Of a DNA stretch of 58,270 bases, positions 1 to 58,270 are shown in pieces. Numbering within the stretch: position 1 is the stretch's first letter; every line of letters starts with the position of its first letter. A model generated the notes under the pieces. That model was given only the letters and a program-made list of their open reading frames with translations, did no database searches and was not told where the DNA came from. The DNA is from Chrysochromulina tobinii (taxonomy: Eukaryota; Haptophyta; Prymnesiales; Chrysochromulinaceae). The stretch is taken from positions 1 through 58,270 of the forward strand of contig JWZX01003393.1 of assembly GCA_001275005.1 (NCBI GenBank). The letters are read 5' to 3'. A program made the translations under genes and the position numbers.

Positions 1-1
1 A

Positions 2-3000
2 ACCGAGGCAACCGAATGGGCCATCGCGGCACAGGCGCGCGCAGTCGCCGAACGCGCAGGCGCCACTCTCGACCGGCGACCCTATAACGGCGCGCTCCTC
101 ATCGTCGTCGCGGTACAAGCCGCATGCCGATGCCTACGCAGGCCACACATGTTCCCCTCGATCGGCTTCGCGGCAGGCTATACGGAGCGCGTGTGCGAAA
201 CCCGTTGCACGGAGAGTTTATGCAGGACATGGATGCTCGAAATTGAGCTGCAAACGCGCGCGGAAGCCGCAAGCGCGGCCCGGGAGACGCGGCGCGGAAA
301 CACAACCGGCTGGGCCACCGCCGCCGCAAGCCGCGAGGCCGCCCTCGCTCTCGGGCTCCCCGCAGGGCAGCACACAACGGCATGGTGGCAGAACCAACGT
401 GAGTCGCGCGCGGCTGACGCACGACGGGCTGAGCGCGTCGCCGCCGCCGCGCAAGCTCGAATCGACGACCTGCTCCGGCAAGCCGCCAGGTCGCAGCGTG
501 AACAGCGGGCGGCGCGCCGTGAGGCACGTCGAAGCATGCGAGACGAACGAGACGCCGCTCGCGCGGAGCGTGACCGGGCTCGCGCCGAACTCGAGGACGC
601 CCGCGCGCAGCTGCCCGCACGCGAGGAGGAGTACAGGCAGATGCAAGAGCGGCTCTCCAACGCGCACAGCGCAGTACGCGCCCGTCTCGCCGAGGACGAC
701 GTAGTCCCGCGCGAGCGCCACGAACGCAGCGTCGCACACGACCCAGCCGAGGGCGACCAATTTCACGCAATTGCGCGGATACCGCCACCCCCGCTCCCGG
801 AGGGCGCAGTAGCTTGGTGCGCCTGCCCCGCATGCCCGTTACCTGTTTACCCGGGCGAGGGGCAATTCTGCGACCTATGCTGGCCGGTCACCTGCGGCTG
901 CACGTGCATGTGTCAATGCCAGTGCGACCTAGCTGAGCGCGCACCGCGGCGACGCCGCCTCAACGACATGGCGCACCGCCCGCATCACGTCGACCAAGAC
1001 CTCGCTGAGCAGGCCATGCAGGTTTTTAAGGAATGGCTCGAGGTCAGGCGCATCGCCTGGCGCGAATGGCGGGCCAGGGTCGCGCAGCTGCCACACTTTG
1101 ATCTAAACGACTCCGACGCGTCAGACGACGAGGCGCCAATGGGCGGTATGCACTCGACGTCGAGGGGCGTGCACAATCTCGCCATGACTGGGGACATGCC
1201 CATCGCCCAGTACTCGATGGACGAGCTCCTCACCCTCCTCGACGACGCCCTCGACAGCGATGAGATGGCTGCAGACGCGGCTCGCCTCGCCGTCCTGATC
1301 GCCCAACGTACAGGCACACGGACCATCAGGCCGTCCGCGCTCGCCGCCGTTAGGGCGGCGTGCCGTTACCTCCGCAGGCCGCACGCATACGCATCGCCAG
1401 CACACGCCGCCCTAGCCCATGGATGCAAGGTTCGTACCTGCGAAGAATGGGTCGACAAGATCCAGGAATGCATGCTAGCAGAGGCGAGCTCGGCGGCAGC
1501 AGCGGCGGCAGCGACGACGGGCGCGTCGGCGCCAGGAGGCTCTACCGACCAGGCGAGCACCACCCCCGCGGCTTGCTCGCCCGAGGAGGTCACCGCCATC
1601 GATAGCCTGGTCTCGCTCAGTGACGAGCAACACCACGCTGGCCCACCTGTCGGCGCCCCGCCACCGACCTTTCCACCGTCCCCGCCCGGCGCGACAGCCC
1701 CACCAGGCACAGCGACGCCGCGCACGCCCAAGCGCGCAAGGGGCGCGTACGTGGCCTCGATCCTCACGACACGAGGCGACCCCGAACGCGAAGGGGCAGC
1801 CCGACCTGCGACGCCGTCCGCTGCCGAGACGGATATCCTCCAAATGGCGCTGCAGACGCTCAGCGACGAGGATCTTGAGCAACTGTGCATCGGACCCGGG
1901 GGCGACGAGGCGGACTCACAGCCCGTCGGCGGCCTCTCCTTCGAGGAGATGCGCATGCTACCCTGGACGGACACGCCCCGAGGACGGAGCGTGCCCGAAC
2001 GACGCCTTCCGCACGGCGCATCTTCCACCGCGCCCGCCGCGCTCGGGGGGACCCATCGCTCGGACGCCCCGTACGCGCAGCCTCGGGAGACGCTGGATGA
2101 CATCGCACGGGCCCACCACTCTGCCGCCTGGCACGAGTTCCGCGCCGCCATCGACGCGACCTGGGAGGATTTCACCGTCGCACACGCGACAGCGAGGGGC
2201 ACACACAATCCTAATATGATCGGCGATATGCCGAACGCGCAGGACGCGGCGTCCGCGTCACCCAAGCTGCTCTTCGGCGCGCGCCGACCGCCGCCCACGC
2301 CCAAGGCGTTCGCTGCCCTGGGCACGCCCTTGCCCCCGCGACAGGCGGCTTCGCGGCGCGGTTGGCAGGGCGCCGTCGCAGCGGTGGCGCCGTCCCCCCC
2401 GCTGGTGCTCGCCGGCGCCGCCCCCCAGCTGCCTCCCCACGCCCCGACAGCCGGCTCAGAGATCACGATCGATGAGGCCATCAAAGAGATGACGCGCCGT
2501 AGCTCCCCGCGCCGGACGCACGGCGCACTCTCCACAGAGGCGATCGATCAGGCGATCGCAGCCCATCCGCGAATTCGCGCACGGTCGCCACAGCCCGCCA
2601 CCGCCGCAGAGGCGCGGCGGCTGGCTGCACACGACGTCGCGCACAGGCTCACGACCCACGACTCACAGTACGCGTTATGCCCCGATCGGCCCAGCCTGCT
2701 ACACGGCATCGTCATCGACGCCACCGAGGCACGCGACGCAGGCATCCCCCACGGTACCGCGGGCGCCGATGAGTGGGGTTTCAAATGGGTCAAGCGGTTC
2801 GCTGAAGCGACAGAGAACCCGTGGATGCGGCCGCGCGCCGTCCACACCTCAACCGATGTGCTCTGCGAGGTATGGTTCGCAATTCTAGCGCTCGTTTGGA
2901 TCGCTCAGATGATCGCCCCGTCCGCACGGCGGCGTAGTGCGGGCTACGGGCAAGGCATGCCCACGAGCGCGCTGCTCGCTCTATATGGCTGGCGGCGCGT

Positions 3001-4414
3001 CATGCGCGACTGCGGGCGGTACACCCCCGAGCTCACCGAGGTGCGCGGCGTCCTCAAGGGCATCTGCGCGCGATACAAGGCACGCTGGGGCGACGAGGCA
3101 TTCGTGCCCAACCGGAAGCAGCCCTTCTCCAGCAAGCACATGCTCGAGATCGTCGCGCTCCTCACCAACCCCGATACGACCCTCACCGCGTGGGGCGTCG
3201 TACTGCGAATGGCGGTCCTCACGGCGTTCTGCTACGCTCTCTCCACCGGCGCACGCAAGGACGAATGGACGGCCTCATTCGAGGGTGACTCGTTCGCGCG
3301 CCGCGCGAGCTTTGCATGGGTCGACAAGGACGGCAACGACCTACCGAGCTCCCCCGAGGTCATCGCCTCCCGCAAGTCCGGCGACCTGCTGCGGGGCAAG
3401 TCCGCACCATCCAAGTGCGACCGCCTCAACATCGAGTGGGGCGGGCGGGACATGTGGTTCCGCCTCGACGACAAGAACCCCCTCAACTTTGCGCGACGCT
3501 GGCAGCAGTGGGAGCTGGCGCACCCATGCCCGGAGCGCGAGCGCTCAGTGTGGCCCGCCTTCTCGCCCACGGGGGACAACAAGCCTTTCACCGGCACGCA
3601 CGCCAGCGCGCTGCTCCACGCGATCCTGCTCAAGGTCATGACGGAGGCGGAGGCGGCGAAGCGGTCCTGGCACAGCTGTCGTATAACCATCGCCACCCGC
3701 CTCTACGCGCGGCGCGGGGCTCGAACCAACGGCATCGCCGTCGATGATGTCGAAGGCGTCATCCAGTCTCTGGTACGATGGAAGACACCCGAGGCCATGC
3801 GCATCTACGCGCGCATGGAGGCCCAGCGGTATGCCGACTACGTCGACATGGCCACGGACATGCGAGTCGAGTCCGGCGGCACCGCGCCCGAAGACCTACC
3901 CGAGGTGGACCCCACGGCTGTGCTGGCCGAGAACGAAGCCACGCTCGCGGCCATCGACGCAGAGGCTGCCCGCACAGCCAAAGCGGGCCGAGCCGCGCGA
4001 GACGACCCCGCCGCCGGAGGCGGCACGAAGCGCGGCAAGCGCCGCGCTACCCCGCTCACCGGCGACGTCGCTCAAGGCACCGCCGAGCCGGACGCCAAAC
4101 GAGCGCTCTACAACATCGGGGACTGCGCGCTCGCCCACGCAGGAGAGGACAGCTGGGGCGTCATCGGGCAATCAGTTCGTCTTCACAACTCATTTTGGGG
4201 CTTGGACGACGGAGAATACTCGGACGCGCGCGTCGTCGCGTACGCCGGCGCGTACACATTCACGGCGGGCAATCTCTCCAAGCACACGTACGTCGTGGAA
4301 TGCGAGGGACACTATTACCCCGCCACGCACGACACGGTCGCAGCCGCCCTGACCGACGCGTCCATCAAGCGACGCGTCAGGAAGGCGGGGCCGCCGCGCC
4401 TTGTTAACGTCTGA
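2..4414 (+). CDS. tyrosine recombinase (integrase) of a transposable element, 5' partial
   Basis: The frame is open from base 2, upstream of the first ATG (149), to the TGA at 4412-4414, so the protein (at least 1,470 aa visible) begins outside the window. In order it has a charged coiled coil (about nt 420-700), a Cys-rich cluster with repeated CxxC and CxC spacing (about nt 818-930), long disordered Ala/Pro-rich linkers, and a C-terminal tyrosine recombinase domain. The catalytic set is visible: first Arg in TGARKDEW (about nt 3252), HxxR in SWHSCR (3671-3682) and the Tyr in RIYARM (3806-3808). A further ~90-aa domain with several aromatic residues follows. Family knowledge: eukaryotic YR elements (Crypton, DIRS, Ngaro) integrate through such a domain. 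No reverse transcriptase is visible, but it could lie to the left. The element subtype is not determined. Confidence 0.85.
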   Translation, partial: TEATEWAIAAQARAVAERAGATLDRRPYNGALLIVVAVQAACRCLRRPHMFPSIGFAAGYTERVCETRCTESLCRTWMLEIELQTRAEAASAARETRRGNTTGWATAAASREAALALGLPAGQHTTAWWQNQRESRAADARRAERVAAAAQARIDDLLRQAARSQREQRAARREARRSMRDERDAARAERDRARAELEDARAQLPAREEEYRQMQERLSNAHSAVRARLAEDDVVPRERHERSVAHDPAEGDQFHAIARIPPPPLPEGAVAWCACPACPLPVYPGEGQFCDLCWPVTCGCTCMCQCQCDLAERAPRRRRLNDMAHRPHHVDQDLAEQAMQVFKEWLEVRRIAWREWRARVAQLPHFDLNDSDASDDEAPMGGMHSTSRGVHNLAMTGDMPIAQYSMDELLTLLDDALDSDEMAADAARLAVLIAQRTGTRTIRPSALAAVRAACRYLRRPHAYASPAHAALAHGCKVRTCEEWVDKIQECMLAEASSAAAAAAATTGASAPGGSTDQASTTPAACSPEEVTAIDSLVSLSDEQHHAGPPVGAPPPTFPPSPPGATAPPGTATPRTPKRARGAYVASILTTRGDPEREGAARPATPSAAETDILQMALQTLSDEDLEQLCIGPGGDEADSQPVGGLSFEEMRMLPWTDTPRGRSVPERRLPHGASSTAPAALGGTHRSDAPYAQPRETLDDIARAHHSAAWHEFRAAIDATWEDFTVAHATARGTHNPNMIGDMPNAQDAASASPKLLFGARRPPPTPKAFAALGTPLPPRQAASRRGWQGAVAAVAPSPPLVLAGAAPQLPPHAPTAGSEITIDEAIKEMTRRSSPRRTHGALSTEAIDQAIAAHPRIRARSPQPATAAEARRLAAHDVAHRLTTHDSQYALCPDRPSLLHGIVIDATEARDAGIPHGTAGADEWGFKWVKRFAEATENPWMRPRAVHTSTDVLCEVWFAILALVWIAQMIAPSARRRSAGYGQGMPTSALLALYGWRRVMRDCGRYTPELTEVRGVLKGICARYKARWGDEAFVPNRKQPFSSKHMLEIVALLTNPDTTLTAWGVVLRMAVLTAFCYALSTGARKDEWTASFEGDSFARRASFAWVDKDGNDLPSSPEVIASRKSGDLLRGKSAPSKCDRLNIEWGGRDMWFRLDDKNPLNFARRWQQWELAHPCPERERSVWPAFSPTGDNKPFTGTHASALLHAILLKVMTEAEAAKRSWHSCRITIATRLYARRGARTNGIAVDDVEGVIQSLVRWKTPEAMRIYARMEAQRYADYVDMATDMRVESGGTAPEDLPEVDPTAVLAENEATLAAIDAEAARTAKAGRAARDDPAAGGGTKRGKRRATPLTGDVAQGTAEPDAKRALYNIGDCALAHAGEDSWGVIGQSVRLHNSFWGLDDGEYSDARVVAYAGAYTFTAGNLSKHTYVVECEGHYYPATHDTVAAALTDASIKRRVRKAGPPRLVNV

Positions 4415-4547
4415 TTATCTCGACTCACGCCGGCGTCTCGGGGGTCCTAACTGGGCCAAACTCCTACCGAGGCGACCACTCACAGCTCACGCCGGATGGG
4501 TCGACGTTGACGGGCATGATCTCCATGGCCACCCCGGCAGAACGGAT

Positions 4548-4724
4548 GGGACTACAGGTCCTGCCCGGGGTCGCATACGGTGGGACTCGGCCGCGCGCGT
4601 CTCGTCAACGGCTGACGAAACTCGGTTTCGTCAATGACGAAACTCGCGCGGCGGCCTAGCCCACCGTCATCAGGAGGTATTCATGCTAATCAAGAACTAT
4701 GAACAACGACTCTGACCTCCATAA
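4548..4724 (+). repeat. 177-bp direct repeat, copy 1
   Basis: It is nearly identical to 5082-5258, with about four mismatches (for example near 4579 and 4653-4660). It contains a small hairpin: TGACGAAA (4613-4620), spacer CTCGG, TTTCGTCA (4626-4633), then a third TGACGAAA at 4635-4642. Such clustered inverted and direct octamers are a plausible recombinase binding or crossover region (inference). Confidence 0.9.
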
Positions 4725-5081
4725 TCAAAGTTAAGTACTTAACGCGGTTATGAGAGGGAAGAGGGAGGCGAGAAACGATGAACCCACAATCAGGTTCGCG
4801 TAACGGTAAGCCCAAACGCCGCGGGCGTTTCAGGGTGTGACGAACCGGACCGCTCGAAATCGCACAATCCTTCGCCTTTCGATGGAGTCCATTCAGCGTC
4901 CCTCGCCTCAGTCAGTCAATCGCCCTCACCCTTCGCCGCACCTGTGCAGCATGATAGGGGTACGGGTACACACATCATGCTGTGATAGAATGTAACCGGG
5001 CATGCCATGTGTCCTCCGCGGTCCACACGCCAGTCAGGCGAGGTGGTTGCACGGACTAGAGGTCTAGACCGTGTCCGCAGG

Positions 5082-5258
5082 GGGACTACAGGTCCTGCCC
5101 GGGGTCGCATACGGTGGGGCTCGGCCGCGCGCGTCTCGTCAACGGCTGACGAAACTCGGTTTCGTCAATGACGAAACTCGCGCGGCAGCCTAATCCACCG
5201 TCATCAGGAGGTATTCATGCTAATCAAGAACTATGAACAACGACTCTGACCTCCATAA
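5082..5258 (+). repeat. 177-bp direct repeat, copy 2
   Basis: Second copy, offset exactly 534 bp from copy 1, with the same TGACGAAA/TTTCGTCA hairpin at 5147-5167. The flanks diverge abruptly at both ends, which defines the repeat limits. Confidence 0.9.
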
Positions 5259-6135
5259 CGCTTGACGCGCCCTGCACCCTCCTCCACGCGCCATCCCCAT
5301 CGACCATCGACCAGCGACAGCGCCCATGCGTGATGCGACGCGATCTAGCGACGCGATAGTGCCATGCCTATAGAAGCAAGTGACCCAAGATGGATGTGGA
5401 GATTTGTGTCCGTGACTTGTGTGCACCATGATCCGCAAGGCGTTCGCCTTCGAGCTTGGTCGGGTCGTCAAACACGACAGATGTGAGATGATCGTCCCGG
5501 TTCGCGTTCTCCCTTGACCCTGCGCGTGTCTCTGTTTACTCCCCGTCCCGTCCCGTGTGCCGTGACCGCGTGTGTAATAAGTGTGTAAAAAGTGCTATTC
5601 GCGCGATTCACGTGACCATGTCGGCATGTGAAACACGAATGAGTCGAATACATTCAGTCATTAGTCGTGTAGCCAAGGCCGACGCGCTGACGACACGCCG
5701 AACATAATCCGTCATCCGGACTCTCGAACTCTGTGGAGCGTGACTGTCGTCAGCGCGTCGGCGTGTCGTCCGGTGCCGACGTCTTCCCGCGGTCCTTGGT
5801 CGCGGACGCGTGACAACGCGGTCACCGCGTCTGTCGTCTGACCGGTCTCGAGAGTGCAGAGCGTCCCGTCCGGCAGTCGAGAGAGCAGAGACGCCGCGCC
5901 GGGCGAGCGGGCGTCGACAGGCCGGGTTCCCGGGTACGACTTCAAGCTTGTGTGTATCCGATCAGATTTTGCTCCTGACAAGAGCTTCATTGTAAACGAA
6001 CAGCATGCGCGTGGATGGGGAACACAGTGCCGAGACGTAGGAAAGACAACTGAGTCGCCCCGGGCCGGGGACACAGAGGGACGCGCTAAGGGGAGGCTCT
6101 GGCGAGAGATGCGATGTAGTGCGTGACTTTTCCTC
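5259..6135. other. intergenic stretch with an inverted repeat
   Basis: I see no credible gene. It holds a 17-bp perfect inverted repeat (5679-5695 against 5745-5761, 49-nt loop) whose arm is extended by CGACACGCCG/CGGCGTGTCG, and the 3' flank of the dynein light chain gene on the minus strand. Confidence 0.6.
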
Positions 6136-6776
6136 TTAGTACAGGTACACCCCGAAGGCGGCCGCGACGCAAAAGAGCGAGTCCTGCGGGCGCGAAGAAG
6201 CTCATCGGTCAGCGGTGCGCCGGCGGCTCCTGGGCAGGCGGATGCATGCGGCGGGCGAGCAGAGGCTGCGCGCGCAGCGCGGGAGCGGCAGCCTCTCACA
6301 TTGCGGTATGACTCATCGGCGTAGTTGTCCGTGTCCGCGTCCCAAAAGCAGCGGCAGCCCATGCGCACGCCCTCACCTCGCATCTCGCCAATGACCACCT
6401 GCACCACGATTTTGTACCGTGGCAGCTCGAGCTGCGTCTTTATGCTCTGTTTGATGCCATCGGCGAGCTCCCGTGTCCATTGCGCAGTCAGCTCCGGGCT
6501 GTAACTGCGCGCGAGAGAGCGAGGCGCTCGTCGCGAGGGCTCAGCCGAGCGGGCAGGGTGACCAAGAAAGGTGGGGCACGGAAGAGCGCCCCGCGCTCAT
6601 GCATAGGCGTGCGCGGCCGCGGCCGAGGCCAGAACCCTCCCAGATGAAGCGGCGGGCAACGCGCACGTTTTGTCAGCCAGGAATTCGTTGAGGTAGCTAC
6701 CAATGATCTTTTTGACCTCGGAAGGAGGGAACTTCTCCTTGAACGTTGGCCGCACGCTGTAGAGCGGGGCGGACAT
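6136..6776 (-). CDS. DYNLT2B: Tctex-type dynein light chain (DYNLT2B/TCTEX1D2-like)
   Basis: Three exons on the minus strand: 6776-6667, 6504-6300 and 6183-6136, giving a 120-aa protein with phases that agree at both junctions. The introns (6666-6505 and 6299-6184) start with GTGCGC and GTGAGA and end in CAG. The conserved Tctex1 core is obvious: VVQVVIGEMRGEGVRMG, then CRCFWDADTDNYA, and the C-terminal DSLFCVAAAFG encoded by the last short exon. Family knowledge: DYNLT2B is a light chain of the intraflagellar-transport dynein-2, so this implies a flagellated cell. The gene is divergently arranged with the exchanger that starts at 7007. The start ATG at 6776 gives an N-terminus slightly shorter than human (142 aa); an upstream exon cannot be excluded. 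Confidence 0.9.
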
Positions 6777-7006
6777 TTGCGTGAGGAGCTGGCGCGGGCG
6801 GGATGCCACAACGTCGGAAAGCACAGGCGCAAGAAAGTTGAGCGCCTCAATGGGCGCTTTGTGCTCTCCCGAACTTCTCGCATTGACGTCAACGGCAGGA
6901 TGACGTCAACGGCAGGAAGGGGGACGGGCGTTTCCGTTTTGAGAAGTTCGCTTCGATTTCCCCCATCGGCCACAGTCATCGGCCTTGCGTCGGCCGCGGA
7001 ATTCCA
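6777..7006. promoter_or_regulatory. divergent promoter region with two tandem CRE-like palindromes
   Basis: This 230-bp spacer separates two divergent genes. TGACGTCA occurs at 6884-6891 and again at 6901-6908, within a 17-bp direct repeat (TGACGTCAACGGCAGG repeated). TGACGTCA is the classical bZIP/CREB site; use here is inferred. Confidence 0.5.
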
Positions 7007-9302
7007 ATGGGTTCCATGCTCAGCTCCGCGTTCATCCCTCCGGGCTCGCTCCTCGGCTGCGAGGAGCTGCCGCCCGCGTTCGAGGGCGGCGAGCCAAAAG
7101 TCGAGTGCCTGCCGCCTTCGCTTGAGGCCGACTGGTTCTGGGGCATGGTGCAGGTGCTCACGCTGCTCCTCATGTATGGGTACATCCTCATGTACGCGTC
7201 CAACATGCTGAGCGAGGGCTCGGAGCTCCTGCTCCTTGTCCCGTCCCTCGCTGGCGTCGTCGGCTCCGTCGTCCTCCCAATCCTGGGCGCCGTGCCTGAC
7301 GGCGCGATCATGCTCTTCTCGGGCCTCGGGCCTGGAGCTCAGGAGCAGCTTCAAGTGGGCGTGGGCACGCTCGCGGGCTCGACAATCATGCTGCTGACCA
7401 TCCCGTGGGGTCTGTGCATCCTCGGAGGTAGCGTAGGCATCGCTGATGGCGTGGCGAGCTACACCGTCAAGAAGCCCAAGCACGGCTCGCTCACAGCAGA
7501 GGAGGTCAGGGCGCAGCGGATGAAGGGCGACGTGTTCGGTGTGATGCCGAGCAAGACGATAGCGCTCAACGCGCGCATCATGCTCCTCACCTCCCTCATC
7601 TACCTCATCATCCAGGGGCCCGCCTTCGCCTACTCGCGCTCCGCGCCCACGAATGCGAACGCGACCGAAGAGCTCAACGAGGAAGTCGCCGCCGTCGAGC
7701 ACGGCTGGGCCCTGTACGGGCTGCTCGTGGCCATCGCGGGTTTCGTCACGTACTTGGTGATCATGGTGGGCCAGTCCGACGACGACGTCAAGCAGCAGAA
7801 GGTCGAAGAGGCCATGAAGAAGGAGCTGAGCGCAGGCAGGCGCACAACGATCCTCGGACTAGTCCAGCCGCTGGTCGCGATGCATGCGAACTCGTCGGCG
7901 ACCGACACAAAGGCGGTGTCGCTGCTCGAGATGGCGCCCGAACGCAAGAAGATCGAGGCGCTGCTCACGCCGTACTTTGACAAGTACGACACCGACGGCA
8001 CCGGTACGATGGACGGAGCTGAGGGCGAGTCGCCCCGGCTTAGCTGATGGCGGAGGCTCATCAGCTGATGGCGGAGGCTCATCAGCTGAGGGCGAGTCGC
8101 CGGCTTGTGTCTCTGAGTGGCTCTCTGAGTGCCTCCCTCATCAGGTGCGATTGACGAGGCTGAGCTCAAGTATCTCCTGAAAGACCTTGGCGCGCGGGAC
8201 ATTGGCAAGAAGGAGGCGGCCATGTGGATGAAACGGCTCGACAGGAACGAGGACGGCCAGCTCGGCCGCGATGAGCTGCTCGATGCAGTGCTCACCTTCA
8301 TCAAGGAACAGCATGCCGCCGTCGCGCGCGAAAAGTCAATCGCCAATCTCGGCGTGACTCTCGGGGGCGAGCAGGGAGGTGTCTTGGGCATTCCTAATTT
8401 GGGCATCGCGGAGTTCTTCACGGGCGTCACCAGCAACGCGAAGCAGATTCTCGAGTTCACAGCCACGGCATGGGATGGGGGGTTCTCTCCTACGAAGAAG
8501 CCCCGGCCGGCGCCCGACGAGGTGGTAGCCGAGCCTGAGCCTGAGCCCGAGGAGGAGGGCGAGGACGATGAGGACCTCGAAGTGCCGGAGGACCTTGTGC
8601 ACCTGTCGCCGGACCAGCAGCAGGTCGCTATCCTCAAGCGCGCCTTTTCGATGATGGGGATGGGCACTGCGCTGGTGCGTGCATCTGATCGCCCATCTGA
8701 GTGCCATCTGAGTGCCTCCGAGTGCCATCTGAGTGCCCATCTGGAGTGCCATCTGAGTGCCTCCGAGTGCCTCATATGGTCGCCTATGGCCTCCGAGTGT
8801 GCAGGTGCTCATCTTCTCCGACCCGATGGTCGAGGTCATGTCGAACGTGGGCGAGCGCGTCTCAGTGCCCCCCTTTTACATCTCCTTCGTGCTCGCGCCC
8901 CTCGCCTCCAATGCTTCCGAGCTCATCGCCTCCGTCACGTACGCGCTCAGTACGACGCGATCGCTCGTCGGACTGCCCAACTCATCCGCTCTGCTTGCCT
9001 CCCTCATCAGGTACGCTCGCAAGAAGACGCAAAAGACGATTACTGTGGCGCTCGCTGCCCTCGAGGGAGCTGCCTGCATGAACAACACCTTCTGCCTCGC
9101 GATCTTCATGTGTCTCGTCTACTTCAAGAACCTCGCGTGGAAGTTCAGCGCCGAGACGCTCGCTATCCTTCTCGTTGAGCTGCTCGTCGGTATGGTCGCG
9201 ATGCAGAAGGTAATGACTACAACCACCGCCTACATGGTGTTGGCTCTCTTCCCCCTCTCCATCGTCTTCATCGCCACACTCAAGAGCCTGGGCTTTGACT
9301 GA
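7007..9302 (+). CDS. EF-hand Na+/Ca2+ exchanger-like cation antiporter (NCL type)
   Basis: Four exons (7007-8003, 8145-8674, 8805-8938, 9011-9302) give 650 aa with consistent phases. The alpha-1 repeat is seen in exon 1 (GAVPDGAIMLFSGLGPGA, followed by an AGSTIMLLTIPW helix). The alpha-2 repeat is in exons 3-4 (FVLAPLASNASELIASV and LEGAACMNNTFCL). Between them lies a cytosolic loop with two EF-hands: DTDGTGAIDEAE, formed only when intron 1 is spliced within the loop, and DRNEDGQLGRDE. An acidic stretch follows. Family knowledge: plant and algal NCL proteins with this layout exchange cations across vacuolar or plasma membranes under Ca2+ control. The introns are repeat-filled; intron 3 (72 nt) has no stop and is a multiple of three, so it is easily misread as exon. 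An upstream signal-peptide exon is possible. Confidence 0.9.
8004..8144 (+). repeat. intron 1 of the exchanger: repeat-filled, exon-flank duplication
   Basis: The donor is GTACGATGG and the acceptor CATCAG. The first ~20 nt of the intron (from 8004) are a degraded copy of the first ~20 nt of the next exon (from 8145). The interior repeats GGCGAGTCGCC and ATGGCGGAGGCTCATCAGCT. The 3' end GAGTGCCTCCCTCATCAG is identical to intron units at 35441-35458 and 35503-35520 on the opposite strand. Confidence 0.8.
8675..8804 (+). repeat. intron 2 of the exchanger, GAGTGCC minisatellite
   Basis: GTGCGT donor, TGTGCAG acceptor. The body is built from variants of ATCTGAGTGCC and CTCCGAGTGCC, the same word family seen in introns of four other genes in the window. 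Confidence 0.75.
8939..9010 (+). repeat. intron 3 of the exchanger, stopless and 3n
   Basis: 72 nt, bounded by GTACGC at the donor and GTACGC at the start of the next exon, and ending CCTCATCAG. Splicing restores the expected alpha-2 sequence VTYARKKTQKTI; reading through adds 24 residues within the transporter core. Confidence 0.75.
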
Positions 9303-9380
9303 GGGAGCCTGTGGGGAAACACATCCCTCCTCTTGGGAGCCTGTGGGGAAACACATCCCTCCTCTCCGGGAGCCTGTGGG
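9303..9380 (+). repeat. tandem repeat in the 3' flank of the exchanger
   Basis: Two full units of 32-33 bp (GGGAGCCTGTGGGGAAACAC and following bases) and a partial third begin immediately after the stop codon. Each unit has GAGGGA...TCCCTC arms that could fold. Confidence 0.85.
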
Positions 9381-9787
9381 CTTGGCATCCTTGTCATGGA
9401 TTGAGTTTACGTCGGCTGGCCGCCTTCCTCTCCACTCTCTTGAGAGACGTTACGAAAGCCTGATCTATTCGGTACATTCGCATGCACTCTCGTGAGCCGT
9501 TATACGAGAACCTGGCCTTCGCATTCCTCTGCGCAGCACCGCCGCCGACCAGGTTACGGTCACGTTTATCGTTTTTTTGACTTTGAAAGTCAAAGTGTCA
9601 CAGATTGCGGAGTTGTGTCTGCCTACACGATACCCAGACTGAGGAGAGAGCACAACGCCAGTACCGACCGGAGGGGTATCACGACCCGCGAGCTTCCTGC
9701 CATTCGATTCATCCGCATGCAATGCGGAAAATGTGCCAGACGCTGCGCCCAAATTGTGTCCACGCAATTGCGAATTGGGGGTTTTGC
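9381..9787. other. intergenic or 5' untranslated stretch
   Basis: No separate gene is seen. The frame of the downstream coiled-coil gene is open from about 9605, so an alternative start at ATG 9722 exists. A near-palindrome TTTGACTTTGAAAGTCAAAG lies around 9577-9596. Confidence 0.5.
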
Positions 9788-11944
9788 ATGGACGAGAGCG
9801 GATTGGACCCGTCCGAACTGGTCGTCAGCCGTCTCGCTCTGAACAAGAGGGCTTGCAAGTCAGCTTGGCCTGCGCAGCCTCCGAGCAGCCAAAAGGAGGC
9901 GGAGGAGCGGCTGCGCAAGGTCGAGCAGACTCGCAAGCAAGCCGAAGAGCGTACCCGGCAGACGATTGCAGTCAAGCGTGCACTCGAGCATCGCTTTCAG
10001 AAGCGCGAGTACGAGAGGGCACGCATCACAGAGTTGCAGTCTGCCCTCTGGGATCCGACGGCATCTCGTGCGAGTCGAGCACAGAGCAGCCCGATGAACG
10101 AGGCCCTGCCGCCATCTCGCTCGCCAGCCTCGAGGGCAGGGACGTTCGTCATGGGCATGGTGGTGGGCATTTGGCAAGGAATCGCGGGCTCGACGTCGAA
10201 CGACTTTCGGAGCAATGCTCCCGGGCTGAGCGCCAAGCTCGAGGCCGGGCTCGCTGACGTTGAGGCGGCGGCCCGGAAGGCCGACAAGGCGCGTGCGGAC
10301 GCAGCGGCCCTCGAGCGTGCCAACGAGGAGGCGGGATTCGCCAAGCGCGAGGCCGCCTATCGCTTGTCGATGAGCGAGGTGAGCCTCAAACGCGAGGCGG
10401 AAGAGCGCGAGGCGCGCGAGCGCGCCAAGGCGCAGATGGAGCACACGAATGCTTTGCGAGCTAGCCAGGCGTCGGCGATGGCGGCGGCGCGTCAGAAACG
10501 CAAGCAGCAAGCAGAGGAGAGACTCGCATCCGAGTCGAAGCAACGAGAGGACGAGGCGCGTCGGGCGAGCTCGGAGAGGCACCAGCTGCGCCAGCGGAGG
10601 CTCGCGATGGACGCCTCTCGGGCCAAGCAGGCTGAGGTCGAGCTCGCCGCGGAGATGATCGAGCGATGATTGCCTGCCCTCTGATTGCATGCTGAGTGCG
10701 ACTGATTGCTTGCCTCATCAGGTCGAGTTCGCCGAGGAGCGCAAGCAGCGGCAGCTTGCCGCGGACGAGCGCAATGCACAAGCTCAGCAGCTCGCCGAGG
10801 AGGACCTCGAGGCGGAGCGCCGACGCGCAGAGTGGCGCACGTCGCACGCCGAGTCGAAGCGCGCGGCGCTACGGGCGACGGCGCGGGCCAAGGCGGAGGC
10901 GCACGCGCGGGGAGAGGCCGAGGCGCGCGAACGCTTCATAGCCCAGGAGGCGGGGCGCCGTGCCGGGCACTCGCAAGCGGCCGAGGGCGAAAAGCGCGCG
11001 GCCCGGCAGCATGCCTTGGCACTCCAGGCCGACTGGCGACGCGCTGAGGCGGCCCGTACGCAGCAGGCAAGGCAGCAGGCCGCAAGGGTCGCCAAGGAGG
11101 TGGCCAACACCAAGGAGCTTGCGGCGAAGGCTCTCGCGCAGAGGGTGGTGGCCGAACAGCACACGGCCGAGCTGGCCGCGCAGCAGCGTGAAGACTTTGA
11201 GCGCAACGAACAGAACGAGCGCGAGTGGAATGAGAAGGAGCACGCTCGCCGCGTGAAGCAAGAACGCGAGGAGGCGCTCGCTTTCGTAATTCGGCAAGAG
11301 CGGGAGAGGGAGGCGCGGCAGGTCGCGGCGGTGCGTGAGAAGGAGGAACTAGTGGCTCAGGTCGCAGAGAGGCATCGTCGCGAGGCGGCGGACAAGGCAC
11401 GGAACGCCACCCTGCTGCTGCAGGAGCAGGAGCGCATCCTCAAAAGTACGGAGGAGATCGAGCGCCGGCACGCGGCCAGCCTCGCGAAGGCCGAGCGTGA
11501 GAAACGTGAGAGCTACCTCCGCTCGATCGCCCAGCGCAAGCTCGAGGACGCGAGGGAGGAGGAAGAAAACCGGCAGCTTCGCCAAAGCCAGAAGGCCGAG
11601 TGGGCGGCACAGGAGGTGGCGCGCGTAGCGGCGGAGGCGGCGGCGGCCGCGGCCACGCGCACCCAGCGCAAACTGTTTGGGGGTACGTCCTGATTGCGAC
11701 TGATTGCGACTGATTGCGACTGATTGCGACTGATTGGATTGGCTTCCCTGTCACAGAGCGATCACGACGGATGAAGGAGAAACAAAACCTTCTCCGACTT
11801 ACCGGCCGCATTGCTCTCGAGGAGGCCGCCGCTGCCGCCGCTCAGAGCCGGGCCGATGAGGCGCAGAGGCAATGTGAAGAGGCGGTGGCGCGCGAGCGGC
11901 GCGCGTCAGCAGAGCTCAGCAGTCTAGCGGCCGGGCTGAGGTAG
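9788..11944 (+). CDS. long Glu/Arg-rich coiled-coil protein (TPH/trichoplein-like)
   Basis: Three exons (9788-10636, 10722-11682, 11757-11944), 665 aa, phases consistent. Nearly the whole protein is charged heptad-type coiled coil rich in EAEERxRKVEQ-like runs, apart from a short Pro/Ser-rich and hydrophobic break near residues 100-130. The density of Glu, Arg and Ala resembles trichohyalin/plectin-homology and meiosis/flagella-associated coiled coils, so a cytoskeletal or axonemal role is plausible but unproven; no catalytic motif is present. Intron 1 (10637-10721) is flanked by near-identical copies of AGGTCGAGCTCGCCGCGGAG, and intron 2 (11683-11756) is mostly the 10-mer TGATTGCGAC repeated. 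The ATG at 9722 in the same frame is an alternative start. Confidence 0.75.
10637..10721 (+). repeat. intron with duplicated exon flank
   Basis: The 20 nt spanning the donor (AGGTCGAG... from 10635) and the 20 nt spanning the acceptor (from 10720) differ at only two positions. The interior uses TGATTGC/TGAGTGC words and ends GCTTGCCTCATCAG. Confidence 0.85.
11683..11756 (+). repeat. intron with 10-bp TGATTGCGAC minisatellite
   Basis: Starts GTACGT, followed by four full copies of TGATTGCGAC and a degenerate fifth, and ends CTGTCACAG. Splicing joins G to AG and keeps the coiled-coil frame to the stop at 11944. Confidence 0.7.
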
Positions 11945-12378
11945 GGCTGAAGGGCTACTCTATTGTAGGGCTGAGGGGCTGCTCTAGGGCTACTCTTGGG
12001 CTGCTCATGACCGCGCGGTCGGACCGGACCGGGACGGAACACACACGAACACACAAAGATCGGCGCGGCTCGGCGGGACGAGGTAAGGTAGTGGGAGAAA
12101 AGCAACTGAGCAAGCGACGGGGCCGAAAGGGGCGTCGGCGATCGCCTTCCAGAGGCACAGTCAATCACAGGCGACAGAGCCCCACAGATGTGACTATGTT
12201 AACTGCATGGTTAACTGAACGATAATCCGATTATGATAGTGATAAAATAATACAAGCCCCGCCCGCCGTTTCCTGATTAAGGCGAACTTCAGTTCGCTAG
12301 CATGTTCGCCAGGGACCGCTTACCATGCACATAGAACGACATAGCCTCCGAAGGATATAGAAAAATTTGTCTTCTGTC
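11945..12378. other. intergenic region between converging genes
   Basis: No gene is seen. It includes short GGGCTACTC/GGGCTGCTC repeats (about 11943-12006), an AT-richer segment near 12190-12260 and a small palindrome GCGAACTTCAGTTCGC (about 12282). Confidence 0.5.
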
Positions 12379-13587
12379 TCACCGGACCGGACCTTTGACG
12401 AGCTCTTCCGCACTCAACCCATCTTTTACAGCCCACGCGAGAGGGTTGTGTGCGCGGAACTCTTGGCGCTCGATTTGACGAATCTTGACGTCCTGGGTGG
12501 GGCCGCGGTATGCATGGACGAGGTACGAGTGCGCGTACCCCTCCGAGCCGTTGAGCGCGTCGACCTGCCTTGTTAGGAACTCCTTGGACACCAACCTTCC
12601 CTCGACCAGCACCGGCCAGTGAAGGTCATGCTCCATCTCACCTCGCCTCCCATAGGTCCACAGCGGCCAGTTGGCGCCCTTGAGGCGCGCGCGCTGGTCG
12701 AGCAACTGCTCGGGCGTCACCTTTGCGGCGCGCGGCAGCCCCGCAAACAGCCGCGCTTCATAGTGCTCGCGCGTGGCCAAATGCGGCCGATCGGCCCACC
12801 GAGTTGTTCGGTGCAGCAGAGGCGTATAAGGGTGCACGGTGCACGGCCTCAACCACGAATGCATTCGGTGCGTGCGCGGGTCAGTGCAGTCCCGGTGGCA
12901 TGTGAACTTGACATACTCCACCGTCGGGTCGGTCAGCAGACGAGAAAAGAGTGTTTCGCGTTCGATCGGGCCGCCACTGAGCACCGTGTCGTCCTGGATG
13001 GCGAATAGGAGGCGCGTCGGCGGCGTGACGTGCTCGAGCACGCAGCGCATGCCATTGGCCTGGTGAAGCCATGTTTCTGCGATCAGAACCGACACCGTCC
13101 GATTGAGCGCGAGCAGCACGCGTGCCATCTTGGACGCGTAGCGCTCCGTCATCGTGTTCGTAACTCCTGGCTTGCCACCCAAGCCGTCAAAAAAGAGCAC
13201 CACGTGCACGCCGTCGAGCTGCAGCGGGCCTTTTCGGATCGATCGCACTGTGTCCAGCAGCATCCGCATGTTGGCCTCACCATCATCGCGAGGCCGCGCC
13301 GAGCTGCTGACGATCGCCGTTACGTCCGACGAGTAGGGATCCGGCGTCGGGCGTGGCTCCCAGAGCGCCGGAGAAGCTCGCTGCAGGAGCCACGCGTCCG
13401 ATGTCTCGGCAGCGCACGCTGAGGATGCCGGTGCGCCGCAGCACACGTGCTTGCCCTCGGGCAGTGATGGCGCCTTGAGACGCACCATTGACAACAGGGG
13501 TCCATCCATTGGCTTGTTTTGATGCCCCACACGACGCAAAAAATTCAAAAAATTCATTTTACTATGTTTCGATGTGCCAAAATGCAT
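12379..13587 (-). CDS. putative GT-A-type glycosyltransferase-like protein
   Basis: Single exon, 402 aa, ATG at 13587. The central part alternates strands and helices as in nucleotide-diphospho-sugar transferases: HVVLFFDGLGG, then RTVSVLIAETW, then TRLLFAIQDDTVL, where QDD could be the metal-binding DxD equivalent. Further on come WLRPCTVHPYTPLLHRTTRW and a Trp-rich EMEHDLHWP segment. No signal peptide or transmembrane helix is evident at this start, so either an upstream exon encodes the anchor or the protein is cytosolic. It resembles the many lineage-specific glycan-modifying proteins of algae, but I cannot assign donor, acceptor or family number. Confidence 0.55.
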   Translation of the reverse strand: MHFGTSKHSKMNFLNFLRRVGHQNKPMDGPLLSMVRLKAPSLPEGKHVCCGAPASSACAAETSDAWLLQRASPALWEPRPTPDPYSSDVTAIVSSSARPRDDGEANMRMLLDTVRSIRKGPLQLDGVHVVLFFDGLGGKPGVTNTMTERYASKMARVLLALNRTVSVLIAETWLHQANGMRCVLEHVTPPTRLLFAIQDDTVLSGGPIERETLFSRLLTDPTVEYVKFTCHRDCTDPRTHRMHSWLRPCTVHPYTPLLHRTTRWADRPHLATREHYEARLFAGLPRAAKVTPEQLLDQRARLKGANWPLWTYGRRGEMEHDLHWPVLVEGRLVSKEFLTRQVDALNGSEGYAHSYLVHAYRGPTQDVKIRQIERQEFRAHNPLAWAVKDGLSAEELVKGPVR

Positions 13588-14365
13588 GCACGTTGTCCCT
13601 CAACGTCAGAAATTCGTCTCCTAATACTCTCCTAATACTCTCCTAATCTGTTGGTAGAAAAGTTGACTTTTGTCTCAGACTTGACCGTACCTCTAACGAG
13701 GCGGGTAACCTTCGGGCGGCTAGAAATCCCCCCCTACGTGGAGTCCCCACAAGTATAATGGCCTATACGGCCCGGGGTTCATCTGCATGATGACACCCCG
13801 ACCCCCCTCTCGACACATCGAACCCCCCTTTTCCGAAGGGGAAGTCGGGAGGAAGGGACGAAGGGACGAAGGGAGGTAGAACCTATCTCGGGGAGGATTT
13901 GCCGATGCGTGTCACCCGCCGCCCCTGTGGGTGGGGGGCGTCGGCCGTGGGCCGTCGCGCCGCTGGGACGATTTTCGGGTGCGAGTGACCGCTGACGTTA
14001 TAAGCTCTATTCAAATGGTCAATATCGAGAATGTGCGTGAATTTGTCCCAATTTTGTTCGCCGCACGTTCGCTTTCCCAACCAGTGAATTCCGAAATCAC
14101 CAAAATCCACGAAGCAGTCCTGTACTAATCGAAGAATACATGAACAAAATCTTTATTCTCAGAATACACGCTGCGCGTGCGCGCGCAGATTTGGCTGAGA
14201 TCTCTTAAGTTTGCGAGATTCGAGCGGAGTTGCGCTTGGTCCCCTTTTTGGAAACACTCTCAACGAAAAAATCTCGCGTTGCGCGTTCCTATAGAGGATT
14301 ACATAGAGGATCCCTTCATCACAATCCTCCGAGTGCGGGGCTTTTACCGTAGGAGGCGGTCAAGA
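13588..14365. other. intergenic region
   Basis: No convincing gene is seen. There are short direct repeats (CTCCTAATA near 13620-13645; GAAGGGACGAAGGGA near 13852-13875). The NF-YC frame extends open back to 14177, but the first ATG in that frame is at 14366. Confidence 0.4.
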
Positions 14366-15229
14366 ATGATGAAAGAGATCTTGCCCTTCCCCGTCCAGTC
14401 GCGCGTGACGAGCAAGCTCGATGCCGAGTTCACTCGCAAGTTCCTCGAGTCCACAAAGCTCGAGCTCGAAATGCGTGTGGCGGACCGAAGCGACCCTTCT
14501 TGGGAGAAGCGCATCCGCAACGAGTGGCCAATCGCCAGAGTCAAGAGGATCATGAAGTTTACGATAATGGGGAGACCACGAATGATCTCCGCCGATGCAG
14601 TTTATCTCATGGCGTATGCCACGAGAGTTTTCCTGCGCCTCATCACGGCGCGTGCGGCACAGTACATGATTGCCGAAAAGCGCACCACGCTCTTGGTGAG
14701 AGACATTATTGCTGCTGTGAAGGGCTCGTCCAGTTGCGACTTCTTGCTCGACATCGTCGACGACTGGGAGCAGACACACATGTCCACGATGCCTACTTCC
14801 AAGCTGGGACGTACGGCTAAGAAGGCTCAGGCCGCTCTTTCCAACCAGGGACTTAAAGTCGCTCCTTCCGCGCAGGGACTTAAGCCCGATCCTTCCGCGC
14901 AAGCACTTCAGGCCGCTCCTTCCGCTTTGCTGCCGCGCCCGCCGCCAGGATCGGGAGCGGCGTACCAGGAACGCGATGCCTATCGTCCCCAGCCCCTGTG
15001 GCCCATGCCGGGGACGGGATGCGAAACACCACAGATGGGAAGCTTCGATCTCGGTGCCGAGCTTCGCCAGTGGGGCACTGATCTTCTGAGCGACCGCTTC
15101 ACTCAAGAATCGGTAGATACTGGCATCGCGTTAGAGTGGGAAGCAGCGCAGCTAGCGCTCGAGCTAGACAGCTTTGAGCTCGACGGCAAGCTTCCCCACT
15201 GGGCGCACGTGCTGGATGTGCGTGCCTGA
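14366..15229 (+). CDS. NF-YC/HAP5-like histone-fold transcription factor subunit
   Basis: Single exon from ATG 14366, 287 aa. Residues ~45-125 form a histone fold of the CBF/NF-Y class: PIARVKRIMKFTIMGRPRMI (alpha-1 and loop), then SADAVYLMAYATRVFLRLIT, the KRTTLLVRDIIAAVK segment and FLLDIV. PxARVKRIM and FLxDIV are hallmarks of NF-YC rather than NF-YB. NF-YC pairs with NF-YB and NF-YA to bind CCAAT boxes in the nucleus. The C-terminus carries three degenerate copies of a (G)LKxxPSAQ repeat (about nt 14840-14930) and a Pro-rich and acidic tail typical of an activation region. DRAP1 or another H2A-like partner is the alternative. Confidence 0.8.
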   Translation: MMKEILPFPVQSRVTSKLDAEFTRKFLESTKLELEMRVADRSDPSWEKRIRNEWPIARVKRIMKFTIMGRPRMISADAVYLMAYATRVFLRLITARAAQYMIAEKRTTLLVRDIIAAVKGSSSCDFLLDIVDDWEQTHMSTMPTSKLGRTAKKAQAALSNQGLKVAPSAQGLKPDPSAQALQAAPSALLPRPPPGSGAAYQERDAYRPQPLWPMPGTGCETPQMGSFDLGAELRQWGTDLLSDRFTQESVDTGIALEWEAAQLALELDSFELDGKLPHWAHVLDVRA

Positions 15230-15298
15230 TCGGATGCCGTGAGAACGAAGGCGGGAACGGTTGCCGCCGCGCTGTGCATGACGTTCGTCGCGTCCCGG

Positions 15299-15545
15299 CG
15301 TATATGCAGCGTCGGGTGTGTATACGCAGGTAGGTGCGCATACGCACCCGACGCCGCGTTTACGCATATGTGCTTGTACGCGGCGGTGGGTGCGTATACG
15401 CAGCGGGTGCGTTTCCGCACCTGGGTGCGTATACGCAGGTGGGTGCGTTTACGCGAGCCCTGGGTGCGTATACGCAGCGGGTGTGTATACGCACCCCCTC
15501 GCGTATACACAGGTTTCTGCGTATGCACCCCCGACCGCGTAAACG
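15299..15545. repeat. TGCGTATACGCA-based minisatellite
   Basis: About 250 bp of irregular units built on the 12-bp palindrome TGCGTATACGCA separated by GGTG or GCGGG spacers. The ORFs crossing it on both strands are by-products of the repeat. Confidence 0.9.
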
Positions 15546-16264
15546 CAGGAATCGATGAACCGTAATGGTGCTTGGTGGTGCGTAGTATGATGGTGCGAGT
15601 GGTGCTGTTGACGTCGTGTCGGTGTTGGACTGTGTGTGTCGTGACGAAGAGTGGTGGAGAATAAGCAGAGAATACATGAGAGAATAAGGTCTCACAAAGT
15701 GGGGACGAGACCCCTCTGCCCTCTCGTGAAAAGAGTATGAAAAGAGCATGGAAAAGAGACCCTGGGCGCTGGGGGACCTGTCACCGTGACGGGCTGAGGC
15801 TCCGGTGGGCGGCGTGTGCGTGAGGGCTGGAGCCTGACGGGGCGGGGCGGGACGCGGCACGCGGGGACGACGCGGGCCGCCCGGTCCGCCGGAGCCGCTC
15901 TCGCGTCCTGCGAACAAGAGAAACGCCGCATAAAAGTGAACGCTTGTAACACAGAAAACTGTCAGAGCTCGCCGATCCGAAGCGAAGCAGGCGATCTGAT
16001 GAGCGATGACCCTGAGCAGCATCCTCCACAATGGCGCAATGCCATCACCAACGCCGCACACACAGTGGCCTTGCCGTGCATGCGGTCGGCACTCTCTCCT
16101 CCGAGAAGTTGGCGAGCTTCAGCTTGCCTGATTCGGCCAGCAGCTCGCGCACGCCCATCTGCAGATTCCATCTGGACGTGCCAGATGGGCGTGCCATGAG
16201 CAGGGAGCTTCCTGATTAGGCCACGAGGAGCTTCCTAATTAGGCCATGAGAGGGAGCTGGACGC
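15546..16264. other. intergenic region between converging genes
   Basis: No gene is supported. A short direct duplication GGAGCTTCCTGATTAGGCCA / GGAGCTTCCTAATTAGGCCA lies at about 16204-16250, just beyond the 3' end of the minus-strand gene. An imperfect palindrome around CCAGATGGGCGTGCC/CGTGCCAGATGGGCG is near 16150-16195. Confidence 0.45.
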
Positions 16265-18256
16265 TCAAGCACACGTGCAGCTCACTGCAGCACTGTTGGA
16301 CAGCGCTCGGGACGGCGCGGCGCCTCCTCTGTCTCTCGTCACCTCCTGCTCGGCCGATTCGGTGGGCAGCTGCGCCGCGGCGGCCTCGACGGTGTCGGCG
16401 TACGCGAGCAGGTTTCGGCGCATCGCCGGGTACGGCTCGAACCCGGCTGCTTGGGCGAGCGTACGCACGCAGCGGACGAGGGCGTGGGCGTCCTGTTGGC
16501 ACAGGAGCGGCGGAGTGCTCTCCCCGCGCACCTCGGCATCGTGCTTGCGGTCGCCCGCAGCTGCGTACCGCACGAAACGCTCAAACATGGCCTCGCCGTC
16601 CGTCTCGTCGGACATGATCACCTTGGGTCTCGCCTGCGCCTCATGCTGCTGAGGGTCATAATCGGCCCAAGAGCCACTGCCCAGCCCAAAATCACCGAGC
16701 TTGCCCGCGTACCCGGTGAGCACCGCCTGGCTGGCCGGGTCGAGATAGCACGCCTTGGTCACCTTAGCAGCGAGGGAGAACTCTGTATGGGTGCGTCGGC
16801 GCTCGCCAAGCGCGCCGCCGATTCCGAAGGCCACGTACCCAAGCTGAACGCCCTCGAGGAGCATGGGGAAGGCTTCGATGTCACTCGCCATGCGCCGCTG
16901 CTCTGCGAAGATGGCCGAGAAGCGTTCGAGCTGCCCGCTGTCCTGGCGCGCCATCGCGACCTCGCCGAGCAGCCCGCACTCGGCCAGGAGGTATTTGAAG
17001 GTCGCCGATCCGAAAGCGTCCGTGAGGACCGCCTTGTTGCCCGTGCACGCCCAGAAGAGTACGGTCCAGAGTACGGACGAGAGAGGGAATCGCCCGTCGA
17101 GCTCCGGATGCATCGCGATCATCGCCATCGGCCCCTCGTGCGCGGAGGTGCCGATCAGGTTCTGGGGCACGCCGCGCCCGCCGAGCACTCGTCCAGCGAG
17201 CAGCGACGAGGTCGTGCGCGCGACTCCCCACACCTCCGCTAAGTAGAGGTGCTGGAGCAAGTGGAATTCGGGGTGCGGCGCGCGGCGCGACGAGAAGAAC
17301 GCGACGATCGCGTGCTTGGGCGCGAGCACGTGAGTCTGCACCTGGTGCGCGGCAAGGGCGAAGTTGACCAGCGCCTCGTTGCACCACGCGACGCCGTCCT
17401 CATCGCCCTCGGCGCACATCCAGCCCGTCATGAACTGGCACATGCATTGGAGCACGGGCGTCTCCACAAAGGTGACCCGGAACCACGGCCCCTGCGCGAG
17501 CACCACCGCCTGCCCATGCTGCTCCACCACGCGCACCTCGCATGCCTCGGTGCTCCCGCTAAAGTCCGCACCTTCGGGCAGCAGCGTGAAGAGCGGACTG
17601 CCGTCGAGCGCGGCAGTCCACGCGTCGGCCATCGGAGCGAGCGAGTTTTCGATGACTGCGGCGCCCGGGAAGCGCTGCGCCATCAGCAAGCGGATCGTCG
17701 CCGCGTCGAAGCGGCGCGCGCCCACGGCCGTGAGTGCAGCGCGGAAGACCGGCCGCGCCACCTCCCAGCAGCTCACGCGGGACGCACTTCGACCAACGTC
17801 GAATACGCCCAGGGTCCTCTCGACGCCATCCTTCTTGAAGCCCGAACGGCGGCGCAGCTGCGACTGGAAGCAGCACTGCGGGTAGCCCAGGCCGCCGGGC
17901 GTTGCCTGCGCGTACATGTACTGCACGCGCGACATCACGAGCTTGTAGTAGTCGTTGAAGTCCGTCGCCTGCATCTCGGCGTCCTCTACGAGCGGAAAAG
18001 TGCTCGATGCCGCGCGCGCCCACACCGCAAACTGAACCACGATCTCCTTCGCGCGCGCCACGTCGCCTTCGAGCCCGGCCGCCTTGAGCTGCGCCTCCGG
18101 GATTTGCCAGTCGCCGCTGGCCGTCTCGGGCAGCGCCTCAATGGCTGCGAGCAGCTCCTTGTGCCGCTCAGAAGCACTCTGGAACGTCATGGCCTCACCT
18201 TTGGGCAGCGGGTCCTGCGCGGATCGGTCGCCCATGCAGCAGGAAAATGCGCCCAT
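16265..18256 (-). CDS. nicotinate phosphoribosyltransferase-like protein
   Basis: Single exon, 663 aa from ATG 18256. The NAPRT-type signatures are VETPVLQCMCQF, FFSSRRAPHPEFHL (the xRRA motif), TTSSLLAGRV, LIGTSAHEGPMAM (the GTxAHE-like motif) and a phosphate-binding-like AVLTDAFGSATF. NAPRT makes nicotinate mononucleotide from nicotinate and PRPP in the Preiss-Handler route to NAD. The protein is longer than bacterial PncB (~400 aa), with extra N- and C-terminal segments. The N-terminus MGAFSCC looks like an N-myristoylation site followed by palmitoylatable cysteines, which would be unusual for this enzyme. The frame stays open upstream without another ATG. Family assignment is moderately sure; substrate is inferred. 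Confidence 0.65.
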   Translation of the reverse strand: MGAFSCCMGDRSAQDPLPKGEAMTFQSASERHKELLAAIEALPETASGDWQIPEAQLKAAGLEGDVARAKEIVVQFAVWARAASSTFPLVEDAEMQATDFNDYYKLVMSRVQYMYAQATPGGLGYPQCCFQSQLRRRSGFKKDGVERTLGVFDVGRSASRVSCWEVARPVFRAALTAVGARRFDAATIRLLMAQRFPGAAVIENSLAPMADAWTAALDGSPLFTLLPEGADFSGSTEACEVRVVEQHGQAVVLAQGPWFRVTFVETPVLQCMCQFMTGWMCAEGDEDGVAWCNEALVNFALAAHQVQTHVLAPKHAIVAFFSSRRAPHPEFHLLQHLYLAEVWGVARTTSSLLAGRVLGGRGVPQNLIGTSAHEGPMAMIAMHPELDGRFPLSSVLWTVLFWACTGNKAVLTDAFGSATFKYLLAECGLLGEVAMARQDSGQLERFSAIFAEQRRMASDIEAFPMLLEGVQLGYVAFGIGGALGERRRTHTEFSLAAKVTKACYLDPASQAVLTGYAGKLGDFGLGSGSWADYDPQQHEAQARPKVIMSDETDGEAMFERFVRYAAAGDRKHDAEVRGESTPPLLCQQDAHALVRCVRTLAQAAGFEPYPAMRRNLLAYADTVEAAAAQLPTESAEQEVTRDRGGAAPSRALSNSAAVSCTCA

Positions 18257-18828
18257 TGAGCGTGGCCTATCCTGGTTGCGCGCCTCTCCGCACCCCAGGG
18301 TGCGCGTCCTGGCCCTGCGATGTGCCCTGCGGCGCGCAGGTTTGGCTATGTCCAAAAACGAGTCGTAGCTATGTAGTTACGTCGAAACTTATTTCTGTGA
18401 CCTCTAGATCTCCCACTCCCTTCCACCACAGCTGGCTTCCGGAGCACATTCGATAGGCAATAGGCTTCCGTATGGTTGTCTGAGACTGAGTCTCAGTCTG
18501 TTCGAGAGTCATTCGTTTATGTTTAACAGTTTAGAGTTTAAGACTTCGATAAAAAGCTACCTCCGCAGTAGGCGGATGCGTTTCGTGCAACGAAAACCCG
18601 AACGTGACGACCTCGTAGTGACACCCCCACTGTGTCCATGTTCAGGTCCGAGGTGAAGCGAAGGTGTGAAACCGCAAGCGCACTGCACACACATGCTACG
18701 GACAGCTCCCTTCGTTTTTCGCCTCCGCCTCTCGACTCTGGTCGCAAACCTGGGTCTTGCACCTGGGACCTGGGGCCTGGACCTGGCATCCATGTCCTGC
18801 GGCCTGCCCTTGAGGCTGTATCATCCTC
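18257..18828. other. intergenic region
   Basis: No gene is seen. It has a short GAGACTGAGTCTCAGTCTG palindrome-like element (about 18481-18499) and a CTGGGACCTGGGGCCTGGACC run near 18760. Confidence 0.4.
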
Positions 18829-19722
18829 TCACGCCCCCACAAACGACATCTTCATGAAGCGGTGCCCCACCCGCCACTTTGCGCCCTCGGCCGACCACAT
18901 GCATGCCTCGCACAGGTCGAAATGGCTCCTGGTCAGGCACTGGAAGCGGTGGCCTACCACTGGCCCCTCGCACCCGTCGCATACGACGCTCAGGTGCACC
19001 TGCGGCTGCGGCTCCGGCGTGTACTGGTAGGAACCCTGCTGGCTGGACGGAGGCGCAGCCATCGGAGCCGCCGGAAGCTCCTCGTCGTCGTCGTCGAGCG
19101 GTGGCCGGTCGGCCTCCGGCGCAGACGCTCGAGCCTGCTCGGCAAAGACGCCCGAGCCGAGCCGATGCGCGCTGCTCGTTGCTGGCGCCTCGGCCATCGC
19201 GTCCGGCGCTTCAGCCATGCTTCGGCCTCGGCCTCGGCGCCATGCGTCGGCCTCGTCCGCTCCCTCATCCGAGGAGGCAGCGGCATGGAAGCCCGGGGGA
19301 ATGGTGCTTTGCTCGTGACCCGTGGCAAGGTGCTCGAAGACAATCGTGCCCGCCGCGCTCACTCGCGACCCCCACCCGTCAGGCAGGCCGGCGACAAACA
19401 CTGGCATCGGCTCGTATGTCGGCTGTGCGGGCGGAGGCCGTGAGCGCTTGTGAAACCCAGAAGCCGCGACGACTCCTTGCTGCATATGCAGCTGGACCGC
19501 TACATGGGGGTTAAAGTTACTGGCCTCAAGATAAAACGTCGCGATATCTGGCTCCACATGCAGCACATCGACCAGAACTGCGACAAGACTGTCCTGGTCG
19601 TCATGCGTGGTTGCGCCCAGCTTCGTGACGAGGCTATCTAGAGCGGAGTCGAGGTCTGACGAAATATCGTGCGCGCGCCCACGCTTAGCGGCAGCGGCAG
19701 AGGCGGAAGGAGCGCCGTCCAT
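18829..19722 (-). CDS. UBA-like / WW-like / ZZ-type zinc-finger protein
   Basis: Single exon, 297 aa, ATG 19722. The N-terminal third has a UBA-like three-helix segment (VAVLVDVLHVEPDIATFYL, then EASNFNPHVAVQLHM). Next comes a WW-like stretch (LPDGWGSRVSAAGTIVFEH...STIPPGF), then a disordered acidic linker. The C-terminus is a ZZ zinc finger (CDGCEGPVVGHRFQC...FDLCEAC with downstream His). This combination suggests an adaptor in ubiquitin- or autophagy-related recognition, as in ILRUN- and NBR1-type proteins; this is inference from domains only. It is head-to-head with the FKBP gene, 136 bp away. Confidence 0.8.
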   Translation of the reverse strand: MDGAPSASAAAAKRGRAHDISSDLDSALDSLVTKLGATTHDDQDSLVAVLVDVLHVEPDIATFYLEASNFNPHVAVQLHMQQGVVAASGFHKRSRPPPAQPTYEPMPVFVAGLPDGWGSRVSAAGTIVFEHLATGHEQSTIPPGFHAAASSDEGADEADAWRRGRGRSMAEAPDAMAEAPATSSAHRLGSGVFAEQARASAPEADRPPLDDDDEELPAAPMAAPPSSQQGSYQYTPEPQPQVHLSVVCDGCEGPVVGHRFQCLTRSHFDLCEACMWSAEGAKWRVGHRFMKMSFVGA

Positions 19723-19858
19723 GGCTGGGGCGTTCTAGGTGGCGGTTTCCGCGTTCCCACGAGCACACCGAATCTAGACATGTGAGCCCCGCACCTCTTG
19801 TGGAAAGCCCATCAGTAAATGCTTCGGCTAGCGGTCGAGGCATCCCCTCGAGGGAAAC
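19723..19858. promoter_or_regulatory. 136-bp divergent promoter spacer
   Basis: Shared 5' flank of the ZZ-finger gene (-) and the FKBP gene (+). No recognised element stands out. The short distance implies shared or overlapping promoters. Confidence 0.4.
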
Positions 19859-20890
19859 ATGTCTCTTCGTTCAGTCCTCTTCGTGGTGCTCGCTGGGTCG
19901 CTGCAGCCAGCCACGGCCGGCACGAATGCGTTCGGCAAGAAATTTTTGGCAGAGAACGGCCAGAAGCCGGGTGTCGTCACCTTGCGTTCGGGTCTGCAGT
20001 ACAAGGTCTTGCAAGACGGTGATGGCGAGAAGCACCCAAACGTTGGCACCGATTGCTCGTGCCACTACGAGGGCCGTACGGCCCAGGAGTGGTCCAAAGA
20101 TCCCAAAGGAAAGAAATTCGACTCGTCCTTTGACCGCGGCTCGCCCGCGAACTTTGCGCCCAACGGCGTCATCGCCGGATGGACAGAGGCGATGCAGTTG
20201 ATGGTCGAAGGCGACAAGTGGGAGCTGTAGGATGGCGGCCGAATTCGAAGCTCATCCACAACGAGCGCTTTGGCTGACTTGATGCGCTGACGGACAGCCC
20301 GCTCGATTCGCGCCGCTTGGGGAAGGTACATTCCGTCAGAGCTCGCCTACGGCGACAGCGGCCAGGGTGGTGACATCAAGGGCGGCGACGTGCTGGTGTT
20401 CACGCTGCACATGATCAAGATCAACGGTGCCGGCAAGCCCGCAGAGTCGCGAGGGCCGCCGCCGTACACGGTCCTCGGCAACGGCCCCGGCGAGCTCAGC
20501 TACGACTCGTGGGTTGCGAGCACTCGCGCGGCTTGCCTCGAAACTTGCCCTCCGAAGGTACTCGCAGTGCTGCGCCAGCCCGTCGGGGGTTCCAAAGTGT
20601 TCCTTGGCTTCAAGGCGGCGGCACGGCAGAGCGCCAAGGCGGCGGATGGCAGCATGTACGCGATGACCGCGAGCTCCAAGTTTGAGAAGGGCAAGTACAC
20701 GACGGATGCCGTCGCGCACGCCCTGCAGCTGACTGCCCCAGCGGTGTACGTGCAGGCTGCTGGTGCGACCGGTTGGACGAAATGCGAGATTGGCAGGCCA
20801 ACGGACTCGACGCAGGAGGCGATCCAGCAGGCGGTGGCCAGCTGCGCCGTGGCCGCCGCGGCCACCGTGGGCGTCAAGGCCGAGCTGTGA
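19859..20890 (+). CDS. secreted FKBP-type peptidyl-prolyl isomerase with C-terminal extension
   Basis: Two exons (19859-20226 and 20326-20890), 310 aa. The intron (20227-20325) interrupts the FKBP domain between KWEL and YIPSELAYGD, and splicing restores it. An N-terminal signal peptide (MSLRSVLFVVLAGSLQPATA) is followed by the FKBP fold. FK506-pocket residues are present: the Tyr in CHYEG, FDSS, Arg, VIAGW, AYGD, GGDIKGGD and LVFTL. After the domain comes a ~140-aa extension with no recognised fold but paired cysteines. A location in the ER/secretory path, or in the plastid via the signal peptide, is possible. The role is folding of proline-containing proteins. Confidence 0.9.
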
Positions 20891-20929
20891 GCGAGCTGTG
20901 AACGAGCCGTGAACGAACGAGGCCACTCC

Positions 20930-21043
20930 GGCTCCGGTTCGGCTCGCATGCATCGGGCATGCATGCATGCATACGGCTCCGGTTCGGCTCATGCATCGGG
21001 CTTGCATGCATGCATACGGCTCCGGTTCGGCTCGGGCATCGGC
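20930..21043 (+). repeat. ~45-bp tandem repeat (GGCTCCGGTTCGGCTC / GCATGCATGCAT)
   Basis: Three copies of GGCTCCGGTTCGGCTC alternate with CATGCATCGGGCATGCATG-type palindromic segments directly downstream of the FKBP stop. ORFs read across it encode repetitive MHACI-type peptides and are not considered genes. Confidence 0.9.
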
Positions 21044-21283
21044 GGCACAGCGGCGGCAAGTCCGCGGATGGCGAGGCGCTGGCGCTGGCCAGAGGCGCCG
21101 GCAACAGGGCGGCAGCTCGCGACTCAGTTCTCACATCGCAGAGCGGGCTGGTGAGCGACGTGTGTGGTCCGCACGGCGGCGCCCTGGGCAGCATGGCCAA
21201 GGGCAACCGGCAATCCTTTCGTGAGCCGATCTTTGATGAGGAATACAATTTAGGGCAGAATTTTCACGGAAGTCCGACGATCG

Positions 21284-22076
21284 ATGAAGATGAAGAAGAC
21301 GAACATGGATCTGGATTCCTTGCCCATGCTGCAGCCAGCGAGGCGCTGGAACTTCGAGCTTAAAGCTGGCCTTAGGTCCCGCACAGCTGTTGCGGCTGTG
21401 ATCGCTACGGCCCTCGCAGCGCTCGCTATCATCTCAGTGTCTGTAACACGCAGCTACTACGTGGATCCATCAGAACTAAACCCTGAAAACGTCTCGGGCT
21501 CATTTGGACCGCCTCGCCGATGCCCAGCTTCTCCTGCGCACACCGCCGCGCATCCTTATAATATGTGCTCGAGGCAACCCTCGCTGACGGCGCCGCCGTT
21601 GCGCTGGGGCTCTGACAAAGAGGTCGCGGACCGCATTTGCTGCAGAAACACGATGTGGGCCGAGTGTGAGCAGCTCATCTCGCTCTCTCCCTCGCTCCGC
21701 CACCCGGGCCCATCTGACGAGCGCGCCCGATTACCGCGCCCCTCACGCAGACTCAGGGTATTGGCAGTCGACGAGATTTCCTCGCGTGCTACCCGCAGGC
21801 GTGACCGAGATCACGTTCTACGACGTGGCGACGAACCTGCCGCTCTTCGTCGCGCCCCGCGGTCGCACGTGGAGCGAATTCTATGCGGAGAGCCTCCACC
21901 ATGGATGGCCGAGCTTCAGAGATGCCGAGGTGGTCCAGTCAAACGTGTGCGTTCACAGCAATGGCGAGACACAGAGCGTGAATGGGACACACCTGGGGCA
22001 TAACTTGCCCGACTTGTACGGTAACCGCTACTGCATCGACCTCGTCTGCGTCGCCGGCCTCGAACCCGTCACGTGA
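21284..22076 (+). CDS. membrane-anchored MsrB-like protein
   Basis: Two exons (21284-21665 and 21751-22076), 235 aa, joined in phase by a GTGAGC...GCAG intron of 85 nt. The N-terminus is cytosolic and charged, followed by one transmembrane helix (AVAAVIATALAALAIISVSV), a type II arrangement. The C-terminal half matches the methionine-R-sulfoxide reductase core: TPLF-like LPLF, GWPSF, THLGHNLPDL and RYCID with the presumed catalytic Cys. The CxxC pairs that bind structural zinc in many MsrB proteins are absent. Family knowledge: MsrB reduces methionine-R-sulfoxide. Facing the lumen or outside is inferred. An overlapping frame starting at ATG 21193 is an alternative 5' end. Confidence 0.65.
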
Positions 22077-22421
22077 GCGAGCGAGCGCAAGAGAAGCAGG
22101 TGGTGTGCGTTTGCTGAGAGACTCAGTAGACTGAGAGACACCGGTCCAGCGCATCAACGATCAAGGAACCTTTGTAACGAAAATGCAAATAGTGTGCCGG
22201 CGCTCGGGCTGGCCGTCGCGTCCTGGGACGTGTCTCGTGTGTGGGCTCAGCGGACGCCGCGTGCAGGTGCACGGACCTAGTCTTCAAATAATTTAAGATA
22301 CTAAAGAATTTTCGAAGACGCTAAGTGGTAGATGCAAATCCGCGCTGAAAATCTTTCGCCGTAAGTGCACACATACAACACGAATCTATGCAATCTGATT
22401 CTTGAGCTCTATACTTTTTAC
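22077..22421. other. intergenic region between converging genes
   Basis: No gene is seen. It contains an AT-rich patch around 22280-22330, and nothing else recognised. Confidence 0.4.
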
Positions 22422-23564
22422 TCAGAAGCAGCTCGCTTCGTTGCAGCTGGGAAACGGGCGGGCGGGCTGGCTGCCGTGCAGAACGCTGAAGATGCGCTGC
22501 TTCAGCGCCCAATTGTCGCGCCGCACGACTAGCAGGTCGTTCCAACACCACTGCTGCTTAAAGTGGTGGCGGCGCAAGCAAATCTCAAAGATCCCGCGCT
22601 CAAAGTAGGGTCCGTACGCGGGGACGAGCGTCGCACGCCAAGGGCGGTTGTGCGGCCCATCCTCGTGCGTGAGGCCCTTGTTCGAGCCCCGCACCCCACC
22701 GTGGATGAGGTACGTGTCGTATCCGTAACCAGCCATCATTCGCTGAAAGGACTCGAGCGTTCGTTCGACCTGCGACGGATCGCGGTAAAAGGATTCCAAC
22801 ATGGTCGAATTCACCCTGCGGTGATTGCCACGCTGCGCTTCGACGAACATCGGGATGTTCCAATTCTTGGCGTACTCGAAGCTCATCAACTCGACCATCT
22901 GCCGCGCGAGCAAGAGCGCCATCCCCTTGGCGACGGCCACTTCGCTACCTTCGATGTCCACCTTGATGTACAGCAGCCGCCGCCCTTTGAGCATGCCCTC
23001 GCGCACGAGATCGTCCAATGAGCTGACTGGCACCTCATACTTGACCACGCAGCCACGCGGCGGTGTGGCGCCACGGTCGACGATCATCCAATTAGTGCTG
23101 CCGCCGCAGTTGGCGAAACGCAACTGGCCGGCCACATCCGCTGCACCCATCGCGTGCACGTGCAATCGCTTCGATGCGTAGGCGCTCGTCGAGTTTCGTC
23201 GCAATGCCTCCACTTTCAGCGCCTCGGCTTTGTCAGGCCTTGCTTCAAAGGCGTGCACATCAACCTGGTCCTTGAAACCAGCGAGCAGCGCGAGCGCATC
23301 GCTATCGTCCGGACTGTTCTCCTTGCCGTACATGCCAGCGCCCAAGTCGACCATCACTGGCCGCCCCACATCTTTGGAGTCAGACTGTCGAAGCTCCTGG
23401 TCGAGAATGGATGGCAGCAGCATGGTGATGTATTTCAGCGCGCGATTGTACTCCACCCAAAACCCCTGGCGGTGCCGCCCGTCTACGAAGGAGCGCACTT
23501 CCGCGATGCACTCGGGCGATGGCGTGCACGGCGCCGACACGTTCATGTATGCTGTGCGCATCAT
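22422..23564 (-). CDS. FkbM-family SAM-dependent methyltransferase
   Basis: Single exon, 380 aa, ATG 23564. Motif I is MVDLGAGMYG, followed by VDVHAFEARPDKAEAL (acidic motif II region). The FkbM signature LLYIKVDIEGSEVAVAKGM is intact, with VPVSSLDDLV before it. FkbM-type enzymes methylate sugar or small-molecule hydroxyls; in algae many act on glycans. The C-terminal ~130 residues are less conserved and Cys/Trp-containing (HHFKQQWCWNDLLVV). No signal peptide is seen. The substrate is unknown. Confidence 0.85.
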   Translation of the reverse strand: MMRTAYMNVSAPCTPSPECIAEVRSFVDGRHRQGFWVEYNRALKYITMLLPSILDQELRQSDSKDVGRPVMVDLGAGMYGKENSPDDSDALALLAGFKDQVDVHAFEARPDKAEALKVEALRRNSTSAYASKRLHVHAMGAADVAGQLRFANCGGSTNWMIVDRGATPPRGCVVKYEVPVSSLDDLVREGMLKGRRLLYIKVDIEGSEVAVAKGMALLLARQMVELMSFEYAKNWNIPMFVEAQRGNHRRVNSTMLESFYRDPSQVERTLESFQRMMAGYGYDTYLIHGGVRGSNKGLTHEDGPHNRPWRATLVPAYGPYFERGIFEICLRRHHFKQQWCWNDLLVVRRDNWALKQRIFSVLHGSQPARPFPSCNEASCF

Positions 23565-24241
23565 TGCACAGGACGGCGCGCCCTAAGTGATGCGACGGCC
23601 CGACGCGCGAGGCGCGAGTACCGTTACCGGTACGGTTCCGGTTTATCAAGGAGAAACTGCAAACTCAGGAGATGTGGATACTTGAGTTCAGAGGGTAAAG
23701 GCTATTATTTTCAGAGGACAGAGTCGACCATCAAACCTCGAACGTGTTACCTCGCACATCCTTTCACTGAATGTGAACGCTGTATGCGCCTCCCGCTCAT
23801 GCAGCTCCCGTTGCCGCTCATCCCTCGCATCCCTACAAACGCCCCGTCGGCCGTCGCCTATTTGACGCGTAACCCTAGTCCGCCCTACCCTTTGCACCTC
23901 CGCTTCCTCCTCCCCGGCACAGTGCGCGAGTGCACTGCCACTGGCCTCGGGCCTGCGATGCGGCGGCCGGCGCGCAAACAGCTCATAGGCCACAGCCGGT
24001 GTGCCATTGCCCATTGCATCGATCACATTCCCGCGAACAGGAAATCGTCGTGGAGCCCCCGCGCTCGCGCCGCCGCGAACAGAGCGTCCCTGTTCTACAA
24101 ATACCCACACGCCAGCGTCTCCTCATGGCGGCCACCACCTTCGGTGGGTGAGCGGTGGCCTCAGCTGCATCCGCCGCGCACGCCCACGGCCTAGCGCGCC
24201 GTCACGGACGGCGCGCTCACAATGGCGATCATCCCGTGTCC
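23565..24241. other. intergenic region between the FkbM and SLC44 genes
   Basis: No gene is supported. The FkbM 5' flank has the palindrome-rich run ACCGTTACCGGTACGGTTCC (about 23620-23640). The rest is composition-biased C-rich sequence in which both strands stay open without recognisable protein. Confidence 0.45.
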
Positions 24242-26647
24242 TCAGACCCCATCCGCAGTAGCGACGGCGGGCGCGGACTTCGCATCCCTCTTCGCGGCCT
24301 TCGCCTCCGCCTCACGCTGCGCATAGGTCTTGTAGCTCTTGGCTGAGGGAGGCGAGCCCGCGATGAGGAAGGCCTCCTCGTCAGCGAGGTCAAGGCCGAA
24401 GGCCTTGCGAAGGTCGTTGCTCATGTACTTGGGTGGCTTGTTGTCGGCCATGTCCTTGAACGCACACAGGAAGATGCTGTCGATCGCGCATTCGTAGATC
24501 GACACCACGCCTGTCGTGACGATGTACGAGATGAGGAAGGTGACAGCGACGGCGACGAGGTTGTTGTATTTGTCCTTATAGAAGGGGTCAATCGAGCACC
24601 ACTCGAGGTACGCAAACGCGGCGCACGCCGAGATCACTGGCGTCGAGAGGCCGATGAGAATGACGAGGATCTTGACGACGACCTTGTTGATAGCCACTTG
24701 TGCCGGATTCGAGATGACGAAGACGAAGGTCGAGTAGCACGCCTTACAGAAGGGCTGGCCCTGCATCGCGACGAAGACGAAGCCGTAGTACGTGATCACC
24801 TCGATCGTCTTCTGGAGGCAAGCGAGGCAGCATTGAACGCCCTTCATCACGACCTTAAGCACCAGGTTCTGGTTCTGCATCTGCTGCGTTTGCTGGTCGA
24901 TGTACATCACGACCGTGCGGATCGTCTGCACAATCGCGATGATGAGCGCGCCGAAGGCCATAGTGCCAAGGTGCTTGCAAATGATCAGGCACGTGCCCGA
25001 AAAGAGTTTGTTGAGGCCGTGCCCGATGCCGCAGCACCTCTTTTGATCAGGCTCGTTTTGCGTGATGTACCAGCGGCAGATGGCCGCGGACATCGAGGTC
25101 CAGATGGTCGCGCGGATGAACTGCGAGATCCAGTAGTACACGAAGACGACGAAGGCGACGGCGACGCCATTCTCAGCTTCGGAGGGGTAGAGGTCCGGGG
25201 GCGAGTTGACCGTGAAGATGAGGATGAAGATGAAGTAGACGAAGAAGACCGTCTGGAAGAGGATGTCCCAGAACGGCCAGAGGACGATTCCGAACATGGC
25301 CTTGAAAATCTTGGTCGTCTCCCGCAGGATGCCGACGAGGCGGTCGAGGGCCTTCCGGTTGGCGACGAGGAAGATGACGAGGAGGATCGTGGCGATGATG
25401 AAGATGATGGCAAGGGCGGTGTACCACTTCTGCCACGTCTCGTTTGCAGTCGAGTTGATGGAGGCGAGGGTGAAGTTGGACGTGGCGATGCCGGGAATCT
25501 TGTTCAGATGGGCCTGGAGCTTCATGAACTCCTGCGATTTGGGATCGATGGTGAACCAACCGGCCTTGGCGGCTAGGATGAAGTCGATCAAGCCCATCAA
25601 GAGGACGAGGAAGATGCTGATCAGGTACACCATCACGCCCGCGAAGAACCAAAGGAAGATCGCCCAAATGAATCCGATCCCGATGGGCATGAATAGGCCG
25701 AAGACGGTCATGCAGAGGAGGCCATCCGGCACGATCAAGCCCTCGGCACCTCCGATGGTGAGCTGCACGTACGTGGCGAACTTCTGCGTGAAGCCCACGT
25801 CATCCTCCGTCTTCGCGGCTGGCGTGAACGACTCCGTGATCGCCTCGGTCACCTCCAGCTCGCACGCGTTCTTCTGGGCACCACAGCACGTCGAGGGGTC
25901 CCCTGGTCGGCCGGTGCAGCCCGGGGGGCACACTTGCCACGTGTTACGCGAGTCCGGCTGCGACTTGATCGAAGCGCAGTTGATGCTGCGCGGGTACGTG
26001 GTGTTCAGCGCCCGTGCCTGCGTGGAGGTGCAGCTCGGAACGACGCACAGGTTGCGGGTCTCCGCCGGCAGCGTCGCTGCGCTAGGGATGCAACGGCCGA
26101 GCATGTTGGTCGTGAGGTAGGTGTAGTAGTACGTTGGGACCGTTTGGTCGCAGTGCCGCTGCTTGTTGCAACCGTAGAGAAGGCCGCCGTACTGGATCGG
26201 GTTCGAGAGGTCGAAACCAGTCGGGCACTCCTCGGCGCAGTAGCCCGTCGGTTTGAATCTCCAATACTGGCCGGTGGAAACCACGGCGTATTGCTCGACA
26301 AAGTCAGAGTCGAGGCGCGGGTAGACGAGCACCGGTTTCTTCATCATAAAGCCCCTGCCGCAGTTGTTGCCCCAATTGTCCGGCGGGGCATACAAGTCGG
26401 TGAGGAGCGTCGGGTGAGAATGGACCGTGTAGCCAGCGATGCCGCTTGCAAAGCCAAGGCATAAGAGCATCAGGAGGAGGCAGATAATGTCAGTGCAGGC
26501 GCGGGCCGACGCGGGCTTGAAGACCTCGCCATCAGCGGCCTTCTTGAGGCAGCAGCAGCAGCCGCCACCTTTGTTTTCCGGAGCTACGGCGGCAGAGGTC
26601 GACTCCGTGGCCGGAGGAGGCTTCGCCTTGCAGCAAGTGCCACCCAT
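24242..26647 (-). CDS. choline transporter-like protein (SLC44/CTL family)
   Basis: Single exon, 801 aa, ATG 26647. The architecture is that of CTL proteins: a short cytosolic N-terminus, TM1 (DIICLLLMLLCLGFASGIAG), a large Cys-rich extracellular loop (residues ~75-290), then about nine further TM segments. The family core includes VVFVYYWISQFI, the QNEPDQ...CCGIGHGLNKLFSGT region, LGTMAFGALIIAI and a C-terminal YECAIDSIFLCAFKDM followed by a cytosolic Lys/Ala-rich tail. CTLs transport choline or ethanolamine for phospholipid synthesis. The N-terminus MGGTCCKAK suggests myristoylation/palmitoylation. It is head-to-head with QueC, 162 bp apart. Confidence 0.95.
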   Translation of the reverse strand: MGGTCCKAKPPPATESTSAAVAPENKGGGCCCCLKKAADGEVFKPASARACTDIICLLLMLLCLGFASGIAGYTVHSHPTLLTDLYAPPDNWGNNCGRGFMMKKPVLVYPRLDSDFVEQYAVVSTGQYWRFKPTGYCAEECPTGFDLSNPIQYGGLLYGCNKQRHCDQTVPTYYYTYLTTNMLGRCIPSAATLPAETRNLCVVPSCTSTQARALNTTYPRSINCASIKSQPDSRNTWQVCPPGCTGRPGDPSTCCGAQKNACELEVTEAITESFTPAAKTEDDVGFTQKFATYVQLTIGGAEGLIVPDGLLCMTVFGLFMPIGIGFIWAIFLWFFAGVMVYLISIFLVLLMGLIDFILAAKAGWFTIDPKSQEFMKLQAHLNKIPGIATSNFTLASINSTANETWQKWYTALAIIFIIATILLVIFLVANRKALDRLVGILRETTKIFKAMFGIVLWPFWDILFQTVFFVYFIFILIFTVNSPPDLYPSEAENGVAVAFVVFVYYWISQFIRATIWTSMSAAICRWYITQNEPDQKRCCGIGHGLNKLFSGTCLIICKHLGTMAFGALIIAIVQTIRTVVMYIDQQTQQMQNQNLVLKVVMKGVQCCLACLQKTIEVITYYGFVFVAMQGQPFCKACYSTFVFVISNPAQVAINKVVVKILVILIGLSTPVISACAAFAYLEWCSIDPFYKDKYNNLVAVAVTFLISYIVTTGVVSIYECAIDSIFLCAFKDMADNKPPKYMSNDLRKAFGLDLADEEAFLIAGSPPSAKSYKTYAQREAEAKAAKRDAKSAPAVATADGV

Positions 26648-26809
26648 TGTTCTGCACGCCGCCGCGAGACGAGAATTAGAAGAGGTAATGACAACGTGAT
26701 GAAAAACGCCGAAATTGACGCCAAACTCGTCAAAAATGTACGAAACTCACCCTGTACGCCGGCGGTCAGTGCCGGTACCGATACGACCCGCGTACAGTTT
26801 GCTTGATTG
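26648..26809. promoter_or_regulatory. 162-bp divergent promoter spacer (SLC44 / QueC)
   Basis: Common 5' flank of two divergent genes. Contains GCCGGTACCGATACGACC, with the GGTACCG word also found near the 5' ends of the FkbM and DoxX-like genes. Confidence 0.35.
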
Positions 26810-27469
26810 ATGGTGGCGGAGCGACGCACGCTGCTCCTCCTCTCAGGCGGCATTGAGTCCTCAGTGCTGCTTGCACAGCTCAAGCACGCTGGGCATACTC
26901 CAATCCCACTCTTTGCTCACTACTCGCAGAGGGGTGTGGATGCGGAGTACGCCGCAGCCTCGGCAGTCTGCTCCGCCTTTGGGTTCGCTGAGCCGCAGCT
27001 TCTTGATCTGCGTGCCGAGGGCTTGGCCCATCAGCGTGTCAATCGATTGCACGTGCCGCTGCCTCATCGCAACCTAGCATTGCTGAGCTTGGCGCTTGGA
27101 TGGGCAACAACGCATCAATGCTCTGCCGTAGCACTCGGCCTCAACAGGGACGATTTCGGCAAGGACGCGGAGTTCGCTGCAGTGGGTGCTGTTCGCTACA
27201 CGACGGGCACACGGGAGTTCGTTAGCTCATTTACGGCGCTCGCGGCCGTCGTCGCGCCCGACGTCGGCATCATGCTTCCACAGGCGCAGCTGAGCAAGGC
27301 CGAGGTGATCCGCGAGGGCATGCGGCTGGGCGTGCCGCTGCGGAGTACGTACTCGTGCATGCGCGGGCGGCCCTTGCACTGCGGCTCATGCTTGCAGTGT
27401 TTAGCGCGGCGGCGAGCCTTTGCGTTGGCCGGGGTCGAAGTGGAGGATGTCGAGTATGAGACGTTGTGA
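26810..27469 (+). CDS. queC: 7-cyano-7-deazaguanine synthase-like (QueC)
   Basis: Single exon, 219 aa from ATG 26810, close to E. coli QueC (231 aa). The PP-loop for ATP binding is LLLLSGGIESSVLLAQL; the usual SGGxDS has Glu in place of Asp. HVPLPHRNLALLSLALG and ALGLNRDDF (in place of the usual GxNxxD) follow. The C-terminal zinc site is C-x7-CGSCLQC (YSCMRGRPLHCGSCLQC). QueC converts carboxy-deazaguanine to preQ0 using ATP and ammonia. Eukaryotes usually salvage queuine rather than make it, so a nuclear QueC-like gene hints at transfer from a prokaryote or another use of the fold. The neighbours are clearly eukaryotic, so contamination is unlikely. Confidence 0.85.
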   Translation: MVAERRTLLLLSGGIESSVLLAQLKHAGHTPIPLFAHYSQRGVDAEYAAASAVCSAFGFAEPQLLDLRAEGLAHQRVNRLHVPLPHRNLALLSLALGWATTHQCSAVALGLNRDDFGKDAEFAAVGAVRYTTGTREFVSSFTALAAVVAPDVGIMLPQAQLSKAEVIREGMRLGVPLRSTYSCMRGRPLHCGSCLQCLARRRAFALAGVEVEDVEYETL

Positions 27470-27660
27470 CGATGCGGGCCCCCATGGAGCATGGCTTAAG
27501 GTGCCAGCTCTGCGACACGCAGACGCGCCGACCCCGGGAGCGTGCAAACGCAGCGCAGACTCAGTCCAGAGTTTTGTGCCCATGTGATGGAAAAGAGGTG
27601 ATGAGACTGAGGTCTGTCGCTGTTCGTTTCTGCCGCACCACTACGACAAATACTCGCGGG

Positions 27661-28051
27661 TCATTTTCGATATCGCGATCTTGTCTCCTCTTGCTGAGCT
27701 TTTGCCATCGCAATCTTGGCCTTCATCTTCTCCGCCTTCTCGGCACTTCCACCACGTCCAGCTGCATACTTATTGGGCGCATTGATGTCACCACCTCGTC
27801 CGCCCATGTACCTAAGCGAGCGAAGGGCGATCGAATGTGTGAGCGCAGATGAGGAGGCATGGATTCATGTGCACGTGCACTCACGTGAGTTTGTACGGCC
27901 TGCGGCAGTTTTCGGTGATCAGCTCGCTGCAAACGGGCATCATCGCTGCAGCTGGTCCGGGTATGAGAACTGCGCCCAGAAGGACACGGCGCTGCAGTTG
28001 CAGCGCTGCAGCGCTGCTGTGCAAGATGAGAATGACCAAGAGGTTTTTCAT
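27661..28051 (-). CDS. small protein with signal peptide and twin-arginine lumenal presequence
   Basis: Two exons (28051-27885 and 27811-27661), 105 aa. The intron is GTGAGTG...GCTTAG, 73 nt, joined in phase. The N-terminus is MKNLLVILILHSSAAA (signal peptide), immediately followed by LQLQRRVLLGAVLIPGPAAA. The latter is a twin-arginine plus hydrophobic plus AxA pattern typical of Tat-dependent thylakoid-lumen targeting. The mature part is short: VCSELITENCRRPYKLTYMG, then Lys/Ala-rich to the stop. I do not recognise the family. In a secondary-plastid alga this presequence predicts a thylakoid-lumen protein, perhaps a small photosystem-associated subunit (inference). An upstream in-frame ATG pair (28100 and 28117 region) is possible. 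Confidence 0.65.
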
Positions 28052-28212
28052 TCTCGCTGACGGATACTCGTGCGACGGTGCGGTAATTAACTGATGAGGT
28101 TTCTTCATCCAATCCAGTGTCAACAATCTTCAGTCGCCGTTCCTATTAGGTTCCCGCCGATTGTACACGTAACGAACTTTTTAATTGATTTCATGAGGGG
28201 TGTCCTGGCGGC
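28052..28212. promoter_or_regulatory. 161-bp divergent promoter spacer
   Basis: Separates the small lumen-targeted gene (-) from the SRPBCC/3beta-HSD gene (+). It is AT-richer than its surroundings; no defined motif. Confidence 0.35.
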
Positions 28213-30246
28213 ATGCCCTCGTTTGGAATGATGCTGTCACAGTTTGGCCTGACTTCGCCCGACCCGGATCGTCGTCTGCGCCGACGCGAGGGCCAATCCG
28301 ACCGCGAGTTCCTCATGGGTGACTCGTATCGCACGCACTTTTCGTGCCAGTTTGGGTGCCCAGGGCTCACGGTGCACATGGAGAATGGTGCTGCTGCGAC
28401 GGACTCCTTCAGTCTCGATCAGCCACCACGGCTCGCGTGGGACGGCATCTCCGCCGGCTGGGGCCTGCTTGGCTCCACGCTGACCGGCATGCTCATGCCC
28501 GACATTGTCATACGACCGACACCCGTGGTGATCGCTGCACCTCCCGAGTACGTGTGGCGCGTGCTCCTCGACTTTGAGAGGTACAAGGAATGGAACCCGT
28601 TTCACCGCGACGTACGCGTGGTGGATCAGCCCGGCGGGACCGTAGCCGTGAGCCTCACGGTCGATATGGGCGAGCTGCTCGGCACCCTTGTCAGTGAGGA
28701 GACGGTCTACTACGTCGACGAGAAGCGATACATCCTGGCGTACGGCATCGGGCGCAAGGGCCCGGCCTGCCTGCGTGCCGTCTGGCTCGTGCCGACGGCC
28801 AACGGCGGCACGATCTTCAACAGTTGGGACACCATCGGTGGCGTCCCAGCCCTCCTTTCGCGCGGCCACATTCATCGTACCGTGGTGCGCGGCTTCGAGG
28901 CGCAGCACCTTGCGATTCGGGAGCGCGTGCACAGCCTGCGATACGCGGAGGCATGCCGCGGCACGTCGGATCGGAGCGACGTTTCGGCCGCGCACGTGGC
29001 TCCGGAACCCCTCGCCGTGTGCGTCGTCACGGGGGGATGCGGCTTCCTCGGCGCGCACATCGTGCGCCTCCTGTGCCTCTTGGACGGCGTGACCTCCGTT
29101 CATGTGATCGATGTACAACTGCCCCAGCCGGACTCGGGGCTGCCCATGGCTGCGAACGGCTGCAAGTGGCGCGGCGGCGGCAAGGTCGAGGTGCACCAGA
29201 TGTCGATCACCGACACGCCAGCCCTCGACGAACTCTTTACTCGCATTCGGCCGACGACGGTCTTTCACACCGCGTCGCTCATCGACCTACGCGACGATGC
29301 GGCATCGCAAGACGCTCTCGAACACGTCAACGTGGACGGCACGCGCGCCCTGCTCGCCCTGGCCGCCCAGCACGGCGCCACGCGCTTCGTGTACACCTCC
29401 TCGATTGAGTGCACCTACGCGTACAATCGGAGCGTGCAGGCCGACGAGGAGCATCCGTATAGCGCACACCCGACCAACAGCTACCAGCGCACCAAGGTGG
29501 CGGCTGAGCGACTGGTGCTCGAGGCGAACTCAGCCAAGATGGCGACGGTGTCGGTGCGCCCGGCGCACATTGTTGGCGATCCTCTCGAGGACGATCTGTA
29601 CTTCCTCAGCGGCGTGCAGGCATGCTTCAGCGAGGAGCTCAGCCTGCCCTCCCTTGACGTCTCGGGCAAGTCGGCGAAGATGAGCATGGTGCACGTCGAG
29701 AATTGTGCGCTCCTTCACGTGCTTGCGGCCGCCAAGTGCCGCATCGGCGCACGCCCGGTTCGCAGCGTCGCCGGTCGGAAGTTCAACGCGACCGACTTCG
29801 ACGAGAACATCGTGTGCATCTACCACGCCCTCGCAGGCTCCTCAGGCCCGTGGATCGTGCTTCCCTCCTGGCTACTCTTCCTCCTTGTGCATGCTGCCCT
29901 CTGGCTCCATTGGCTTGTCGGCTGGGCCAGTTCGGGTAGCGTCAAGCTACTGCCGCCCAAGACGGGGCTGCACCACGGCGCCCTTGCCGCCTCCAAGGAA
30001 TGCACCCTCTCCGGCCGTCGTGCGCGCCAAGTCTTCGGGTACGAGCCCATCATCTCGCGAGAGGGCGGGATCAAGGCGGCAGCTCAAAGTCGTGAGGCAG
30101 CACTCCTCAGAGCCAAGGGCAGCGCTGCTTGCCATCCCGTGCACATGATTGGCAAGTTGGAGCTTTGCAAGGCCCTCGGGTATCCTGTTGTCATAGACTC
30201 CCCCTCGGGCTCGCCTATGACGAGGCCGAACGCTCCGTCTCGGTGA
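28213..30246 (+). CDS. SRPBCC (START-like) domain fused to 3beta-HSD/sterol-4-carboxylate dehydrogenase-type SDR
   Basis: Single exon, 677 aa. Residues ~95-235 are an SRPBCC lipid-binding fold (VIAAPPEYVWRVLLDFERYKEW ends within its first strand and helix). Residues ~270-660 are an extended short-chain dehydrogenase: nucleotide-binding VVTGGCGFLGAHIV, FHTASLIDLR, the catalytic Ser region VYTSSIE and YxxxK as NSYQRTKVAAE. The membrane segment PWIVLPSWLLFLLVHAALWL near residues 548-567 is typical of 3beta-HSD/NSDHL enzymes. These oxidise sterol 3-hydroxyl groups, NSDHL with C4 decarboxylation. Fusion to a hydrophobic-ligand carrier suggests substrate presentation at the ER membrane (inference). 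Head-to-head with the lumenal small protein. Confidence 0.85.
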   Translation: MPSFGMMLSQFGLTSPDPDRRLRRREGQSDREFLMGDSYRTHFSCQFGCPGLTVHMENGAAATDSFSLDQPPRLAWDGISAGWGLLGSTLTGMLMPDIVIRPTPVVIAAPPEYVWRVLLDFERYKEWNPFHRDVRVVDQPGGTVAVSLTVDMGELLGTLVSEETVYYVDEKRYILAYGIGRKGPACLRAVWLVPTANGGTIFNSWDTIGGVPALLSRGHIHRTVVRGFEAQHLAIRERVHSLRYAEACRGTSDRSDVSAAHVAPEPLAVCVVTGGCGFLGAHIVRLLCLLDGVTSVHVIDVQLPQPDSGLPMAANGCKWRGGGKVEVHQMSITDTPALDELFTRIRPTTVFHTASLIDLRDDAASQDALEHVNVDGTRALLALAAQHGATRFVYTSSIECTYAYNRSVQADEEHPYSAHPTNSYQRTKVAAERLVLEANSAKMATVSVRPAHIVGDPLEDDLYFLSGVQACFSEELSLPSLDVSGKSAKMSMVHVENCALLHVLAAAKCRIGARPVRSVAGRKFNATDFDENIVCIYHALAGSSGPWIVLPSWLLFLLVHAALWLHWLVGWASSGSVKLLPPKTGLHHGALAASKECTLSGRRARQVFGYEPIISREGGIKAAAQSREAALLRAKGSAACHPVHMIGKLELCKALGYPVVIDSPSGSPMTRPNAPSR

Positions 30247-30822
30247 AGGCCCAGAGGCGAGCCGACCGGACGGACGAGGCCGCACGCTCCACATCGGCGG
30301 TGGAAACGCAAAAGGGGGGAATGCGGCCGTCGTCCTGAGTCGCTGAGTGGGCATGTTGAGGTGAAGGGAGATCCGACGGTTTCGGCCCGCGAGGCGCTCA
30401 GGCGCCGCCGGGGCTGCGGGCGCCGAGGGGAGGACCGCCCCATGGGACTCTTGCGAAAAGGATGACACTTGACACACTCGACTTGCGTGATTCTAAGGTC
30501 AGTTATACCCACATGAGTCGCAGTGCGCGGGAAGGGTTTGCTTCAATGGTTACTTGTCGTTCATTACCGTACTCATAGTCATACAGTGTCATTATTTAAA
30601 CTACGAGTAGCAGTATACAGTGTCATTATTCAAACTAACGAGTAGCAGTAAGGAAAAGTACATGAAACTTCAGCTGTACTATACTTTCTTGTTCATCTAT
30701 TACGTGCTAAATCACATAGGAAGCTATTTACGTGTATGTTCATACAGTTTTTTACCCGGTTTCACGAAAAGTACCGGGTAATCGACGTGTACCCGGTAAG
30801 AGTCTTGTAAGTACAATTGTAC
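30247..30822. other. intergenic region with AT-rich repeats
   Basis: No gene is seen. Contains a 35-bp tandem duplication (30581-30614 and 30615-30650) and inverted TACCCGGT/ACCGGGTA words at about 30757-30799, just upstream of the next gene. Confidence 0.6.
30581..30650 (+). repeat. 35-bp tandem duplication
   Basis: Two copies of ATACAGTGTCATTATT followed by (T/C)AAACTA, CGAGTAGCAGT, the second with two extra bases. AT-rich in an otherwise GC-rich window. Confidence 0.9.
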
Positions 30823-31374
30823 ATGTATCGCGGTACCGGTAAGTTTCTCCGACGAGGAGCCGGCACGATGGTACTCGGGCTCATGTCGCTCCTCAAAGGC
30901 TTGCAGCTCCTACCGAATGGTATGGGTGGCGCGATGATGTCCCTCGACTGCATCCACGGCCAGGTGCGACGTGATTTCAAGGAGAAGATGGGATTCCCGG
31001 GCTGGTTCCCGACAGTGTTGGGTCTTTTCAAACTCACACAGGCAGTGCTCAACTGGGTTGCCGATGGAGCTTACGTGCCCGTAGCGCAAGGTCTGATGGC
31101 GTTCCAAATGGGCGGCGTTCTGTTCACACATACAATCGCTGAGAAGCCGGATGGCAAGTCATTCATGGAGAAGAATGCTCCTGCAGCAGTCTTTTTCGGC
31201 ACGACGCTTGCCATTCAGAGTCTCCATGGAAAGCTCGATTTCACGACCGCGCTCGTGGCCCATCTCATCGTGGGTGCGCTTGGCTTCTGCTCCGGCTACA
31301 TCATCCTCGCCCTTGGTTCGGGCACCGAGCCCGCACTCACCGCAGTGGCGAGCCCAGACAAGAAGAGGCGCTAG
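30823..31374 (+). CDS. small four-helix membrane protein, DoxX-like
   Basis: Single exon, 183 aa from ATG 30823. Four hydrophobic segments are visible: MVLGLMSLLKGLQLLPNGMG, then TVLGLFKLTQAVLNWV, then VPVAQGLMAFQMGGVLFTH and the C-terminal FTTALVAHLIVGALGFCSGY followed by IILALGSG and a Lys/Arg tail. LGLFKLTxAV...GGVLFTH resembles the DoxX/SURF4-like superfamily of small membrane proteins, but the match is by pattern only. No catalytic residues are known. Start choice: ATG 30823 is first in frame, and 30868 is an alternative. Confidence 0.6.
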   Translation: MYRGTGKFLRRGAGTMVLGLMSLLKGLQLLPNGMGGAMMSLDCIHGQVRRDFKEKMGFPGWFPTVLGLFKLTQAVLNWVADGAYVPVAQGLMAFQMGGVLFTHTIAEKPDGKSFMEKNAPAAVFFGTTLAIQSLHGKLDFTTALVAHLIVGALGFCSGYIILALGSGTEPALTAVASPDKKRR

Positions 31375-32102
31375 ACGTAAGATTTCGCATTTGAGGTCGA
31401 GAGCGGTGTGCGACTGGCCGTGCTCGAGCTTGAGTACAAGCTGAGCCTGCTCTGGTTCAGGCCGTATACATATCTATTGAGAGTGGGGGCTTACCAACAA
31501 AACTCACTTGGCTTGTGATGACCTTGTCTCCTCTTTATTAATCGCTTTCTACTCGGCTTGCGGCGCGGATGTGCCGTGCGGGCGCGTCGGGGCGCGTGTA
31601 CTCCGCTCTCCGGGTGCCAGTAATGAGTGATGGACACAGTGAGGTGACAGTGTGAATTGTTGATTGCTTGCTGCTTGTTGGCTTATGATGAACTGGAGAT
31701 GTTCACAAACTAAATCTTTCCCGCGATCCCGGACGGTTCATGGGGGTTGCGGTAGCCGCCGGCCGCCGAAGCCGCGTACACCCTTGACCCCGTGCGACCC
31801 GACCCTGACACGTGACACCTTCACCGCACGCGCGTAGCCGCAGGGGAGCGGACCTACCGGGTACCTAAGCTCGCTGGTGCGCTCGGGGGTGGGGCTGGCC
31901 ATTTGCCGACCTAAATTCGCGAACCGTTATCAGATAACTCGGAAGCACGCGCGAGAACCTTCCGTAAAGGGCAATCGGCAGCTTCCATTTTCGGAATTCG
32001 TTATGATAAGACTTGAGCGAAATTGAATTCTTTAGGCGAAGTCGGCACCTCACGGAAAAACGCCCTCGCGTCGCGTCGTACGCCACACTGGACCTTTTGC
32101 AG
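31375..32102. other. intergenic region
   Basis: No gene is seen. The region has AT-richer sequence near 31500-31720 and no repeats of note. Confidence 0.4.
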
Positions 32103-33239
32103 ATGGCGCAAAGGTTCACCCTGTCTCTCCTTGCATTCGGTCTGGTCCCATACATGTATGCGAAATCTACGAGCTGCGAGCAACTAGTGCCGGTCCCGTG
32201 GGATGTCGCACCGCTGCGATCATCGCAAGCATTGCATTCGGCACTTGCCAAGAAATTTGTCGACCGCAACGTGGTCGAGATCGGGACACGCAGTGGTGAC
32301 ACTGTCAACTGCTACGCGCAAATAGCCAACCGAACCGTTGCTATCGAAATGAATAGAGCATACTGCAAGGTTCTCCGCTCACGTCGTGAGGAACTTGAGA
32401 ATACGACGCGCTCTACCATCCGGTCGGCGACAGGCCTGACTTCAACCAACCTGGAAGGGGCCAGCTACGGAGTTGTGTGCAGCAGGTATCAATCTGCGCC
32501 GAATGAAACATGGAAAGATGTGGATTATGTCTTCTGGTGGATCGAGGGCGGAATCAAGGCAAACATCCAGGTGCTGCGATTCCTCCGCAGTGTGAAAGGG
32601 TTACGCTCCGGCGCCCTTGCGATGCTCGCGCACGATCTCACCGACCTGGATACGCCAGCAATCCTCACACCGATTGCCGAATACACTGAGCAAGTCCTTC
32701 CGACACGGCTTGAATGCAAAAACTGCCTGGCGCGCCTTCAACATTACTGCAGCAAACGGATGATGAGCCTCGATGCACACGTGCTACGAAAAGTTGGATG
32801 CCATCGAGCTGCATCGGTGGCAAATCTGATTGCGATTCGTATCGACAGTCCCCAGCTGGAGGTTTTGCTGAACACCACCTTTCGTGAGCGCGAGATCACG
32901 AGTTTGACCATAGAGGACGCGCGGAGCGCCAGTGTGGCGGCAGGCTACCATCCTCTCTCCGCAACTCCTGGCAAATGCTGGTTGACGAAGGATGCACTAA
33001 CGAACAACGAAACCATGGTCAATTTCATAGAACCAGAATTGGGCACCGCACGCTCGGCTGCCGCCATCGGCACTGCCAAGAGCGGCTCCCGGGCGCGCAG
33101 CCCGTCACAATCTTGGCACTGCAAAGAGCACTGCCAAAATTGTGACGGGCTTTGCACATGGGAGTGGCTGTCCGCCAAGGGAGTGCCTGCACGCCAAGGG
33201 ACCGGCTGCCCGCCGTATACTCTCCCGTGGTTTGTATAA
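32103..33239 (+). CDS. putative SAM-dependent methyltransferase-like secreted/ER protein
   Basis: Single exon, 378 aa from ATG 32103, with an N-terminal signal peptide (MAQRFTLSLLAFGLVPYMYA). The core starts with FVDRNVVEIGTRSGDTVN, a glycine-rich motif I of class I methyltransferases. RTVAIEMNRAYCKVLRSR follows, an acidic end of strand 2. Next is YGVVCSRY...DVDYVFWWIEGG, reminiscent of motif IV. The remainder is not recognised. The last ~60 residues are encoded by a strong hairpin (33099-33151) and are Cys/Ser/Trp-rich, so the true C-terminus may differ. Substrate unknown. Confidence 0.55.
   Translation: MAQRFTLSLLAFGLVPYMYAKSTSCEQLVPVPWDVAPLRSSQALHSALAKKFVDRNVVEIGTRSGDTVNCYAQIANRTVAIEMNRAYCKVLRSRREELENTTRSTIRSATGLTSTNLEGASYGVVCSRYQSAPNETWKDVDYVFWWIEGGIKANIQVLRFLRSVKGLRSGALAMLAHDLTDLDTPAILTPIAEYTEQVLPTRLECKNCLARLQHYCSKRMMSLDAHVLRKVGCHRAASVANLIAIRIDSPQLEVLLNTTFREREITSLTIEDARSASVAAGYHPLSATPGKCWLTKDALTNNETMVNFIEPELGTARSAAAIGTAKSGSRARSPSQSWHCKEHCQNCDGLCTWEWLSAKGVPARQGTGCPPYTLPWFV
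33099..33151. repeat. 24-bp inverted repeat with 5-nt loop
   Basis: The arms 33099-33122 and 33128-33151 pair with two mismatches around AAAGA. Its position inside the 3' part of an ORF suggests a mobile-element remnant or an RNA hairpin. Confidence 0.9.
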
Positions 33240-33492
33240 ATATAATACACGAAAAAACCAGCCATAGAAGTTGGTGCGGGATCAGCAATTAGGGATCAGT
33301 GCACTAATAATTACCCCGCTTTAGATGGCCCCCGCTAGGGGTAATCGCTATACTTTTGTAGCGCTATTTCTCAGCTCTCCGTCTGCAATTTGAGAGTCCT
33401 GTGTTCTGTTTACGTGAACGTTAACACGACAGACGCGACAACCGGTGCTACGCCACTGTTACTGACCGCTTTACGTGTGGTGTGAATTCACA

Positions 33493-34065
33493 ATGAAACG
33501 ACGTTTTGTTCCCCAACACTCTATGGACGATTACTCCCACTTCCTGTCCATCCTCGGCGACGCGCTGCCGCTCGAGGCTGTTCTCAAGGATTTGATGCAC
33601 TGTTCCTTGAATTCACGCACGGCGTCATCATCCAGCAAGCCTCAGCGATTCAAGTGGGTGGAAATCCCTTTGCAAGATGGGCCGCTGAGAATGCAAGAAG
33701 TGACGAAGGCTCTGCCGAGCATCCCGATGCAGCGGTTGGAATCCAGCATCCCATCCTCACCGTCCCGGATCGAGCGTCGACTGCCAACTTGTATTGCAAA
33801 GGCGGCCCCAACGTCGCCGCGGCACGGGCTCAAAACCGCCCTCGCCACTCAGGAGCGTGCCCTCCGTGCTGCCAAGTTCCGCGATGCCCGCCTCCGCATC
33901 GGGAAGGAGAGCAGGAATGAGGCATTCGAGCGCGCGCGGCGGTCTGCGTCGACGATAGGAGACTGCAACGAGGTCGGGGACGCTGCACAGCGAGGATACC
34001 AATTCGATCGTGATCCTCATGACGAGGGCCTCTCTGTATTGCTTGATTGCAACCTCACCCTATAA
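33493..34065 (+). CDS. hypothetical protein, weakly supported
   Basis: ORF of 190 aa from ATG 33493. It has no recognised domain, a Ser/Arg-rich middle and a predicted charged helical C-terminal half (ATQERALRAAKFRDARLRIG). Base usage is less GC-rich than neighbouring genes at third positions. It could be a real lineage-specific gene, a piece of a longer spliced gene, or chance. A plain ORF of this length in GC-rich DNA is not strong evidence. Confidence 0.3.
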   Translation: MKRRFVPQHSMDDYSHFLSILGDALPLEAVLKDLMHCSLNSRTASSSSKPQRFKWVEIPLQDGPLRMQEVTKALPSIPMQRLESSIPSSPSRIERRLPTCIAKAAPTSPRHGLKTALATQERALRAAKFRDARLRIGKESRNEAFERARRSASTIGDCNEVGDAAQRGYQFDRDPHDEGLSVLLDCNLTL

Positions 34066-34454
34066 TAGGCCTCTCTTTGGCTGAGAGTAGCTGAGAGAGC
34101 GTCTTCACTGCATCCGGTCTCTAATTGATGTTTCTTGTCCGAGTCAAGTACGGTGGGGCTAACACCATACCTCGAGACCTCGAGACACTCTTACCGTCCG
34201 CCTCATTGTAATGCGACTTGCGAGGACTCCGCTCCCCGGCCCGCACGGCTCCTCGCCGCGAGTCGCACGCCGCGGGATGGCGGGAAGCGGAAGGATCCAG
34301 CCGAGCGCGGATACAGCGTGCCGGAGCGCGTCCGATGGAACTCGTCACCCAACATTCACCTGACCCCGGAGGACTGGCGCCTCACGCTAGTTGACACCGC
34401 GCATGTGCACGCTCCACGCTGCACCCGCAACTGCCCATCAAGCTCCACAGCCTC
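34066..34454. other. intergenic region between converging genes
   Basis: No gene is seen. The short direct repeat CCTCGAGA (34171-34186) is the only structure noticed. Confidence 0.4.
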
Positions 34455-37400
34455 TCATGGTGGCCTCGCTGTCTTGCTGCCGGCCTCCGGCGGAGGCTCG
34501 CGCGCCGCGGGCGTCGCCTTCGGGTCGCTCTGACGAAACTGACTGACCGACTGTCTGTCGCTCTTCGCAGCTCGATGGAGCACTGAACGCACCGTGCGTA
34601 GCTGCTCAGCCACGTCGCCGCCCAGCGGCATGCCAAAACGCGACTGGAAGTCAAGCACCGCCTGGCGTGTGCGTGGACCGTAGACGCCGTCGGGCTTGAC
34701 CAACTCGCGCCCCATCACCTCGTTCAAAAAGAGCTGGAGCATCTTGATGTCCTCGTCCACCACGACCTGTACCGCGCTGGTCGACGCAGCAGCCGAAGCC
34801 GCATGCAGTGCCCGGGCCTCGAGCTCGGACAAGTAAAGCTCTCGAAGGAAGGCCTCGCCGACGGGTGAAAGTTGAGTGCGAGAGCTGGCAGGAGCTGGTT
34901 TCGGGAGTGGTCGGCGGGAGGGCTGCACACTGCTGGCACCCGCCGCCCGCACCCCCGCTGCAGCGGAAGGAGTCGCAGCAGAGGAGTCCACCGGCGCCAC
35001 CGGCGCCACCGGCGCCACTGCCGGCGCCGTCGCCACCGCCGTCGCCACCGCCGTCGCCACCGCCGTCGCTGACGCACCCGCGCTGCCCGCGACGGCGCCC
35101 TCCGTTCGGGTGCCCGCGACGGCGCCATCAGCAGGGGTTCGCTCCGTCCTCAGCTCCTGCAGCGAGAGGCCTGATTGCGCCATGAACGCCTGGACCGCTG
35201 CCTCCGTACGTGGACCGTAGACGCCGTCCACCTTGCAGATATGCTCGCCCATGACGAGCTGCAGCTTCTGCTGGAGCATCACCACGTCCAGATCTACCCG
35301 CTCGTCAAAGCCGCGCACCTGAAGGCACTCAGAGGCACTCAGAGGCACTCAGTGGTACTCAGAGGCACTCAGTGGCACTCAGTGGCACTCAGAGGCACTC
35401 TACTACTCGGAGATCTCGCGAGATTGTCATCTCCACGCACCTGATGAGGGAGGCACTCAGAGATCTGTGCGAGATCTGTGCGAGATTGTCATCTCCACGC
35501 ACCTGATGAGGGAGGCACTCAGAGATCTGTGCGAGATCTGTGCGAGATCTGTGCGAGATCTGTGCGAGATCTGTGCGAGATGGTCATCTCCACGCACCGT
35601 GGAGAGCAGGGACGCTTGCTCGAGCGAGCGCAAATGTGCCCGACGCAGCGCGGTCCACGTGATTGGGCCAACGGTTCCATCCGCGCGGAGGCCACACTTG
35701 ATCTGGAAGAGCTCCACGGCTTGCTGGGTGAGAGGGCCGAAGTTGCCGTCGACCTTGAGAGCCCTTGTACCTGTGGGGAAGGGAGGACGCGGCGCCGTGG
35801 TGAGCACTTGCATGCGAGGCATGTTGCGCCAGCCGTGCTTGAGAGCCCTTGTACCGAAGAAGACGTTGAGGCGCTCCTGCAGGAAGATGACTGCCTCACG
35901 CCGGGGGTCCCAAATCACAAGGGGAGATTCGACGAGATCTCTGACCGGTAATCGGTCGTCTTCAGTGTCTGTGGGGGGCGTCGCGTGAGTGCACCGTCGA
36001 TGGCAATGGGGGGCAATCGGTGGCAATCTCGGTGGCAATCTCGGTGGCAATCTCGGTGGCAATCTCGGTGGCAATCTCGGTGGCAATCTCGGTGGCAATC
36101 TCGGTGGCAATGGGGGGCAATCGGTGGCAAGATATGGCCATCTGTGGCATCAGAGAGGCAACTGGTGGCCCTCACTCGCCTGTGGGATGTCGGCTGAGCG
36201 CTCGCCCGTTGCGCCAGCCGAGCTTCGACTGCCAGCCACGCCCTACCTGTGGGGAAGGGAGGATGCGGCGCCGTGGTGAGCACTTGCATGCAAGGCACGT
36301 TGCGCCAGCCGAGCTTCGACTGCCAGCCACGCCCTACCTGACCTATCTGTGCCGCGTCCACATCTACCGACGCCTCCCCTTCCCCCCAAGCCACGGCACG
36401 CGCCGTCGTGGGCGGGGCGTGATGTCGCGCGTCGGTCGGCGGGGGCGCTGTGGCGGCGTTCTTGCCGGCCTCGTACTGCTTGGCCGTCCAGCCGAGCAAC
36501 CGCAGCTGCTCCGCGTGCTCCTCGTCGCTCACGCGATGGATCTGACGAAACTGGGCGAGCTGCAGCCGCTGCTGCTCGCTCACCACGCCGCCCGAGAGCA
36601 CAGCGTCCAGCACCGAGGCGTACCTGTCGTGGTGGACGGGTGCGGGGGGGCGCGTCGTGGTGGGCGCGAGGGGTCGCGTCGTGGTGGGCGCGGTGGATCG
36701 CGTCGTGGTGGGCGCAGTGGATCGCGTCGTGGTGGGCGCGCGTGATGGGCTGGCCAGCGCCGTAGCGGGCGCGCGTGATGGGCTAGCCAGCGCCGTGAGG
36801 CTTCGTGGCGAGCTCGCGACGGCGCGCCTACCGGAGCCGCCAGAGGGTATCGCGCACACTGAGCCCGTCGTCAGCGCCGCCCTCGTCGTCGACACTGGAG
36901 TTCGGAGCCTGCTGCGCGGGAGCGCCCGCACCCGGGGAAGGGACCTGTGGGGAAGGGAGCCGCATCTTGCGCAGGACGTCCGCACTCTCCGATTTTCGGA
37001 GCACGTCGGCGCTCAAGGCCCGTTGGAAGGCCGCCTGTGGGGAAGGGAGGAGCGGCGCCGTGGTGAGCACTTGCATGCAAGGCATGTTGGAAGGCCGCTG
37101 CATGCAGTGTGAATGGCGAGGAGGGGCGTGCGAGTGTGAATGGCGAGTGTGAATGGCGAGCATGCAGGTGCAGAGCCCACCGCCCTCTCCCCAGGGCGCG
37201 CGGAGTGCAACTCGCCATTCACACTCGCCATTCACACTCGCACGCACCCGCAGCATGGGCTCTCGCTCGAGGAGCTCGTGCAGCGCCGCGCGCGACCAGA
37301 CGAGGCACGTCGTCTGCTGGTTCGTAGTCACGGTCGCGACGCCACGCACGGGCTGCGAGATGGCGATGCCGGAGGAGAGGCCCATGTCGCCAATGAACTG

Positions 37401-38099
37401 GTGTTGGCTTAACCGATGGGTCTTCGTGCCGCCGACGCTCACGTCCGCGCCGCCCTGCACGAGAAGGAAGATGGAGGCCGACGGCTGGCCCTCGGCCTGG
37501 AGCGCGGTGCCCTTGCGCAGCGTGGTCCACGTGCCGCACGCGAGCAGCTTGTTGAAGTCGACGGCACTCACTCCCTGGTGCGAGAACACCGCCTTCCATA
37601 GATCGACCGCCTGCGGAGGCATCCGCTCCGCCTCCCACTTGCTCGAGAGGATCGAGTAAATGTGCCCGGCATTGATCGTCATGAACAGGACGTTCCAGCC
37701 AAAAGGGAGCCACAGCGGCCGGCCGACGGGGTGGTAGTACGTGAAGATGAGCGTTGCCGCGCCTGACGCCACCGAGAGCAGCCGCAGGTTGAGGATGTCC
37801 GGATCGAGGAACGCGGTCGCCGCGAGCGCAAAGGCTGTGTGCCCGAAGAGCTCCGATACCGAGAGCTTGCCGAGGAGCGGCAGGCGCAGGCGCTTGGTGC
37901 GCAGCGCGACGGCGAGTGCGCTGCCCGAGGCCGCCGGCACCGCAGGAGAAGCACCGGGCGCGACGGCAGCGTGCGAGGCGCCAGTCGAGACGAGTCGGCG
38001 GAGGACGGCGGGCTTCGTCAGCAGGCTCGCCAACCGTCGCACGAGTGGAAGCGGCGGACGGCGGGCGAGAGAGGACGCCAGCAGCGAGCAGCCCCTCAT
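34455..38099 (-). CDS. Popeye-like/cyclic-nucleotide-binding protein fused to three peptidoglycan-binding-like domains
   Basis: Seven exons: 38099-37248, 37034-36832, 36623-36338, 36246-36176, 35940-35855, 35770-35598 and 35318-34455, giving 844 aa with every phase consistent. The N-terminus (MRGCSLLASSLARRPPLPLV, Arg-rich, no acids) looks like a mitochondrial presequence. Next come a Popeye-type membrane region (ELFGHTAFALAATAFLDPDI...) and a cyclic-nucleotide-binding fold (GTALQAEGQPSASIFLLVQ...FIGDMGLSS). A helical YASVLDAVLSGGVVSEQQRL...EEHAEQLRLLGW motif follows. The C-terminal half has three PG_binding_1-like repeats, each with the KVDGxxGPxTxxAV core, in exons 5-7. Weakest link: the splice from 36176 to 35940, whose acceptor CCGGTCAG is pyrimidine-poor. 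Two genes instead of one cannot be excluded. Ligand and role are unknown. Confidence 0.7.
35319..35597 (-). repeat. intron 6 of the Popeye gene: three stacked GT...AG units
   Basis: Unit 1 is 35597-35503, unit 2 is 35502-35441 and unit 3 is 35440-35319. Each starts GTGCGTGGAGATGAC and ends with CAG, the first two with GAGTGCCTCCCTCATCAG. Interiors are ATCTCGCACAG repeats, and in unit 3 the 10-mer GAGTGCCACT (35323-35400). The next exon starts GTGCGCGGCTTTGAC, a degraded copy of the unit start. Confidence 0.9.
35771..35854 (-). repeat. intron 5 of the Popeye gene: introner copy A with 18-nt exon duplication
   Basis: 84 nt, stopless. GGTACAAGGGCTCTCAAG flanks it exactly on both sides. The interior is the shared core ending TTCCCCACAG, preceded by a GGCTGGCGCAAC segment that matches exon sequence at copy B. 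Splicing gives FFGTRALKVDGNFGP, the expected peptidoglycan-binding repeat. Confidence 0.9.
35941..36175 (-). repeat. intron 4 of the Popeye gene: 12-bp minisatellite
   Basis: Contains eight exact copies of the 12-bp unit GGTGGCAATCTC (plus strand, 36018-36111). The donor GTGAGGG is strong. The acceptor is chosen by frame; the better-looking CCCCCCACAG at about 35973 would break it. Confidence 0.55.
36247..36337 (-). repeat. intron 3 of the Popeye gene: introner copy B with 43-nt exon duplication
   Basis: 91 nt. The 43 nt starting CAGGTAGGGCGTGGC at the donor are repeated exactly at the acceptor. Between the copies lies only the shared core (from GTGCCTTGCATGCAAGTGC to TTCCCCACAG). Confidence 0.85.
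36624..36831 (-). repeat. intron 2 of the Popeye gene: 24-bp minisatellite
   Basis: 208 nt from GTAGGC to GACAG. Four 24-bp units with CGTCGTGGTGGGCGCG (plus strand, about 36652-36747) and a diverged duplication at the donor side. Splicing changes frame and creates WRLRYASVLDAV, which fits the following helical motif. Confidence 0.75.
37035..37247 (-). repeat. intron 1 of the Popeye gene: 35-bp perfect hairpin plus introner copy C
   Basis: 213 nt, stopless and a multiple of three. The donor half is a perfect 35-bp inverted repeat (37126-37160 against 37211-37245) made of GAGTGTGAATGGC units. The acceptor half is copy C of the introner core ending TTCCCCACAG. GCGGCCTTCCAAC occurs both before the core and at the start of the next exon. 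Confidence 0.85.
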
Positions 38100-38850
38100 C
38101 GCCACCAAAGAGCCGATACAGGACTGTTTGTTTGACGAATCTGAGGAAACGTAAACCGAAAAAAGCAAGCAAGACAAGCAAGTTTTAAGTCAAGTCAAGT
38201 CAAGTCAAGTCATGCTCACCACTAACACCACTATGCACCACCCCACCGTGACGGCTCCGCGCACCCCTCGGTCAACACATACTCGTTTTACATGAAAATA
38301 CCAAACAGAGCACCTCCCACCTCTTCTCGTCCGTGCTGGACACGCGCCGCCCGCCAGCGCCACGGTCTCCTACTGAAAATTCATAAGACGATGATGAAAT
38401 GATAATCGTCGTGCACAAAATCCGATTTCAAAGTTTAAAGTTAAAATACTCGCGCGCCGCGCGGAGCGGGCGCGGGCGCGCGCGCGCGCGCGTGAGCGGC
38501 GTGAGCGTGAGGGCGCGAGCGAGACCTGTCGTGTGGTGTCCCCCCGTTGTGTGGAGTGGCGGCGGGTGCGGCGCGGCGCGTGTTCGTGGACGTCGTGCCG
38601 CCCTTGCCTCTTGCCTTGCCTGTTGCGTGTCTCCCTCGTTTCAGGCGTACCGCACCGCGCATGTATGCCCACTTATGATATCTCCACACCAACAGAATAC
38701 AGCGGGCGGTTTCCCGCGGCGCGCTCGAGTAGGCGCTCGTGAACACAGGGAGATATTACCACACGGCGAGTGAGCGCGTCCGTCGTGTGCGCCCCGGCCA
38801 CATCCCAAACACACACATACCGACAATCACACCCCGCCCATCGTGGCCGT
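38100..38850. other. intergenic region
   Basis: No gene is seen. Contains a five-copy AAGTC microsatellite (38187-38211) and a CGCGCGCG run (about 38470-38492) capable of Z-DNA-like structure. An AT-rich block near 38380-38450 precedes it. Confidence 0.5.
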
Positions 38851-39650
38851 TTACTTGATGCTGACGACGGCGCCGGCCTCCTTGAGCTTCGCCGCAGCCG
38901 CCTCGCAGTCAGCCTTGCTCGCGCCCTCCTTGATCTTATTGGGCGCCTTCTCGACCGCATCCTTCGCCTCCTTCAGGCCGAGGCCCAGTGAGCTCGCGCA
39001 CGACCTTGATGATGCCGATCTTCTTGTCGGCCGGGAACGACTCGAGGGTGAGGTTGAACTCGGTCTGCTCCTCCACCGGCTCCGCCGCCGCCGCGGCGCC
39101 ACCAGCGCCCGGCGCCGCCATCATCATCATGCCGCCGCCGCCAGCCGACGCGTCAACATCGAAGGTGACCTCGATCGCCTTCACGAGCTCCGAGGCTTCC
39201 AGCAGCGTCATCTTCTTGAGCTTCTCCATGATCTCGTCAACCACGGCGCTCATGTGCACCTTGGACGCAGCCACCTTGGAGGTGGGGTGGAAGGCAGCGG
39301 GCGACATGAAGCCTACGCAGGGCGAGAACACATGCAGCGGGGTGAGTAATGCGAGGCGCGCGAGCCGCGCGCGCGGCGGGAGCGGCCCATGCGGCGAAGC
39401 CTGAGCTGCATTCACGCCAGGCCAAGCCAGCATTCCCCCGCGCCGCTGCTCGCCGCCCTCCTTTGAGGCGCAGCTCAATGCTGCAGCCTCTCTGTGCGCA
39501 ATCACCGCAGCCACCAGCCGCTGCCTGCCCCATGGTGCGCCGCCACAGAGGCGGCAGGCACGTCTCGGCTGCACGCGCAGGCGCCACCACGCGCAGGCGA
39601 AGCGTACCGGAAGCGGCAGCGACGCACAGAGCGAGGACGAGGCGCAACAT
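38851..39650 (-). CDS. rpl12: plastid-targeted ribosomal protein L7/L12, with one apparent frameshift
   Basis: Exon 1 (39650-39608) encodes [14 protein letters not shown], a signal peptide. After a 295-nt intron (39607-39313), exon 2 begins [13 protein letters not shown], the transit part. The mature protein follows: [48 protein letters not shown], then [20 protein letters not shown] and the C-terminus. This is bacterial-type L7/L12, the stalk protein that recruits translation factors, here bound for the plastid by a bipartite presequence. Between RELTG and LGLKE the frame shifts by one base at CCC 38984-38986 (GGG on the coding strand; GG would restore it). No intron fits there, so an assembly indel or a broken copy is likely. 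Confidence 0.85.
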
Positions 39651-39937
39651 CGTGGACTGAGGCAGGCTGGGAAAAAGACAGGCTCGGAGACGAGCTCTTA
39701 GCGGAGCTCGACCCGCGAGCTCCGGAGCGCTCGAGTGAGCGCTCATTGCAGCGCGCGCTCGTTTGCCATCGTCCATCAATTTGAAGATTGATTCAAGAAA
39801 ACGCTCACCCCCAATAGAGCGCTGCTGTGTGCCCGACTGTGCCGCGGAAATCGTCGCCGTCCCGGGCGCGCGCTGCCAGGAAAAGCTCACCAGACCGTCT
39901 GGAGTACTGGATTTCCTGTGCACGCGCACCGCGTCCT
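39651..39937. promoter_or_regulatory. 287-bp divergent promoter spacer
   Basis: Between L7/L12 (-) and the RCC1/EGF gene (+). Contains alternating GAGCTC/GAGCGCTC palindromes near 39695-39755. Confidence 0.35.
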
Positions 39938-42900
39938 ATGCACGAGAGAGCCATGGGGCTCCGCTGGCTGGCACCGCTGCTGCTGCCTTCACTCGTGGTG
40001 GCGCTCAGGCCGCGCATCGTCATGTTACGGGTCTCCGATCCCACTGACCGGGATCAGAACTTTGGCGAGGGCGACCAGCTCGCCGTGAATATCCTTCCGT
40101 ACCTGGGCAATGACGTGTACGTGTTCGAGTCGAAGCGCATACGCCGGCCGAGCCAGCCGGTCATGAATAAGAGCGCCATCGACTCTCTCTTCCGATTCAC
40201 CAGCAACGGGGCCGCCTCGTTCAGCCTGGGCGCAGACTACATCGGGACGTGGGCACCGCCCACAAGCTTCATGGAGGCGCTGTTCATCACGATCGTAAAC
40301 GCGAGCGGCGCCAGCGTCGCCGCGCTCGAGTCGTGGGCCTTCAACGTCAGCTGCGTCCCCAACGCCGTCTATCTGAGCGACCACAGGCCGAGCTTCGACC
40401 AGCCGTGTGACTCCGTGAACATTCCTCCTACCCTCACACAGAGCTCGTGGGGCCTCGGGCGGCCGTTCATCCAGAGCGTCAGATCGGCCTCGGCCGTGCC
40501 CAACCGGCTCATCGCCGCCGGCGACAACATCACCATCCGCTTCGACGCGCAGATCGACCTCACGTCCGCGAGCTACGTGGCGGCGACTAGTGGCCTGACT
40601 TCCGCCCAGCTGCCCGGCTACCTCTTCACGCTGCCGTCGGCGTTTGCGAGCATCTCATGCACGGGCGCGTGGCTCGCCGATGCGCAGACCTTCGTGCTCA
40701 CCTTCACGAGCACGCCGAGCATCACGGCCGCGGAGCTCTTCCCTTCTGGCGACGACTACTTCGTGGGCTGTGCGCTGGACGCCGAGATTCGTCTCTTGAA
40801 CACGTCCACTGTGTGTGCCCTCGATGGGAGCGGCTGCTCTCGACGGCAGTCGGCCGTGTGCTGCAACGCGGCCATGTGCCCTAGCGAGGAAGCCACGGGC
40901 AGCTTCGGCGTTCTTCCCGATGGCCCACGTATCGTGAGCGCCCTCGCCGACGACCCCGACGACGCCGACAACATGGTCAACCGCCTGAGCACCAACGATA
41001 CGGTTGTGCTCACGTTTAGCGGGCTCATTGTCCACAATCTGCTCGCGACGACACACGCCGAGCGACTCTTCGTCTTCTACCGCTTCGAGCCGATCTCGTC
41101 GGCTCGCTTGCCCATTGATCTCGGCGAGTGGAGCGGCGTGTGGCGCGACGTGCTGCCGGCAACAGGCGCCGGCAACCTCACAGGCAACGGCAACCTCACC
41201 GGCAACGGCAACCTCACCGGCAACGGCAACCTCACCGGCAACGGCAACCTCAGCGTGGCGACGGCCGCCGCCGCGGCGGCGCAGATCGCATCGGTTGGGG
41301 GGTACACGGTGCTCACCCTCACGCTGCGCGCCCTCTCGAGCGCCGCCCTCGCGCTCTCGGCGCCCCTCGACCTGAGCGCCTTTTCGATCGGCTGCCGTGC
41401 CGAGACCAACCTGACTGCGCCCCTCGGCCTGGCTCCCGACGGGACCACACCCGTCGCCACCTCCCTCGAGTGCGGGTACACTGCCGGCGGCTTCGACGGC
41501 TCGGTCGCGCCGCTCACGGGCGACGTGGGCGCGATGGCGCCGACGGTGAGCCCCGCTCGACGATTGCCTCGCTCATCAAGTGATTGCCTCGCTCATCAAG
41601 TGATTGCCTCGATTGCTTCGCTCATCAGGTGAGCCTTGCTCGACGATTGCCTCGCTCATCAAGTGATTGCCTTGATTGCCTCGCTCATCAGGTGAGCCTT
41701 GCTCGATGATTGCCTCGCTCATCAAGTGATTGCCTCGCTCATCAAGTGATTGCCTCGCTCATCAAGTGATTGCCTCGCTCACCAGGTGAGCCTCGCTCGG
41801 CGCTACGACGCCGACGACGCCGACTCCCTCTTCGGCCCTGACGACCAGCTGACGGTCTCCTTTAGCATACCGACCGACCTGGGCGGGTACGCTCTTGGCA
41901 CTACGCTCACGCGCGGCACAATCGACGGATGGATTGCGATCTCGCCTCCGCTGGCCGCCGAGATCAACTACACGGGCGTCTGGATCAGCGCTACCCGGCT
42001 CAACATCACCTTCAATAGCGTCCCCGCCGCCACGATGGCCAACGTGAGCCTCTGGCCCAGTGCGATCGCATGCGTGTGCCGTGCGAGCGTCAACGGTCTC
42101 TGCCGCGACGCGAACGGTCTGCACGCGGCGAACAAGTCGGCCGCCGGAGAGCTCTCATGCCTGCCGCAGCTCGTGCCCCTCGACCCAACGAGCGATTGGG
42201 GGGCGCGTCCGGGGCCCTCGATAGTGTCCGTCACCGCCGCCGATGAGGACATCGATCCCGACAACCTTGCCGACGGCTTCTACAGCTCAAACGACACGAT
42301 CGACGTTCTCTTCAGCCAGCCGACCAACCTTGGCAGCCTGCAGCTCGGTGTCGCGTACGGCGAGAGTGTCGTCAATTCGATGTTCGACTTCTTCCAAACG
42401 GTGGCCGGCGCCGACGTGCCCGTCACCCTAGGCAGCTCGTTCTCGGGCACGTGGCTGAGCAACCGGTCGTTCCGCATCCGCGCGATCAACATCGCCACGC
42501 CCGATTCTCGGCCCCTCATCTCGTCCATCAACGCCGACTTCAGCGTGCGCTGCCGGCCCAACGGGCCGTACCCCATCCGCGACGCGGCCCTCCTGTCCCT
42601 CCCTTCGACCTGCTTCTCGGTGCGACTGCTCGGCTCGTTTGGCGCGAACACGCCGCCCATCCTCGCCTCCATCACCGCGAGCGACCCTGACAATGCGGAT
42701 GGCATCCTCTCGGCGGGCGACGTGATCCTCGTCGAGTGGACGCGGGGCACCGACCGAGGCATGTGTGCAGTGTGCACCGACAGCAGCCCGCCCGTGGATG
42801 TACCGGACGGCCTTCTCGAAGGCGCCATGCAGCTCGTCTCGTTCTCAGTGCCCGCGCCTGCTACCGGTGCTGCGGTCGCCCTCAACCTCTCTCTCACCGG

Positions 42901-45900
42901 CACCTGGCTCACCTGCCGCACCCTTCGCCTCACCGTCGGCCGTACGCCCCGCGCCTCCGAGGTGAGCCCCGGCAGCCCCGGCTACATCACCGATGGAGCC
43001 AACCTCACCGTGCGCTTCTCGGGCAGGGGCGGCCAGTGCGGCGCCGGCGTGCGTAACGTGTTCTCCACCTCGCCCGCCGTTCTCCTGAGCGACGTCGTCG
43101 TCGGCGGCAACTTTGGCAACCGCACCGGGCCCACGCTCCTGTCCGCTTTTGCTAACGACGCCGATGACGCCGACGCGGTCATCTCGGCGAATGACACGCT
43201 CATCCTTACCTTCAGCGAGCCCACTAACCAAGCCGGCTATCCCGCTGGCCAGCTGCTTCCTTCCAGCTGGGTCGCGGCAGCGCTCGATACGCCACCCGCG
43301 CCGGCGAGCGCGTGGCAAGCGGTCTGGATCAATGCCACCAAGCTGCGCCTCACTGTGGTGAATGCGAGCGGCGTCGACCTCGTTGCGTGGGGTGCGACTG
43401 TGGGCCCCACCGACCTGGCGCTCACGGCGATGGTCGGCGTCCTCCCCGGCGCCGCCATCCGCAACGCAGCGTTCTCATCACTCCCTGCGTCGACGACCGT
43501 CCGATTGAGCGGCAACTGGGGAACACTTCCGGGGCCACGGCCGACGGCCCTGCGCGCCTCGGCGGGAGGTGCCGTCAACCTCGACGCGGTGTACTCGAAC
43601 CTCGACATGATCGAGATCCAGTTCTCCGAGGCTACCGACCGGGGAGGCCACGCTCGCGGCGAGCCTTTGAACGCTAGTCAGCTGAGCTCGATGCTCAGCT
43701 GCCGCTACCGGTCATGGCGGGCGCCGCTCACGTACCCAGCCACGCCGCTGCCCCTGTCGGCCTTCGGCCAGCTGCGCGCGCAATGGTACGTGGACGACGT
43801 GCTCACGCTCACCGTCGTGGATGCCTCGTCGGCCTCGCCCCTCTTCCTCACGCCCACCTTCGGACCGCCTCCCCTGGGTGGCGACGGCGCCATGATCCAG
43901 AGGCTCCAGTGCTCGATCACGTCCGACGGGCGAGTGCGCAACCGCGCCGGCACCTCGCGCTTCGCCTCGGGCGACACGAGTGCGCTCGAGGGCGATTGGG
44001 GATCCCTCCTTCCGCCGCGGGCGATCAACATGACGCTCGACGTGGGCGGCATCGACATGATCACGATCGACTTCGACGCGCCGACCGACCGAGGCGGCGT
44101 GCCGCTCCGTTGGCCCATCCCACACAGGCACATTGCCCCCCCGGCCATCCAGTGGCGGCGCTACCATCCGACGACCAATACGTACAGCTGGAACGAGATT
44201 GGGCTGTACTCGATCGGGCAGGGCCGTTGGGAGAGCGACAGGCGCCTCGTGATCGAGGTCGTCGAACAGCACCCGAACGCGACGTTAGCTCGCTCCCTCA
44301 TCTGCCAAGGGCTTCTGCAGGCGAGGCTCTACACCACCCTCAACATCCGCAACGCCGCGCGCACCTCGCGCGCCGCCGAGGGCTTTGTGGTGCTCGGCGG
44401 TGGCGGCTGCGGGCAGGGCCGCTCACCGGCTGTGTTCGCGGCCGGTCATGCGACGGACGGTGCGCTCGGACTACCTGCCGCCGCTCGCCTCACCTGCAGC
44501 GCCGCCAACGCTGGGCACCTCACCTCATCGTCTCCCGAGCTACGCGCCTTGACGGCCACCAACGGCTTCGCCGTCAGCGCGCTCGCGGCGTCCTCCGGAG
44601 GCCAAGGCAAGGGCTTCTCGATGGTCCTCCTCGAGGATGGCTCCGTCTACACCTGGGGCAGCCGCATCGTCGGCGCGGCGGGAGAACGCATCGAGGGACC
44701 GCGCGATCGCTCTCCCGACATCTTCCCCGGCTCACGCGATCACCTCGTGCTCCCCGCACCCGCGCCAGGGGCTCCGGCTGGGAGTGCCATCCGCGCCATC
44801 GCCATCGCCGCCGGCTGTGCGCACGCCCTCGTGCTCCTCTCCGATGGTCGTGTGTGTGGCTTTGGCGCGGATGACGAGGGGCAACTTGCGGGTGCGCCCT
44901 CCGCGGCGAACGCTACGCTCGCCGCCTTCGTCACTTGCCATCTGCTGCCGAGCACGCTGCCGCGCATGCGTAAGATCGCCTGCGGCTGCTCGCACTCGCT
45001 GCTCGTGGCCGCCGAGTCAGACGCGCTCTACGCCTTTGGCGCGTCCAACGCGGGGCAGCTCGGTCGCCCCGCGGGCTCGAGTGCCTTCGAGCCCATTCAG
45101 TCGTACCATCCGCACTGGCTGCCCGCCCGCGGCGCGTACGCCAACGTGTCCATCGTCGGCGTGGCCGCCGGGCGCGACCACTCCGTCGCATGGCTCGCCT
45201 CGGGCGCTGTGTGCACCTGGGGCTTCAACGACTACGGCCAGCTCGGACCCGTCTACGAGGGCGTGGGCAACTCGTCGGGCGCTCAGCTCATCGTCACCTT
45301 TGCCGGTCGCACCTCGGCCGCCTGCTTCAACGTCACCGACGAGGGTGGCGAGCCGGTGAGGGTGGCTCACGTGGCCGCTGGGCAGCATCATACCCTCGCG
45401 CTGACAGCGACGGGGCGCGTGTTTGCCTGGGGCGACCCCGCTGCCGCCGTCGGCGCCACCGCCGCCACGGCGTCCGCCGCCGGCGTCACGCTTCAGCCGT
45501 CGCACGTGCCGCAGCGGCCACTCGAGATGTGGGGCTACTCCTCGTCCTCCTCCGCCTCCGCCTCCTCCGCGCCGCCACGGGGCACGTATGTATACTCGAT
45601 CGGCGCGGGCGGCGCCCATTCGGTCGCCACGACGGCGCGGGGCGAGGTGTGGACGTGGGGGAACAATCGGCAGGGGCAGCTCGGCTCGGGGTGCACGACC
45701 AACCTGCCGTCGGGGGGGCCGTACGCGCCGCGCCGGGCGCCCTCCTCGCCCTCCTGGTTTGTGTCGACGCGTTCCTGGCGCACGGTCGCCGACCGCACGC
45801 CCACCTCGCTCGCGAGGCTCGACTTAACGGCACGGCTCAACTCGATGCTCACCTTGCTCCCTGCCCTCGGCCTCCCTGTGGGTGAGGCGAGCTCGATGGC

Positions 45901-47471
45901 TGGCCTCGAGGCGCCCTGCTATGCGGCGTGCGAGGCTCAGGCTGCCGCGGCCGCCGCCGCTGCCGGCACGGCGGGTGCAGCGGCCGTCGCGAGCTGCGCC
46001 GCCTTCACCTTCCCCGTTGGCGGCACTCTCCCGTCCCAATGCGTCTTCTACGCGGCGACCGCCGGGACCAGCCGCTCCGGGATCGCGACGGTGAGCGCAC
46101 TCCCGAGCAACCCGAACTCGCTGTATATACTCGAGGAGCGCGAGCGGGGCGGGGCGCGCCTCTCGGCCGCGGGCGGCACGTCCACCGATGCAGCCTTCAC
46201 CCTCGTCGCCGTCGGCATGGTTGGCGCGGAGCGCTGCCCTCCCGCGGGCGAGCTACAGTTGCCGTGCGGCGGCCCGCAGCGCGGCGCGTGCGTCCTCGGC
46301 CTGTGCGTGTGCAATGCCTGCCTGGCAAGGCGATGCGTGCGACTCGTGCGGGACGGAGTGCGTGCACGGCACTTGCGCCCTCGACCCGGTGAGCCAGATG
46401 CCCTCGTGCGTCAACTGCGACATGGGCTTCCGAGGCCCCTCTTGTGCCGACCTCGACTGTCCTCGCTGGCCGTTGACGGATGCGACCTCGACGAGCTCCA
46501 ACTGCGCCGGCCACGGGCTCGGACCGGACGACGGCTGCTATCAACGAAGCGGCGCCAGCGGTACCTTCGCGTGCGCCTGTGCGCCCGGCTGGCAAGGGAC
46601 CTCGTGCCAGCTGCCCGACTGCTCCGTCGGCCTCGACAATTGCAACGGCTTCAGCCGCGGCCTGTGCAAGTGTAGGAGCACAGTCGACGGCTCCGACCTC
46701 GGCTTTGCATGCGCGGGCGCCAACACGACGGCGCAGTGCGTTTGCAGCGACGGGCATGCGGGCCCGACCTGCAACGTCACCTGCCCGGTGGCGCCCAATG
46801 GGCAGCGCTGCGGCGGCCATGGCGTGTGCCGCACCATGGGCGGCGTGCCGCAGTGCATGTGCGACGGCGGCTGGGGGCTGCCTCCGGGCGGCACAGCCCG
46901 AGATGCATGCACCCACCCCGTCTGCCCTGGCTTTGGCACGCCAAGCGGCGAGTGCTCGAGCAACGGGGTGTGCAACAGCGCAGCGACCGGCGCCACCGGC
47001 GCCACCTGCATCTGCAACGCGGGCTTCGAGGGCGATGACTGCGGCGATCCGCTCTGCCCCTCCATCGGCTTAGCTGGCCCATGCACTGGGCACGGGCTGT
47101 GCAGGCTGAGCACGGAGGGAGGGCAGCGCATCCCCGTGTGCCAGTGCGACTACGGGTGGAGTGGCACCGCCTGCCAAAACAACTTTGGGCTCAATACGCT
47201 GATCATCGCACTCTCAGTAGCCTCCGGCCTCATCTTCATCACCCTCATCATCTGCGTCGCTCTCTACTGCAGAGGCAAGGGCGCGAAGTTCAACGCGGTC
47301 GATGCGTACCGACGGCGCGTATGGGAGCGCTCAGGCACCCATTCCTCGTCCCTCGGCTTCCATGGACCTGTCTTCATGCCAACACGCGTCGTGGGCGTGC
47401 ACAATCGCATCGTGCCTACTTGGATCGACGAGCCCAAACTCAAAGTCCGCGCGGCCACCGCGTCACGGTGA
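39938..47471 (+). CDS. large secreted/type I membrane protein: seven acidic beta repeats, RCC1 propeller, EGF-like domains
   Basis: Exon 1 is 39938-41545 and exon 2 is 41786-47471, about 2,430 aa. A signal peptide (GLRWLAPLLLPSLVVA) starts it. About seven ~170-aa repeats follow, each opening with an Asp-rich ASDPDNADG-like motif and then a NDTxxLTFSxPTNxG strand pair; the acidic motif may bind calcium (inference). Near nt 44,560-45,720 lie RCC1 repeats (VYTWGSR, VCGFGADDEGQL, YAFGASNAGQLG, VCTWGFNDYGQLG, VWTWGNNRQGQLG). Then come about six Cys-rich EGF-like modules, a TM helix (LIIALSVASGLIFITLIICV) and a ~70-aa tail. An adhesion or receptor role at the cell surface is likely. Frame shifts once at about 46319-46322 (one extra C), within the first EGF module. 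ATG 39953 is an alternative start. Confidence 0.8.
41170..41254 (+). repeat. coding 18-bp minisatellite encoding GNLTGN repeats
   Basis: Five in-frame copies of GGCAACCTCACCGGCAAC give five consecutive N-L-T/S N-glycosylation sequons in a luminal segment. Confidence 0.9.
41546..41785 (+). repeat. intron of the RCC1/EGF gene: three stacked GT...AG units
   Basis: Unit 1 is 41546-41628, unit 2 is 41629-41691 and unit 3 is 41692-41785. Each begins GTGAGCC(C/T)(C/T)GCTCGA and is filled with the 20-mer TGATTGCCTCGCTCATCAAG, ending CTCATCAG or CTCACCAG. The next exon starts GTGAGCCTCGCTCGG, a near copy of the unit start. Unit 2 is 63 nt with no stop. Confidence 0.9.
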
Positions 47472-48058
47472 AGAGCCGTGAGCCGGGGAACACATGTGTC
47501 GCAGCGCACCTCTCTCGTCTCGTGAGTCTGTTTGTACACTCTAGTACGCTCGTAAGGCCGTACAGAGAGAGCCTCCTCGGAAGCCCTTCGTCGTTGTGCC
47601 CTGCGGTGAGATGTGACATGCCCGCCCTCTTGCGGTGTCCGGTGACGGCTTCGTTCGGCATGAGCATGTGTCAACGCCGGCCATGATTGTGCTGGACGCC
47701 TCACGCCTGTGTGTCCGCGTGTGTATGTCACCACCATGGTCACCACCTCGTCAACGGCACTAATGGAGGTAATTACCCCGAGGTCACATGGCCGGCGTTT
47801 GCCCGTTTCAAAACGTGCACAGGAGACAGGTGTAATTACGTGCACAGGCTTCCCAGTCTCAATGTTTACGTCGAACCTCAAACAGTCAAAGGCGCATACA
47901 GCCTGCGAGCTGCCGTCCGCCACAACAGGTCACATCGAGCGCAGGTCCCCATACCTCTTAACTCCCCGCCCCCCCACACACAAGACATCTCTGTGACCCC
48001 ACTCGCGGGCATCGAGGCGCGACGCTCTCGGCAGCGCCTCGGCCAAGTGTACATCTTC
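47472..48058. other. intergenic region between converging genes
   Basis: No gene is seen. A long duplication-free stretch; the short inverted words GTAATTAC at 47770-47777 and 47831-47838 are the only structure noticed. Confidence 0.4.
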
Positions 48059-49033
48059 TTAGGCGGCCTTGCAGTTGTCGCCGCCCTCATGGCAGTGGAC
48101 CTGGTTCGCCTTCTCTGCGGACGTGAAGTCCTTGGGAACAGCCCACGAGCACTGCTCCTCGATCTTGAGGGCGCCGAAGGCGACGCGGACGTAGCCCATC
48201 TCGCCCCAATACTCGCCCCACGAGTTGCGCACGATCCAGTAGGGGACGCCGGCTTCGTTGCCCCAGCCCACCACCGAGATGACGTGGTCCACGCCCTCGC
48301 CGGACGCGTCGGCAATCCCCTTTTCGTAATTGAGGAGCGGGCCCGCGTCGATGCCGCAGGAGATGGGGCCGCGCGCGATGATCTCCTTCATCATGGCGTC
48401 CTTGCCGCTGATCGAGCCGTAGTCGGAGATGGTGGCGTTCGGGTACGACGAGAGGCCAGTGCAGGTGCCACCCTCTTGGGAGAAGCTGCCGCAGGTGCGG
48501 GCGATGTTGATAGCCTTGCAGGTGGTGTCGACGTGCTTGCAGAAGCCCTCGGACGAGTCGCTCGTGCAGGCAATGTACGGGTTGGAGGTCTCGTACGCAA
48601 CGCCGGCGCCGGTCTTGGAGATCTCCATCATCCACTGGTACGGACCATCGATGCTGCCGCCCGAGCAGGAGCCAACATTGCCGCAGTTGAGCAGGTGCTG
48701 CACGGCCAAGTTGACATCGATGCCCTCAGCGCCGCGCGCGATCTTGATGCGGTCGCCGAGCGCCGAAATGGCGCCATGCGCCCAGCAGGAACCGCAGTAC
48801 TGCGGGATGTGCTGGTTGCGAGACATGGTGCAGTAGTTCACGCCGGCATTGTTGCACCAGGTGAAGTTGCTGGGCATGACGGCGCTCGACAGCAGCTTGT
48901 CGTGTGAGTCGCTGAAGTTGCCGCGGATCTTGATGCCCATGTTCCTCTGCACGTCATGGCTCAGAATCTCGCTGCGACGCCCCGGCGCCGGGGCGTACGC
49001 GCTCGACGCAGCGATCAGGGTGATTGCGAGCAT
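48059..49033 (-). CDS. cathepsin Z/X-like papain-family cysteine protease
   Basis: Single exon, 324 aa from ATG 49033. MLAITLIAASSAYA is a signal peptide, followed by a short propeptide. The catalytic Cys lies in NQHIPQYCGSCWAHG, where the HIP insertion before the Cys marks cathepsin Z/X. The His is in VDHVISVVGWG and the Asn in WIVRNSWGE. CNxGSCxGG disulfide patterns and GPISCGIDAGP are also typical. Cathepsin Z acts as a carboxypeptidase in lysosomes or outside the cell. Length is close to human CTSZ (303 aa). An upstream open extension to 49189 has no signal-like features and is not used. Confidence 0.95.
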   Translation of the reverse strand: MLAITLIAASSAYAPAPGRRSEILSHDVQRNMGIKIRGNFSDSHDKLLSSAVMPSNFTWCNNAGVNYCTMSRNQHIPQYCGSCWAHGAISALGDRIKIARGAEGIDVNLAVQHLLNCGNVGSCSGGSIDGPYQWMMEISKTGAGVAYETSNPYIACTSDSSEGFCKHVDTTCKAINIARTCGSFSQEGGTCTGLSSYPNATISDYGSISGKDAMMKEIIARGPISCGIDAGPLLNYEKGIADASGEGVDHVISVVGWGNEAGVPYWIVRNSWGEYWGEMGYVRVAFGALKIEEQCSWAVPKDFTSAEKANQVHCHEGGDNCKAA

Positions 49034-49246
49034 GTGGGACGGCGCAGTTGACGGGCTGCTGCTGCTGTGAAACACACAACGCGCACGGGCCCGCCGACGC
49101 CCGCGGCGGCGCTTTTTTTCGAGGTCGCCCACACCTTTGCTGCTTTGCATGCCTTTGAAGCGGCCGTGGCTACTGCACGCCCGGAGCACACCCGTTGAAG
49201 TGGTGCGCGGTTGACTAAGCGCGCGGTGGTCACGGTGGCTTTAACC

Positions 49247-49305
49247 AAGGGGGTACAGGGGACGGATTAGCAACCATTCCTCATACCCTGATTTCAAACT
49301 GAGTG
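49247..49305 (+). repeat. dispersed ~60-bp element, copy 1
   Basis: Shares an exact 18-mer (CTGATTTCAAACTGAGTG, 49288-49305) and an AAGGGGGTA...AGGGGA lead with 57017-57082. Not otherwise recognised. Confidence 0.5.
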
Positions 49306-49353
49306 TGGGGCGTGGGCCTGGGGGGGCGACGGTCGTTAATCGTTCACGTCGCC

Positions 49354-51350
49354 TCAGTGGAGCCGTGCGGTAGGATCTAATCGACCACCTGGCATGGGAT
49401 CTAATCGACCGACGGCATCCTCTACCACCTGCATCGCGCCCAGGCATGCCTCGTCCTTCCACGGCAGTGTTACGATCTGTATGCCGATTGGAAGCCCTTG
49501 GCTCCCACGCATTGCCACATGCGCCGCGCGGCTGAGCGAGTCGTGCAGCTTCCCGCCGTCGTAGAACTGCTCGTCCGCGCGTACAAAGGTCACGGGCAGA
49601 GTGCCAGCTGGTACGTTGAAGAGGTTCCACACGAACGTGTACGAGCATGCCTGGTTGAGCAGCACGCTCATGCCGTGCGGAAAGGCAGGCAAGCCGAGGC
49701 CAGGGCACAGGAGGGCATCGAGCCCAGCGGCGGCGAAGCGCTCGAGGAAGCTGTCGCGCAGCTCGCTCACCCGCGTGATCACCTGCATGCAATGAGGGAA
49801 GCAATCAGAGGCGATCAGAGGCCATCGTAGGCAGTCACCCGCGTGATCACCTGCCAGTACTCGTGAGCCGTCTTGGCTGCGCCCGAGAGCACGAGATCAG
49901 CCTTTCGAGGCTCGCCGAGCCCGTGGCGCATCACGGCGCTGAGCATCGGCCGGATCCAATTTGGAACGCAGGCCACCTGGCACAGGAAAGCATAGTTTGG
50001 GTGGAGTTTCTCGCCGTCGATGCCGTCGAGGAAGCCTCGGAAGTTGCCGTCGGCAGAGAGTAGCGCGACGTACAGCTTCGCCGCCTCGGCCATCTCGAGC
50101 GGTGTGAACTCGACAACCTCGTGCCCCGCGGCGCGCAGCGCCTCCGCCGTCCCGCGCACGGCACGCTTGCATGCCTCCGCGGGCTCGAACCAATGATCAG
50201 TGACAAAGTACCCGAAGCGCAGCGGCTTCGACCCCTCTGAGCCTCTTCGTGAAGGGCTGGTGGGACCTTTGGCTGTGGGACCTTTGGCTCGATGGGCGAC
50301 CGATGCGCGGTCCCAGGGCATGCGAGGGATCGTTGTGTCCGCTGCGTACATTGCGGGCTGGCAGAACGCATGCATCACGAGCTCGAGATCGGCGACGCAT
50401 CGGGCTATCGGCCCTGGCGCAGAGCGCACCTCGCGCTGGCCTGATCGATTGCCGCGGCGGGGCACGGTGATCCCCTTGTACGAGAGACGATCCACAGTCG
50501 GCTTGAACGCGCACAGCCCCGTCATGAACGCGGGGATGCGCACCGAGCCGCCGACGTCGGTGCCGAGGCCGAGAGGAGAGCCTCGCGCCGCGATGAGCGC
50601 GCACTCGCCACCAGTCGAGCCGCCCGGGCTGCGCCCAAGATCGTATGGGTTGCACGTCGTCCCATAGATGGCGTTGAACGTCTCGGGCAGCATGAGCAGC
50701 TGTGGCACATTGGTGCGTGCAAAGGGGATGGCGCCCGCCTGCTTGGCGAGGGTCACCAGCAAGGCAGTCTCCTCCGAAGGAGCCTCAGCCAGGCGGCAGC
50801 ACGCGCCGCAGGTGCTCTGGAAGCCCGCCATGCGAATCTGCTCCTTGACGGAGAAGGGAAGCCCATGCAGCGGCCCCCGGAGCTTGCCCTCGGCGCGCTC
50901 GAGGTCGCACGCTTTGGCCTCGGCGAGGGCCTCCTCGTAGGCCTGCTCGGTGACAGCCCTCAGCGTCTCGTCGACTTCGATGGCACGGGCGATGAAGCAT
51001 CTCATCACATACTCGGCAGAGAGCCGCCCGATGCTCATCGCTCCAAGGAGCTCCGTTGCCGTCATGTTGAGGAGCTCAATTGGTTCGATGAATTGGTTTG
51101 CGAGCTCCGAACCAAATGGCTGCCTCAATTTCGTTCGGACGCGGTGTGCCGCAGTCCACTTGAGGCAACCGTCCCACGCCAGTCCCGCATCCCGAGCACG
51201 AGTAAGGCGAGATTCGAGCTCACGCCGTTTGATCTCGACCAGCTGCCGGTACCTCCTGTGGACGGCATGCGCCGCAAGGCGACGCCAGACGAGCACGATG
51301 CAGCCGAAACCAGCAAACCCAGCGGTGGCGAGCGCGACACACCTCCGCAT
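49354..51350 (-). CDS. fatty-acid amide hydrolase-like amidase (FAAH1 type)
   Basis: Two exons (51350-49851 and 49782-49354), 642 aa. An N-terminal membrane helix (CVALATAGFAGFGCIVLVW) precedes the amidase-signature domain. The catalytic Lys is in LPFSVKEQI, the bridging Ser in SPGGSTGGECA and the nucleophile Ser in GLGTDVGGSVRIP, followed by CAFKPT. FAAH hydrolyses N-acylethanolamines and other fatty amides at membranes; the single N-terminal anchor and length fit FAAH1 (579 aa in human). The 68-nt intron is flanked by a 20-nt exact duplication, and splicing gives HEYWQVITRVSELRDSF. Head-to-head with the 2OG/TPR gene. Confidence 0.9.
49783..49850 (-). repeat. FAAH intron with 20-nt exact exon duplication
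   Basis: GCAGGTGATCACGCGGGTGA spans the donor and again the acceptor. The 68-nt interior contains TGATCGCCTCTGATTGCTTC-type words and ends CATTGCATGCAG. Confidence 0.9.
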
Positions 51351-51565
51351 CGCGCGGACCGTGCCCGGCTTCCCCTCCGCCACCCCTGCGTGGTGCCCAC
51401 CATGCTGAGCGGTGTGAATGTGTCTGTGACCTCTGTGTGATTTCACTCGTGTGCAGGTGAAAAAGTCATTTACGCGCTGCATCTCTCACATTCAAACGAC
51501 CCGCCCGTTACGCTTCACTTGAGAGGAGCGAGGGGGTCGCGATCGGGAACCGAGCCGGGACCAAG
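51351..51565. promoter_or_regulatory. 215-bp divergent promoter spacer
   Basis: Shared 5' flank of FAAH (-) and the 2OG/TPR gene (+). No specific motif recognised. Confidence 0.35.
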
Positions 51566-52903
51566 ATGTTCTCGTCCCCGTGGAGCATGGCCAAAGGCAT
51601 GCAGGCGAATGCGGCCGCTCACGCTGCCGAGCTTTTAGCGAGCGCTGACATCGGCTTCCGGCGTGCTGACGCCGCGGTGCCGGTCGTCTCGTACACCACG
51701 CACTCTGTTGGCCGCAACGCTCTGGGCATGGGCAGTGCATGCCCATTCGAGACGGACGAGCTGGTCGTTGCTGCAGCTGCGCCAGTGTTCACCCAAGCCG
51801 AGTGCTGCGCCGTGGTCGACGAGGCGCGGTCGCTCATTGCCGAAGGCGCTCGGAGCCGCTTCACGATGACTGACACGAACAGGGACGTCGCGGTCGAGGA
51901 CATGCCGAAGACCCTCGCCTGGCTCAACAACGGAGCATTTGCGCGGTTGACGTCCCTCGCAGCAGCCTGCTACCCTGGAGTGGTGGACGATGCCACCGAT
52001 CTCTGGGTGTACCGCGCCTTGGTGATCAACTACGACCACAGCGCTCAGCTCACGCACCAACCCATCCATCGCGACCACTCGCTGATCTCGTGTGTGGTGC
52101 CACTGAGCGAGCGGCGCGAGTACTCGGGCGGCGGCACGTTCATCGAGCCACTCGGTCGCGCCATCGCGCTCGAGCAAGGGTGTGCGCTCCTCCACCCGTC
52201 AGCCGTGCGGCACGCGGGCCACCGCATCACAGCGGGGGAGAGGTGGGTACTCGTGCTCTTCCTGAATACGGTGAGCATGAAGCCCGCGGAGCACGGGCGA
52301 CGCTTCCGGCTACGCGCGCATGAGAGCTTTGCTCGCGAGCAGCTGGCCGAGGATGATGGCATCGATCGGACGTACCTTGGGGCGGCGGAGGCGGCGGCGG
52401 AGGAGGCTCTGGCGCTCACGGACGACGACGACGATGACGACGACGGCTACGGCGATGATGATGAGCTTCGCAATCTGGAGCTCGCGCGTGAGGTGACGGA
52501 GGAGAGCGACCACGAGATCTGGTACGATCTCGGTACGCGAGCTCACGAGCTCGGCGTGCCCGAGGAGGCGCTGTGGAATTACGAGCGCGCGGAGGCGCTC
52601 AACCCACGAGATTCCCTACTGCTCACCAATATGGGTGTCGCCCTCGCGGAGCTGGGGCAGCCGCGAAGGGCGTTCGTCGCCTATCGACGCGCGCTCGCCA
52701 TCGACCCATACAATGTGAACGCTCGTCTCAGCGCTGGCGAGCTGCTGCTCAAGGCGCGGCGGCTGCGAGGTCTCGAGGTGCTGCTCGCCGAGGCGCCTGT
52801 GGAGTCTCTCGCTGCCGATGTAGGGCTGCAACGGCTGAGAGCGAAGCTAGCCCCAGGAGACCCGCATTGCATCGCCTCAAACGAGATGCGCATTAGAGAT
52901 TAG
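51566..52903 (+). CDS. 2-oxoglutarate/Fe(II) oxygenase (prolyl-hydroxylase-like) with C-terminal TPRs
   Basis: Single exon, 445 aa. The double-stranded beta-helix domain (residues ~80-235) has the iron ligands HxD in QPIHRDHSL and the distal His in AVRHAGHRI, with the 2OG-binding Arg in TAGERWVLVLFLN, and a GGGTFIEP turn. A poly-Asp segment follows, then two to three TPR-like helices (EIWYDLGTRAHELGVPEEAL, ALNPRDSLLLTNMGVALAEL, RALAIDPYNVNARLSAGELL). Prolyl-4-hydroxylase-like dioxygenases use O2, Fe(II) and 2-oxoglutarate; the TPRs probably bind a partner. No signal peptide, so cytosolic or nuclear. Substrate unknown. Confidence 0.85.
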   Translation: MFSSPWSMAKGMQANAAAHAAELLASADIGFRRADAAVPVVSYTTHSVGRNALGMGSACPFETDELVVAAAAPVFTQAECCAVVDEARSLIAEGARSRFTMTDTNRDVAVEDMPKTLAWLNNGAFARLTSLAAACYPGVVDDATDLWVYRALVINYDHSAQLTHQPIHRDHSLISCVVPLSERREYSGGGTFIEPLGRAIALEQGCALLHPSAVRHAGHRITAGERWVLVLFLNTVSMKPAEHGRRFRLRAHESFAREQLAEDDGIDRTYLGAAEAAAEEALALTDDDDDDDDGYGDDDELRNLELAREVTEESDHEIWYDLGTRAHELGVPEEALWNYERAEALNPRDSLLLTNMGVALAELGQPRRAFVAYRRALAIDPYNVNARLSAGELLLKARRLRGLEVLLAEAPVESLAADVGLQRLRAKLAPGDPHCIASNEMRIRD

Positions 52904-53182
52904 TGCGGGTACGTATTCATTGAATGGAGGGATTTTTGTGGGGTTCCTATGGGCCTCAGATCTCGCGCGTTAGGATACCGATCGGATCCTAAGCCCCGCC
53001 GAAATCGTCGATCCGGCAGCGATCCGGTCCGGTGGCCAGGTCCATGCCGCCCGCGCGCCTCGGTGTCGGGGCTGCCCTTGCTTCGCCCGCGCGCCCGGGA
53101 ACGAGGCCAAGGCGTGACTTATGACGCGAAGATCAACTACGAATCAATAACGCGCGGCGCTTACTGCCGACAACGGACAAGC
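52904..53182. other. intergenic region between converging genes
   Basis: No gene seen; nothing structural noticed. Confidence 0.4.
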
Positions 53183-55278
53183 TCACGTCAAATCGCGCAT
53201 GGGGTTGCTGCCCCGCGCCGCTAGGTGCTGCACCTGGATCTTAGAATCACTATGTCGGTTTGACCCGCCCAGTGCGTGGCCAGCTGATTGTCGTTGACGG
53301 TCACGGTCCATCCTGACTTTCCTCTTCACGAGACCCTCCTCTGTGCTGTACTCGATGCCGCGGCCCTTGAGAGAAACCGGCAAGCCCGCATACCAAGACT
53401 CGTTGAAGAACAACTCGTCGTTGGAGCGATCAGCGACGCTCATCTGTGCCTCGGGTGTGTCGCGAGCCCAAGGGGCGATCGGAAGACGCCCACCGCACCA
53501 CCCAGTGCTGCTCGCTTGCAACACCTTCACCTGCTTCCGATTGATGTACCAATCAGTGGCAATCAGTGGCAATCAGTGGTAATGAGTGGCAATCAATAGC
53601 ACTCACCTGCTTCCGATTGATGTACCAAAGCTTTGCGATGGAGTCCATGAGCGGCGACGCATTGTAGCGCTGTGCGGTGAGCGCCTCGTGCGCTCCCTCA
53701 CGAGCGTCCGTCGTCGCCTCCAGAGCCGACCCGCACGCTTCGGCCGTCCATCGGTGGAAAGCCGAGGCATTGAGCTCATAGCGCACGACCTGGGAATCTT
53801 CCGCGTCGCGCAGTCTCGAGTCGAGTGGAACGTCCTGATGCACCCATACGAAGAGTTTGTCACCCATAAGTCGCAGACCATTCGATACTGGGAGAGACGC
53901 TATCCGAACCCCCGAATGCCTTCTTACTTGGCAATGGAAGAGCGGGAAGGGTTGTGACCAGCTTCGGCCGTCGGCGGAGCACGAGATCATCAGCGAGGCG
54001 TTTGCCAAGGAGGACAAGTCGTCCACAGAGGCGAAGTCCCCTGCACCCGGACCCGAGCCCGACCGGGGAAAGCGACGCTGCGCACTTGTGCAGTGCACCC
54101 CCGACCAAGAGCTGAGCCTGGGCCCCTCAGCCACAGAGGAGCCTGAGTGGCAGCCAAGGATGGCAGGGTAAAACGCGAGCAGGCGGTCGGTGCGCAACGG
54201 GTGGTGTTGCACGGCAAAGGTGTATATATTGGCAGCGCATGCGTCCGTGCTCTTCAGGCGAATCGACCGCATCGCCGTCCATTCCTGAAGATCAACTGAT
54301 GACGTCACCTGCACGAAGCGGCGGCCGAGCGTAGGGTTTGCTCGAACGTAATGGAGGAAACGTCCGCGAAAGTAGATCAACGAGAAGCGCCCATCGTATT
54401 CGCACACGCCATGGCGAATGAATGGTGACATGCCGTTCGCGTTGACCCTGCCATCGATGCAGCCTTGATGCCGTCCGTCAAAGATCCTCCTGGGAGAGGA
54501 CCAGGCCATGAGGTCCACACTGCTACGATCGCGAGCCGCTGCACTCAGAGCGGCGCTGTCCGCACTCACATGGTAGACACCGTCTTCCATTGAATTCTTC
54601 TCGTCGCCCATGTGCCGACCTCCAATCACATGCAGCCTGCCATCGTACATGAGCAACGCGGCGTTGTGAGTCATAAGGTAGCGGCGTTGCTTCGCTTCGT
54701 AAAGGCGTTCCAGGAGCGTTTGGTTCTCGTCACGCCGCAGCATCGGACGAGCTGCATCCGCTCCCTCCAACTGCGCAAAGCGCAGCTCTCCGTGGATGAC
54801 GCCATTCTTCCACACAAGCCACGTATCGCCACCGCTCTCCACGATGGTGAAGTAGCGAGCAGGAGTGCGCGAGAAAGATAGTGAAACATGAGAGCGCAGA
54901 TGGCGCATGACATAGCTGACTGCGCTGCAGCTTCGGCCCGTCATCCCATGAAGCAGGGCCGCCCTCTCCCTAGGATGAACAGATTTCGCCACGAATCGCT
55001 GCTTGCAGTCGTATGAGCGTGCTCCCGAACTCCTTGTGCCAGAGCTGTCGGAACATCGTAGCCTTGCCATCAAAATAGAGGCCAGCACACTCCTCACGCT
55101 CTTCGCAAGCACGTTGCGCCGTGCGGCTGTCGATGCACTGCCACAGGCTCCTGTTCGGAAGGAGCTCTGGGCCATGGCATTCCTTTCTGGGCCTGCTGGT
55201 GGTTGCCGCACAACCGGGCGGTTCGTACTTGTGCCAGTGCATCCCCGATGACATCGCCGAGGGCACGAGCTGCGCCAC
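53183..55278 (-). CDS. five-bladed beta-propeller (glycosyl-hydrolase-like) protein, 5' end unresolved
   Basis: The 3' exon is 53530-53183, and the main exon is open from 53607 upstream through at least 54890. The main exon encodes repeated blade-like strands (YFTIVESGGDTWLVWKNGVI, ALLMYDGRLHVIGGRHM, VYHVSADS...WSSPRRIF, VCEYDGRFSLIYFRGRFLHY, VTSSVDLQEW, GDKLFVWVHQDV). These resemble GH32/43/sialidase-type propellers, though I cannot identify catalytic carboxylates. Upstream, another frame (55278-54970) encodes a Cys-containing PAN/apple-like segment (SLWQCIDSRTAQRACEEREE then CAGLYFDG). An unresolved intron or frameshift between 55010 and 54890 probably joins them. The intron at 53606-53531 is flanked by a 26-nt duplication. 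Role: carbohydrate binding or cleavage (inference). Confidence 0.6.
53531..53606 (-). repeat. intron with 26-nt exact exon duplication
   Basis: The 26 nt that end the upstream exon and begin the intron (TTGGTACATCAATCGGAAGC then AGGTGA) recur exactly at the acceptor. Between them is only CTGATTGCCA-type repeat. Either copy supplies AG|GT. Confidence 0.95.
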
Positions 55279-55579
55279 GCGCCCGCCCGCGCGCAGCTCG
55301 ACGCCGTGGGTCGCGCAGCTCGCGCGCGAAGCTCGACGCTCGTGCGCGCCCGGGCGTTCGTCATTGAACTTCCGTGTGAACGAGCGCGCGCGAACACGGA
55401 AATATCAATTGAACCACAGGACCTCGTACATCCAAACAGTCCTAATACACGCAATCGTTAGGGGCCCCGTGGCGTCTCGTGCATGCGAAGTGTTGCACGA
55501 GCGGACGTGTTTCACAGCAGCACGAGCAGCGGAGGTGTCATCACGCTCAAAAGTTGGACTCGCACGCACAAAGTTATTG
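55279..55579. promoter_or_regulatory. ~300-bp divergent spacer
   Basis: Lies between the propeller gene (-) and TMEM222 (+). The frame of TMEM222 is open through it, but no ATG precedes 55580 close by with a plausible N-terminus. Confidence 0.3.
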
Positions 55580-56680
55580 ATGGCTGACGAGCTCTTCCAA
55601 CCGGAGAGCCCACCATCCGCGCGACCCGACAGCCCGCCACCAGCTCCATTTGCGCTGCTCGGCCTCGATCGTCAAAGCGGCATGAGGCGGTCACCATCCG
55701 GACGCCGCCTCTCGAGAGCGCCGCTGGGAGAGGGCCACTTGTTGCCGCCTCGCGTGACATTCGGTGCGCTCGAGTGGTACGAGCGCCTGCATCGCATGGT
55801 CGGAGAAGCGCTCTCTGACCACGGCTCCGTGCATCATCACGAGGACGACGAACCGCCCACGCCCTTTTTGGGGCTTGACATCCTCATCGACGTCGGTGCC
55901 TCATTGTGGCAAGGGTGGCTGGCCGCAACCAAGGAGGTCGCGGCCGCGGCAGCCGACGCGGCCGAGGACCCGAGCATGCGCATCGACCACGCGGCGCACA
56001 GGTACCCGTGCTGCCTCGTGTGGACGCCCATCCATCCACTCACTTGGGTCGCACCGTATGTGGGCCACGTCGGGCTAGGCGACCGCGACGGCATCATCCA
56101 CGATTTTGCGGGGCGGCACGTCGGGCGAGACGCGATGGCCTTTGGCTGGCCCGCGCGCTACCTGCAGCTCGACCCTGCGCGAGCCTCGCGCAGCGCAGGA
56201 GCCCCACTCGACTGGGCAGCCGAGGTGAGCCACGCAGCTGATGCGTTCGAGAAGGTTGAGTATGGCTTGCTGACGTGGAACTGCCACTCATTCCTCGCGG
56301 GCTTCCTCAATGCGATCGAGCACACGCCCGAGGGCCAGCCGGGCTCGTTTGGGCTGTTGCGCACTTGGACCGTGGCGGGCGTCGGGCTGCGCCTCTTCCT
56401 GCACGCGCACTACGTTCACGGGCGGCGGGCGGGATGGATGCAACAGTGGGGAGGCACGGCTGTCGTGACCTGGTGCGTGCTTTGGCTCGGGGTGTGGCAC
56501 GGTGTCTGGGACCTTGCCAAGCTGTGGCTGCTCCTGCTGGTGTCGGTCAACGGCTTCTTCGTCGCGTGGTTTGGCGCCCTGGCCTTTCTGCGACTGGACT
56601 CGCAGCGGGGCTTCGTGCACGAGGACGCTGATCGGCGCGACTCGGACTCCGACGACGACATGCTGCGAACAGGCCTGTAG
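55580..56680 (+). CDS. TMEM222: TMEM222 (DUF778) family membrane protein
   Basis: Single exon, 366 aa from ATG 55580. The family core is clear: CCLVWTPIHPLTWVAPYVGH, VGLGDRDGIIHDFAG, AMAFGWPARYLQLDP and the WNCHSFLAGFLNAI segment (CDNCHSHVA in animals). Two C-terminal TM helices follow (AVVTWCVLWLGVWHGVWDL and LWLLLLVSVNGFFVAWFGAL), then an acidic tail. Human TMEM222 is 208 aa; this protein has an extra ~140-residue Pro/Ser- and Asp-rich N-terminus. WTP...GHxG and NCHS resemble a papain-like/PPPDE fold, so a peptidase-like activity has been considered for related families; function unknown here. Confidence 0.9.
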   Translation: MADELFQPESPPSARPDSPPPAPFALLGLDRQSGMRRSPSGRRLSRAPLGEGHLLPPRVTFGALEWYERLHRMVGEALSDHGSVHHHEDDEPPTPFLGLDILIDVGASLWQGWLAATKEVAAAAADAAEDPSMRIDHAAHRYPCCLVWTPIHPLTWVAPYVGHVGLGDRDGIIHDFAGRHVGRDAMAFGWPARYLQLDPARASRSAGAPLDWAAEVSHAADAFEKVEYGLLTWNCHSFLAGFLNAIEHTPEGQPGSFGLLRTWTVAGVGLRLFLHAHYVHGRRAGWMQQWGGTAVVTWCVLWLGVWHGVWDLAKLWLLLLVSVNGFFVAWFGALAFLRLDSQRGFVHEDADRRDSDSDDDMLRTGL

Positions 56681-56731
56681 AGCCACGCAAGCCTGCAGAG
56701 CCACGCAAGCCTGTAGAGCCACGCAAACCTG
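56674..56731 (+). repeat. 18-bp tandem repeat at the TMEM222 stop
   Basis: Three units of CCTGTAGAGCCACGCAAG; the first contains the TMEM222 stop codon, the second has C for T at position 5. Confidence 0.9.
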
Positions 56732-57293
56732 GGGGCGGAGCAGTGTTCGGTTTGCGTCGACCTGCCGTCTGCACCTAGAGCGGCCGGACGGGACAGGGGC
56801 CGGGCCGTTGGGATGATCATCTCCTCGATCCTCGAATGTTCCTGAATTTACTCAGTATTCCGACGAACAGTACATACGGTAGGACGATGCATCCCGGATC
56901 GATGCAGGCATGCAGCACAATCGGTACACGGTAGATTAAAGCAGTCAATTGAAAGCAGTACATGTATCCGTACCGCAAAAGACGGCGGCGACGTACCCGA
57001 AAGTCTTTTGCCCATGCAAGGGGGTAGGGGAGTACATTGTATCCGCAGTCCTCACAGTCACACTCTGATTTCAAACTGAGTGAACTGCATGCATCCTCAT
57101 CTTCTACACAAAACCTGTCTTTTCGCTATGTCTTTTCATCCCAGTGATGAAATTTGCATCACTGACTTAACCGCTGATTCCAGTGATATTCGCGGCGGAG
57201 CGGACTCGCAGCCGTTGACTCCCAGAGACAGGCCCCGAAGGTGCCCGAGGCGACAGCAAACCAGTACATATTCCCGGCGACCCGGTCAATCAA
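56732..57293. other. intergenic region with dispersed element copy 2
   Basis: Holds the second copy (57017-57082) of the element also at 49247-49305. A minus-strand ORF of 85 aa (56817-57074) is open but has no features of a gene. Confidence 0.4.
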
Positions 57294-58270
57294 ATGGCGG
57301 ACATGGACGGTGTGCCTTTGCGGTGGGTGCAGTGCTTTGACATCGCACTTGTGCTGCTCAGGCTTGAGTCGCTCGTCTTTGCGGTTTGCTCGACGCGGAA
57401 CAAGTGCTTCGCCTTGGCCTTGCTCGCGATCTTCGTCCCGCGCGTGCGTGCCATGGCGACGACGGCACCAGCCGATGGCGTTGGGACTGGTGCGCATCGG
57501 GCAGAGTCGGCGCGGACGCCGCCGTTGCGGCATCGGGCAGAGTCGGCAGCGGCGCTCGTCAACGGCCGCCTGCACAGTTGTGCGACGCTTCCACTCGTGG
57601 TAAGTCTCTCACAAGCCCGACCTCTATCCTACACTTCACGTGCTACGAGCGCACTCCTCCTGCTGCTCTTTGCGCTTCCCGTAAGTCGCGGCTCCAAGCT
57701 CCCCGTCGAGGAGCCCAATCCTGGGGAGCGGAGGAGCGCTCGTCATCAGCATACGCCGGGCGCGCTGGATTCCACTTGGAAGATTATCACTGTCCCAAGC
57801 TGGCTGATGCAGCACATGCTCGATGCTGGAGAGCTGGTGTCAAAGGGAGGTCCTATGATGGCGCCGGACTTGTCTGCGGTACATCGAAGTGGAGACGAGC
57901 AGTTGTCCCACCTCTCAGTTGACCTCAAGCTCTTCAAGGAGCTCCTCGAGGGAAAGAAGGGGGTCGAGCAACCCATCGCTTACGTTGAGGCGGATGTTCT
58001 CGACGACGTCGGGGAGCACGTTGGGAGGCGCCTCGAGCGCCGCAGGCTCTGTTGCATCGGTTTGGGGGGGTGCGCCGGCACCTGCACAAGCGGAAGTTGT
58101 TTATGCACTTGCGCAAGTCATTGCCACCACCCGCATCACCCGCACCACCCGCACCACCCGCATACCCCGCACACTCACCACCCTCCTCCGCCATCGCCGC
58201 CGCCACCTATGCCGCCACCGCCCTCGCCGCCGCCGCCCTTCCCACCGCCATCGCCGCCGCCCTCTCCCCC
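57294..58270 (+). CDS. Cys-rich then His/Pro-rich protein, 3' partial
   Basis: From ATG 57294 (MADMDGVPLRWVQCFDIALV) the frame is open to the window edge, 325 aa, without a stop. The N-terminus has a hydrophobic stretch (ALALLAIFV) and a second at ALLLLLFALP. A middle region follows (STWKIITVPSWLMQHML and VDLKLFKELLEGKKGVEQPI). It ends with a short Cys cluster (CAGTCTSGSCLCTCASHC), HHP repeats and PPPPSPPPP-type runs that resemble cell-wall extensin/pherophorin linkers. Two GTAAGT sites (57600 and 57688) could be real donors, so some of this may be intron. I do not recognise the family. Confidence 0.5.
   Translation, partial: MADMDGVPLRWVQCFDIALVLLRLESLVFAVCSTRNKCFALALLAIFVPRVRAMATTAPADGVGTGAHRAESARTPPLRHRAESAAALVNGRLHSCATLPLVVSLSQARPLSYTSRATSALLLLLFALPVSRGSKLPVEEPNPGERRSARHQHTPGALDSTWKIITVPSWLMQHMLDAGELVSKGGPMMAPDLSAVHRSGDEQLSHLSVDLKLFKELLEGKKGVEQPIAYVEADVLDDVGEHVGRRLERRRLCCIGLGGCAGTCTSGSCLCTCASHCHHPHHPHHPHHPHTPHTHHPPPPSPPPPMPPPPSPPPPFPPPSPPPSP

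What the first reader, a model, noticed from the sequence alone, without database searches (positions are those of the whole stretch)
8004..53606. Introns bounded by direct duplications of the neighbouring exon (AG|GT carried in each copy)
In at least five introns across four genes, the sequence at the donor reappears at the acceptor: 26 nt exact (53531-53606), 20 nt exact (49783-49850), 43 nt exact (36247-36337), 18 nt exact (35771-35854) and 20 nt with two mismatches (10637-10721). Degraded versions occur at 8004-8144, 35319-35597 and 41546-41785. Every duplicated segment includes AGGT or GGT, so one copy supplies the donor and the other the acceptor. The variable length (13-43 nt) argues against a fixed transposon target-site duplication and for tandem duplication or staggered-break repair. 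If general, this genome preserves intron birth in many stages.
Basis: partly seen in the sequence, partly recalled or inferred. Interest (0 to 1): 0.9.

Follow-up and report, generated by a model that had tools for sequence, protein, structure and literature searches.

The report
Introns that copy the neighbouring exon
This algal genome is full of tiny mobile introns that, on landing in a gene, duplicate the next 16-43 bases of exon and use that duplicate as their own start signal for splicing, which gives an unusually clear record of how new introns are born.

Summary
The repeats are real and belong to a genome-wide system. All five main duplications were confirmed (26, 20, 43 and 18 nt exact; 20 nt with two mismatches). 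They are insertion duplications around mobile introns (introners), not simple tandem duplications. One family has a core of about 40 nt (GCATGCANGTGCTCACCACGNCGC, pyrimidine tract, CCCCACAG), with 1,645 pattern matches in the 53-Mb assembly against 0 for the reversed pattern. Of 87 copies examined, 70 carry, just upstream of the core, a copy of the exon that follows the intron. In 55 of 70 it begins at the first exon base and is 16-43 nt long (median 28). It supplies the 5' splice site; the element supplies the rest. Two further families behave alike. Splicing is supported by reading frame and homology; there is no RNA-seq. Three cases show an intron carrying a scrap of a former host's exon, so introns are copied from introns. 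A fixed 3' end, variable 5' end and long variable duplications fit retroposition of excised intron RNA (about 50%); a DNA route is not excluded, and no empty site or responsible enzyme was found. Introner duplications in the passages I read are 3-9 bp. New variant of a known kind.

The parts
36247..36337 (-). Introner, core family; 40-nt exon duplicate at its 5' end (36298-36337), second copy in exon 36207-36246
   Evidence: 40 of 40; 43-nt exact repeat including CAG; core 36268-36291; score 40.5
36268..36291 (-). Core motif GCATGCAAGTGCTCACCACGGCGC (branch-site region, inferred)
   Evidence: exact core match; genome-wide family
35771..35854 (-). Introner, core family; 17-nt exon duplicate (35838-35854; exon copy 35754-35770)
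   Evidence: 17 of 17; 18-nt exact repeat; after splicing a full-length PG_binding_1 match (residues 33-90) spans the junction at residue 48
35816..35837 (-). Scrap CACGGCTGGCGCAACATGCCTC: includes 13 nt found in the exon duplicate of the intron at 36247-36337
   Evidence: 13/13 match of CGGCTGGCGCAAC, in register with the core within a 25-nt shared 5' extension
37035..37098 (-).
   Evidence: 18 of 20; score 16 against null 99% 11; core 37055-37078
35319..35597 (-). Intron of the CTCATCAG family built of internal tandem units; flanking duplicate not significant
   Evidence: score 7.5; splicing keeps one open frame through two PG_binding-like repeats, but the junction (residue 106) lies outside the best domain match, so this support is weaker
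49783..49850 (-). Introner, GCATGCAG family, in an amidase gene (fatty-acid-amide-hydrolase-like); duplicate 49835-49850, exon copy 49767-49782
   Evidence: 16 of 16; 20-nt exact repeat with GCAG; spliced protein aligns across the junction without a gap; family
53531..53606 (-). Intron with TGATTGCC-type body; 26-nt duplicate (53527-53552 and 53603-53628) spans AG|GT, so both splice sites lie in the duplicate
   Evidence: 26 of 26; body has many genome matches
10637..10721 (+). Introner, CTCATCAG family, in a coiled-coil-like gene; duplicate 10637-10654 (exon copy 10722-10739), then scrap ATGATCGAGCG (10655-10665) matching the exon of an unrelated gene on C981
   Evidence: 16 of 18; alignment to L030, 97 of 111; score 15
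8004..8144 (+). CTCATCAG-family intron in an EF-hand gene; decayed duplicate 8004-8023 against exon 8145-8164
   Evidence: 16 of 20, score 11.0; EF-hand_1 match at residues 92-115 spans the spliced junction at residue 100
41546..41785 (+). Intron with several tandem [exon duplicate + CTCATCAG element] units; duplicate 41546-41562, exon copy 41786-41802
   Evidence: 15 of 17; internal repeats

Best explanation
These are introners: very short non-autonomous mobile introns. A new copy lands next to a GT (or GC) in coding sequence and duplicates the following exon, 16-43 nt where measured. The intronic duplicate gives the 5' splice site and most of the 5' half of the intron. The element gives the branch region (inferred), pyrimidine tract and AG, and removal of GT...AG restores the original mRNA exactly. 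Insertion, duplication and frame restoration are shown here by sequence, reading frame and homology. The donor-to-core distance is kept near 37 nt, probably because the intron must reach a minimum workable length (inferred). The copied unit is the intron itself, counted from its fixed 3' end and including, in some cases, left-over exon from the previous host gene (shown in three cases). The most likely route (inferred) is retroposition of the excised intron RNA: reverse transcription starts at its 3' AG end on nicked target DNA, the 5' end is often truncated, and repair of the offset nicks makes the long variable duplication, as in target-primed reverse transcription. Confidence: anatomy about 0.95, RNA route about 0.5.
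For: Family: 1,645 matches against 0 in the reversed control; 561 full-element matches, 484 (86%) followed by GT. Duplicates: 70 of 87 above null 99%; start at exon base 1 in 55 of 70, these 16-43 nt, median 28; first two bases GT 63, GC 6, GA 1 of 70. Two other families: 13 of 19 and 25 of 52 above null 99%. Splicing: of 26 informative copies (both flanks best in sense, length not a multiple of 3), 22 in phase if spliced, 1 if unspliced; amidase aligns without a gap; EF-hand and PG_binding_1 domains span spliced junctions. Carry-over of source exon, in register with the core: 36247 to 35771 (13 nt) and an L015/L017-like exon to L012 (11 nt); C981 to 10637, unrelated proteins. Variable 5' end: spacer 0-28 nt in 62 copies whose duplicate starts within 2 nt; at least four copies share a longer ...CCACTGATGACCTGCCTT-like extension. 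No terminal inverted repeats (2.4 of 10 matches). A non-LTR retrotransposon copy with endonuclease and RT domains is present (L127).
Against: The non-LTR family examined ends in (TTAC)n, not CCCCACAG, so no machine is tied to the introners. Selection for splicing would by itself favour ends in AG and duplicates beginning with GT, so these are weaker evidence than they look. 17 of 87 core copies show no duplicate above threshold, and in 15 of 70 the alignment does not start at exon base 1. In the CTCATCAG family only 25 of 52 have duplicates and 18 of those 25 begin with GT or GC. In the frame test 18 of 62 copies had flanks on opposite strands and 4 both antisense. The negative correlation of duplicate and spacer length (rho -0.62) can partly come from decayed duplicates called too short; the lower length limit of 16 is set by the score threshold. 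The C981-to-window case moved a nearly whole intron into a site that already resembles the source exon, which could be homology-guided. One source-target pair is only 476 bp apart, which suits local DNA template switching. The one allele-like contig pair checked (C101/C235) gave no empty site. No RNA-seq.
Confidence: 0.6

Rival explanations
1. DNA route: a staggered break of 16-43 nt is filled in and a piece of intron DNA (by template switching from another intron, or a stray fragment) is joined in; selection keeps only splicing-competent products.
For: Variable-length duplicates; one source and target intron are 476 bp apart; Daphnia neointrons are explained by staggered breaks in print (PMC4202315, passages).
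Against: The same element ends recur (561 and 1,645 matches); copies end at the intron AG in three families of unlike sequence; duplicates are longer than Daphnia's 4-12 bp.
Confidence: 0.27
2. Cut-and-paste DNA transposon (MITE-like) introners, as described for Aureococcus and other algae.
For: Element supplies one splice site and the target duplicate the other, a design described by Gozashti et al. 2022 (PMC9860276, passages).
Against: Duplicate length varies 16-43; no terminal inverted repeats; 5' end not fixed and can hold exon of another gene; three families share the mode.
Confidence: 0.06
3. Tandem duplication of an exon segment holding AGGT, later decayed.
For: 53531-53606 uses both splice sites from the duplicate; [duplicate-element]n arrays exist (L019; 41546).
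Against: The insert between the copies is family sequence, not exon; spliced frames fit insertion.
Confidence: 0.04
4. Whole-intron transfer by reverse splicing or homology into sites that resemble the intron's own 5' arm, without a true target-site duplication.
For: C981 to 10637: nearly whole intron copied, and the target exon start resembles the source exon over about 18 nt with a 3-nt gap.
Against: Other copies' left arms match their own local exon at up to 43 nt and differ between copies, which needs duplication at each insertion.
Confidence: 0.08

Closest known systems
Introners with target-site duplications (Gozashti et al. 2022, PMC9860276; passages read)
   Same: Many near-identical introns; one splice site from the element, the other from the target duplicate; splicing usually leaves mRNA length unchanged.
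   Different: That paper cites 3-9 bp duplications for earlier families and terminal inverted repeats in 72 of 177 families; its Chrysochromulina sp. example has 4 bp and carries the 5' splice site. [quoted passage not shown]
Amoebophrya introner elements (PMC7789003; passages read)
   Same: Repeated introns with direct repeats at the borders.
   Different: There 3-5 nt direct repeats, 8-20 nt inverted repeats and non-canonical splice sites; here GT/GC-AG and long duplicates.
Daphnia neointrons (PMC4202315; passages read)
   Same: Intron bordered by a direct repeat of the adjacent exon, attributed to staggered breaks.
   Different: 33 such repeats of 4-12 bp; no single recurring element of this scale in the passages read.
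SINE/LINE-type retroposons by target-primed reverse transcription (recalled)
   Same: 3' ends fixed, 5' ends variable, variable-length target-site duplications.
   Different: No tail shared with the LINE family examined here ((TTAC)n); the mobile unit is a spliceosomal intron.
Direct repeats near intron borders (Rogers and Bendich 2025, PMC11782384; abstract and passages)
   Same: Direct repeats at intron borders in many taxa.
   Different: 4-30 bp, mean 11.4, found by hand in 213 introns; not one mobile family with locus-specific duplicates.

Membership tests
Introner (introner element) | Many similar copies inserted as introns at unrelated loci | tested here: met
   1,645 and 561 pattern matches, 0 in control; flanks of fetched copies differ
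Introner (introner element) | Removed by splicing | tested here: met
   Frame test 22 of 26 against 1 of 26; homology across junctions in three genes. Indirect: no RNA-seq
DNA-transposon introner | Short duplication of fixed length | tested here: not met
   16-43 nt, median 28, in the 55 copies that start at exon base 1
DNA-transposon introner | Terminal inverted repeats | tested here: not met
   Mean 2.4 of 10 matching end positions, maximum 6, n = 63
Non-LTR-type retroposon | Variable-length target-site duplication | tested here: met
   two other families
Non-LTR-type retroposon | 3' ends coincide, 5' ends vary | tested here: inconclusive
   5' spacer 0-28 nt, shared longer extensions; a fixed 3' end is also expected from selection for AG
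Non-LTR-type retroposon | 3' end shared with a LINE of the same genome | tested here: not met
   One LINE family (three copies) ends in (TTAC)n; other retroelements' ends not examined
Non-LTR-type retroposon | Copied through an RNA intermediate | not testable with these tools
   -
AGGT tandem-duplication intron | Intron body consists of duplicated exon | tested here: not met
   Body is family sequence

The most novel reading that the evidence does not exclude
Excised spliceosomal introns themselves retropose: any intron RNA with a suitable 3' end can be reverse-transcribed at nicked exons, carrying scraps of its last host exon and making a long target duplication that becomes the new 5' splice site. 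Introns would then be retroposons served in trans, and a copy could record its previous gene.
Probability: 0.4. Interest if true: 0.88.

Novelty: new variant of a known kind. Interest (0 to 1): 0.72.

Why it matters
How new introns arise is an old question. Introners with a visible signature mostly look like DNA transposons with short duplications. Here many insertions in one genome keep both copies of the target, so target choice, cut spacing, splice-site recruitment and, in some cases, the source gene can be read copy by copy. If the RNA route holds, it would be direct sequence evidence that spliced-out introns are reused to make new introns.

Tried and rejected
Rejected: DNA transposon (no inverted repeats, variable duplicate length). 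Rejected: plain tandem duplication. Tried without success: tying the introners to a LINE. RVT_1 gave 26 places; one copy of one family, L127, shows an Exo_endo_phos domain and RT (RT 26.5 bits, under Pfam's 29.6, but 31.9); the 3' tail in three copies is (TTAC)n. L119 and L121 carry RNase H-like domains and look LTR-like; PF14529 gave one place. Tried without success: an empty site. Contigs C101 and C235 are nearly identical (99.97% of 6,667 aligned bases); their one internal length difference, 72 nt, is in a CATCAGAGAGGC array, not an introner. This also shows that the assembly holds redundant contigs, so genome-wide match counts are not counts of distinct insertions; the 87 copies were freed of identical duplicates. 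The codon-frame test on 120-nt flanks is noisy: 18 of 62 copies had flanks on opposite strands and 4 both antisense. The null was inflated by array copies; one search dropped 8 of 95 copies. Of 140 distinct core matches, 43 had no acceptor of the strict form and 2 lay too near an end; these 45 were left out, although several of the 43 do end in a variant such as TTCACAG|GT. For families 2 and 3, 49 and 8 copies with repeat in the downstream stretch were dropped before counting, besides duplicates and edge cases; before that, with array copies in, family 3 had 6 of 27 above an inflated null and family 2 had 47 of 99. One search also listed matches of 8-10 nt between spacers and other exons that are out of register and look like chance. 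One search ended in error in its last step (control) and was replaced. The search (a 1,251-base query) mainly hit arrays; its loci L139-L142 were not analysed. Pfam scans of other window frames served for annotation only. Bit scores of spliced and unspliced PG_binding frames are not comparable (they cover different repeats), so I use only that the domain spans the junction. Papers: six searches listed no paper whose title or abstract start describes introners with duplications of this length; PMC12768974 (passages) treats introners in mirusviruses without the terms target site or direct repeat; Huff 2016 is recalled and Roy 2023 was seen only as a reference; supplements were not read.
Full report
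Observation. The window is 58,270 bases, 63% G+C, contig C2234 of a 53.15-Mb assembly in 2,253 contigs. The first hit with an organism name for its amidase gene is Prymnesium polylepis (55% identity over 68%), so a haptophyte-like alga is likely, though this rests on one gene. Of the three degraded cases, 8004-8144 is borderline (16 of 20), 41546-41785 has 15 of 17 at its ends, and 35319-35597 is not significant when anchored at the splice sites.

What lies between the repeats. Introns 35771-35854 and 36247-36337 share their inner part, and a whole-genome search with it returned 45 matches from 40 scored of 408 candidates. The pattern GCATGCANGTGCTCACCACGNCGC with at most one mismatch has 793 + 852 = 1,645 matches and none for the reversed pattern. 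The fuller form GTGCTCACCACGNCGC-N(2-26)-CCCCACAG has 561, of which 484 are followed by GT. The assembly holds some redundant contigs, so these are matches, not proven distinct insertions. This is a mobile-element family that ends as an intron ends.

The duplication, measured. Copies came from fetched loci: BLAST-listed places, and 87 of the first 100 listed pattern matches, chosen without regard to repeats. Of 140 distinct core matches, 43 lacked the strict acceptor form and 2 lay too near an end. Of the remaining 95, 8 in arrays were dropped, leaving 87. Each copy's downstream 60 nt was aligned to its own upstream 130 nt and, as control, to those of other copies (7,482 pairs). 70 of 87 exceed the 99th percentile and 44 of 87 the maximum. 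The duplicate begins at the first exon base in 55 of 70; these 55 are 16-43 nt long, median 28, the lower limit being set by the threshold. The first two bases are GT in 63, GC in 6 and GA in 1 of 70, and the exon base before the duplicate is G in 71%. Of 295 ordinary AG|GT sites of the window, 8 exceed 11 and 4 exceed 20. Two families with other sequences (acceptors CTCATCAG and GCATGCAG) show the same: 25 of 52 and 13 of 19 above their 99% nulls after array copies were dropped; in the CTCATCAG family 18 of the 25 begin with GT or GC, in the other all 13 with GT.

Splicing. A codon model trained on eight window frames was applied to 62 copies with duplicates. Both flanks read best in the sense direction in 40, antisense in 4, mixed in 18. 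Of the 40, 32 share a frame after splicing. Among the 26 of those 40 whose intron length is not a multiple of three, the frames join in phase after splicing in 22 and without splicing in 1. Removing 49783-49850 continues the amidase frame through the junction without a gap in alignments to P0004 and P0008, where the unspliced frame stops soon after the junction. After removal of 8004-8144 an EF-hand match (residues 92-115) spans the junction at residue 100, and after removal of 35771-35854 a full-length PG_binding_1 match (residues 33-90) spans the junction at residue 48. Removal of 35319-35597 keeps one frame, but its junction (residue 106) is outside that match, so support there is weaker. 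There is no transcript evidence here.

Introns copied from introns. The intron at 35771 contains, between its own exon duplicate and the core, 13 nt identical to the exon duplicated at 36247, in register with the core. Because that sequence is exon at 36247, the direction is 36247 to 35771. L012 carries 11 nt, also in register, found in the duplicated exons of L015 and L017 (these two exons resemble each other, so the exact source is open). The window intron at 10637 matches nearly the whole intron of a gene on C981 (97 of 111). It includes ATGATCGAGCG, which in C981 belongs to a coding exon (LLLLNKVELAGEEMIERV, read as a CobW-like GTPase from memory), while the window protein looks like an unrelated coiled coil. 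So the unit that moves is the intron, with part of its former host.

Constraints. In 62 copies donor-to-core distance is 37 +/- 6.6 nt. Duplicate and spacer lengths correlate negatively (rho -0.62), and their sum is tighter than in any of 5,000 permutations. Minimum intron length is the likely reason. Part of the correlation can come from decayed duplicates that are called short.

Mechanism. Shown: insertion, long variable duplication, recruitment of the 5' splice site from the duplicate, and copying of introns from introns. Inferred: reverse transcription of excised intron RNA at a nick. For it: the mode is shared by families that have in common mainly a branch-like region and a terminal AG; 5' ends vary; a non-LTR retrotransposon with endonuclease and RT domains exists in the genome. 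Against it: the LINE family examined has a (TTAC)n tail, and selection alone would fix AG and GT. Two further oddities: 53531-53606 takes both splice sites from a duplicate that spans AG|GT, and L005 holds a copy whose duplicate begins with CTG, not GT. A search for an empty site in one allele-like contig pair failed.

Compared with what is known. Gozashti et al. 2022 (PMC9860276, passages) describe introners that take a splice site from the target duplicate, citing 3-9 bp duplications for earlier families and showing 4 bp and 8 bp examples. Amoebophrya has 3-5 nt (PMC7789003, passages). Daphnia neointrons have 4-12 bp (PMC4202315, passages). A survey of intron borders reports 4-30 bp, mean 11.4 (PMC11782384, abstract and passages). 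My six paper searches listed no introner paper announcing duplications like these, but supplements and subscription papers were not seen, and this genome may be among those already surveyed.

Verdict. It is a new variant of a known kind, with a testable case for RNA-borne intron birth.

Noticed in passing
window 38936-39574 (-): Ribosomal L7/L12-type frame slips by one base near its C-terminal domain; the next frame continues with a plausible domain end. Sequencing error or real, not resolved.
   Followed up: partly
L019, 1200-2000: Four tandem [27-30-nt exon duplicate + core] units with alternating variants, probably amplified by exchange between duplicates.
   Followed up: partly
L092, L028, L111, L024: Copies of the core family with a CCACTGATGA-like stretch, as in the other family, directly upstream: chimeric or longer elements.
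   Followed up: partly
L127, L129, L131, L132: Family of non-LTR retrotransposons with very long open frame; endonuclease domain seen in L127; three copies end in (TTAC)n.
   Followed up: partly
L163 and L164 (contigs C101 and C235): Near-identical contigs (99.97% of 6,667 bases) differing by 72 nt in a CATCAGAGAGGC array: redundant assembly or two haplotypes.
   Followed up: yes
window 8939-9010 (+): Probable further CTCATCAG-family intron with a weak duplicate (score 9, not significant).
   Followed up: partly
window 4548-5258: Two exact direct repeats of 37 and 64 nt, both 534 bases apart (4548/5082 and 4661/5195).
   Followed up: no
window 15314-15514: Array of 74-base units holding GTGCGTATACGCA-like palindromes.
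   Followed up: no
window 26807-27469 (+): QueC (queuosine biosynthesis) domain frame next to a choline-transporter-like gene.
   Followed up: no
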